A stretch of 41,379 bases of DNA from an uncultured Prevotella sp. (GTDB lineage: Bacteria > Bacteroidota > Bacteroidia > Bacteroidales > Bacteroidaceae), in contig CAKPRX010000009.1 of the NCBI GenBank assembly GCA_934183135.1, positions 1-41,379 of the forward strand. The letters are read 5' to 3'. Every line of letters starts with the position of its first letter. The first letter of the stretch is position 1. The notes under the pieces were generated by a model. The model was not told where the DNA came from and did no database searches. It was given only the letters and a program-made list of their open reading frames with translations. Below are positions 1 to 41,379 of the stretch, piece by piece. The position numbers were made by a program, and so were the translations under genes.

Positions 1-56
1 GGCAAAATCCTGGGCAACTTTTTGTTGCTCAGGTACTTAAAAAGTTTAATTTATAA
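1..56 (+). CDS. possible 3' end of an upstream gene (partial)
   Basis: The frame beginning at base 3 is open to a TAA at 54-56 and would encode the last 17 residues of a protein ending KKFNL. Its composition is AT-rich like the next two genes. Nothing about function can be read from so short a tail, and the other frames are also partly open here, so this is only a plausible gene end. Confidence 0.2.
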   Translation, partial: QNPGQLFVAQVLKKFNL

Positions 57-85
57 TAGTGTTGCGGAAATAAGGGTATTTAAAT

Positions 86-1426
86 TTGCACCAATATTCA
101 CCTCAAGATGTGAAATGTAAATTTGCTCGGTTTCAGAATTTTGATGATAGTTTATGGGTATATATCCCAATTGTACGCTATCTCTGTGATTCTGTATCAA
201 CCGTAGATAGCTTAAAGTGTCAGCCTATTCGCACTTATGCTATTTCTTTTTTCAAGGGTGATACACATATTCGTGAACTCTGGTTCGTAGAGGACAAACC
301 TACTCTGGCATACCATAGAAATAGGGTTATGTCAATTTGGTATTATGACCTTACGGGACAACGATATTACTATAATCAGCAAGGGCGGTTGGTTTCTTCT
401 AAAAAATTATATAATGGTTTGAAAAAACAATTTACTCGTTTATCGGATGCTGATAGTTCTGACATCGGAGAGATAGAACTTCCAGAAGTAGAAATTACCG
501 CCCCTCGCCCTCGAGGTGGGTATTGGGGTAACTTGTTTAGCCCGTGGGGCAATTTACCGTATATAGATAGCGACGGAGGAGGAAATATTGGCGATATTGG
601 GTCTGATGTAAGTGGAGGAACATCAGGAGGCGGTAATGGCAAAAATGAAAAAAAACCAGAACGTCCAGTGGAGGATTGCGTTGATACATTAATGCAGAGA
701 AGTAAAAAGCAGGTTCGTTTAGCCTACGAAAAGATAGGAAATACATATAAGTTCTCTGTTGGCACTGAAAATTTATACAGTTTTTCTTATTTTAAAGATA
801 GTGTCGCTTCAAATCGTAAAGTGGAGTGGACTACTGTCTTACGGGATTTCTCTTTTTATGGAGACAACAGAGGCTGTGGCATATCTGAAATAAGAACTGA
901 TAATCAGCCCTATAGATGTGGCGTGAAAATTGGTGAAAGCGATCAAGCTGCAATAGCTATTATTCATAACCACCCTAATGGGTCTGGAATTTCAGCAATA
1001 GATATAATGACATTGGTGCAAAATGCAGAGGGGCATCCCAATCTGAACACTATAATGGCTTGGGATGATTGTACAGACACCTATTATTGTGCGACTATTA
1101 CAAATCGGAACAAGGCAAAAGAATTTTATGACAAGTATAAAAGTTGTGTAAATAAAGAAACAGGATATTGGGATATGGTAAATACAAATGACATAAAAAC
1201 TTTTTTAATGTCTGAGCATAATGAAGAATCATTTGCTAGATATGGGAAAAAAGCATATCTTAATAATATCATGGTTGGAATCTTAACATATTTTGATGCT
1301 GGCATTTCGCTAGTAAAAATAGAGAATGACAAAGACGCAGGGGGTGAAATAGAGACTTTCTTCACCTCGTATGGTGCCTTTAAGCGTGAGAATGGGAAAT
1401 ATATAAACATTAAAAACTGTAGATAA
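86..1426 (+). CDS. JAB/JAMM-like metallo-domain protein, toxin-like layout
   Basis: A 446-residue protein read from a TTG codon at 86; the frame is closed by TAA at 71-73, and the first in-frame ATG would only be at residue 82, so either TTG is used or the 5' end is damaged. The first ~125 residues are unrecognised. A linker around residues 133-142 reads IELPEVEITAPRP, like the LPEVVVTAP-type linkers seen before variable C-terminal domains in Bacteroidota, followed by a Gly/Ser-rich stretch (about 165-190). The C-terminal part carries H294-N-H296 and then S303-x-x-D306, a JAMM/RadC-type zinc signature (HxH...SxxD) whose loop is one residue shorter than in RadC. JAB domains are deubiquitinase-like or RadC-like metalloproteases, and some act as polymorphic toxins. 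No signal peptide is visible. The stop overlaps the next start by one base. The DNA is much richer in AT than most of the window, suggesting transfer. The toxin role is inference. Confidence 0.55.
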   Translation: MHQYSPQDVKCKFARFQNFDDSLWVYIPIVRYLCDSVSTVDSLKCQPIRTYAISFFKGDTHIRELWFVEDKPTLAYHRNRVMSIWYYDLTGQRYYYNQQGRLVSSKKLYNGLKKQFTRLSDADSSDIGEIELPEVEITAPRPRGGYWGNLFSPWGNLPYIDSDGGGNIGDIGSDVSGGTSGGGNGKNEKKPERPVEDCVDTLMQRSKKQVRLAYEKIGNTYKFSVGTENLYSFSYFKDSVASNRKVEWTTVLRDFSFYGDNRGCGISEIRTDNQPYRCGVKIGESDQAAIAIIHNHPNGSGISAIDIMTLVQNAEGHPNLNTIMAWDDCTDTYYCATITNRNKAKEFYDKYKSCVNKETGYWDMVNTNDIKTFLMSEHNEESFARYGKKAYLNNIMVGILTYFDAGISLVKIENDKDAGGEIETFFTSYGAFKRENGKYINIKNCR

Positions 1427-1923
1427 TGAAAAGAGTCTTATTTTTTATAGTCATTTCTATGATAGGAGCGACTACAATGAAAGCTCAGAGCTTTACTTAT
1501 CATTCTATGAAGGAATTTAAAGGCGATACTATAGCCTTCTTAAAACAGAATTTTCATCAACAGCGTAGCTACTTCGTAGGCAAAAAGTTTGGTGAACTGT
1601 TAGAGCTATATATGCGCGAAATGCCTCTGAAAGGATGCTATGTCCACAATACTTCGCCATCTGTCGACCCTAACAATGAGAGCTATATTTGCGGTGCTTG
1701 GTTACGGCCCATGGAAAATTCTTTTCTACCGCGCGATACAATGAAAGCTGTGTACGCTGTTACCTTTGATGTTGACTTTATGCCACCATACGTGGATAGC
1801 TTTTACGACTTTGGCAAATCTCTGCCTGATAATATCTCCCCTTATGGTATAGCCTATAAGCTCAAGGACTATATCATAAAGGACATCAGGATAGAAGCTT
1901 ACGACAGGCGCCGTAAATACTGA
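1426..1923 (+). CDS. small exported protein, possible immunity partner
   Basis: A 165-residue protein whose ATG overlaps the stop of the JAB-domain gene (TAATG), so the two are translationally coupled. Residues 1-21 form a signal peptide (MKRVLFF... ending MKAQ) with a cleavage site after Ala-Gln; there is no lipobox Cys at that point, so a periplasmic product is more likely than a lipoprotein. The mature part is unrecognised, rich in Tyr, Asp and Phe, with two Cys (in KGCYV and YICGAW). Placement directly behind a toxin-like gene, small size and AT-rich composition fit an immunity or accessory protein, but no family match supports that. It could equally be an unrelated small envelope protein. 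Confidence 0.5.
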   Translation: MKRVLFFIVISMIGATTMKAQSFTYHSMKEFKGDTIAFLKQNFHQQRSYFVGKKFGELLELYMREMPLKGCYVHNTSPSVDPNNESYICGAWLRPMENSFLPRDTMKAVYAVTFDVDFMPPYVDSFYDFGKSLPDNISPYGIAYKLKDYIIKDIRIEAYDRRRKY

Positions 1924-1945
1924 ATAAGCCAGGTCTCTTTTGGAC

Positions 1946-1974
1946 TCATCCCTGTGTACATGGGACAGGGATGA
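1946..1974 (+). other. hairpin after the JAB-gene pair
   Basis: A perfect 10-bp inverted repeat (TCATCCCTGT / ACAGGGATGA) with a 9-base loop lies 22 bases after the stop of the small exported protein. There is no T-run after it, so it is not a classical intrinsic terminator; it may still end or protect the transcript. It also sits near the edge between AT-rich and GC-rich DNA. Confidence 0.35.
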
Positions 1975-2112
1975 ACACACAGCCAATAATAGAAATGTCA
2001 CATGCAGGAGCTCGCACTATCGCGTTATCATGCAGCACGCAAAGGTTGAGGGCGACACCAAGAAACCATTCGGGGGAAGAGAAGGCGGCCAAGAGCCGCA
2101 CCGAGGTGCTCC

Positions 2113-3147
2113 CTACTCCTCGGTGTACAGCACCTGGATGAGCGTCTGGCCCACAGCCTTGAGCACCGCAGGGTCTATGTGCTCCATATCGTCGCTGAGC
2201 GTGTGCCAGGTGGGACCGAAGCTGCTCTGCTGACAATCGGGGTAATACGCGATGATGTCGACCGTGGGTATGCGGGCCACCTCGTTGAGGGGCACGTGGT
2301 CATCGGTTATCATGCCACCATCCTGACGGGGAAAATAGCCCCCATAGCCAGCCTTGCGGGCTGCGCGCCACACCTTCTTGACCACTTCACCGGCATACTG
2401 CTTAGACACGCCCTCCTGGTAGAAGCGCGCACCCTGGCCGCCCACCATGTCCAGGAGCAGGCCATAGCGTACACTGAAGCCCTGAGGCAGATGGGCCGCG
2501 AAATACTGCGCACCCAGCGCCCAGCTATCCTCGCTGTCCTGGCCCTGTGCCCACTGGGGAGTGCCCCAGTCCTCGGCATCGAAGCACACGAAGTCTACCC
2601 CCACACGGAGCGTGGTGTCGCGCTGTATAAGTCGGGCTATCTCGAGCATCACGGCCACCCCGCTGGCGGCATCGTTGGCCGCTAAGATAGGCTTATGCCA
2701 GTTGGCCGAGTCAGGGTCGTTGTCGGCCCATGGCCTGCTGTCCCAGTGGGCACAGAGCAGCACACGTTCCGTGAGCTCCGGACGGCAGCGGGCTATGATA
2801 TTCTGGCTCCTGAGCATGGTGCCGTCGTAGCCCTTCAGGTCGGCCCGCTGTATGCTCACCTCGCATCCATACTGCCTGAACCTGTCGGCTATCCAGCGGC
2901 CACAGCGGTCGTGGGCCTCGGTGTTCATGGGTCTCGGGCCAAAGTCGCACTGCGCCTTGGTAAAGGCATAGGCGCTGTCGGCGCTGAACGCAGGCCCCAC
3001 GGGCTCAGCCTTCTCTATCTCATCGGCAGCCTCGGCCATGTCCGTACCCGAAGTACGACCCTTGACGGCAGCCACCGCTACGGCCACCGCCACTGCGACG
3101 GCAGCCCCTCCTATCATTATCTTCATCTTACGTGTCATAGGTATCAT
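2113..3147 (-). CDS. glutaminyl-peptide cyclotransferase-like M28 family protein
   Basis: A 344-residue zinc enzyme of the M28/type II glutaminyl cyclase family, which turns N-terminal Gln of exported proteins into pyroglutamate. Family features are in order: H134-W-D136-S-R-P-W, N158-D159, D190-A-E192-D, L-D233-M, then P-T-W-H315. D159, E192 and H315 are the likely single-zinc ligands. The strings around TDDHVPLN (281-288) and the final DMEHID resemble the cyclases of Porphyromonas and Prevotella rather than true aminopeptidases. Residues 11-27 are a simple Ala-Val hydrophobic run (AVAVAVAVA) without a lipobox, probably an uncleaved anchor facing the periplasm. The start is taken at 3147 because its ATG overlaps the stop of the upstream fused peptidase (ATGA), implying coupling; ATGs at 3138 and 3126 are alternatives. 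It is the last gene of an lrp-led run. An aminopeptidase role is the main alternative. Confidence 0.85.
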   Translation of the reverse strand: MIPMTRKMKIMIGGAAVAVAVAVAVAAVKGRTSGTDMAEAADEIEKAEPVGPAFSADSAYAFTKAQCDFGPRPMNTEAHDRCGRWIADRFRQYGCEVSIQRADLKGYDGTMLRSQNIIARCRPELTERVLLCAHWDSRPWADNDPDSANWHKPILAANDAASGVAVMLEIARLIQRDTTLRVGVDFVCFDAEDWGTPQWAQGQDSEDSWALGAQYFAAHLPQGFSVRYGLLLDMVGGQGARFYQEGVSKQYAGEVVKKVWRAARKAGYGGYFPRQDGGMITDDHVPLNEVARIPTVDIIAYYPDCQQSSFGPTWHTLSDDMEHIDPAVLKAVGQTLIQVLYTEE

Positions 3148-4895
3148 GCCTGTTTACTCTGTTGAACCATGGCCATTACGCGCAGCCAGTTGCCACCCCA
3201 TATCTTGCGGATGTCGTCCTCGCTGTACCTGCGCCGCAGCAGCTGGATGGTAAAGTTGACCACCTCCGAGGCATCGGCTATGCCGCGCACGCCCCCGTCG
3301 CCGTCAAAGTCGGTGCCCAGTCCCACATGGTCTATGCCCATAATGTCGATGGCGTGCTCCAGATGCGCGATGGCATCCAGGAGCGTAGCCTCGCCCTCGC
3401 GCCGCAGAAAACCGTGGTACAGCGTGGTATGGGCCACGCCCCCCTTGCGCGCCAAGGCCCGCAACTGGTCGTCGGTCAGATTGCGCGGCACATCGCAGAG
3501 CGCCTTGCAGTTACTGTGACTGCACACGATGGGTGTGGTACTGATGTCGAGAGCATCGTAGAAACTCGATTCGGCCGCATGGGAGAGGTCTACCATAAGC
3601 CCCTGGCGGTTCATCTCGTGGATAACACTCATGCCAAAGTCGCTCACGCCGCCATGGGTGGCGCAGCCACGTGCCGAGTCGCATATATCGTTGTCGCCGT
3701 TGTGGCAGAGCGTGATGTACACCACGCCCCTGTCGGCAAAGTGGCGCACATTGGCCACATCGTGCTCCAGGGCGAGTCCGTTCTCGATGCCCAGCACGAT
3801 AGACTTCCGTCCATCGGCCTTGTTCCGGTAGAGCTCCTGCGGTGTCCGGGCCTGGCGCACGCCCTGGCTGTAGCGCTGCAGGATGTCGCCTATGCGGTCG
3901 AAGATGAGGTCGGCGTATGCCCGGGGCGACGCGGCCGGCAGCGGAGCTATCTCCGCGAAGTTCTGCCCCTCCTTGGGCTGTGGCAGATAGGCCACCATGG
4001 TGGTAGCGTCCATCTGCCCGTCGGCCATCTTGTGCAAGTCTACCAGGATGCGGTTGTCGCGCCGTCCGAAGTCTACCCCCTGGGGGAAGAACATAGGCGT
4101 GTCGCAGTGGGTGTCCAGCGTGAGCACCCTGCTGTGTACCCGGCGGGCCTGGGCGAAGGTTGCGGCGGCGTCAACCAGCCACTTGAAGAGTGGCAGCCCG
4201 GCCTCGCCCAGCCACTCGGGGTGCCACTGCACGCCCATGACAGACTTCAGTTCGCTGCTCTCCATGGCCTCGATGGTGCCGTCGGCCGCCTTGGCTGTAA
4301 CCTTGAACCGCGGGCCGGTACTGGCCACCGCCTGATGGTGAAACGAGTTGACGTACAGCTTAGGTGTACGGTATAGCTTGTATAGGGTCGAGTCGGGCTC
4401 TACCCCGACGGTGTGCGTAGGCTCCGTGCGGGCCGCGTCCTGCGAGTGCTTTATCGTGGTGTCTATATGCTGGGCCACCCGTCCGCCCAGGGCCATGGCC
4501 AGCGTCTGTATGCCCCTGCAGATGCCCAGCATAGGCAGCTGGCGGTTGTACGCCAGCCGTGTGAGCAACAGTTCGGGCAGGTCGCGCTCGGCGTTGACGC
4601 CACCCAGGTTCCGGCAAGGCTCCTCGCCGGCCCACAGTGGGTTGTAGTCGGCCCCACCCGTGAGCAGCAGTCCGTCTATGCGGCTCAGCGTGCTGATGAC
4701 TACGTGGCGGTCGGCCACCGGCGGAATTATCAGGGGCACTCCCCCCGCAGCCTCCACCTGGCGGTAGTATCTGTCGCGCAGTGTGGCGTCGCCCTCTGCA
4801 TAATTAGCAGTAATGCCTATCACCGGGCGGCTTTCACCCTCGGGATAGGCAGAATAAATATCAAGAAGACGCGCCTCTATATCGAAATCTTCCAT
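3144..4895 (-). CDS. fusion: C26 gamma-glutamyl hydrolase + M19 dipeptidase
   Basis: A 583-residue two-domain protein. Residues ~23-245 are a class I glutamine amidotransferase-like hydrolase (PuuD/peptidase C26 type): LTGG at 78-81, nucleophile C126 in GICRGIQ, and H225 and E227 in QWHPE complete the triad. Residues ~255-575 are a membrane-dipeptidase-like (renal dipeptidase, M19) domain with all metal and catalytic residues visible: H263-x-D265, E371 in ENG, H439, H460 and D529 in GTDFDG. C26 enzymes cut gamma-glutamyl bonds; M19 enzymes cut dipeptides such as Cys-Gly. One chain could therefore take apart a gamma-glutamyl peptide such as glutathione in two steps; this is inference. No signal peptide is seen, so it should be cytoplasmic despite the M19 name. 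It lies 34 bases after lrp and overlaps the cyclase gene by 4 bases. Confidence 0.88.
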   Translation of the reverse strand: MEDFDIEARLLDIYSAYPEGESRPVIGITANYAEGDATLRDRYYRQVEAAGGVPLIIPPVADRHVVISTLSRIDGLLLTGGADYNPLWAGEEPCRNLGGVNAERDLPELLLTRLAYNRQLPMLGICRGIQTLAMALGGRVAQHIDTTIKHSQDAARTEPTHTVGVEPDSTLYKLYRTPKLYVNSFHHQAVASTGPRFKVTAKAADGTIEAMESSELKSVMGVQWHPEWLGEAGLPLFKWLVDAAATFAQARRVHSRVLTLDTHCDTPMFFPQGVDFGRRDNRILVDLHKMADGQMDATTMVAYLPQPKEGQNFAEIAPLPAASPRAYADLIFDRIGDILQRYSQGVRQARTPQELYRNKADGRKSIVLGIENGLALEHDVANVRHFADRGVVYITLCHNGDNDICDSARGCATHGGVSDFGMSVIHEMNRQGLMVDLSHAAESSFYDALDISTTPIVCSHSNCKALCDVPRNLTDDQLRALARKGGVAHTTLYHGFLRREGEATLLDAIAHLEHAIDIMGIDHVGLGTDFDGDGGVRGIADASEVVNFTIQLLRRRYSEDDIRKIWGGNWLRVMAMVQQSKQA

Positions 4896-4929
4896 AGTCT
4901 ATAAGTTAAGTGTGAACAGCCAGCCCACC

Positions 4930-5403
4930 CTACTCCTCGTCGGCATCGGGCGACACGGCTATCTCGCGCTTGATACTCTGTTCGAGCGAGATGAGGGTCT
5001 CTGTCGACACCACGCCGGGGATGGTCTGCAGCTGGTTGTTGAGCAGGTCCATGAGCTGCTCGTTGTCACGGGCGTACAACTTAATAAGCATGGTGTACGA
5101 GCCCGTGGTAAAGTGGCACTCCACTATCTCGGGTATGGTCTGCAGGCGCTCCACCACCTTCTTGTACATACTGCCGCGCTCCAGGTTGAGCCCCACGTAG
5201 GTACAGGTAGAGTACCCCAGGCTCTTGGGGTTCACGTAGAAACCGCTGCCGGTTATCACCCCGTTGTCTATGAGGTGCTGTACACGCTGGTGAATGGCCG
5301 CCCGCGACACGCCGCACTCGGCGGCTACGTCCTTGAACGGCATACGGGCATTCTTAGACAGTATGCCCAATATTTTTTTATCAAGTTTGTCTACTTTTTC
5401 CAT
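4930..5403 (-). CDS. Lrp/AsnC family transcriptional regulator
   Basis: A 157-residue regulator starting at MEKVDKLDKK. Residues ~5-50 form the AsnC-type winged helix (LDKKILGILSKNARM ... VSRAAIHQRVQHL) and residues ~70-150 the RAM ligand-binding domain (TGSYTMLIKLYARDNEQLMDLL). Members bind amino acids and control amino acid metabolism, usually as dimers to octamers. A longer reading frame from 5469 is rejected because it would run through a good promoter. The gene is first in a minus-strand run, so it probably autoregulates and may control the downstream peptidase fusion and cyclase. Its upstream side is an intergenic repeat copy. Confidence 0.93.
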   Translation of the reverse strand: MEKVDKLDKKILGILSKNARMPFKDVAAECGVSRAAIHQRVQHLIDNGVITGSGFYVNPKSLGYSTCTYVGLNLERGSMYKKVVERLQTIPEIVECHFTTGSYTMLIKLYARDNEQLMDLLNNQLQTIPGVVSTETLISLEQSIKREIAVSPDADEE

Positions 5404-5434
5404 CTTTTCCAATAGATTGTCGTCATTAACACGA

Positions 5435-5465
5435 CAAAAGTAGTTATTTTCAGCGAAACCAACAA
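5435..5465 (-). promoter_or_regulatory. promoter of the lrp run
   Basis: On the minus strand TACTTTTG (5442-5435) matches the Bacteroidota -7 box TAnnTTTG, with TTG at 5465-5463 exactly 20 bases upstream as the -33 box. The predicted start leaves a leader of about 25 bases before the ATG at 5403. Confidence 0.65.
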
Positions 5466-5690
5466 GCAAAGTGCACGGATTTTTATTGTTTTCCGTTCAT
5501 TTTGTCATTCCCCTGAGCCTTCTGCGGCACCTTATGGCCCGCGGTGCCCCTGTCTCGGCGGGCCGCCCGGCAGCTGCTGACCGGGCCGGGCAGGCCATAC
5601 ACGCTGTCCAAGCACCCTCACAGAGCGCAAGCCATCGCCTACACCATCGCTACAACCAGGGAAAAAATGGCGAAAAACCTTTACACGTCG

Positions 5691-5736
5691 CTGTATATTT
5701 ATGCAAAATCCGAGGCCATAATGTATAAATATACAG
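5691..5736. repeat. 46-bp inverted repeat with two ARG-box-like sites, copy 1
   Basis: Arms CTGTATATTTATGCAAAA and TAATGTATAAATATACAG flank a 10-base centre. The outer parts match TGNATWWWWATNCA in both arms. The same 18+10+18 layout recurs in copies 2 and 3 with unrelated centres. Confidence 0.8.
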
Positions 5737-5933
5737 CCATGACGCCCGTTTTCCGGGGCCTGGTTTCCGGAAAATTTCATCAAACCAGGACGGTTTTCGA
5801 GGCCATTGGGGGCGTTCGGGGGGCTCGCGAGGAACACAAAAGTAACAACCTTTTACAAAATAGCAGCATTTAGCACCTCTCGCGCCGCTATTTTCAGCTC
5901 TCGCGAGGTCGGTTTTCAGGGTCGCCGCGATGG

Positions 5934-5993
5934 TCATTTTTTTGCTCGCGATGGTCATTAGGATCGTAATGACCATCGCGAGCAAAAAAATGA
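5934..5993. repeat. 60-bp perfect palindrome, copy 1
   Basis: Two 27-base arms that are exact reverse complements (core arm GCTCGCGATGGTCATTA, flanked by seven T/A and TCA/TGA) around a six-base loop GGATCG. It is the longest perfect inverted repeat I found in the window. Confidence 0.9.
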
Positions 5994-6156
5994 TGGTTTT
6001 CGGGTGGTCCGAAAATGGGCTTTTTCGTCACCGCTGTACCCTCGGCGAGCGTACAGGCTAACTACAGAAGCTCAAAAAGCACCCGCACGGCAGCCTGACG
6101 CCCGAAATGTATATTTATACATTGTCTGAAAAAATCTTACAATGCCAGTCAGCCAA

Positions 6157-9100
6157 TCAGCGGTCTTCGGCCGGCACATAGCCGCCACGACTGGCCACAT
6201 GGTCTATAAGCCGGGCAAAGAGGGCGTTGTGGCGCAGCGTGGGCTCGTGCCCCGTCAGGATGAGCTGTTTGCGGGCCCGGGTCAGGGCCACGTTGAGCTT
6301 GCGGTCTATGACGTGTCCGTCTTCCTCGAAACAGTTGGCCGTCAGGAAGTCGAGCTGATAGACATGCTGGATGGTAAAAGAGTAGATGATGATGTCGCGC
6401 TGCGAACCCTGGTAACGCTCTACCGTATCGATGGTGACGTGCCCGAGCGCCTCTATGCCCGTGGCCTCCAGACAGTGGCGTATCATAGCTATCTGGTTGC
6501 GGTAAGGCACGATGACACCCACGGTATGGGCCGCGTCGAAGTGGGCACCGTAGTAACAGTATATGCGCCCGAGCAGACGGGCCACCGTCTGGGCCTCGGC
6601 CGGGTTTACCTTGTCCGACTGGGTGGGGGCCATGTTGGTGGCCGAGGCCAGGAACAGGTTGCGACAGGTGTGCATCAGCCTCCCCAGGGCATCGTCGGCC
6701 GGAGCGGCCACATCCTGCGGATAGATAAACGACTCGCCCTGGTGGGGCAACGGCACGCACTGCAGCCGCTCGCGACGGTAGAACATGTGGTTGGGAAACT
6801 CGGCCACGTCGGGGTGCATACGGCCCTGGCGGCGCAGGATGCCCACAAAGTCGGTACGGCCCAGGGCCAGCTCGCGGCGGTAAAGGCGCTCGAAGAGCGA
6901 GTCGCGGCAGTCGTAGAGCCCCATGTCGCGCAGCAGCGGGTCGTCTACCCGCGAGAGGGCCGCCGGCTGCTGTACCACGGCAGGCAACTGCTTGTAGTCG
7001 CCCACGAGGACGAACCGGGGCACGCGGGCCAGCAGCCCCACCACCGAGGGCTCCAGTATCTGGCTCGCCTCGTCCACGATGGCCAAGCTGAACTGCCGCA
7101 GCTCGAACAGGTAGGCCCGGCTCTGCAGGGTAGACGTGGTGGCCACCACCACGCGGGCCGACACGAGGGTACGGCGTACCTGGTCCAGCCGTGGCGCGTC
7201 TCCCAGCCGGCTGTCCAGCAGATGGGGACGGAAGCGGGCGTCGCAGGTGTACGCGCCGCCTATGCGCAGATAGTCTATGGCGGCCTCGTCGAGCATGGCG
7301 CATATCTCGTCGACCGCCCTGTTGGTGTACGACATAAGCAGCAGGCTGGCGCCCTCATCGGTCAGCGCCTCCTGGACCATAAAGCGCAGCGCCATCGACG
7401 TCTTGCCGGTTCCGGGCGGACCAACGAGCAGGAAGAAGTCGTTGGCACGCTTGGCCCGGAGCAGTATGTCGTCGTAGGCAGGGCTATAGGGCCGCGTGAG
7501 CTGGCGCGAGTGGTCGGCCGTGGGCTGGCGCTGCCCCAGCAGCAGGTCCAGCCGTGGCCCCGGGCTGCTCACCAGCTCGCGCAGGCTGCGCAGCTGGGCC
7601 GTAAAGGTGCTGTCAGAGCCTCCGTGCTCTACGGCATAGGTGCCCTCGGCCAGTATCTGGGGGTTCTGCTGGCCGTCGTTCAGGTGCAGGGTGATGCGGT
7701 GGGTATGTATATCGGTGAGCGAGCCCTTGAAGAGCAGCGCGCGGCGCACGTCGGGCTCACCCTGATAGGCATACAGGTACACCATGTCGCCCGTGCGGAA
7801 GTTGGGCAGGAAGTCGGCCCCCTGGTCGGGCACCCGCAGGGTGACGGTGTCGTAGCCCCCGCGCCCGCTGCTCCGCTCCTTGGCCATAATGGTCAGCCCG
7901 GTATATATATTGCCCATCTCGCGCTTGGTGGCCAGGGGCATGTTCCACAGGTCGGCCATGCTGGTGCCCACGCCCTCGTGCGCGCCCACCTTGGCGGCCA
8001 GCTGCTCGCGGTACACAAAGGTGGCCATGGCGGCCAGGTAGGCCCGGGCCACCGGACTCAGGGTGTGCAGCGGGCCCAGCAACTGCTGTTGCTGCCGGTA
8101 TATGTAGTCGGTATAGAAGCGGCCGCCTATCTGACGCTCGTTGAGGGTCTCGGGGGTGAGCCGGTCTATGACGGGGCCGAAACCCTGGCGGGCATAGGCA
8201 TAGTCCTGGGCCACGATACGGTTGCGGAAGGCTATGGCCTCGTGGAAGAGGGCCTGGTAGTAGTTCACGCTGACCAGGCCGCCGGGCAGGGGGTACTTAG
8301 AGTAGAGCAGGCGCAGGTCGGTCTGACTGTGACGACGGCCAAAGTTGTAGCGCAGCACGCCGGCGTAGAGCAGCAGCTGTACATAGTGGTCTTCCTTCTG
8401 GTAAGAGCCGTAGCGGTTGGGGTGGCCGCTCTGTATGTTGTAGTTGGCACCCGACTTCTGCTCCACCAGGAGGCGCAGGTCGGTAGTCATAAGGTCCACG
8501 CGGCCCTGGACGCCCAGCTGCTCGCATACAAACGAGGGTTCCAGGATGGCACGGGCACGGTCGTAGCCCTGGCGTCGCTCGCCGGCACCACCGGGGCCAA
8601 ACAGGTGGGCCACTATGCCGCGCAGGTTGTCTACCTGGCGCAGGGCGGCGGTCTTAAAGTCTTCGTGCGAGCTGAAGTCGGGACAGGTACAGTACTCCAT
8701 GGCGCGCTCACGGAAACTGGCGCGCAGCGTGTCGTGCCAGTCGTAGTCGCCGGCATGGTTGATGATGTCGTCCAGGGCCCGGCCGGCAAAGTTACCCAGC
8801 AGGATGGCCTGCGAGTTGGCCGCGCTGGCCAGCCTGTTGACGGTATAGGACAGGGGGTGATGGCCATAGTCGGTAAAGCAGCGTGCTATGGCGCTTATGT
8901 CGACCAGGTAGTCGGGCTCCAGGACTATGAGCGACGGCTCAATAGGGTCGTCGCCATGGCAGTCGAGCAGATTGAGCTGCGTGCCACGGCGGAGCAGGGG
9001 CCGCAGGTACTCATGGGCACCGTAGGCCACCCTCACCGTGGGCGCGGTGTCGTCGCGGTCGGCATAGGCATAGATGTAGTGGTCGTCGGCATGGCTCACC

Positions 9101-9519
9101 ACACAGCGCAGATAGCGGCGGCCTACCGCCGGGCGGCCCGTGGCACGGCGGCCGGTCACGGGGATGCGCCCCACGAGGTAAGGGGGTACGGGCTCGTTGC
9201 CCACGGCCGACACGAGCAGGGCCAGGGCACGCAGGTCATAGCGCCAGTCGTCGTCGGCAATGGCCTCGGCCCCGTTAGAGTGGCGGCGCATGGTCTGGAT
9301 GGCCACGGTGTCGGCAGCGCCCACGCCATGGGCCCGGCAGAGATAGTCTATCTGGGCGAAGAGGTTGCCAAAGGCCATCTGGGTGTCGCGGACGCCCTCG
9401 TAGCACACCTGTACCAGCACGGCGTGCAGGTTCTTGTTGCGCACATCGGGGGTGGCGGCAGTCAGGTCGGCCAGGGCCTCGATACGTCTGAAAAGCTGTT
9501 CGGTTGTCGTAGTGTCCAT
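6157..9519 (-). CDS. Dna2-like nuclease / superfamily 1 helicase
   Basis: A 1120-residue protein starting at MDTTTTEQLF. The N-terminal half contains a RecB/Dna2-type PD-(D/E)xK nuclease signature, GRVDL near residue 338 followed by EQKSG near 354, preceded by a CTCPDF cluster (near 275) that could help bind an iron-sulphur cluster. The C-terminal half is an SF1 helicase of the Dna2/NAM7/Upf1 group: Walker A GPPGTGKTS near 700, Walker B VDEASQ near 813, motif III GDYKQLP, a GRMHPDVAEFPN motif, VERYQGSQRD (motif V) and VALTRARK (motif VI). Such enzymes process DNA ends or flaps in replication and repair. The frame stays open upstream to 9666 but that part is antisense-free tRNA and terminator sequence, so the ATG at 9519 is chosen. 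It is preceded by tRNA-Leu and followed by repeat copy 1. Confidence 0.9.
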   Translation of the reverse strand: MDTTTTEQLFRRIEALADLTAATPDVRNKNLHAVLVQVCYEGVRDTQMAFGNLFAQIDYLCRAHGVGAADTVAIQTMRRHSNGAEAIADDDWRYDLRALALLVSAVGNEPVPPYLVGRIPVTGRRATGRPAVGRRYLRCVVSHADDHYIYAYADRDDTAPTVRVAYGAHEYLRPLLRRGTQLNLLDCHGDDPIEPSLIVLEPDYLVDISAIARCFTDYGHHPLSYTVNRLASAANSQAILLGNFAGRALDDIINHAGDYDWHDTLRASFRERAMEYCTCPDFSSHEDFKTAALRQVDNLRGIVAHLFGPGGAGERRQGYDRARAILEPSFVCEQLGVQGRVDLMTTDLRLLVEQKSGANYNIQSGHPNRYGSYQKEDHYVQLLLYAGVLRYNFGRRHSQTDLRLLYSKYPLPGGLVSVNYYQALFHEAIAFRNRIVAQDYAYARQGFGPVIDRLTPETLNERQIGGRFYTDYIYRQQQQLLGPLHTLSPVARAYLAAMATFVYREQLAAKVGAHEGVGTSMADLWNMPLATKREMGNIYTGLTIMAKERSSGRGGYDTVTLRVPDQGADFLPNFRTGDMVYLYAYQGEPDVRRALLFKGSLTDIHTHRITLHLNDGQQNPQILAEGTYAVEHGGSDSTFTAQLRSLRELVSSPGPRLDLLLGQRQPTADHSRQLTRPYSPAYDDILLRAKRANDFFLLVGPPGTGKTSMALRFMVQEALTDEGASLLLMSYTNRAVDEICAMLDEAAIDYLRIGGAYTCDARFRPHLLDSRLGDAPRLDQVRRTLVSARVVVATTSTLQSRAYLFELRQFSLAIVDEASQILEPSVVGLLARVPRFVLVGDYKQLPAVVQQPAALSRVDDPLLRDMGLYDCRDSLFERLYRRELALGRTDFVGILRRQGRMHPDVAEFPNHMFYRRERLQCVPLPHQGESFIYPQDVAAPADDALGRLMHTCRNLFLASATNMAPTQSDKVNPAEAQTVARLLGRIYCYYGAHFDAAHTVGVIVPYRNQIAMIRHCLEATGIEALGHVTIDTVERYQGSQRDIIIYSFTIQHVYQLDFLTANCFEEDGHVIDRKLNVALTRARKQLILTGHEPTLRHNALFARLIDHVASRGGYVPAEDR

Positions 9520-9550
9520 CGCTCTATTAATAATAATGTGGAATGTGCCA

Positions 9551-9587
9551 AAAACAAAATTGGGAGAATCTGCCGATTCTCCCAATT
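9551..9587 (-). terminator. intrinsic terminator of tRNA-Leu
   Basis: On the minus strand a perfect 13-bp stem (AATTGGGAGAATC / GATTCTCCCAATT, loop of 4) is followed by TTGTTTTT, four bases after the tRNA 3' end. It should separate the tRNA transcript from the helicase gene that starts 32 bases further on. Confidence 0.85.
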
Positions 9588-9590
9588 CAG

Positions 9591-9672
9591 TACCCAGAGC
9601 CGGGGTCGAACCGGCACGGATTGCTCCACTGGTGTTTGAGACCAGCGCGTCTACCGATTCCGCCATCTGGGC
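9591..9672 (-). tRNA. tRNA-Leu (anticodon CAA)
   Basis: An 82-base cloverleaf on the minus strand: acceptor GCCCAGA pairs with TCTGGGT (one G-U pair), discriminator A, anticodon stem CTGGT/ACCAG with the loop CTCAAAC giving anticodon CAA (reads UUG), a long variable arm typical of class II leucine tRNAs, and a T arm GCCGG-TTCGACC-CCGGC. The 3' CCA is not encoded. A consensus promoter lies just upstream and an intrinsic terminator just downstream. Confidence 0.93.
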
Positions 9673-9698
9673 CGCAGACTTAGCTGATAAGTCGGCTG

Positions 9699-9729
9699 CA
9701 AAGATAAATGATTTTTCCGAGATAACAAA
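9699..9729 (-). promoter_or_regulatory. promoter of tRNA-Leu
   Basis: Minus-strand TTTG (9729-9726), 19 bases, then TATCTTTG (9706-9699): a full match to the Bacteroidota consensus. The expected start lies about 20 bases before the mature tRNA. Confidence 0.8.
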
Positions 9730-9754
9730 GTTTTGTAAGAAAAATCTTAAAAAG

Positions 9755-9786
9755 TTTGCGCCGTTCGTGGATATTGGTTATCTTCG
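9755..9786 (+). promoter_or_regulatory. probable promoter of manC
   Basis: TTTG at 9755-9758, 20 bases, then TATCTTCG at 9779-9786, one mismatch from TAnnTTTG. It would give a leader of about 25 bases to the ATG at 9819. Confidence 0.5.
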
Positions 9787-9818
9787 CCACCAGAACATAT
9801 TCACATCGTAATCGTACA

Positions 9819-10907
9819 ATGACTAACATAAACAATAACTACTGTGTCATACTCGCCGGCGGTAAGGGGCGCCGTCTCTGGCCGTGCAGCCGTGAGCAGT
9901 ATCCCAAGCAGTTTATCGACTTCTTCGGCAGTGGCCGCACGCTGCTCCAGCAGACATTTGACCGCATGCGCCGACTGCTGCCCCTGGACAACATATACAT
10001 CAACACCAACCAGGAGTACATGGACCTGGTGCGCAGGCAGCTGCCCGAGGTGGCGCCCGACCATATCATGGCCGAGCCCATACACCGCAACACGGCGCCC
10101 AGCATAGCCTGGGCCTGTCACCGGATAAACCACCTGAACCCCAGGGCCAACCTGCTGGCCATACCGTCGGACCAGATGGTGCTGGACGAGGCTGCCTTCG
10201 GGCGCAATGTCAACGAGGGATTTGACTTCGTGTCGGCCCACGACTGCCTGCTTACCATGGGCGTAAAGCCCACCCGTCCGGAGCCGGGCTATGGCTACAT
10301 ACAGCAGGGCGAGGTGGCCGTAGGCGAGGTGTACAGGGTGCAGTCGTTTACAGAGAAACCCGACCGCGAGTTCGCCCGCATGTTCTACGAGAGCGGCGAG
10401 TTCTTCTGGAACACGGGCATGTTCCTGGCCAACATCCCGTTCCTGTTCCACACCTTCTGCCAGATGCTCCCGCTGGTACTGCGACGGCTCGACATGGCCC
10501 ATCCGTCGTGGACCGTCGAGGAGGAAGACCGCTATGTCACCGAGAACTTCCCCTCGTACCCCAACATGTCTATCGAGCGGGGCATACTGGAGAAGTCGGA
10601 GAATGTATATGTCATGAGGTGCAACTTCGGGTGGGCCGACGTGGGCACCTGGCACAACATCTACGAGGCCATGAGCCGCACGGAGGGCGACAACGTGATT
10701 ATAGACTCTGACGTGATAGCCGACGAGGCACACAACAACATCATCAAACTGCCCAAGGGCCGCCTGGCGGTCGTCAACGGGCTTGACGGGTTTATCGTGG
10801 CCGAGGAGGGCAACGTGCTGCTCATCTGCCGCAAGGAAGACTCGTCGGCGCTGATACGCAAGTACGTGTACGACCTGCAGATGAAGCGTGGCGACGACTA
10901 TGTATAA
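9819..10907 (+). CDS. manC: mannose-1-phosphate guanylyltransferase
   Basis: A 362-residue nucleotidyltransferase that makes GDP-mannose from mannose-1-phosphate and GTP for glycan synthesis. The N-terminal signature GGKGRRLWPCSREQYPKQF, a central FTEKPD and WNTGMFLANI, and a GWADVGTW near the C-terminus are those of the family. The C-terminal phosphomannose isomerase domain of bifunctional enzymes is absent, giving the usual length of the single-function type. The start is set at MTNINNN; the in-frame ATG at 9756 would lie inside the promoter. An exported SH3 protein gene follows after 19 bases, probably in the same transcript. Confidence 0.93.
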   Translation: MTNINNNYCVILAGGKGRRLWPCSREQYPKQFIDFFGSGRTLLQQTFDRMRRLLPLDNIYINTNQEYMDLVRRQLPEVAPDHIMAEPIHRNTAPSIAWACHRINHLNPRANLLAIPSDQMVLDEAAFGRNVNEGFDFVSAHDCLLTMGVKPTRPEPGYGYIQQGEVAVGEVYRVQSFTEKPDREFARMFYESGEFFWNTGMFLANIPFLFHTFCQMLPLVLRRLDMAHPSWTVEEEDRYVTENFPSYPNMSIERGILEKSENVYVMRCNFGWADVGTWHNIYEAMSRTEGDNVIIDSDVIADEAHNNIIKLPKGRLAVVNGLDGFIVAEEGNVLLICRKEDSSALIRKYVYDLQMKRGDDYV

Positions 10908-10926
10908 CCTTATTATATTATAGGAG

Positions 10927-11370
10927 ATGACAACAGGAAAATTCTGGCTCGCCTGTCTGATAACCATGACAGGCTTGAGCGCACAGGCGCAGTCTGCCAA
11001 GACTGTCAAGATGGTAGTAACCGACAATGGCAGCGCCTATGAGTATCTTGCAGAAAGTTCTGACAAGTACCATGTAATGGGACAGGACGACGGATGGGTG
11101 GACAAGAAGACCAGCAAGATAGAGCTATGGTCGGCCGCCAAGGGCAAGGGCTGGGTCTGTGGCCGCAAGGACAGCGGCACGGTAAACATACGCCAGCGCC
11201 CCAGTACCCAGGCACCTGTAGTGGGCCGTCTGGAGAGTCAGAAGAACAGCATCCCCGACTCGGCCAGGTGCTTAGGCGTAAAGAAAGGCTGGTACCGGGT
11301 AGACTGCAACGGCACCATAGGCTATGTAAAGGCATCGGTGGCCTGCTGGAGTGCCCTGCCGATAGACTGA
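10927..11370 (+). CDS. exported SH3 domain protein
   Basis: A 147-residue protein with a signal peptide (residues 1-22, cut after AQAQ). A bacterial SH3 (SH3_3) domain covers about 84-137: VNIRQRPSTQAPVVGRL, then KGWYRVDCNGTIGYVKASV. Such domains bind peptidoglycan or peptides at the cell wall. The middle region (30-80) is unrecognised. Two Cys pairs could form disulphides. It follows manC closely, but no functional tie to mannose metabolism is evident. Confidence 0.75.
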   Translation: MTTGKFWLACLITMTGLSAQAQSAKTVKMVVTDNGSAYEYLAESSDKYHVMGQDDGWVDKKTSKIELWSAAKGKGWVCGRKDSGTVNIRQRPSTQAPVVGRLESQKNSIPDSARCLGVKKGWYRVDCNGTIGYVKASVACWSALPID

Positions 11371-11451
11371 CCATACAGCCGGCTTCGGCCGGAGATGTTG
11401 ATTATATAATGTAGGGCCATCGGCCACTTAGCGGTGGCCCTCAACGCTAAA

Positions 11452-11499
11452 CCGCCGATACGCTGTCGGCTCCCCATAGGGGCGATGGCGTATCGGCGG
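11452..11499. terminator. hairpin between convergent genes
   Basis: A 12-bp stem (CCGCCGATACGC / GCGTATCGGCGG) enclosing a second CCCC/GGGG pairing. It lies between the plus-strand SH3 gene and the minus-strand HIT gene, where a shared terminator is expected. No long T-run follows on either side. A second weaker pairing AGGGCCA/TGGCCCT lies just upstream (around 11413-11440). Confidence 0.45.
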
Positions 11500-11536
11500 C
11501 TGGTATATGTACAGGTCTGAGCCAGACCCGTGGGCA

Positions 11537-11938
11537 TCAGAGCTTCTTAAACTCGGTGTAGATGCGGTCGGCTATGGCCTGCATCTCGTCGGCCTCTAAC
11601 TTGAGGTGCTCCTTACGGAAGTCGACATCGGCCTCCGAGTTGATAGGCATCAGATGGATGTGTGCGTGGGGCACCTCCAGGCCCAGCACCACCTGGGCTA
11701 CCTTCTTACAGGGGAAGGCGGCGCGTATGGCGGTGGCCACCTTCTTAGCGAAAAGCTGGAAAGCAGCTAAGTCCTGGTCGTCCATGTCAAAGATATAGTC
11801 GACCTCCTTGCGTGGGATGACCAGCGTATGGCCCTTGGTAAGGGGACTGATGTCCAGAAAGGCGTAGAAGTCGGCGCTCTCGGCACACTTGTAGCTCGGA
11901 ATCTCTCCTGCGGCTATCTTAGAGAATATCGTGGCCAT
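11537..11938 (-). CDS. HIT family nucleotide-binding protein
   Basis: A 133-residue HIT protein starting MATIFSKIAAGEIP, a typical HINT-like beginning. The catalytic histidine triad HAHIH lies near residues 97-101 after a GLEVPH lead. Family members hydrolyse AMP-linked nucleotides such as adenosine phosphoramidates or dinucleoside polyphosphates. The longer frame upstream lies within greA and is rejected. The ATG follows the greA stop by one base, so the two form an operon, an arrangement I would expect in Bacteroidales. Confidence 0.93.
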   Translation of the reverse strand: MATIFSKIAAGEIPSYKCAESADFYAFLDISPLTKGHTLVIPRKEVDYIFDMDDQDLAAFQLFAKKVATAIRAAFPCKKVAQVVLGLEVPHAHIHLMPINSEADVDFRKEHLKLEADEMQAIADRIYTEFKKL

Positions 11939-11939
11939 A

Positions 11940-12407
11940 TTATTCGATTGAGATTTTATCGATACGCAGGCGGATAAGTCCGCTGGGAATCTTGATTTCG
12001 GCCACGTCGCCCACTTTCTTGTTGAGCAGACCCTTGGCAATAGGTGTCTGGATAGATATCTTGCCCTCGCGGATATTGGCCTCGCTCTCGCTCACGATGG
12101 TATAGGTCATCTTGGCCTGGTTGGCCAGGTTGGTCATCTCCACCTTGGACATAATCTGTACCATGTCGGTGCTCAGACGCGACACGTCGACTATCTTGGC
12201 CTCTGCGATGGTCAGTTTCATCTTGTTTATTTTACTCTCAAGGTGTGCCTGGGCCTCCTTGGCGGCATCGTACTCCGAGTTCTCGCTCAGGTCACCTTTG
12301 TCACGGGCTTCAGCTATTGCGGCTGATGCCTTGGGACGTTCTACTGCTTCGAGCCTGTGAAGCTCGGCCACGAGTTTATCGTAGCCCTCTTGCGACATGT
12401 AAGCCAT
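11940..12407 (-). CDS. greA: transcription elongation factor GreA
   Basis: A 155-residue GreA. The N-terminal coiled-coil finger (about 1-75) carries the acidic tip region ARDKGDLSENSEYDAAKEAQ, and the C-terminal FKBP-like domain ends in GDVAEIKIPSGLIRLRIDKI. It binds the RNA polymerase secondary channel and stimulates cleavage of backtracked transcripts. The start is at MAYMSQEGYDKL; the open frame upstream crosses the promoter. It is first in a two-gene unit with the HIT protein. Confidence 0.96.
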   Translation of the reverse strand: MAYMSQEGYDKLVAELHRLEAVERPKASAAIAEARDKGDLSENSEYDAAKEAQAHLESKINKMKLTIAEAKIVDVSRLSTDMVQIMSKVEMTNLANQAKMTYTIVSESEANIREGKISIQTPIAKGLLNKKVGDVAEIKIPSGLIRLRIDKISIE

Positions 12408-12529
12408 AATACTTGTTATGTTTTTTATTAGTTCAACTTGTGCAGAAAACAATAAAATAATGGAACCCCGACAGCCCTTCAGCCTTGCCGAAATTCCAAC
12501 TACTACTGTTCTCGTACTTAATACTGCTG

Positions 12530-12562
12530 CAAAGGTAGCACAAATTTGGATATAAAACAAAA
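12530..12562 (-). promoter_or_regulatory. promoter of greA-HIT
   Basis: Minus-strand TTTTG (12562-12558), 20 bases, TACCTTTG (12537-12530): a full consensus match. It predicts a leader of more than 100 bases before the greA ATG, longer than for most genes here. Confidence 0.75.
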
Positions 12563-12777
12563 TAAAAACTGATATTTTTTGTTTTTCAGCGCTTTTTGAT
12601 AATCTCTGCGGGACTGCAGAGGGGATATCACAGGTACTGAGGACAACCCATATAGCAAGGCGACGACAGGGAGGGACACGGTAAAATATGACAGGGCGTG
12701 TATGGCGCTCATTTATAACCAGTTGATTGATTTATGTCAAGAAAAATACCATCGGCAATATTTCCACAGCCATTTGC

Positions 12778-12808
12778 TTGGCGGTATGAGCCATTAGCGC
12801 TACCTTTG
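12778..12808 (+). promoter_or_regulatory. plus-strand promoter with no gene nearby
   Basis: TTG (12778-12780), 20 bases, then TACCTTTG (12801-12808), a full -7 box. The nearest plus-strand gene starts at 13071 and has its own promoter; an intrinsic terminator stands only ~45 bases downstream. Confidence 0.65.
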
Positions 12809-12813
12809 CAACG

Positions 12814-12877
12814 TGTTTTTCATAGTATTAGATTTAAGGTTAACAAGGTTTTGGACTCAGCGGAGTCCATTTTTTTT
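12814..12877 (+). ncRNA. candidate short non-coding RNA
   Basis: The sequence between the orphan promoter and the terminator would give an RNA of about 64 bases starting around GTGTTTTTCATAG and ending in the T-run at 12877. It contains no start codon with an open frame of note. The stretch TATTAGATTTAAGGTTAAC (12826-12844) seems familiar to me from Bacteroidales intergenic regions, but I cannot verify that here. The exact 5' end is inferred from the promoter. Confidence 0.5.
12852..12877 (+). terminator. intrinsic terminator
   Basis: A 7-bp stem TGGACTC / GAGTCCA with a four-base loop AGCG followed by eight T residues. It ends the short unit described above. Confidence 0.85.
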
Positions 12878-13013
12878 ACCCCTAACCCAAGTAGACAGTA
12901 TGAGTAGCACGCCCAGGTAACCACCGGAAAGCCGCCCTGGTCTTTGGGGGGCCGGAAAAGAGCGGGAAAAGGGCTGCCACAGGGGCCGAAACACAACAAA
13001 AGACCGTAATTAT

Positions 13014-13044
13014 TTTGTAATACACTTATTTTCATGTAATTTTG
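13014..13044 (+). promoter_or_regulatory. promoter of the SDR epimerase run
   Basis: TTTG (13014-13017), 19 bases, TAATTTTG (13037-13044), a full consensus match, about 26 bases before the ATG at 13071. Bases 12878-13013 between the terminator and this promoter show nothing else. Confidence 0.75.
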
Positions 13045-13070
13045 CAGTCTGATTTAGAATTTCACCATTC

Positions 13071-14066
13071 ATGAAAATACTCGTAACGGGTGCCAGTGGC
13101 TTCATAGGCAGCTTCATTGTCGAAGAGGCGCTACGCCAGGGCATGGAAACATGGGCCGCCATCAGACCCACCAGCTCCAAGAGATATCTGGCCGACCCGC
13201 GCATACATTTTATAGAACTCGACTTCGCGTCGCAAGAACGCCTGGAGGACGCCCTGAGACCTCACACGTTCGACTATGTCATCCACGCTGCCGGGGTCAC
13301 CAAGTGCCTGCACCCCGAGGACTTCTACGAGATTAACACAGAGGGGACCAAGCGGCTGGTGAAGGCTCTCATCAGCCTACAGATGCCCATACACCGGTTT
13401 GTGTACCTCAGCTCGCTCAGCGTGATGGGCGCCATACGCGAGGAACAGCCATACCAGGAGATAACCGAGCACGACTATCCCCGGCCCAACACCGCCTACG
13501 GCAAGAGCAAGCTTAGGGCCGAGCGGTTCATCGAGTCGGTGGGCACGGGGTTCCCCTCGGTCATCCTACGGCCCACCGGCGTGTACGGCCCGAGGGAAAA
13601 GGACTACTACATGATGGCCAAGAGCATCAGGAACCACGTAGACTTCGCCGTGGGGTTCCGCCGCCAGGACATCACGTTTGTCTATGTCAAGGACGTGGTA
13701 CAGGCGGTGTTCCTCACCCTCAACCACGGCATGAACGGCCGCAAGTATTTCCTGAGCGACGGCAACGTGTACCGCTCGGCCGACTTCAGTAACCTGATAC
13801 GGCGAGCCCTGGGCAACCCCTGGTGGATACGCGTCACCGCACCAGTGTGGTGCCTGCGCCTGGTAACGGGCGTGGCCGAGATGGTGGCCCAGGCCACGGG
13901 GCGCATCAGCGCACTCAACCGCGACAAGTTTAACATCCTGCGCCAGCGCAACTGGCGCTGCGACACAGAGCCCGCCATGGACGAGCTGGGCTATCACCCT
14001 CACTACGACCTGGAAAGGGGCGTGGCCGAGACCATCGCCTGGTACCGGCAGGAGGGATGGCTGTAA
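13071..14066 (+). CDS. NAD-dependent epimerase/dehydratase (extended SDR)
   Basis: A 331-residue extended short-chain dehydrogenase. The Rossmann glycine motif TGASGFIG is at residues 7-14, an SSLS catalytic serine segment near 109-112, and YGKSK (about 143-147) provides the catalytic Tyr and Lys. The C-terminal half (RPTGVYGPREKDYY; NVYRSADFSNL) is the variable substrate domain. The substrate cannot be read from sequence: nucleotide sugars are the usual choice, but members also act on steroid- or ceramide-like lipids. A PAP2-family membrane enzyme follows after 27 bases, which makes a lipid substrate worth considering. Confidence 0.85.
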   Translation: MKILVTGASGFIGSFIVEEALRQGMETWAAIRPTSSKRYLADPRIHFIELDFASQERLEDALRPHTFDYVIHAAGVTKCLHPEDFYEINTEGTKRLVKALISLQMPIHRFVYLSSLSVMGAIREEQPYQEITEHDYPRPNTAYGKSKLRAERFIESVGTGFPSVILRPTGVYGPREKDYYMMAKSIRNHVDFAVGFRRQDITFVYVKDVVQAVFLTLNHGMNGRKYFLSDGNVYRSADFSNLIRRALGNPWWIRVTAPVWCLRLVTGVAEMVAQATGRISALNRDKFNILRQRNWRCDTEPAMDELGYHPHYDLERGVAETIAWYRQEGWL

Positions 14067-14093
14067 GCAACGACCCTAAAACGATTTCGGACA

Positions 14094-15068
14094 TTGAAAA
14101 CTATTATCGACATATTCCGCATAGAGCGCTCGCCGCGCCGCGGGCTGCTCGCCATGGAGTGGGTAGTCATGGGCTATACCGTGCTCACGCTGCTCATCAT
14201 CCTGTTTACCTACACCAAGCTGGCCAACCCCGACTCCATGATATGGGGACGCGTGCGGGCTGTGGCCATGACACTGGCCCTGTGGATAGTGTACCGCATA
14301 GTGCCCTGCCGGGCCACCCTGCTTATCAGGGCGACGGGACAGATGGCGCTGCTGGCCTGGTGGTATCCCGACACGTACGAGATTAACCGCGTGCTGCCCA
14401 ACCTGGACCACCTATTTGCCTCCTGGGAGCAGGCCCTGTTTGGCTTCCAGCCCGCCCTGGTATTCGCCCGCGCCGTGCCGTCGGCCGTGGTGTCCGAACT
14501 GATGAGCCTGGGCTATGCCGCCTACTACCCCATGATGGTGCTGGTGCTGATGGTCTACTTCTTTGCCCGCTACCAGGAGTTCACGCGGTGCGCCTTTGTC
14601 ATCATAGCCGCCTTCATGGTGTACTATGTGGTCTTTGACCTGCTGCCGGTGGCCGGCCCCACCTATTACTACAAGGCGGTGGGCGTGGGGCAGATTGCAG
14701 CGGGCGTATTCCCCAGCGTGGGCCACTACTTCAACACCCACACGGCCTGTCTTACCACACCGGGCTACGCCGACGGGTTCTTCTACCACCTGGTAGAAAA
14801 CGCCAAGGCCGCCGGCGAGCGCCCCACGGCCGCCTTCCCCAGCTCGCACGTCGGGGTGTCTACCATCTGCATGCTGCTGTTATGGCACGCGCGGCGGCGG
14901 GGCCTCTTCTACACGCTGCTGCCCGTCTACATACTGCTGTGCCTGGCCACTGTGTACATCCAGGCCCACTATGCCATCGACGCCATAGCCGGCTTCGTCA
15001 CGGGCATAGTACTCTATGCCGTGCTGATGTATGCCATACCCCTGCCTGCCGAGCACCGACGGCGCTAA
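14094..15068 (+). CDS. PAP2/Aur1-like membrane phosphotransferase or phosphatase
   Basis: A 324-residue polytopic protein with about six membrane segments. PAP2 motifs are present: GPTYYYK (188-194) as a divergent first motif, PSSH (249-252) and H292-x3-D296 (AHYAID). This spacing and the GPTYYY segment resemble the Aur1/Ipt1 branch, which transfers inositol-phosphate or similar headgroups to lipids, more than simple PgpB-type phosphatases; that is inference. The start is a TTG at 14094: the epimerase stop is in the same frame only ten codons upstream, and the first ATG (14154) would remove a positively charged lead (IERSPRRG) just before the first membrane helix. It probably shares a transcript with the epimerase. 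Confidence 0.78.
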   Translation: MKTIIDIFRIERSPRRGLLAMEWVVMGYTVLTLLIILFTYTKLANPDSMIWGRVRAVAMTLALWIVYRIVPCRATLLIRATGQMALLAWWYPDTYEINRVLPNLDHLFASWEQALFGFQPALVFARAVPSAVVSELMSLGYAAYYPMMVLVLMVYFFARYQEFTRCAFVIIAAFMVYYVVFDLLPVAGPTYYYKAVGVGQIAAGVFPSVGHYFNTHTACLTTPGYADGFFYHLVENAKAAGERPTAAFPSSHVGVSTICMLLLWHARRRGLFYTLLPVYILLCLATVYIQAHYAIDAIAGFVTGIVLYAVLMYAIPLPAEHRRR

Positions 15069-15137
15069 GCACCCCTACGGCCGGGGGCCATACGCCCACA
15101 GGCCATCATCCCGATAACGAATAACATCCACAAGATA

Positions 15138-16466
<1,329 letters not shown>

Positions 16467-16494
16467 GCCGCAGGAAAAAAACTGACGGTTTACC

Positions 16495-16525
16495 TTGCTT
16501 TTTCTACACAAAAGACATATCTTTG
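16495..16525 (+). promoter_or_regulatory. promoter of the ABC exporter
   Basis: TTG (16495-16497), 20 bases, TATCTTTG (16518-16525). The ATG at 16533 is only seven bases past the box, so the message would have almost no leader. Confidence 0.65.
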
Positions 16526-16532
16526 TATCATT

Positions 16533-18362
16533 ATGAAGGAATTTATGCAAATCCTCAAGCGCTACCTGCCCCCCTATAAGCGCTTCCTGGTAGGCTCAGT
16601 GGTGTTTAATATCCTTGCCGCGATATTGAACATCTTCTCCTTTGCCGCCATCATACCTATCCTACAGATACTGTTCAACACAGGCGAGTACAAGACGGCT
16701 ACCACGCTCATGGCGTGGGGCAGCGGCGACCTCAAGGAGGTAATGGCCAACAACGCCAGCTACTATGTCAACGAGCTGATAGCCCTGACCAACCCCGTGA
16801 CCACCCTGCTGCTCATCGGACTGCTGCTGGCCTTTATGACTTTTCTCAAGACGGGAGCCTACTTCCTCTCCTCGGCAGCCATCATACCTATGCGTACCGG
16901 CGTGGTACGCGATATACGCAACGAACTGTACCGCAAGATTACCACGCTGTCCTTAGGTTTCTTCAGCGAGGAGCGCAAGGGCGACATCATAGCCCGCATG
17001 AGCGGCGATGTACAAGAGATAGAAAACAGTATCATGGCCTGGATAGACATGCTTATCAAGAACCCCATCCTGATACTCTTCTACTTCTGCGCGCTTATCT
17101 TCATCAGCTGGAAGCTCACCCTCTTTACGCTGTTCTTCGTCCCCCTGTTCGGATGGTTCATGGGCGCGGTGGGGCGCAAGCTCAAGGCCAGCAGCATTAC
17201 CGTCCAGGCGCTGTGGAGCGACACCATGAGCCAGGTCGAGGAGACCCTGGGCGGACTGCGCATCATCAAGGCTTTCTGCGCCGAGGAGAAGATGGAGCGC
17301 CGCTTTGACCGCACCAACAGCAGTTACCGCGACAGCCTCACCCGCGTCCAGATACGGCAGCAGGCGGCACACCCTATGAGCGAGTTCTTAGGCACGCTGA
17401 TGATAGTCATCGTACTCTGGTTCGGCGGCATCATGGTGCTGCGCAGCCACGCGCTGGGCGGCCCCACCTTTATCTACTACCTGGTGATGCTCTACTCTAT
17501 CATCAACCCGCTCAAGGAGTTCTCGCGTGCCAGCTACAACATCCCCAAGGGACTGGCCAGCATGGAGCGCATAGACCGCATCCTCAACGCCGAGATTACC
17601 ATCCGTGAAAAAGAGCACCCTGTACACATCCACGACCTGGAACACCAGATAGAGTTTCGCCATGTGTCGTTCCGCTACGACCAGCAGTGGATACTGAAGG
17701 ACATCAACCTGGTCATCCCCAAGGGCAAGACCGTAGCCCTGGTGGGGCAGAGCGGCTCGGGCAAGTCTACGCTGCTCGACCTCATTCCCCGGTACTACGA
17801 TGTGCAGGAGGGAGAGGTTCTCATCGACGGGGTGAACGTCAAGGACCTGGGCATACACGACTTGAGACAGCTCATAGGCAACGTGAACCAGGAGGCCATC
17901 CTCTTCAACGACTCGTTCTACAACAACATCACCTTCGGAGTGGAGAACGCCACCCGCGAGGAGGTAGAGCAGGCGGCCCGGATAGCCAATGCCTACGAGT
18001 TTATCACCGAGTCGGAGCACGGGTTCGAGACCAACATCGGCGACCGCGGCGGCCGTCTGAGCGGTGGGCAGCGCCAGCGTGTCAGCATAGCCCGCGCCAT
18101 CCTGAAGAACCCGCCCATCCTGATACTGGACGAGGCCACCTCGGCGCTGGACACCGAGAGCGAGCGGCTGGTGCAGGAGGCGCTGGAACGGCTGATGAAG
18201 ACGCGTACCACCATAGCCGTGGCTCACCGCCTGTCTACCATCAAGAGCTCTGACGAGATATGCGTGATCCATGAAGGGCGCATCGTGGAGCGAGGCACCC
18301 ACGAGGAGCTGCTCCGCATAGACGGTTATTACAAGAAGCTGCACGACATGCAGCAGGTATAA
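16533..18362 (+). CDS. MsbA-like ABC exporter
   Basis: A 609-residue half-transporter with the membrane domain fused to the ATPase. About six membrane helices span residues 15-320. The nucleotide-binding domain has Walker A GQSGSGKST near 405, signature LSGGQRQR near 508, Walker B ILILDEATSALD near 528 and the H-loop in AVAHRLST near 560. The architecture is that of lipid A/phospholipid flippases and drug exporters and works as a homodimer. The next gene is an LpxL-like acyltransferase beginning within ten bases, which favours a lipid A or related lipid cargo. Drug export is the alternative. Confidence 0.9.
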   Translation: MKEFMQILKRYLPPYKRFLVGSVVFNILAAILNIFSFAAIIPILQILFNTGEYKTATTLMAWGSGDLKEVMANNASYYVNELIALTNPVTTLLLIGLLLAFMTFLKTGAYFLSSAAIIPMRTGVVRDIRNELYRKITTLSLGFFSEERKGDIIARMSGDVQEIENSIMAWIDMLIKNPILILFYFCALIFISWKLTLFTLFFVPLFGWFMGAVGRKLKASSITVQALWSDTMSQVEETLGGLRIIKAFCAEEKMERRFDRTNSSYRDSLTRVQIRQQAAHPMSEFLGTLMIVIVLWFGGIMVLRSHALGGPTFIYYLVMLYSIINPLKEFSRASYNIPKGLASMERIDRILNAEITIREKEHPVHIHDLEHQIEFRHVSFRYDQQWILKDINLVIPKGKTVALVGQSGSGKSTLLDLIPRYYDVQEGEVLIDGVNVKDLGIHDLRQLIGNVNQEAILFNDSFYNNITFGVENATREEVEQAARIANAYEFITESEHGFETNIGDRGGRLSGGQRQRVSIARAILKNPPILILDEATSALDTESERLVQEALERLMKTRTTIAVAHRLSTIKSSDEICVIHEGRIVERGTHEELLRIDGYYKKLHDMQQV

Positions 18363-18375
18363 GGAGGCTATGGCT

Positions 18376-19344
18376 ATGATAATGCGCGTCATGTACCTGC
18401 TCACGTTCGGTGTCCTGTACACCCTCTCGCTGCTCCCGCTGCGTATCCTGTACCTGCTGAGCGACGGCCTCTACCTGCTCGCCTACCGCGTGGTGGGCTA
18501 CCGCCGCCGGCTGGTACGCCAGCACCTGCGCGACTCCTTCCCCGACCGCACCGACCGCCAGCTGGCCGCCATAGAGCACGGCTTCTACGCCTGGTTCTGC
18601 GACTACATCGTCGAGACTATCAAGCTCTTCTCTATGAGCCGCCGCCAGATGCGCCGCCGTATGGTATTCAAGGGCACCGACAAACTGAACGAGGCCGTAG
18701 AACGCGGCCAGTCGTGCGGCGTCTTCCTGGGCCACTTCTGCAACTGGGAGTGGATTACCTCGTTGCCCCTGTGGGTGTCGTCCAAGGGCCAATGTACGCA
18801 GATATACCATCCCCTGGAGAACCCGGAGTTCGACAAGCTCTTCCTCGGACTGCGCTCGCGCTTCGGCGGAGTGAGCATCCCCATGGCCGAGACGCTCCGC
18901 CGCATAGCCGCTTACCGCGCGCACAAGCAGCCCATCATCATAGGCTATATATCGGACCAGATACCGTTCTGGAACAACATACACCACTGGCTCACGTTCC
19001 TCAACCACGACACACCGGTGCTCACGGGCAGCGAGAAGATTATCCGCGCCACCAAGCAAGCCACCTTCTATGCCGACGTGAGGCGCATCAGGCGCGGATA
19101 CTACGAGTGTACGTTCGTGCCCATGACCATGCACCCCGAGGAGACCCACGAGTGGCAGCTCACCGACCAGTACTTCAGCCTGTTAGAGGCCTCCATCCGT
19201 CGCCAGCCCGAGTGCTACCTGTGGACTCACAACCGCTGGAAACGCACGCACGAAGAGTACAACCTGCGCCTGGACCCCGAGACGGGCCGTGTCAACATCA
19301 CCGACTCCATCGAGGACATCAAGCGGCGCAAGGGACTGCTCTGA
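18376..19344 (+). CDS. LpxL/HtrB-like lipid acyltransferase
   Basis: A protein of about 322 residues with one N-terminal membrane anchor and a Lys/Arg-rich acyltransferase domain. The H-x4-E catalytic motif (GHFCNWEW, near residue 120) is that of the lipid A late acyltransferases. It would add a secondary acyl chain to lipid A (or another membrane lipid) at the inner membrane. AAGGAGG at 18361-18367, overlapping the ABC exporter stop, sits eight bases before the ATG at 18376 and only two before the ATG at 18370, so I prefer 18376; the strong Shine-Dalgarno is unusual for this phylum. Coupled transcription with the exporter is very likely. Confidence 0.88.
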   Translation: MIMRVMYLLTFGVLYTLSLLPLRILYLLSDGLYLLAYRVVGYRRRLVRQHLRDSFPDRTDRQLAAIEHGFYAWFCDYIVETIKLFSMSRRQMRRRMVFKGTDKLNEAVERGQSCGVFLGHFCNWEWITSLPLWVSSKGQCTQIYHPLENPEFDKLFLGLRSRFGGVSIPMAETLRRIAAYRAHKQPIIIGYISDQIPFWNNIHHWLTFLNHDTPVLTGSEKIIRATKQATFYADVRRIRRGYYECTFVPMTMHPEETHEWQLTDQYFSLLEASIRRQPECYLWTHNRWKRTHEEYNLRLDPETGRVNITDSIEDIKRRKGLL

Positions 19345-19499
19345 CCCACGCCCCACAGCCGCCCCGACAGCCACAGCCCACCATAAAAGGCATACCGCTA
19401 ACCCCCACGGGGCTGCGAAGATTTCATGAAGTGGCCACAAGGACAACATCACGTGGAATTTGTCAAGCTCAACATTAATAAACAGCAAGTAAATAATAT

Positions 19500-21110
19500 A
19501 TGACAGAACAAGAATTACTTCAAATGCGAGACTTGGCTGAAACCGGACGGGTGCAGTTTAAAGAGCGAGCTAATGACCGTTATGACATCGGCTGTGAAAT
19601 GGTGGCATTCAGCAACTCGCGCGGTGGAAAACTTGTTGTCGGAATTAACGATAAATCAGGAGCAATTAATGCTCTTTCCTACAGGGAGCTACAGGAAACC
19701 ACTAATTTGCTAACGAGCATTGCATCTGAAAATGTAATTCCCAATATACTAATAGATGTAGACAATGTGCCTACTGCTGAAGGTACAGTTGTCGTTGTCA
19801 CAATTCCTGAAGGAAAAAATAAGCCCTATCACGACAATAAGGGGATTATATGGGTGAAGAATGGTGCTGACAAACGTAAAGTGTTCGACAACTCAGAACT
19901 TGCCGAGATGATGAGTGAATGTGGTAGTTTTGCTCCTGACGAGGCTGCTGTTCCTAATGCTACGATTAACGATCTTGATGCTGATACCATTAAACTTTAT
20001 CTAATGAGCCGTTTCGCACCGGTATTCAAAGGAAAGAATATCAGTGAGCTGAATATGAAAGACTATTCACTTGACGCAATGGCTGATGCTGTTATAAAAG
20101 GAGCAACCATCGAAAAATTGCTTGGTAATTTACGCCTCATTCGTCCAGATAATAGAATAACCGTTGCAGCAATGCTGCTATTTGGAAAATATACTCAGCG
20201 TTGGCTACCTGTTATGACTGCAAAATGTATCAGCTATATCGGTAATTCTGCTGGTGGAACACAATTCCGTGATAAAATGCATGATATGGAAATCGAGGGC
20301 AACTTGCTCCATCAGTTCCGTACTATTATGAATTTCCTTACTCGCAATCTGCGGAAGGTGCAGGTCGAAAAGGATTTCAATTCTATTGGTGAGTTAGAGA
20401 TACCTTATGAAAGTCTTACCGAGTATATTGTCAACGCACTTGTACATCGTTCACTGAATATTAAGTCCCCCATTCGTATTTTCATATTTGACAATCGTGT
20501 GGAAATCCACAGCCCAGGAACTTTACCAAATGGGCTGACTATTGAGGACATTAAGAATGGCACATCAATTCCTCGCAATATGTTTTTGTTCACGAATGCG
20601 AACTACTTATTGCCCTATACTGGAGCAGGAAGTGGCGTACGCCGTGCGCTTGAATACGACTCCAATGCCGTTTTCTCCAACGGTATAGAAGACAAAGGCT
20701 TCACTCATGCCGCCAACGAATTCGTTATTACCATACCTCGCGAAAGTAACCAAGTTCTATCTGAAAGTAATCAAGTTGCCCCAAAAAGTAACCAAGTTGT
20801 GGTTGTCTATGGGCACAAAGGTAACCAAGCTGACGGAAAAAGCAACCAACCTCGCATAAACTTGGCTACTCGCAAACTGACAAAGAAAGAAGAGGACATC
20901 AGGAATTTTTGTTCCGTACCGAGGAGTGCACAAGAAATTATGGATAGGCTGAACATATCCAATCAATCTAAAAACCGGCAGAGACATATTACGCCCTTAA
21001 TAGAACTCGGTGTCCTTGAACGTACTATTCCCGATAAGCCCAACGACCCAAATCAGAAATATCGCCGCAAAAATAACGGGGCAGCAGATATTGACGATTG
21101 CCCCCGATAA
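19500..21110 (+). CDS. AlbA_2/Schlafen-type ATP-binding protein
   Basis: A 536-residue protein. Residues ~10-140 form an AlbA_2 (Schlafen AAA-4) domain: QFKERANDRYDIGCEMVAFSNSRGGKLVVGI. A GHKL-like ATP-binding C-terminal part follows: EYIVNALVHRSL near 305, IFIFDNRVEIHSPGTLPNGLT near 330, and an AGSGVRRAL segment. Residues ~418-460 contain four to five copies of an SNQV-type repeat, and the end (about 470-520) is a winged-helix-like segment (SAQEIMDRLNISNQSKNRQRHITPLIELGVLER). The family is described as putative transcriptional regulators or helicase-like proteins and often sits in accessory regions. The gene is richer in A and T than its left-hand neighbours, consistent with transfer. Repeat copy 2 begins 54 bases after the stop. 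Confidence 0.82.
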   Translation: MTEQELLQMRDLAETGRVQFKERANDRYDIGCEMVAFSNSRGGKLVVGINDKSGAINALSYRELQETTNLLTSIASENVIPNILIDVDNVPTAEGTVVVVTIPEGKNKPYHDNKGIIWVKNGADKRKVFDNSELAEMMSECGSFAPDEAAVPNATINDLDADTIKLYLMSRFAPVFKGKNISELNMKDYSLDAMADAVIKGATIEKLLGNLRLIRPDNRITVAAMLLFGKYTQRWLPVMTAKCISYIGNSAGGTQFRDKMHDMEIEGNLLHQFRTIMNFLTRNLRKVQVEKDFNSIGELEIPYESLTEYIVNALVHRSLNIKSPIRIFIFDNRVEIHSPGTLPNGLTIEDIKNGTSIPRNMFLFTNANYLLPYTGAGSGVRRALEYDSNAVFSNGIEDKGFTHAANEFVITIPRESNQVLSESNQVAPKSNQVVVVYGHKGNQADGKSNQPRINLATRKLTKKEEDIRNFCSVPRSAQEIMDRLNISNQSKNRQRHITPLIELGVLERTIPDKPNDPNQKYRRKNNGAADIDDCPR

Positions 21111-21322
21111 GTTTGACGCGATAGATTGGCACACGCGAAACTGCAGATAACTTGCCAATACAAATCGTAAAGATTTTTCTGATTATGTATAAATATACAT
21201 TTCTGGCGTTTCGGCATGGGATGAGGGCGTTTCGCCCTTCTGTAACTTGCCTGTACGCTCGCCGAGGGGACTGCGGTGGCGAAAACGCCGATTTTCTGAT
21301 GGGGCGAAAACGACCTTTAGAG

Positions 21323-21364
21323 TGCTCGCGATGGTCATTAGAATCGTAATGACCATCGCGAGCA
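21323..21364. repeat. 42-bp palindrome, copy 2
   Basis: 18-base perfect arms around loop GAATCG. The left flank has lost the T-run that extends the arms in copies 1 and 3. Confidence 0.85.
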
Positions 21365-21570
21365 AAAAAATGACCATCGCGGCGACCCCGAAAACCATCT
21401 TCGCCGGAGCCGAAAATAGCGGCGCGCAAGGCAATAATTGCCTCTATTTTGTAAAAGGTTGTTACTTTTGAGAGCCTCGCGGTGGCCTGAAACGGCCCAG
21501 ATGACCCCGAAAAGCGTCCTGGTTTGATGAAAAATTCCGGAAATTACGACCCTAAAAGCAGGCGTTATGG

Positions 21571-21616
21571 CTGTATATTTATGCAAAACGAACAGCACTT
21601 TTGCATAAATATACAG
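21571..21616. repeat. 46-bp inverted repeat with two ARG-box-like sites, copy 2
   Basis: Perfect 18-base arms CTGTATATTTATGCAAAA and TTTTGCATAAATATACAG around a 10-base centre unrelated to those of the other copies. Confidence 0.85.
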
Positions 21617-21703
21617 TGGCGTGTAAAGGTTTTTCACAGTTCGCGCCATGGTTATAGCGACGATAGGGTCTGTAGCATTGACCATGACGGCCATGGGGAT
21701 TGC

Positions 21704-22435
21704 TCAAATCACCTGCAAGGCATAGTACTGGTAGTCGTGCAGGACGGTCTGTAGGAAGTCGGTGTCCGACTGTCCGTGGCTGCTGATGTCGAGGAGCTGC
21801 TCTACCTTCTGCACCAGACGGTGAACCTGCTCGTCGCTGTACACCTTGCGATCGTTGAGCATACGGCTGATAACGTCGGCCTGGCCCAGCGACAGCTGCT
21901 GCACCTCGGGGTACACGGGCGTATAGTCGGGGCTGGCGTAGTAGAACTCGTCGAGCGACAGGTGCATCTGGTCCTTGCGCGGGTTGCGTATCACCATGGT
22001 GCCCGCAGCCAGGTCGCCCAACCTCTGGTTACGCCGCGTGCAGATAATGACGATGACGCCCAGGCAGTAGAAGTACATATCGACCACCAGGAACACCCAC
22101 CGCAGCAGGATGGCCCCCAAGGTGGGCGCCGCGCCGTCGACCATCACCACACGGGTACGCATGATGCGCTTGCCCAGCGTCTGCCCGTCCATGAAGTACT
22201 CGCACAGGAGCGAATAGAACATCGCGGGGGCCACAAGAAACATTATCACAATAAGGTTGACCACATCGTTATTGCCCGATGTTATCCAGCGCCATGGCTC
22301 AAGCCTGAATAGGGTTATCATGTAGATGAACAGTATCACCATGTCTATCATCCGCGCCAGCACGCGCTCGCCCACGCCCGCCGGGGTCTGGGTAATGCTC
22401 ACATATTGGCCTGTTACGATGTCCGAGGTCTTCAT
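21704..22435 (-). CDS. RDD family membrane protein
   Basis: A 243-residue protein with an RDD domain: the arginine/aspartate pair in the first membrane helix (GERVLARMIDMVILF), then further hydrophobic helices around 50-85 and 105-140, with GQTLGKRIMRTRVV between. RDD proteins are small polytopic proteins often proposed to take part in transport. The C-terminal ~90 residues are soluble and acidic and are not part of the domain. It is the last gene of the minus-strand run, one base after the DUF58 gene. Confidence 0.85.
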   Translation of the reverse strand: MKTSDIVTGQYVSITQTPAGVGERVLARMIDMVILFIYMITLFRLEPWRWITSGNNDVVNLIVIMFLVAPAMFYSLLCEYFMDGQTLGKRIMRTRVVMVDGAAPTLGAILLRWVFLVVDMYFYCLGVIVIICTRRNQRLGDLAAGTMVIRNPRKDQMHLSLDEFYYASPDYTPVYPEVQQLSLGQADVISRMLNDRKVYSDEQVHRLVQKVEQLLDISSHGQSDTDFLQTVLHDYQYYALQVI

Positions 22436-22436
22436 C

Positions 22437-23744
22437 TTACCATTCGTTTTGCTTAATTTCCAAGTACTTGTTAATCACATCGACCGAGAGACGGTCGGGG
22501 GTGGTACGCAGACTGAGGATGCCGCGCTGGGCCAGGCGGCTCATAATGAGGCGCTGGCTGCGCTCCATCTGCTGAGCCACCACGTGTATATAGTAGTCCT
22601 CGGTACTGTGGGGACGCGTGTCCAGGTAGTCGTGCAGGGCACTGTTCTCGAAGTAGACCACCAGCAGACGGTGGCGGCGGGCCACCTGGCACAGGTAGGC
22701 CAACTGCCGGTCCAGGCTATGGCCGTCGGTAAAGTTGGTGAAGAGTATCAGCAGCGACCGCTTGCTGACACGCTGCTCTACCCCAGTTACCAGGGCCGAG
22801 TAGTCGGTCTCGCCGAAGTCGGAGCGCACGGCGTACAGGCTCTCCAGGATACGTTCCATCTGCGCCGGGCTCCGCGAGGGAGCCACCAGGGTGTCCATAC
22901 GCTCGTTAAAGGTGATGAGCCCAGCCAGGTCGGCCCTGTGTATGGCCACATACGACAGCACCAGCGACGCGTTGACGGCATAGTCTAACAGCGTCATGCC
23001 CGCGAAGGCGCGGTGCATGACCCGCCCCTTGTCTATGACGCAGAACACCTGCTGCGAGCGCTCGGCCTGAAACACGTTGACCATGAGCTGATGGCGGCGG
23101 GCCGACGCCTTCCAGTTGATGGCCCTGAACTCGTCGCCCGCGACATACTCCTTGATCTGCTCGAACTCCGTATGGTGGCCCGCGCGCCTTATGCGCTTGA
23201 TGCCCATGTCCTGCAGACGGTTGCTGATGGCCAGCAGCTCGTAGTGGCGCAGCTGCTGGTAAGCCGGGTACACCTTGACATCCTGCGGAACGCCACAGGT
23301 GTAGCGGCGCTGTACCAGTCCGATGGCGGTGGTGGCAAACACGCGGATATGTCCGAACCCGTAGACACCCCGCTCTACCGGCCGAAGCCTGTAGGTAAGC
23401 GTGGCGCCAGCCCCGGCCGCGAGGCGCAGGGCAAAGGCCACATCGCGCCGCTGGAAGACAAAGGGCAACTCGTCGACGATGGTCATCTGCGTGGCAAAGG
23501 GGTAGGCGCTCTCCACGCGGATGTCTACCTCGTTGTCATCGCCGTTGGAGAACCGCTCCGGACACGTGCGCACGGCGCTGACGGTCCTGCGCCCATAGAG
23601 CGCCGCCGTCTCGGCCACGGCACACAGGGCCAACAGGCACAGCAGGGCCTGCCCCAGCGCGAACAGGGGCGACCAGGCAAAGCCGGTGGCCATGACGACC
23701 ACCACGGCCATGAGCACGAGGTAAAAGCGAGGGGTAAGATACAT
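22437..23744 (-). CDS. DUF58 domain protein
   Basis: A 435-residue protein with two N-terminal membrane helices (about 8-50) and a DUF58 segment with the hallmark [20 protein letters not shown] near residues 200-220, followed by a von Willebrand factor A-like fold ([10 protein letters not shown] ... [11 protein letters not shown]). DUF58 proteins pair with MoxR ATPases, which may remodel or activate them. It sits directly downstream of moxR with a 10-base gap, the usual order. Confidence 0.88.
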
Positions 23745-23754
23745 GGCGGCAGCG

Positions 23755-24720
23755 TTACTTAGGAACCTCCACCTTGTCTATCAGCCGCTGGGCCACCTGC
23801 AGGGGCGTGTAGCCCTGCATCTCGGCCTCGGCGGTGAGCATGAGCCGGTGGTGCATCACGTAGGGGGCCACGGCCTTGATGTCGTCGGGCACTACAAAGT
23901 TGCGCTCCTGGATGAGTGCGTAGGCCTGGGCGGCCATGAGCACGCACACCGAGGCACGGGGCGAGGCACCCAGGCAGACCGCCTTGCTGTGGCGTGTCTG
24001 GGCCACTATCTCGGCGATGTAGCGCACCAGCGAGGCGTCGACACGCACCTGCCGGGCGGCGGTGCGCAGGGCCAGCAGGTCGGCCTGCGACAGCACGGGC
24101 TCCACCTGGGCCACCTGGGCAAAACTGTCGGCCGCCAGGTGGCGGGTCAGTATCTCTACCTCCTCGTCGGTGGTGGGATAGCCCATCGTAATCTTCATCA
24201 GGAAGCGGTCCAGCTGGGCCTCGGGCAACTTATAGGTACCCTCCTGCTCTACCGGGTTCTGCGTGGCGATGATGGTAAACACGGGGCTCATCGGGTGGGT
24301 GGTGCCGTCGACGGTAACCTGTCCCTCCTGCATCACCTCGAACAGCGCGGCCTGGGTCTTGGCCGGCGCGCGGTTTATCTCATCGGCCAGCACCACATCG
24401 GCAAACACGGGGCCGGGGTGGAAGTCAAACTCCGAGGTCTTCATGTTGAACACCGTGGTACCCAGGACATCACTCGGCATCAGGTCGGGGGTAAACTGCA
24501 CCCGCGAGAAACTTGCGTCGACCAGGCGGGCCATGAGCCGTGCCATGAGGGTCTTGGCCACGCCGGGCACGCCCTCTATCAGCGCGTGGCCGCCGGCAAT
24601 GAGGGTGGTAAGCAGCAGGTCGGTGGCCTGGTTCTGGCCTACTACGACCTGGGCGATACTGGCGCGCAGGGCCTGTATCTTCTCGGCGCTGGGCGCCATG
24701 GTGTTGGATAGTTCTTCCAT
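23755..24720 (-). CDS. MoxR-type AAA+ ATPase
   Basis: A 321-residue AAA+ protein of the MoxR group. Walker A is GVPGVAKT near residue 54, Walker B with [22 protein letters not shown] near 110, sensor 1 [22 protein letters not shown] near 150, and a C-terminal lid with sensor 2 (about 230-310). MoxR proteins act as chaperone-like ATPases for proteins encoded next to them, typically DUF58 and VWA proteins. The gene lies 33 bases after the DUF4350 gene and before DUF58. Confidence 0.93.
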
Positions 24721-24753
24721 ATCTATTAGTTCTCCTTTAGCTTATCGTGGGGG

Positions 24754-26082
24754 TTATAGTCGTTGTGTCAGCTCGTCCATCTGCCGTACGAGCCTCATCA
24801 TAGTGGTGTCGTCTACCTGCAGCTGCTGGTCGCGCAGGTCGCGTATCTCGGTTACCAGCGCGCGTATGTGGACCACGGGCAGTCCCGTGAGCTGGGCCAC
24901 CTGCTCCAGGCTGTCCTCCAGGTGTCGGCGGTCGGTCAGGTCTATGTCCGCGTCGGTGCGCAGCGTGTCGGTCAGGGCCGCGTAGCGCTTCAGCACCAGG
25001 TCGGCGTTGTCATGGCGTTCAAAGTAGAGACGGCCGATGAGTTTTACAAACTCCATGTCATGGTTCGCGGGCGCCGCGATGATGGGTATGACGCGCTGGC
25101 GGCGCCTGGCGGTGAAGATGAAGAACAGCACGATGCCCACGAGCAGCGTATAGTAAGCCCAGCGCAGCGCGGGCTGCGCCACGATGAACGACAGGGCCGT
25201 AGCGTTGTGCCTGTCGGCCTCGGAGCCCACCACGGCCCCACCGGCCATCGACGCGTCGAGCCTCACGGTGGCCCTGGCCGACAGCAGGTTCATCAGCCTG
25301 AGCACATAGGGCCTGGCGCCATCGTCCAGGATGCCGTAGTTGGTAAACAGCAGGGGCGTGCTCACCAGCACCAGCCGTCCGCGTCCCTGCGGATGCAGGG
25401 CTGCTATACAGAAGTGGTGGCCCTTGGGCCGATCCAGATAGCTCTCGTCCTTGGCCATGTAGGCTATGGTGTGCGTCTTGCCACGGTGGGCGCGTGCCGT
25501 GTCGCTCTCGATATAGCCGCAGACGAGGTCGTCCAGCACGCGATACTCAGCATTGGCATAACGAGGCCCGGCCTGCCGGCAGCGGCTGTCGGCGGCCTGG
25601 ACACGGGGGCCATACCTATAATATAAGGTGTCGTGGATATTGGGGCTGTGCTCAGCCAGCCCGCGGGCGACATGCTGGAAGTCAAAATGGCTGTAGATAT
25701 AGGTGCCCATGTGGTAGGCTACGTAGGCGGTGTCGTCAGAAGAGATGTCGACACCTACCAACATGACCGTGGCGCCCCGGCTGAGCAGGCGGTTGATGTC
25801 GGATATATTGGCCGGGGTGAGTTCAGTCCTCTTGGTCACCACCAGCACATTGCGCACCACCGAGTCATCAGCGGCCTGTCGCAGCGTGGCGCCCTCTGCC
25901 CGGTACCCCCGGGGCAGCGTCTGCGCCATCAGGCTGTCAAAGACATAACACCCGAAGGGGTTCTTGTCATCGTGGGCATACGAGGGGGCCCAGTTGAAAC
26001 GCGTGGGCATGAGCAGCTGGAACGCGATGACGGCGGCCACCAGGGCCGTGATAAACAGGATGTAGCGTGTGGTGGTCTTCAT
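24754..26082 (-). CDS. DUF4350-type membrane protein
   Basis: A 442-residue protein starting MKTTTRYILF with an N-terminal membrane helix (7-26), a large extracytoplasmic domain with a glutamine-amidotransferase-like Rossmann layout (NVLVVTKRTELTPANISDINRLLSRGA; GRGRLVLVSTP), a second membrane helix near residue 340 (YYTLLVGIVLFFIF), and a cytoplasmic helical tail. It resembles the DUF4350 proteins that accompany MoxR, DUF58 and DUF4129. The start overlaps the DUF4129 stop by 4 bases (ATGA); the frame upstream lies inside that gene and is rejected. Biochemical function is unknown. Confidence 0.75.
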   Translation of the reverse strand: MKTTTRYILFITALVAAVIAFQLLMPTRFNWAPSYAHDDKNPFGCYVFDSLMAQTLPRGYRAEGATLRQAADDSVVRNVLVVTKRTELTPANISDINRLLSRGATVMLVGVDISSDDTAYVAYHMGTYIYSHFDFQHVARGLAEHSPNIHDTLYYRYGPRVQAADSRCRQAGPRYANAEYRVLDDLVCGYIESDTARAHRGKTHTIAYMAKDESYLDRPKGHHFCIAALHPQGRGRLVLVSTPLLFTNYGILDDGARPYVLRLMNLLSARATVRLDASMAGGAVVGSEADRHNATALSFIVAQPALRWAYYTLLVGIVLFFIFTARRRQRVIPIIAAPANHDMEFVKLIGRLYFERHDNADLVLKRYAALTDTLRTDADIDLTDRRHLEDSLEQVAQLTGLPVVHIRALVTEIRDLRDQQLQVDDTTMMRLVRQMDELTQRL

Positions 26083-26720
26083 GCCTGGCCTCCTTTCTCC
26101 TGGACTGGCGGACACACCGCCTGCTGCCACCGCCGCATCTCGTCGGCCGCGGCCTGACTGCAGGCGTAGCCTCCGTAGCGTACTTGCACAAAGCGCAGGG
26201 TAAGCTGGCGGAAGTGGGGGTCGGCCACCTCGCGCACATACTGCATCGGGGCCTTGGACCTGAGCCACTTGATGCGGCCCGCATCGCTCAGCCGGCGCAG
26301 GGTCTGCAGGTATATCAGCCGCGCGGCGGCTCCGTAGTCGGCCCGGGCCATGGCGCGTGCTATCAGGGCATCAAAGTCTATGCCGTAGATGGTGTCCTCG
26401 GTAATGGTGTAGTCCAACTTGTCCTTAGCAGACCTCCGCATGAAGAGGGCGGGATGCCGCCGCAGCAGGATGGCCACCACGACCCCTATGACGACCAGCG
26501 TGACGATAGTCCAGAATATCCAGGCATCGGTGCCCGTAAAGGCCCAGTCGGTGGTATGGCCCAGCAGGGTGCTTATCCAGTCTGCCAGCCGGTCCCAGAA
26601 CGACGTATCGCTCTGCATCAGCTCGCGACCGTAGTCGTAGGAGGCATCGGCCCGCCAGGGAGCGAGCACGGCGCTGTCTACGCTAAGGGTATCTGTGGGT
26701 ATGGAGGTCATGACTGGCAA
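26079..26720 (-). CDS. DUF4129-type membrane protein
   Basis: A 213-residue protein with a single clear membrane helix (about 67-88, WIFWTIVTLVVIGVVVAIL) and a C-terminal soluble domain like DUF4129: ARADYGAAARLIYLQTLRRLSDAGRIKW, then LRFVQVRYGGYA. DUF4129 is often found C-terminal to transglutaminase-like domains; here it stands alone. Either ATG at 26720 or 26711 may start translation (MPVMTSIP). It is translationally coupled to the DUF4350 gene by a 4-base overlap. Confidence 0.75.
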   Translation of the reverse strand: MPVMTSIPTDTLSVDSAVLAPWRADASYDYGRELMQSDTSFWDRLADWISTLLGHTTDWAFTGTDAWIFWTIVTLVVIGVVVAILLRRHPALFMRRSAKDKLDYTITEDTIYGIDFDALIARAMARADYGAAARLIYLQTLRRLSDAGRIKWLRSKAPMQYVREVADPHFRQLTLRFVQVRYGGYACSQAAADEMRRWQQAVCPPVQEKGGQA

Positions 26721-26734
26721 GGGGCAGAGTGGTT

Positions 26735-27811
26735 TCAGAGTTTGTCAAACTGGTCTATATCGTGGTCCAAGGCGGCACCGGCCGTAGCCGGGGCATCGTC
26801 GGCCAGCCCTAAGTCTTCTTCGGCCGGGCCCGTAGGCTGCCCGTCGCCGAGGGTGTCAAACTTGTCGACAGCCTCGTCCATCGACACGCCGTCAATCTTC
26901 TCGGCGGCATGGCCATAGTAGAACCCCAAGCCCACCATCATAACCGCCATGGACATATACATGCCATAGAGAAACAGCATGCCGGTCAGGTAGCTGGCCA
27001 AGGTAAACCAGGTGGTCGAGGTAAACGCCAAGGCACTTTCAGAGGGGTCGGCCCCAGCAATAGTGGACAGCATGGTAAGCGTCATGAACGGGATGCCTAA
27101 GCCGTAGCTTACCAGGGAGATTACCATGTAAAGCACGACGAGCATGCCCAGCAGTCCGCCCCACACACGAAAGCCCAGGCGCAACGCCCGCTTGACCGAT
27201 GGCCACAGGGCATCGGCCGTGAAGATGTAGGAGGGCAGTATCAGACCACAGGGGAGGGCCACCACGCAGAGGGCCACAAAGAGCACCACCACAAGGGCTA
27301 TCATGGGCACCTGCAGGGCACCGTCGGTAGCGTCTATCAGCATGCCACCCCCGACCATAGCGCCCACGAAGAGCACCAGACTTATTACGCCCATCGCCAC
27401 CAGGCACCAGAGGCTTCTGCGGATGTTGGCCCACAGCCTGGGCTTCATCTCGGCATAGCTGATGCCCATCAGCCGGTTGGGGCGAGCCCAGTATAGCTGC
27501 ATCAGGGTATAGACCACGCCCGAGAGTACGGCGGCCGAGAACAGCGACACCACCATCAGCAGCAGATAGTTGGTGCCCAGTCCTACCAGGAGGTCCAACT
27601 CAGACGAGGCACCGCTCGCCTCGCTGCCAATCTGGCCCATGAGCGTGGTATAGCACACGCCGCCCACAATACACAGGGGCAACAGGAAGAGCGAGAGGTA
27701 ACGGAAGAGGGGACGGATGTTCTCGCTGATAAAGTCGAAGGTGGCCGAGAGCTTCTCAGAGAAGCTGCGGCGCACATAGAGGTCGATACGCGGACGGGTG
27801 GTAGTCTTCAT
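26735..27811 (-). CDS. polytopic membrane protein of the MoxR-DUF58 operon
   Basis: A 358-residue protein with about six membrane segments (near 40-57, 78-100, 135-155, 170-200, 225-250, 265-295). The N-terminus is soluble and basic (RPRIDLYVRRSFSEKL), and the last ~60 residues are acidic, disordered and rich in Asp, Ala and Pro. I do not recognise a catalytic motif. Its start overlaps the SpoIIM-like gene by 4 bases, so it belongs to the same operon. Similar unnamed membrane proteins occur at this place in other Bacteroidota clusters as far as I recall. Confidence 0.7.
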   Translation of the reverse strand: MKTTTRPRIDLYVRRSFSEKLSATFDFISENIRPLFRYLSLFLLPLCIVGGVCYTTLMGQIGSEASGASSELDLLVGLGTNYLLLMVVSLFSAAVLSGVVYTLMQLYWARPNRLMGISYAEMKPRLWANIRRSLWCLVAMGVISLVLFVGAMVGGGMLIDATDGALQVPMIALVVVLFVALCVVALPCGLILPSYIFTADALWPSVKRALRLGFRVWGGLLGMLVVLYMVISLVSYGLGIPFMTLTMLSTIAGADPSESALAFTSTTWFTLASYLTGMLFLYGMYMSMAVMMVGLGFYYGHAAEKIDGVSMDEAVDKFDTLGDGQPTGPAEEDLGLADDAPATAGAALDHDIDQFDKL

Positions 27812-28788
27812 CTGTTTATGTAATTAGTTGTGTTTTGCGATTGGCGATATACCTGGCGGGGATAGAGGATGTAGTAGAACACCACAAAGGCGGCCGAGAG
27901 CACCACGATGACCAGCCGCAGCAGGTCCGGCAGGGCGGCGTTGCCCGTAAGGAAGCCCTCAATAAAGCCCGCCACTATGAATACGGGCACCGTGCCCACC
28001 ACTATCTTGAGCCCGCGCTTGGCGCTGCGCCTAAAGGAGGCTATCCGGCTGTAGGTGCCTGGAAAGAGCCAGCCATTGCCCATGCAGATGCCGGCCGCGC
28101 CGGCCACCACGAGGGCCGAGACCTCGAGCGTGCCGTGCAGGAACACCGTGAGCAGCGAGTCCATGAACAGCCCATGCTGGGCAAAGAGCATCTCGAAGCT
28201 GCCCAGCATCACGCCGTTGTTAAAGAGCATGAACCCGGTACAGATGCTGGTAAACACGCCCATAACGAACTCTAAGAACGATACATAGATATTATTGGCC
28301 GTGATGCTGACAAACATATCGCTGCCCGGCGCTGAGCAGTAGACATCGAAAGGCTGGCCCTTGGCGATATTGTCAAGCGTCATGTCGACATACGAGTCGC
28401 CTAAGATGACGCGGCAGTAGTCGTGGTCGGCCAGCTGACCCACCACGCCTATCAGCACGCTGACCAGGAAGATGGCCAGCGACACCAACAGCAGTTTGCG
28501 GGCATGATACAGGGTGAGGGGAACCTCCCTGGTCCAGTAGCTGACGATGCGCAGACGGCGCTCGCGTTTGTTGCGGTAGATGGCGTTGTGCAGTACCACC
28601 GCCAAGTTATTCAGGTAAAGTGTAATGCGCGACGCGGGATAGTGGGTCTGGGCAAAGGCCAGGTCAGAGGTGACCCGGATGTACGCCGCCGATATGTCGT
28701 CGGGCGTCTCGGTAAGCAGGTCATCTGTCATGAGTTCTATGCGCTGCCACTCCTTTATGTTCTGGCGTATAAATACTATCTCCTTCAC
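27808..28788 (-). CDS. SpoIIM-like membrane protein
   Basis: A 326-residue protein of the stage II sporulation protein M family, polytopic, with helices near 95-120, 170-200, 205-235 and 260-310 and the conserved stretches EFVMGVFTSICTGF, LHGTLEVSALVVAGAAG and GNGWLFPGTYSR. Outside spore formers this family is a common companion of MoxR, DUF58 and RDD genes. The start is a GTG at 28788 giving (M)KEIVFIRQNIKEW, which fits the family beginning; the longer ATG frame from 28857 would run through a likely -7 box. It is the first gene of the seven-gene operon. Confidence 0.85.
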   Translation of the reverse strand: MKEIVFIRQNIKEWQRIELMTDDLLTETPDDISAAYIRVTSDLAFAQTHYPASRITLYLNNLAVVLHNAIYRNKRERRLRIVSYWTREVPLTLYHARKLLLVSLAIFLVSVLIGVVGQLADHDYCRVILGDSYVDMTLDNIAKGQPFDVYCSAPGSDMFVSITANNIYVSFLEFVMGVFTSICTGFMLFNNGVMLGSFEMLFAQHGLFMDSLLTVFLHGTLEVSALVVAGAAGICMGNGWLFPGTYSRIASFRRSAKRGLKIVVGTVPVFIVAGFIEGFLTGNAALPDLLRLVIVVLSAAFVVFYYILYPRQVYRQSQNTTNYINR

Positions 28789-28844
28789 TGCGTGGGTGGT
28801 TAAGACGGGCGGGGCGGGGTGCCCCGCAATGGGTTTAACGGCTA

Positions 28845-28852
28845 CAAATATA
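28845..28852 (-). promoter_or_regulatory. likely -7 box for the SpoIIM-MoxR-RDD operon
   Basis: Minus-strand TATATTTG matches TAnnTTTG, about 57 bases before the GTG start at 28788. I see no good -33 box at the usual distance. A GC-rich hairpin GCGGGG/CCCCGC lies in the leader (28812-28827). Confidence 0.45.
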
Positions 28853-29023
28853 GGCAAAAAGGGCGAAACAGCGTGCGCTGACGGCCATTTTCTTTCGCCC
28901 GACCCTCATTTTTCCTGTCATAGGGGTGGCTGGCAGGGCCGAGGTCGGTCTTTGAAGAGCCCACGACGGTGTCTGGCCGCCCCGAGGTAGCCATTAGCCG
29001 CCTATACACGGCTCCCACCTCAG

Positions 29024-29066
29024 CAAAAAAGGCTGGGACCCGGTAACTGATACCGAATCCCAGCCT
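29024..29066 (-). terminator. intrinsic terminator of the surface-protein gene
   Basis: On the minus strand a 9-bp stem AGGCTGGGA / TCCCAGCCT, with further pairing inside the loop (CGGTA/TACCG), is followed by a six-T run. It begins 36 bases after the stop at 29102. Confidence 0.88.
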
Positions 29067-29101
29067 AATTATGATACTTGGCAAAGCCAGGGATGGCCTG
29101 C

Positions 29102-32056
29102 TTACTTGCCGTTGGTTACAACCTTGCGGAACTTGCCATCGCTGCCACGCTTAATGACCAGTCCACGATAAGAGTCGCCAACCCGGCGGCCGTCTATGCT
29201 GTAAGCATCGCGGCCCTGGCCGTCAGCGCTGACAATCTCGTCAATGCCAGTAGATGTACTCTCCTTGATACTGATGTCGTCGAGGCCCATACTGCTGAAA
29301 CCGACAGGACTGGTAGAGTGGAAACCGATGTGGTAATTGCCATCGGCCGATACAGAGAAGTTAACGCTAAACGGCACATTGTAAGACTGGCTCACCTTGG
29401 TCGCCTTAATCAGCGTAAAGTACTCAGAAGGTGTCAGCGAGCTTCCGATAGCCGCCGAGATAACACCGGGGCTTATCGCAGCCTTGGCATTGGCATTAAA
29501 GGTAAGCGTATAGGTCTTTCCCTTCTCCATCCTGATGGCTGGGGTGATGAGCCAGTCATCGTTTACGTTATGCAAGCTGTTGTCTATCATCGCCGCGTGG
29601 TCGTATGAGTTGTACGCCCACTTTGTTCCGTCGTTATTGGCATCCACTATGGTAAAGGTCTTAAACGAACTCTCCTGGCTGAAGTCTTCCGAGTAAGGTA
29701 TAGACTGTGCCGAGCCGTACACACACTCGTTAGAGGCTACCGGCTGAGAGTAAAGCTCGCCATTGAGAGAGCGAACCGTGTAGTAGTAAGAAGCGATACC
29801 CTCGTCGGGGAGCTTCTCGGTAAAGGTGGTACCCTCATGGTCGAACGAGAGAATGTCGCCAGGATAGCGGGTGATGATGTACTTGAGCTTCGGCTCAAGG
29901 TAACCATCGTGCTGACCCTTAGTAGGAGCCGTCCAGGTAAGCGTGGCCGTGCCATCGTCTGCAATGGCGAGCTTTACGTTAGTGGGCACATCGGGAATGT
30001 CGTGCCCTACCCAAGCCGAGGTAAGCGCGGGCTTGCCCCTGCCGTTGTCATTGGCCGGCACTACGGCAAATATATAATCCTCGCCGTCGGTTTCGGCCGT
30101 ATAGTTGGCCGTCTTCATCGAGCCAGGCCATCCCTCGCCGGTGGCAATCAGCTTTCCGTTAGCATAGACCGAGTATCTTATCTTCTCGGTAATGGCCGTG
30201 CCGGCAATGTCGGTAGAGGGCAGGTTAAACTTAATCTTACCGGTAAGGCTGCCGCCCTCGAAAGTGGCCTTGATGTTCTTAGCCTTGCCCGGAGCCTTCT
30301 TGCTATAGGGCGAATAGGGACTATAGAGAGCGGCCATCTGTGCCCGGCCAGGGAAATGGTCTATCTTGGTGGCCTTGCCCGTGGTGGTATCTACCTCGTA
30401 GAGTACCGACCCGTCTTCCTGGTACACCTCGGCAGCCCAGTAGAGCTTGTCGGTGCTCAGGTCGAAGGCTGCGCTCTGCGTCATGTCCCTCGGGGTTACG
30501 CCCGTGTAGCCCACGGTGGTCTCCTCGCCGGTGGCCTTGTCTATCTTCATCAGGTCTCCATCGTCCGTGATACCGTATGCCTCGCCCTTAGAGTTAATGG
30601 CGAAAGCGTAGTAACTGTTCTTGAGTACGGCAATGGTGGTACGGGCCAGGTTGTCATAGTCTATGATGCCAAAGTGGCGCACCAGATTGTTCTGAGACGA
30701 GAATATACCGTAAACGTAGCCCGTGACGGGGTCGACAGACACTCCGGCCTTGGCATAGAGCGAATAATCGCTGAGTTTAACGCCCTTGCGGTGATACTGC
30801 AGGGTGTCGTTGGCATAGCTGTACTCGCGCGACCACACATCGTAGCCATGAGTGACCTCATTCTCGGCCAGTGTGACAAAGTGGAAGAGGTCGTCGTAGT
30901 AAGCACCGCCACCATTGGCACAGATGGCATCGTTCTTAGACTGCTTGAAGCGCTGTGTGAGCCTGATGCCAGCCTCGGGCTTGAACGAGTAGACCTTCTG
31001 CCCGTACTTTACCTGCCCTGTCGAGGCATCGTATTCGCTGTAAATAACATTGCCCCACAGGCCAGTCTCCTTGCCATCGTCCTCGCCCGGGTCCGGCTTG
31101 TCGGCCTCCAGTTTCCAGGCGATGGACGGCACGGTAGCCGGCAGCTGCAGGTAAGCGCGCTTGGCGTACACATCGGTAGCCGTGGTAATGTTGTCAAACT
31201 TATTGTCGCTGAGTATGAAGTTCTTGTGTACATCGTCGCCAGGCTGAACCTTGACGGTGGCCAGCACGCCCACCATCCGGTTGCCCTCGGCCGTAACGCT
31301 CTGGTCCTCGGCTATCTGGGCATTGTATTCGGCCTGGGTATTCTCGCGGATAAGCACGCCCGTGCGAGCGGGGATAACTCCGGCGAGGTCCTTGAGCGTT
31401 ACGCACTCGTTTTTCTCGTCAACACCGGTTACGGCATATACCTTTGGGGCTTTCTTGGCCGTAATCTTCACGGCGAAGGGCGAACAGTAAGTGGCATTGG
31501 TACCCCGGAAGTCGACCGTCAGTGTCTCGTAGATGTCCATCTGCGACCACCCCCCGTCATTTTCCCACTTGGACAGGGCCGACGGACGCACATAGACGGT
31601 CGGCGAGGCTCCTATAAAGTTGGAGGAGCTGGAACTGGGCGGATTGGCACCCAGCGCGTAGACGCTGGTGAGCTCCTTGGCGTAGAAAAAGGCCATCGAG
31701 CCTATCGATGTAAGGTTCTCGGGCAACACTATATCCTCTATCTGGCTATAGGCGAAGGCGTAACTGCCTATCGACTTGATGCTCTTGGGCAGATAGACGT
31801 GCTTAATGGTAGCATCGTTGGTAAACGAGCTGTTGCCAATGGCCGTCACGGTATAGGTGGTGCCCTTGTACTCTACCGTCTCGGGTACATCGAGCACGGC
31901 CGAGGTGGTTCCCTCGATAAGCGTACACTCCTTGGAGTGGTCCGAGGTGGTTCCGTACTTCAAGCCGTCGACCGTAAACTCGGTCTGGGCATGTACTACA
32001 TTGCCCGCCTGTATCAGCAGGAAAGCAATGAGGAAAAGAGTAAATTTCTTAATCAT
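29102..32056 (-). CDS. large secreted multidomain surface protein (LRR_5, FN3, cleaved-adhesin)
   Basis: A 984-residue exported protein. A signal peptide covers residues 1-24 (ends VVHAQ). Residues ~30-170 hold BspA-like leucine-rich repeats (IGSYAFAYSQIEDIVLPENLTSIGSMAFFYAKELTSV). A middle region (about 330-570) looks like beta-propeller-type repeats (YEVDTTTGKATKIDHF). Two fibronectin type III-like domains follow (about 590-680 and 690-780), then a cleaved-adhesin/choice-of-anchor J jelly roll (about 795-930; IPYSEDFSQ ... LDDISIKE). The last ~50 residues (YSIDGRRV ... LVIKRGSDGKFRKVV) look like a Bacteroidota C-terminal sorting tail, as used by type IX secretion. It probably binds host or glycan surfaces. 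It has its own promoter and terminator. Confidence 0.85.
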   Translation of the reverse strand: MIKKFTLFLIAFLLIQAGNVVHAQTEFTVDGLKYGTTSDHSKECTLIEGTTSAVLDVPETVEYKGTTYTVTAIGNSSFTNDATIKHVYLPKSIKSIGSYAFAYSQIEDIVLPENLTSIGSMAFFYAKELTSVYALGANPPSSSSSNFIGASPTVYVRPSALSKWENDGGWSQMDIYETLTVDFRGTNATYCSPFAVKITAKKAPKVYAVTGVDEKNECVTLKDLAGVIPARTGVLIRENTQAEYNAQIAEDQSVTAEGNRMVGVLATVKVQPGDDVHKNFILSDNKFDNITTATDVYAKRAYLQLPATVPSIAWKLEADKPDPGEDDGKETGLWGNVIYSEYDASTGQVKYGQKVYSFKPEAGIRLTQRFKQSKNDAICANGGGAYYDDLFHFVTLAENEVTHGYDVWSREYSYANDTLQYHRKGVKLSDYSLYAKAGVSVDPVTGYVYGIFSSQNNLVRHFGIIDYDNLARTTIAVLKNSYYAFAINSKGEAYGITDDGDLMKIDKATGEETTVGYTGVTPRDMTQSAAFDLSTDKLYWAAEVYQEDGSVLYEVDTTTGKATKIDHFPGRAQMAALYSPYSPYSKKAPGKAKNIKATFEGGSLTGKIKFNLPSTDIAGTAITEKIRYSVYANGKLIATGEGWPGSMKTANYTAETDGEDYIFAVVPANDNGRGKPALTSAWVGHDIPDVPTNVKLAIADDGTATLTWTAPTKGQHDGYLEPKLKYIITRYPGDILSFDHEGTTFTEKLPDEGIASYYYTVRSLNGELYSQPVASNECVYGSAQSIPYSEDFSQESSFKTFTIVDANNDGTKWAYNSYDHAAMIDNSLHNVNDDWLITPAIRMEKGKTYTLTFNANAKAAISPGVISAAIGSSLTPSEYFTLIKATKVSQSYNVPFSVNFSVSADGNYHIGFHSTSPVGFSSMGLDDISIKESTSTGIDEIVSADGQGRDAYSIDGRRVGDSYRGLVIKRGSDGKFRKVVTNGK

Positions 32057-32212
32057 ATACTCATGGTTTTAGTGATACGCGGCTCTGTTATCCTTAATGA
32101 CTGCACACCGAAGAGCCATCATGGCTTAGCTCTAAGTAGTTCAGACCGACACGCCAACCGACATCCGAGCGCCACGTATTAACCCGACTGTCATGGCGAT
32201 GGCTTACGGATG

Positions 32213-32245
32213 CAAAAATACAAAGAAAAAATCAACAATTGCAAA
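32213..32245 (-). promoter_or_regulatory. promoter of the surface-protein gene
   Basis: Minus-strand TTTG (32245-32242), 21 bases, TATTTTTG (32220-32213). The predicted leader is about 150 bases and contains an AGAGCC...GGCTTAGCTCT pairing (near 32110-32132). AT-rich CAATTG repeats around 32235-32252 may also help end the upstream serine-hydrolase transcript. Confidence 0.7.
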
Positions 32246-32324
32246 CAATTGCTAATTATTTTCGGTAATTACGTTATAAATCGTTCTTTTTGCGGTTGCA
32301 ATTACAATAAATCATAAAACAGCG

Positions 32325-33650
32325 CTAACCTTTGAAGAGGTCGCGACGGGGCATGACGGGGCCAAACTTCTTGCGCAGCCGCTCGAAGAGGGCCATCGTG
32401 TCGCGCGAGAAGGCATGGCCCTTCCATGTGCTGGTGTTGGTGATAAACACCCAGCACTCGCCGTCGGGATAGCGTATCACCAGGGCGCTGGTACCTACCA
32501 GCGAACCCGTGCGAACCCAGGGCTTGCCTTTGGGGGTGTAGTTCCAGCCCAGGGAGAAGTCGTGGTCGGGCATCTCGCGGGTCATGGCCTCTACGGAGCG
32601 CCTGCTGATGATGTCGGGAACCACCGGGCAGCCGTCTATCGATGCCACCAGGCGACACAGCTCGGCCGCCGAGGCACACCAGGCACCGGCTCCGGCCAGA
32701 CGGGGTATGTCGTTCTCGCCATAGCACTTCTCGACCAGACGGCCGCTGTTGTTGAACTCGTACGTGGGCTTGCAGGTAAGGTGCATATAGTAACGGCTCT
32801 CGTTGGGCCGACGGTCGCGGTAGTAGTTGCCTGCTATGTGGAAGTCGTAGCAGCCGGCAGGCTCGAATACCCGTGTACGCATGAAGCGCTCGTAGGACAT
32901 ACCCGAGCGGCGGGCTATAATCTCCGAGAGGAGCATATACCCTAAATTGCTATACCGGCGGGCCGTGCCAGGCGTGTAGCCGAGGCGGCGGCGCAGCACT
33001 ATGCCGAGCAGGGTGCGGTGGTCGGGAGCCTCGGTGAGGTGGTTCTGCATCATGATGTAGCGGGTAGAGAACATGGGGTCGCCCGCGTAGTTGGTGAAGC
33101 CTGCCTTGTGGCGCAGCAGCTGCTCGACGGTGATGTCCAGGTAGCGCTTGTCGCTGATGGCGCGGGTATAGGCGGTGTCGCTGAGTATGCCGTGGGGCCC
33201 GAAGACGCGGTCTGACAGCCGCAGCTTTCCCATGTCGCACAGCTTCATAATGCCCACGGCCGTCATCAGCTTAGAGACCGATGCCATGCGCATGATATGC
33301 CCCGGCTGCATCGCTACCCCTTCGTCGGCCTTGCCGAAACCACGGACATAGAGGAGCGAGTCGTTACGGGAGATGGCCAGCTGGGCACCATTAATCTCCC
33401 AGCGACGCAGATAGCGCTCCATAATAGAGTCCATGTCGTGCAGCTCAGGGCTGCTGCCCACCTCGTTGCTGAGCGAGTCGTTGAGGTGTACGCCTGTGGC
33501 GCGCAGGGTGTCGGCCCCGGTATGGGTGCCGGTACATGCGCACGAGCAGCGGCCGATGGCCACGATGACCAGCACCACCACCGTAAGGCAGCCGGCGCAC
33601 GACAGCCTGACGCGGGTGCGGTATTGTTCTCTTATCCTATACTTCTTCAT
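32325..33650 (-). CDS. serine hydrolase, class C beta-lactamase family
   Basis: A 441-residue protein of the beta-lactamase/transpeptidase-like (AmpC/esterase, DUF serine hydrolase) family. A membrane helix lies at 19-33 followed by a Cys-rich segment (CSCACTG), which could be a lipobox-like or an anchored N-terminus. Catalytic motifs: S124-V-S-K127, Y233-S-N235, and RTG near residue 386 in place of KTG. Members include D-amino acid peptidases, esterases and penicillin-binding proteins as well as lactamases, so the substrate is open. It is transcribed alone, with a -7 box just upstream. Confidence 0.85.
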   Translation of the reverse strand: MKKYRIREQYRTRVRLSCAGCLTVVVLVIVAIGRCSCACTGTHTGADTLRATGVHLNDSLSNEVGSSPELHDMDSIMERYLRRWEINGAQLAISRNDSLLYVRGFGKADEGVAMQPGHIMRMASVSKLMTAVGIMKLCDMGKLRLSDRVFGPHGILSDTAYTRAISDKRYLDITVEQLLRHKAGFTNYAGDPMFSTRYIMMQNHLTEAPDHRTLLGIVLRRRLGYTPGTARRYSNLGYMLLSEIIARRSGMSYERFMRTRVFEPAGCYDFHIAGNYYRDRRPNESRYYMHLTCKPTYEFNNSGRLVEKCYGENDIPRLAGAGAWCASAAELCRLVASIDGCPVVPDIISRRSVEAMTREMPDHDFSLGWNYTPKGKPWVRTGSLVGTSALVIRYPDGECWVFITNTSTWKGHAFSRDTMALFERLRKKFGPVMPRRDLFKG

Positions 33651-33658
33651 GTGTCATG

Positions 33659-33666
33659 CAAAATTA
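33659..33666 (-). promoter_or_regulatory. -7 box of the serine hydrolase gene
   Basis: Minus-strand TAATTTTG ends nine bases before the ATG at 33650, implying a very short leader. No clear -33 box is seen at the expected distance. Confidence 0.4.
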
Positions 33667-33799
33667 GCAAAATCTACGCGATAATCGGCAGCCATCGCCT
33701 AAAATCTTGCCGCATCAGCCCGTCAGCCGCGGTGATGCCATCGCCTTACTGCTTAACCCGGGAAGTGGCCAGCAGGGCTCGCCTTGCGGTCCAAAATCT

Positions 33800-33861
33800 A
33801 CAAATTACTGAATAAATCGCCCACAAATTACTGAATAAAAAGCTCACAAATTACTGAATAA
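33800..33861 (+). repeat. three tandem 23-bp repeats (iteron-like)
   Basis: ACAAATTACTGAATAA occurs exactly three times, at 33800-33815, 33823-33838 and 33846-33861, each separated by a 7-base spacer, so the period is exactly 23 bases. The surrounding 33651-33952 region carries no gene. The regular period of about two helical turns suggests stacked protein-binding sites. Confidence 0.85.
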
Positions 33862-33895
33862 TCCTGGAAATCATCTGAAAATCAACAAGAACTCA

Positions 33896-33903
33896 TACAT
33901 TTG
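33896..33903 (+). promoter_or_regulatory. orphan plus-strand -7 box after the 23-bp repeats
   Basis: TACATTTG matches TAnnTTTG, 34 bases after the third repeat. It points into the 3' end of the oppositely oriented response-regulator gene, with no credible plus-strand gene downstream. No -33 box is evident. Confidence 0.35.
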
Positions 33904-33952
33904 CGCTCCAAGTGGCTGCCTATGGCTAAATGCACGTCAGCCCCTATGCCTT

Positions 33953-34651
33953 TCACCTCTTCTCTCCCACCCTGCTTCCTGGGGGAGACGCCTTTTCTCG
34001 TCTTTCATCCTCGCCCGGCAACGGCTCCATGGGCGGACAGCGCAACAGGCCCTCGCGGGTGGCCTGCTGTACCATGTCGACCATGTTGCGGGCGCAGAAA
34101 CGGCGCATGAGACGCTTACGGTAGTACTCGATGGTATTCTCACTGAGACACAGGCGGGTGGCTATCTCCCTGCTGGGCAGTCCCTGGGCCAGCAGTTCCA
34201 GCACCGCGGTCTCGCGGGCGCTCAGGCCGCAGGTCAGGGCCTGGTCGACGATGGCCCGGAAACGCGGACTGAGATACTCGCCACCCTCGCGCACACTGGC
34301 CACCGCGGCCAGCAGCAGCGCGGGCGGCTCGCTCTTGAGCACCACGCCGGCCAGGGGGACTTGCTGGAGCTGGCGGGCCACCCATAGTTCCTCGTGCATA
34401 GTGTAGACGATGACGCGGGTGTGCGCACTCCTGTCGGCTATGGCGGCGAGCAGACTGGTGCCGTGGGCACCGGGCAGGTCCAGGTCTACCACGGCCACCG
34501 AATAGCTATAGGGGCTTGCCGTGAGGGCACGCAGCACCCCATCGGCCGTGGTGGCGGTGTCTATCAGTACCCCGGGCAGGGCCGACAGCAGCGTGCGGAT
34601 GCCCTGGAGCACTATACGGTGGTCGTCGGCCACCAAGAGGTGGGTGGTCAT
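33953..34651 (-). CDS. NarL/LuxR-type response regulator
   Basis: A 232-residue two-domain response regulator. The receiver has the acidic pair D9-D10, phospho-acceptor D56 (VVDLDLPG), T84 and K106 (VLKSE). The LuxR-type helix-turn-helix covers about 145-205 (LSARETAVLELLAQGLPSREIATRLCLSENTIEYYRKRL). The last 30 residues are a charged tail. The start at 34651 (MTTHLLVADD) overlaps the kinase stop by 4 bases; a longer start at 34678 would lie within the kinase gene. It is the output of the adjacent kinase. Confidence 0.93.
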   Translation of the reverse strand: MTTHLLVADDHRIVLQGIRTLLSALPGVLIDTATTADGVLRALTASPYSYSVAVVDLDLPGAHGTSLLAAIADRSAHTRVIVYTMHEELWVARQLQQVPLAGVVLKSEPPALLLAAVASVREGGEYLSPRFRAIVDQALTCGLSARETAVLELLAQGLPSREIATRLCLSENTIEYYRKRLMRRFCARNMVDMVQQATREGLLRCPPMEPLPGEDERREKASPPGSRVGEKR

Positions 34652-36300
34652 CGGTGCAGGGTCAGTATCTGTCGGCATATATCGTCATGGCATTGGTAAG
34701 CGATGGTGGCGTGGATGGCACGGGCGCGCTCGGCGAGCGACTGGCTGCCAGCGCCGTGGCCCTGGTGGCCCTGGTAGCCGTCGTTCTCGATGACCAGCTG
34801 GTGGGGCGCGAGTTCTACGTGGATATAGGTGGCATGGGCATGGCGGCGAATGTTGGTAACCGTCTCCTGGAGCACGCGGTAGAGCTGAAAGGCCACATGG
34901 GGAGCCACCACCACGCCGGGGTCACTGCCGAAGGTGGCGCCGGCAACGGCCTGCAAGTAGGCGCGGGCACACTCCTGAAACGAGGTGTGGGCAAACCGGG
35001 GCGGCATAAGCTCGTGACTGATGCGCCGCACGTCCTGATGCAGGTCGCGGAGCATCTGGGCCGACTCCTCGACAGGCTGCGTGTCCAGGCAGAGCGACAG
35101 TCCGAGCAGGTCGCCGGCTATGCCGTCGTGGAGCTCGTGGCCCAGCCGGTCGCGCTCCTGCTCCATACCCTCGATATAGCGGCGGGCACTCCTGAGACGG
35201 GCTCCGCGGCGCACGAGCCATACGGCGGCCCCGAGCGCCACACAGACCACGGCCACCACAGCCAGGATGGCCAGCAGCCGGTTCTGGCGCGCTGAGAGAC
35301 GGGCTATCTCCAGCTCCTTCTGCGCGGTGTCGTACCGGGCCGTAAACTCGCTCAGCTGACTGTCTATGGCTGTCTGGGCCATAGAGTCCTTGGCGGCCAG
35401 GGCCTGCTCGTAGCACTGGGCAGACAGGGCGGGCTGGTGCAGGTCGGCATAGTTGCGCGCCATGATGGTATAGAGGCGGTCGGCGGGCGTAATCAGCCCC
35501 TGGGGGCGCAGGCTGAGTATCAGCTGCTGCACGGCGATGCTCTCGCGGTAGCGGCCCAGCTGGCGCAGCACCAGATACTTCTCCTCCAGATAGCCCTGGC
35601 CCTCGGGCGAGGCAGGGCTGACCCGCCGGAAGAGCGTGTCGCACACGGCTATGTAGCGGTCTATGGAGTCGGCCAAGGCGGCAGAGCGCCGAGGCGCGGG
35701 GGCGGCGGTCTTCATCTTCAGGAAGTAGTCTATGATGGCCGTATAGCCCTTGAGCATGTAGTTGGGGCGGTGCTGGCGGCGGGCCTCGGCGGCCATGGCA
35801 CGCAGGGTGGCTATGGCCTCGGTATAGCGGCCCCGCAGGGTGAGTATGCTGCCATACGTGTAGTCGCAGTACATTATCATGTCGATGTCGCGGCTGGCAT
35901 GGGCTGTCCGGGCGGCCCGCCGGGCGTAGCGCTCGGCCTCGGCCACGCGGCTGGTGTTGGCATACAGGATGGCTATGCTGCACAGCACGTGCGAGAGTTC
36001 TGACTTGTCGCCCGACTGCTGTGCCAGCGTCAGCGCCCGCTGGTAGCAGTACAGGGCCGAGTCGGCATGCTCGGTAATGCGGTAGGCTACGCCCTGGTTG
36101 GTAAGGGCCACCGCCTCGGCCACGCGGTCGGCCCGGCTATGGGCCAGGCGCTGGGCACGCCGGTAGGAGCCAAGGGCACGCTCGTACTGTCCCGCCTGGA
36201 GCAGCGAGTCGCCCTGCTCGTTGTACTGCTCGCAGGCATCGGTCTGTGCCCAGAGCATGGGGCCACACAGGGCCAGGACAAGGGTTAGGATATACTTCAT
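34648..36300 (-). CDS. TPR-containing sensor histidine kinase (HisKA_3 type)
   Basis: A 550-residue kinase of the NarX/DesK group. A signal peptide (1-18) leads into TPR-like repeats (about 20-290: ALGSYRRAQRLAHSRADRVAEAVALTNQGVAY; ADSALYCYQRALTLAQQSG), placing the sensor outside the inner membrane. One membrane helix lies near 345-365. The dimerisation helix carries the phospho-acceptor His in LGHELHDGIAGDL near residue 389. The ATPase part has the N box ETVTNIRRHAHA near 490 and a short, divergent G region (IENDGYQGHQGHG...LAERARAI), which looks reduced compared with canonical DNGxG. It forms an operon with the response regulator. The signal is unknown. Confidence 0.92.
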   Translation of the reverse strand: MKYILTLVLALCGPMLWAQTDACEQYNEQGDSLLQAGQYERALGSYRRAQRLAHSRADRVAEAVALTNQGVAYRITEHADSALYCYQRALTLAQQSGDKSELSHVLCSIAILYANTSRVAEAERYARRAARTAHASRDIDMIMYCDYTYGSILTLRGRYTEAIATLRAMAAEARRQHRPNYMLKGYTAIIDYFLKMKTAAPAPRRSAALADSIDRYIAVCDTLFRRVSPASPEGQGYLEEKYLVLRQLGRYRESIAVQQLILSLRPQGLITPADRLYTIMARNYADLHQPALSAQCYEQALAAKDSMAQTAIDSQLSEFTARYDTAQKELEIARLSARQNRLLAILAVVAVVCVALGAAVWLVRRGARLRSARRYIEGMEQERDRLGHELHDGIAGDLLGLSLCLDTQPVEESAQMLRDLHQDVRRISHELMPPRFAHTSFQECARAYLQAVAGATFGSDPGVVVAPHVAFQLYRVLQETVTNIRRHAHATYIHVELAPHQLVIENDGYQGHQGHGAGSQSLAERARAIHATIAYQCHDDICRQILTLHR

Positions 36301-36420
36301 ACGTATAATATAATTAAGGTATAAGGGCCGGCACCCTGACGGCGGCGGCTGATTGACGGGGCTAAGTTACAAATAAATTGACAGAAAACAGACTTATAGC
36401 GACGATTATTTTCCCGTCAC

Positions 36421-36663
36421 TCAGTCTATCGCGGTTTGGGCCGAGGCCGCCAGCAGGCCGCTGCGGTAAGCCTTGCCCACCAGGTGGGCGGCATTGCGCA
36501 CGCCCAACTTGGCAAAGAGGCTCTTGCGGTGGTACTCTATGGTATTCTCGGACACAAAGAGGCGACCGGCAATCTCGACCGAGGTAAGACCGTACGATAT
36601 AAGCTCGAGAACCTGGTGTTCCCGAGCCGACAGGTGTATCTCCAAATCGCGGTCGTGCTGCAT
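36421..36663 (-). CDS. single-domain LuxR-type DNA-binding protein
   Basis: An 80-residue protein that is essentially just a LuxR helix-turn-helix (LSAREHQVLELISYGLTSVEIAGRLFVSENTIEYHRKSLFAKLGVRNAAHLVGKAY). Its recognition helix closely matches that of the neighbouring response regulator (SENTIEYYRKRL), so it could share target sites. There is no receiver domain. The start is taken at MQHDRDLEIHLS; a longer frame to 36699 crosses a TAATTTTG -7 box (minus strand 36694-36687). It lies 121 bases upstream of the kinase gene on the same strand and might be part of the same regulatory locus. Confidence 0.8.
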   Translation of the reverse strand: MQHDRDLEIHLSAREHQVLELISYGLTSVEIAGRLFVSENTIEYHRKSLFAKLGVRNAAHLVGKAYRSGLLAASAQTAID

Positions 36664-37018
36664 CCCTAATCGTACAAATGGTCTAACAAAATTAGGCATT
36701 TATCGGTGTACGCGCCATGATTTGCAACCACATTCCAACCCTCTTCACCGCAAAACTACGGACAGCCGTAGGCCCGCCAACGGCAGCATGACGGAAAACC
36801 GTAGCCGCGAAGCACCTCCCCGGCATGTTATTCCGAAAAATTCTTACTATCACCGTCCCCCGGCAAGACTTCTCCCTGGCTTGGGCGGCCGATGGGGGCA
36901 GCCTGGCCTTCGTGCCTAACAAAGAAGATAACGCCCTGCTGACACTTGCGGATGCCGCTGACTGTGTCGTGCGACGCGGATGGGCACAGGCAGAAGCGCT
37001 CATAGCAAGCCACCCCGT
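36664..37018. other. intergenic stretch, one weak small reading frame
   Basis: Apart from the -7 box for the small LuxR gene, the only thing of note is a 66-codon plus-strand frame at 36825-37025 with an ATG start, whose end overlaps the first bases of repeat copy 3. Its codon usage is mixed, it has no promoter or family resemblance, and I do not count it as a gene. Confidence 0.3.
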
Positions 37019-37169
37019 ATCGTAAATATTTTTCTGATTTTGCATAAATATACATTTCCTGTGTTTCGGCATCGCGCGAGGGCTTTTCGGCCCTCTGTCG
37101 TTTGCCTGTACGCTCGCCGAGGGGATGGCGGCGTCGAAAAAGTCAATTCTCAGGCCACCCGAGAACCGC

Positions 37170-37227
37170 CATTTTTTCGCTCGCGATGGTCATTAGAATC
37201 GTAATGACCATCGCGAGCGAAAAAATG
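37170..37227. repeat. 58-bp perfect palindrome, copy 3
   Basis: 26-base perfect arms around loop GAATCG. Relative to copy 1, one pair next to the core has changed from T-A to C-G on both arms, a compensatory change. Confidence 0.9.
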
Positions 37228-37425
37228 ACCATCGCGGCGACCCCGAAAATCATCTTCGTAAGAGCTGGAAATAGCAGCTGAAAAAGCACAAAACACCCCT
37301 ATTTTGTAAAAGACTGTTACTTTTACGACCCTCACAATGGCCCGAAACGGCCCCGAAAGCCCCGAAAACCGTCCTGGTTTGATGGAAAATCACGGAAATA
37401 GCACCCCAAAAAACAGCCATTATGG

Positions 37426-37471
37426 CTGTATATTTATACATAAATGCCTCAAGTTTTGCATAAATATACAG
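37426..37471. repeat. 46-bp inverted repeat with two ARG-box-like sites, copy 3
   Basis: Arms CTGTATATTTATACATAA and TTTTGCATAAATATACAG around a 10-base centre. Each arm contains a match to TGNATWWWWATNCA. Confidence 0.8.
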
Positions 37472-37680
37472 CCGCGTGTAAAGGTTTTTCACCATAGCTC
37501 GTGCCGTGGCCATAATCCTGACAGCATCCGTGGCGTAGACCCCAGCCCCCCTGACCCGACGCTTCGCCACTTTGACATAAAACATACAGCGCCTCGGCCA
37601 TTTGAGCATGCTCATGGCGCCCTGTATCCACGCTTTACAACTAACTTTTGTGGCAACCACCTATTAAAAAGGCCAAAATG

Positions 37681-37712
37681 TTTGCAGGGATGCGAAATAA
37701 TGCGTAACTTTG
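37681..37712 (+). promoter_or_regulatory. promoter of rimP-nusA-infB
   Basis: TTTG (37681-37684), 20 bases, TAACTTTG (37705-37712): full consensus. The leader to the rimP ATG at 37774 would be about 55 bases and contains a strong hairpin. Confidence 0.8.
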
Positions 37713-37725
37713 CACCATTCAGAGG

Positions 37726-37754
37726 AATGAGGGGCCCTGCAAGGGTTCCTCATT
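37726..37754 (+). promoter_or_regulatory. leader hairpin before rimP, possible attenuator
   Basis: AATGAGG-GG-CCCT / AGGG-TT-CCTCATT pairs as a continuous 13-bp stem (two G-U pairs) with a three-base loop. It occupies most of the leader and is followed by TTGTATTAAT, a weak T-run. It could terminate or slow transcription before the nusA operon, which would suit feedback by NusA; that is inference. Confidence 0.55.
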
Positions 37755-37773
37755 TTGTATTAATAAAAACTGT

Positions 37774-38241
37774 ATGATAGACAAAAACGTTGTAAAGAGT
37801 GTAGTAGAAGAGTGGCTCAAGGACAAGGACTACTTCCTGGTAGACATTGAGATTAGCCCGGACAACCGCATCGTGGTAGAGATAGACCATGCCGACGGCG
37901 TGTGGATAGAGGACTGCGTGGAACTGAGCCGCTATGTCGAGGAGCATATAAGCCGAGACACAGAGGACTACGAACTCGAGGTAGGCTCGGCCGGCCTGGG
38001 ACAGCCGTTCAAGGTGGCGCAGCAGTACATCAACTTTATCGGCGAGAACGTAGAGGTCATGGACGCCGAGGGCAAGAAGGTGAAAGGCGTGCTGAAGAGC
38101 GTAGACGGCAACGACTTCGTGGTGACCACCACGGAGAAGGTTAAGGTGGAGGGAAAGAAACGCCCGCAGATGCAGGAGGTGGACCACCACTACCAGATGG
38201 ACAAAGTGAAATATACTAAATACTTAATAAGTTTCAAATAA
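37774..38241 (+). CDS. rimP: ribosome maturation factor RimP
   Basis: A 155-residue RimP, needed for maturation of the 30S subunit. The N-terminal domain (1-80) has VDIEISPDNRIVVEIDHADGVWIEDCVELSRYVEE, and the C-terminal SH3-like domain (85-155) contains YELEVGSAGLGQPFK at the junction. The conserved PGL-type loop reads SAGLGQP, a common Bacteroidota variant. It is the first gene of rimP-nusA-infB, a nearly universal order, with nusA starting four bases after its stop. Confidence 0.95.
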   Translation: MIDKNVVKSVVEEWLKDKDYFLVDIEISPDNRIVVEIDHADGVWIEDCVELSRYVEEHISRDTEDYELEVGSAGLGQPFKVAQQYINFIGENVEVMDAEGKKVKGVLKSVDGNDFVVTTTEKVKVEGKKRPQMQEVDHHYQMDKVKYTKYLISFK

Positions 38242-38245
38242 GGCT

Positions 38246-39511
38246 ATGGCAGCAAAGAAAGCAAGCGAAGAGACAATCAGCATGATTGATACCTTCAAGG
38301 AGTTTAAGGATACCAAGAATATAGACCGCACTACGCTGGTAAGCGTGCTCGAAGAGAGTTTTCGCAACGTACTGGCCAAGATATATGGTAGCGACGAGAA
38401 CTTTGACGTAATCGTCAACCCTGACAAAGGCGACTTCGAGATATACCGCAACCGCGTCGTGGTCGAGGATGGCAAGGTCGAGGACGAGAACAAGGAGATA
38501 AGCCTGGCCGACGCACGCAAGATAGAACCCGACTACGAAGTCGGCGAGGATGTCTCTGAGAGTGTCGACTTTGCCAAGTTCGGCCGCCGCGCCATCCTTA
38601 CCCTCCGCCAGACCCTGGCTTCTAAGATACTGGAACTGGAGCACGACTCCCTATATAATAAGTACAAGGACCGCGAGGGCCAGGTCATCTCGGCCGAGGT
38701 CTACCAGATATGGAAGCGTGAGGTACTGCTCGTAGACGACGAGAACAACGAGCTGATACTGCCCAAGTCTGAGCAGATACCCTCTGACATGTACCGCAAG
38801 GGCGAAACTATCCGCGCCGTGATAGAGCGTGTGGACAACGAGAACAACAACCCCAAGATAATACTGAGCCGCACCAGCCCTAAGTTCCTGGAGCGCCTGC
38901 TCGAGGCCGAGGTGCCCGAGATAGCCGACGGACTCATCGTCATCAAGAAGATAGCCCGTATGCCCGGCGAGCGCGCCAAGGTGGCCGTAGAGAGCTTTGA
39001 CGACCGCATAGACCCCGTGGGCGCCTGCGTGGGTGTCAAGGGTAGCCGTGTACACGGCATCGTACGCGAACTGGGCAACGAGAACATCGACGTCATCAAC
39101 TGGACAGCCAACACCAAGCTCTACATACAGCGCGCACTGAGCCCCGCACGCATCAACAGCATCAACGTGAACGAGGAGGAACACAAGGCCGAGGTATATC
39201 TGCAGCCAGAGGAGGTGAGCCTGGCCATAGGACGCGGCGGTATGAACATCAAGCTGGCCTCTATGCTCACCGAGTACACCATCGACGTGTTCCGCGACGT
39301 AACTGACAACGAGGCCGAGGAAGACATCTACCTGGACGAGTTCTCTGACGAGATAGACCAGTGGGTTATCGACGCCGTGAAGGCCCTGGGACTGGACACA
39401 GCCAAGCAGGTGCTCAACGCGCCCCGCGAGATGCTGATAGAGAAGGCCGACCTGGAAGAGGAAACCGTAGACCACATGCTGGAGGTACTGCGTGCAGAAT
39501 TTGAACAATAA
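38246..39511 (+). CDS. nusA: transcription termination/antitermination factor NusA
   Basis: A 421-residue NusA. The N-terminal RNA polymerase-binding domain (1-~130) is followed by S1 (about 135-200), KH1 (GVKGSRVHGIVRELGNENIDV near 265-285) and KH2 (AIGRGGMNIKLASMLTEYTIDV near 330-350), and an acidic helical tail ending in a short helix-hairpin-helix-like segment. The length is that of Bacteroidota NusA, without the two C-terminal acidic repeats of E. coli. It controls pausing, termination and antitermination. It sits between rimP and infB. Confidence 0.96.
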   Translation: MAAKKASEETISMIDTFKEFKDTKNIDRTTLVSVLEESFRNVLAKIYGSDENFDVIVNPDKGDFEIYRNRVVVEDGKVEDENKEISLADARKIEPDYEVGEDVSESVDFAKFGRRAILTLRQTLASKILELEHDSLYNKYKDREGQVISAEVYQIWKREVLLVDDENNELILPKSEQIPSDMYRKGETIRAVIERVDNENNNPKIILSRTSPKFLERLLEAEVPEIADGLIVIKKIARMPGERAKVAVESFDDRIDPVGACVGVKGSRVHGIVRELGNENIDVINWTANTKLYIQRALSPARINSINVNEEEHKAEVYLQPEEVSLAIGRGGMNIKLASMLTEYTIDVFRDVTDNEAEEDIYLDEFSDEIDQWVIDAVKALGLDTAKQVLNAPREMLIEKADLEEETVDHMLEVLRAEFEQ

Positions 39512-39537
39512 ACTACAATAATAAAGAGGTATAATTG

Positions 39538-41379
39538 ATGAGTATCAGATTAAATAAAGCATTAAGAGAACTGAATATAGGACTCCAAACGGCAGTGGAG
39601 TTCCTGGAGAAACGGAAAGAACTGGGCGAAGTGAAGTCGGAACCCAGCTTCAAGCTGAACGACGCTCAGTACGCAGCCCTCCTGGAAGCATTCAAGCAGG
39701 ACGCCGACGTACGCAACAAGGCCGAGCTGCTCACACAGAAGAAGACACAGGTCAAAAAGCAAGCCAGCAGCGAGAAGGCTAAGTCGGCTGACGAGCTGCT
39801 GAAACGCCAGACACAGAAATTTACCATGGTGGGCAAGATAGACCTGGACAACCTGGGCAAGAAGCCCAAGGCCGCCGCATCTGCTACTCCAGCCTCTGAA
39901 AAACCGGAAGCGAAGACTGCTGCCGTGAGTCAAGCGCCGGAAAAGAAAACCGCTCCTGCCAAAGCCGAGCCCAAACCGGCCGAGGAGCCGAAAGCTGCTC
40001 CAGAGCCAAAGGTGGTGGCCGAGGCCCCCAAGGCCCCTAAGACTGAGAAGAAGACCGCCGAACCGGCCAAGGAGGTGACTGAGAAAACTCCGGCTGCCGC
40101 CAACGAGAAGCCGGAGGCCGTAGCCAGCAAGCCCGCGACCAACGTTTTCAAACTGAAGACCGAGACCAAGCTACGCAACGCACCTAAGGTAAACGTGCTG
40201 GGCAAGATAGACCTGGACGCCATCAACCAGAGCACTCGCCCGAAGAAGAAAACCAAGGAGGAGAAGCGCAAGGAGCGCGAGGAGAAGGCTCAGCAGAAGA
40301 ACGGCGAGAAGAAGAAGCGCCAGCGCATAGGCAAGGAGCGCGTAGACATCAACGCCGAGGCCGAGAACAGCCGCAAGAAGAAGGCCAACGGCAACAATGG
40401 CAACAACAACAATAACGGCAACAACAATAAGAACAACGGTAAGAACCGCAAGCGCAACCAGAAACCGCTGGAGGTAGACGACGAGGCCGTGGCACGCCAG
40501 GTTAAGGAGACGTTGGCACGCCTTACCAGCAAGAACCAGAACAAGAAGGGCGCCAAGTACCGCAAGGAAAAGCGCGAGGCAGTACAGGAAAAACTCTCAC
40601 AGGAGGCCAAGGCCGAGCGCAAGGAGAGCAAGACGCTGAAGCTGACCGAATTTGTAACCGTAAGTGAGCTGGCCACGATGATGGACGTAAGCGTCACCCA
40701 GGTTATATCGACCCTTATGGGCGTAGGCATCATGGTGTCTATCAACCAGCGCCTCGACGCCGAGACCATCAACCTCGTGGCCGAGGAGTTCGGGTTCAAG
40801 ACCGAGTACGTGAGCGCTGAGGTACAGGAGGCCGTGAGCGTAGAGGAAGACGACGAGGCCGACCTGGTGCCCAGAGCACCTATCGTAACCGTGATGGGCC
40901 ATGTAGACCATGGCAAGACATCGCTCCTGGACCACATACGCAATACCAATGTCATAGCCGGCGAGGCCGGCGGCATCACCCAGCATATCGGTGCCTACAG
41001 CGTAACGCTGAAGAACAACCGCAAGGTGACCTTCCTCGACACCCCCGGTCACGAGGCGTTTACCGCCATGCGTGCCCGTGGTGCCCAGGTTACCGATATC
41101 GCCATCATCATTATCGCCGCCGACGACTCGGTGATGCCCACCACCAAGGAGGCCATCGCCCATGCCCAGGCAGCCGGCGTGCCCATGGTGTTTGCCATCA
41201 ACAAGATAGACAAGCCGGGTGCCAACCCCGACAAGATACGCGAAGACCTGGCCAACATGAACTTGCTGGTCGAGGAGTGGGGCGGCAAGTACCAGTGCCA
41301 GGAGATTAGTGCCAAGAAGGGTATCGGCGTAGACGAGCTCATGGAGAAGGTGCTGCTCGAGGCCGACATGCTGGACCTG
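39538..41379 (+). CDS. infB: translation initiation factor IF-2 (5' part, cut by window end)
   Basis: The first 614 codons, open to the last base. Residues 1-~55 form the IF2 N-terminal helical domain ([15 protein letters not shown]). A long Pro/Ala/Lys/Glu-rich linker follows, with a motif repeated twice (LGKIDL near residues 105 and 220) and an Asn/Gly/Lys-rich low-complexity patch near 285-310. A second N-terminal-like domain (about 375-435) precedes the GTPase domain: P-loop GHVDHGKT (454-461), DTPGHE (501-506), NKID (555-558) and SAKK (591-594). The protein delivers initiator tRNA to the 30S subunit. The ATG at 39538 lies 26 bases after nusA. Confidence 0.96.

Follow-up and report, generated by a model that had tools for sequence, protein, structure and literature searches.

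The operators of ArgR/AhrC (ARG boxes) are normally located at the promoters of arginine genes, and the plasmid site cer is a XerCD site at which PepA and ArgR take part. REPs are not known to combine operator boxes in a fixed layout of several sites. For E. coli ArgR, the published description is of two 18-bp boxes lying 3 bp apart, that is, 21 bp from centre to centre (PMC6640053). Dispersed repeats have been described in several other papers. PINSR is a published Prevotella repeat of unassigned function, characterised by a lack of terminal inverted repeats, that has been linked to some rearrangements (Naito et al., 2015; PMC4755523), BrickBuilt and other Porphyromonas gingivalis MITEs carry 23-nt internal tandem units (PMC4596501), and the REPs among the REP/BIME palindromic repeats measure 20–40 bp (PMC3733652). 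The first-pass annotation of the DNA studied here knew of no named element with its layout; this has to be amended, as PINSR is a repeat with a related layout.

The window, by which we mean the whole analysed stretch of 41,379 nucleotides from an uncultured Prevotella sp., contains three intergenic copies (c1–c3) of an element of ∼490 bp. All three were recovered at the places and in the orientations first reported (Table 1). The MAFFT alignment ran without a gap from about column 42 to column 535, confirming that the copies carry no internal indel. Measured across the outermost 14-bp boxes, both included, c1, c2 and c3 were each 430 bp long, and over this span the three pairs of copies differed by 95, 99 and 92 substitutions and 0 internal indels. 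Each element is capped on one side by a single box of the TGYATAAATATACA type and on the other by two inverted boxes, caps that were absent from the earlier description; the single-to-pair distance was 386 bp and the within-pair distance 30 bp in all three copies. A two-block pattern occurred three times in the window and never in 100 dinucleotide shuffles, and one exact two-block pattern had no match among the genome contigs searched. A pattern search placed argR-type near-palindromes near both ends of the element, the alignment showed that its outer motifs are direct rather than inverted, and the repeat search found a hairpin in each copy. In c2, the inverted repeat is followed by a third, partial copy of one arm (repeat search and alignment), and the top autocorrelation lag between the boxes of c3 was 21. 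Majority conservation across the seven copies of the window and its sister genome G001 was 0.95–0.97 in the boxes, 0.91 in the hairpin and 0.81 in the interior, so that the boxes are the best conserved part of the element.

Table 1. Positions of the element copies, their parts and their neighbouring genes in the window.
Feature	Position	Strand	Basis or remark
Element copy c1	5640–6143	−	Alignment and repeat search
Lrp/AsnC-type regulator gene, neighbour of c1	4930–5469	−	
Helicase-like gene end, neighbour of c1	6157–9666	−	
c1 single ArgR-type box	6108–6121	−	Pattern search; same box as argR operators
c1 paired ArgR-type boxes	5692–5735	−	5722–5735 and 5692–5705; starts 30 bp apart
Element copy c2	21164–21685	+	Alignment and repeat search
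Schlafen/AlbA_2 gene, neighbour of c2	19500–21110	+	Pfam
RDD-family gene, neighbour of c2	21704–22435	−	Pfam
c2 single ArgR-type box	21186–21199	+	Pattern search
c2 paired ArgR-type boxes	21572–21615	+	21572–21585 and 21602–21615
c2 inverted repeat, 17-bp arms	21324–21363	+	Within ∼21-bp unit array; repeat search and alignment
Element copy c3	37019–37530	+	5′ of rimP-nusA (37774–38241, 38246–39511)
c3 single ArgR-type box	37041–37054	+	Pattern search
c3 paired ArgR-type boxes	37427–37470	+	37427–37440 and 37457–37470
c3 array of about five 21–22-bp units	37155–37275	+	Limits by eye; includes inverted repeat 37179–37218
c3 end motif GTGTAAAGGTTTTTCAC	37476–37492	+	Read in sequence; echo at left end is CGTAAATATTTTTC

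A coding reading was rejected. From box to box, a stop was present in each of the six frames in all seven window and G001 copies, and the variable columns of c1–c3 fell at the three codon positions in 38, 47 and 50 of 144, 143 and 143 cases, which shows no bias; for these two reasons, we retain the term non-coding. The three window copies share an open stretch of ∼65 codons in one reverse frame.

The same box was found upstream of argR. A match of at least 13/14 was located at −40 to −30 before the gene in 15 of 22 Prevotella genomes, where 0.009 were expected, an expectation taken from tnaA gene flanks and not from argR-like intergenic DNA. These are 22 of the 23 genomes with an argR match (G160, a partial match, was dropped), and the upstream region of G240 was shortened by a contig end. 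The element box is therefore the predicted argR operator of the genus Prevotella, as it has the same sequence as the operator that precedes argR in relatives. Genome G002 has two exact boxes only; both precede an argR gene, and argG lies two genes further along. The argR promoter of G228 holds a box pair 20 bp apart among four boxes in all. The pair spacing differed between the element families, being 20 bp in G228, 22 bp in G352 and 30 bp in the window. Exact boxes were detected in 56 genomes, of which 44 had one or two each, and the reversed-box control gave 34 matches in 398 genomes. Lone exact boxes are thus at about the control level and are worth nothing as evidence on their own; an argR motif was present at three of the 29 inspected loci with a lone exact box.

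Box-capped elements with ∼22-bp units between the caps occur in other Prevotella. The 2.73-Mb single-contig chromosome of G352 gave at least 40 element matches, with a spacing of 178/22 bp in 32 of 37 distinct copies. The 178-bp distance was present in 29 of 30 copies chosen by BLAST (L188–L217, the best 30 of the 40 that were scored among 143 candidates), a choice that favours intact copies; L205 measured 177 bp and had no box1 at the threshold used. The 29 aligned copies held 975 substitutions relative to their consensus, and their highest pairwise identity was 0.92. Among ten loci picked by the exact box alone (L161–L170, three of which are also among the best 30), the spacing was 178/22 in six, 179/21 in one, 180/30 in two and 190/22 in one. 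Pairwise identity in G352 was 0.94 for box3, 0.88 for the pair, 0.74 for the interior and 0.27–0.28 for the outer flanks, and the half-sites of the units covary. The G352 copies resemble PINSR, and have only the boxes and the layout in common with the window copies. The spacing in G228 was 414–415/20 in the loci inspected (L171 left out), and G165 (L148) was excluded as a member for want of a significant 22-bp lag in the slice taken. A/T-tract periodicity at 11 bp reached z values of 16 (G352), 23 (PINSR) and 4.9 (window family) against a run-shuffle null, values that are inflated because the null treats homologous copies as independent. By eye, the 11-bp phasing was not kept in the units of G103. 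Phased A-tracts might conceivably be the sole cause of the fixed spacing. The argR promoter of G352, the genome richest in elements, carried no recognisable box, an observation that runs against an ArgR role.

The relatives of the window genome were reached through NusA. Four element copies were found in the sister genome G001, with left-box-to-right-box distances of 386 bp (one copy), 385 bp (two) and 365 bp (one); the last had lost one 21-bp unit and carried two mutually compensating changes of −1 and +1. Only c3 has a counterpart at the orthologous place in G001, where the adjoining spacer measures 323 bp vs. 258 bp in the window and the element length differs by 1 bp. The place of c1 is taken in G001 by 1.4 kb of other sequence that includes a boxless 'type B' array, and the gene upstream of c2 had no match there; no exact insertion boundary could therefore be read. 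Copy c2 lies at a synteny break. Neither the c1 nor the c2 site of G001 held a box, and 'type B' unit arrays were seen there. The element was absent from G002, and blastn gave no match in 392 of 398 Prevotella genomes (two candidates scored per genome), which indicates that it is not generally required. No match was obtained with c3 in a blastn search of phage and plasmid collections or in three pattern scans of viral contigs, and searching for homologues of the Lrp/AsnC-type protein beside c1 was uninformative about the element.

The proposal that spacing itself is under selection holds in part. Distances are kept much better than sequence, both in the window and, to a higher degree, in G352, but strict exactness fails in relatives, with 385 and 365 bp in G001 and 177, 179, 180 and 190 bp in G352. 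Further copies with free indels, which had been expected to speak against selection, were seen in a weak form, as relatives carry only a small number of indels, some of which are compensated or have the length of one unit.

Of 54 copies whose gene context was determined in two genomes, 18 lay between convergent, 11 between divergent and 25 between co-directional genes, and promoter control of the neighbours was rejected, since these counts, made with a simple ORF caller and without a background, showed no strong orientation preference. An even distribution round the G352 chromosome was likewise rejected: the coefficient of variation was 0.86 vs. 0.97 ± 0.14 for random placement (45 positions, an incomplete list), which is not significant. 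Positions no more even than random also sit awkwardly with the ArgR reading.

Of the three options first proposed, namely a folded RNA, a DNA–protein assembly or a recombination site, the assembly is the best, because the conserved boxes match predicted argR operators. We give about an even chance to the element being a non-coding, DNA-level binding platform for ArgR, and the boxes suggest that an arginine-sensing protein may hold the sites of the element in a defined shape. Arginine-bound ArgR hexamers would occupy the paired and single operators and hold both together, while the array of 21–22-bp units, at two helical turns per unit, would be bent or carry a second protein. Each copy would then form a small arginine-dependent loop, and insertions or deletions would be purged because the sites would fall out of helical register. 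ArgR appears dispensable for some members, as canonical boxes are missing both from PINSR of G085 and from the G001 arrays of type B. The use to the cell may perhaps be local chromosome structuring or ArgR buffering rather than control of one neighbour, the latter being disfavoured by the presence of copies in all kinds of intergenic region.

A possible, if unlikely, alternative is that a mobile element, non-autonomous and either MITE-like or of a novel kind, spread in a few lineages; the boxes would be its termini or sites for host factors, and the present copies would be relics that keep their length through the needs of transposition. The scattered occurrence, in high copy number but in few genomes, fits such an element, as do the differing c1 and c2 sites in G001, the synteny break at c2 and the reported tie of PINSR to some rearrangements (PMC4755523). 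However, no excess of target-site duplications was found among 29 G352 and 24 PINSR copies, near-identical copies were missing from the 29 aligned G352 copies, no gene lay inside any copy inspected, and relics would not be expected to hold their spacing as the interior diverges to 74% identity.

It is improbable that the copies encode structured small RNAs of one family, transcribed under the control of ArgR. The hairpin in each window copy, a promoter-like TAnnTTTG word in a conserved block, the covarying G352 half-sites and the two-sided change in 17 of 112 pairs predicted by RNAalifold point that way, but the covariation term was unfavourable (+4.46) and the hairpin arms were nearly invariant. 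No Rfam family matched at gathering score; at a lowered threshold, only eight microRNA hairpin family matches (lowest E 4e-5, none anywhere near the gathering score) and a single weak match to BTnc231 appeared, so the folded-RNA option was not upheld. A common promoter or terminator was not demonstrated, and indels would be tolerated in RNA loops. It is about as improbable that the copies are decoys titrating the repressor: about three boxes per copy, the number of G352 matches and the lack of a clear operator at G352 argR would suit titration, but a decoy needs neither a fixed 178- or 386-bp spacing nor a unit array, and box-rich G228 keeps its four boxes before argR. It is very unlikely that the element serves site-specific recombination with the accessory help of ArgR, by analogy with cer, for although ArgR sites lie beside a long spaced scaffold, copies are both inverted and direct and c2 sits at a breakpoint, dozens of copies per chromosome would delete or invert, and cer belongs to plasmids.

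The ArgR platform would provide a functional clue to an abundant class of Prevotella repeats for which no role had been settled in 2015, and it opens that role to testing, since the protein (ArgR), the ligand (arginine) and the exact distances can all be named. A broader proposal, which we consider doubtful, is that ArgR has turned into a chromosome-structuring protein in some Prevotella lineages, where dozens of two-point clamps over helically phased arrays of fixed length would fold the chromosome according to arginine, PINSR being relatives with the clamp replaced or lost. Should ArgR indeed sit on dozens of sites outside promoters, what is classically a local repressor would have become a global DNA-organising protein in these bacteria. 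No paper linking ArgR with dispersed Prevotella repeats came up in text searches of open-licence PMC papers.

The repeat 3′ of tnaA in G085, taken to be PINSR, resembles the window element in being intergenic, non-coding, high-copy and from the genus Prevotella. It likewise has a unit array, of 22 bp (top lag 22), and the end motif of its consensus is similar to that of c3. The G352-element profile matched the two G085 copies against which it was run (E 1.2e-11 and 2.6e-8), while the reverse search was weaker (best 9e-4) and a profile of 24 G085 copies had no window match at E ≤ 5. PINSR differs in its length, 188 bp vs. ∼490 bp, and in its boxes, none of which reached 13/14 in the 24 copies (best score 10–12 of 14). 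BrickBuilt is also a Bacteroidales repeat with internal tandem units, but has IS-like terminal inverted repeats (PMC4596501), and repeats of that IS-like kind were not seen in the window element. REP/BIME sequences share the character of dispersed intergenic palindromes. ArgR/AhrC operators are like the element boxes in sequence, as seen before argR in the genus, and in being paired, whereas the element is dispersed away from arginine genes and carries one more box, set at a constant distance; in the window, the boxes of the pair are 30 bp apart, exceeding by one turn the ∼21 bp that is usual.

The repeated ∼0.5-kb stretch in the window is a real, selected, DNA-level element that carries argR operators. 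The first-pass annotation had described three intergenic copies sharing one layout, and all three were present as listed in the table below. Its observation that they contain no insertion or deletion was also borne out over the 430 bp spanned by the outermost boxes, despite 92–99 substitutions per pair (95 between c1 and c2, 99 between c1 and c3, and 92 between c2 and c3). The box (TGYATAAATATACA or its complement) is nearly palindromic and 14 bp long; a regular expression found nine in the window, all nine inside these copies. The left end of each copy carries a single box and the right end a pair; the left box lies 386 bp from the first right box and the right pair is spaced by 30 bp, about three turns, in 3/3 copies.

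Copies of the element (c1–c3) in the window
Copy	Position	Strand	Location
c1	6143-5640	minus	intergenic
c2	21164-21685	plus	intergenic
c3	37019-37530	plus	intergenic

Judged from its sequence, the window DNA is Prevotella, its NusA (38246-39511) sharing 99% identity with the protein of MAG SUG78 (L001; sister genome G001) and 95% with the one of strain P5-108 (L002; G002). The Rfam search inside the three copies gave no match at gathering score, and blastn of c3 against phage and plasmid collections gave none. Stop codons occur in all six frames in 7/7 copies (the three window copies and four of G001), and the variable columns of c1–c3 have no codon-position bias. On the reverse strand, one shared frame stays open for ∼65 codons in all three copies; given the lack of bias and the stops elsewhere, this is probably chance.

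The identity of the box was approached through argR, which was sought in 25 genomes and matched in 23; 22 upstream regions (up to 330 bp each) were examined, one partial match being left out. A box agreeing at 13 or more of the 14 positions was present in 20 of the 22 regions, and in 15 it stood 30–40 bp before the argR match, as against 0.009 genomes expected from the control (three such boxes in 83,160 positions). On this comparison, the best reading of the box is that it serves the genus as its autoregulatory ArgR operator, including genomes that lack dispersed elements. G002 has just two exact matches, both ahead of argR; the next gene looks by eye like a GNAT acetyltransferase, although NCBIfam gave no match, and argG comes after it. 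Among the ten matches in G001, one precedes argR (L114), five lie within two of its four element copies, and four are intergenic elsewhere, with a similar layout by eye. G352, the genome richest in dispersed ArgR-type boxes, lacks a clear box before its own argR (L226). E. coli ArgR is reported to bind two 18-bp boxes with 3 bp between them (PMC6640053), an arrangement close to the 20–22-bp pairs of two Prevotella lineages.

The sister genome holds four full copies, including the c3 orthologue before rimP. The box-to-box part of this orthologue is 80% identical to c3 with one indel, whereas identity reaches 94.8% over the stretch that starts shortly ahead of rimP and runs into infB; the element-to-rimP spacer measures 258 bp in c3 versus 323 bp. 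From left to right box, the four copies measure 386, 385, 385 and 365 bp. The 365-bp copy (L097 7892-8354) has lost one 21-bp unit and has −1 and +1 changes elsewhere, which cancel, so the helical register is kept. G002 has no copy, and c3 was matched in 6/398 genus genomes, namely G001 and five with only short fragments, two candidates being scored for each genome. G001 lacks a copy of the window element at the c1 and c2 places and has there another kind of array, made of ∼22-bp units without boxes (type B). Type B had about 40 matched places in G001 (40 scored of 134 candidates; including L127 17886-17970, L321 and L325–L354), where the 27 copies examined stack without gaps, and two in G002; none was found in the window.

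Several other features were observed along the window. Both c2 and c3 adjoin changeable places: a Schlafen/AlbA_2 gene (19500-21110) without a match in G001, and stretches at 28.9–32.3 kb and 33.9–36.3 kb that G001 lacks at the syntenic place. At 12813-12879 (+) there is a match to FopS, a Bacteroidetes sRNA family (RF04319, 72 bits); directly after it, G001 carries an extra ∼290 bp containing a type-B array, absent from the window and without a clean boundary. A 23-bp unit (ACAAATTACTGAATAAA...) is repeated three times in tandem at 33800-33868, near a gene resembling, by eye, a serine beta-lactamase-type hydrolase.

Across the genus, the exact box occurred in 56 of 398 genomes, 44 of which have one or two, near the level of the reversed control, where no genome exceeded two. 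The richest were G352 (68), G228 (45), G103 (19), G246 (12), G337 (11), G001 (10) and G102 (9). Loci of G352, G228, G103 and G337 have boxes at both element ends; a G187 locus has one box and, by eye, a degenerate second, and the G246 locus, at a contig edge, was left unclassified. Between the ends, the best autocorrelation lag (range 15–30) was 22 in G352, G103, G187, G337, the repeat of G085 and G228 (significant in one of two G228 loci), and 21 in c3 and one type-B copy. The unit sequence is lineage-specific. A separate test for 11-bp A/T-tract periodicity in the arrays gave z values inflated by counting homologous copies as independent.

The single-contig 2.73-Mb chromosome of G352 gave at least 40 full or near-full matches (blastn, 40 scored of 143 candidates). 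Among the best-scoring loci, box1–box2 was 22 bp in 29/29 and box2–box3 178 bp in 29/30. As these 30 were the best-scoring copies, ten loci, three of them also among the 30, were chosen by box alone, giving 178/22 in six, 179/21 in one, 180/30 in two and 190/22 in one. With both selections pooled, 32 of 37 distinct copies have 178/22. In 29 aligned copies there were 975 substitutions against the consensus over 214 columns, and pairwise identity was 0.67–0.92; by part, it rose from 0.27–0.28 in the outer flanks through 0.74 (interior) and 0.88 (pair) to 0.94 (box3). The substitution load, identity by part and spacing of the G352 copies fit better with an ancient spread, under selection for boxes and length, than with recent transposition.

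The element has operators, units and near-fixed spacing. From these, we propose that ArgR hexamers may bridge the pair and the single box by binding to both, that the unit array would be bent or bound by another protein, and that the fixed length would represent helical register. Within a copy, half-sites of the four units in G352 resemble one another above chance for most pairs, the exceptions being several pairs with the third unit; either a single cognate protein or two subfamilies would be consistent with this. Against the proposal stand the indels in some relatives, two related arrays (type B and the G085 repeat) without boxes, the absence of the element from most genomes, the lack of a clear box before argR in G352, and unit sequences that vary with lineage, which leaves any second binding protein putative. 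Copy positions in G352 were no more regular than random. Of 54 copies from G352 and G085, 18 have convergent genes on either side, 11 divergent and 25 co-directional ones, so control of neighbouring promoters was rejected as a general role.

The Prevotella repeat PINSR, described in 2015, is a 188-bp intergenic sequence present 177 and 184 times, respectively, in two strains of P. intermedia, reported without terminal inverted repeats or known function (PMC4755523), and the main text of that paper contains neither 'ArgR' nor 'arginine'. As PINSR was reported 3' of tnaA (PMC4755523), tnaA was searched in the genus and a repeat was seen there in G085, which we take to be PINSR from this place. 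It gave at least 40 full matches (40 scored of 287 candidates), and the consensus of 24 copies combines an array of 22-bp units with an end motif, GTGTAAATATTTTTCAC, resembling that of the window element; no box scoring 13 or more was found in these 24. The G352-element profile matched two of two G085 copies tested (E 1.2e-11 and 2.6e-8), and the reverse search found G352 copies weakly (best 9e-4); these matches call for caution, since both arrays are A/T-rich and matched on both strands. Profile searches of the window family against PINSR and G352 gave no match beyond the boxes. The window element thus has its layout, operators and an end motif in common with this group, but descent from a common ancestor with PINSR would be conjectural. 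It is a further variant among intergenic repeats of the PINSR-like kind, and it points to what such repeats may do.
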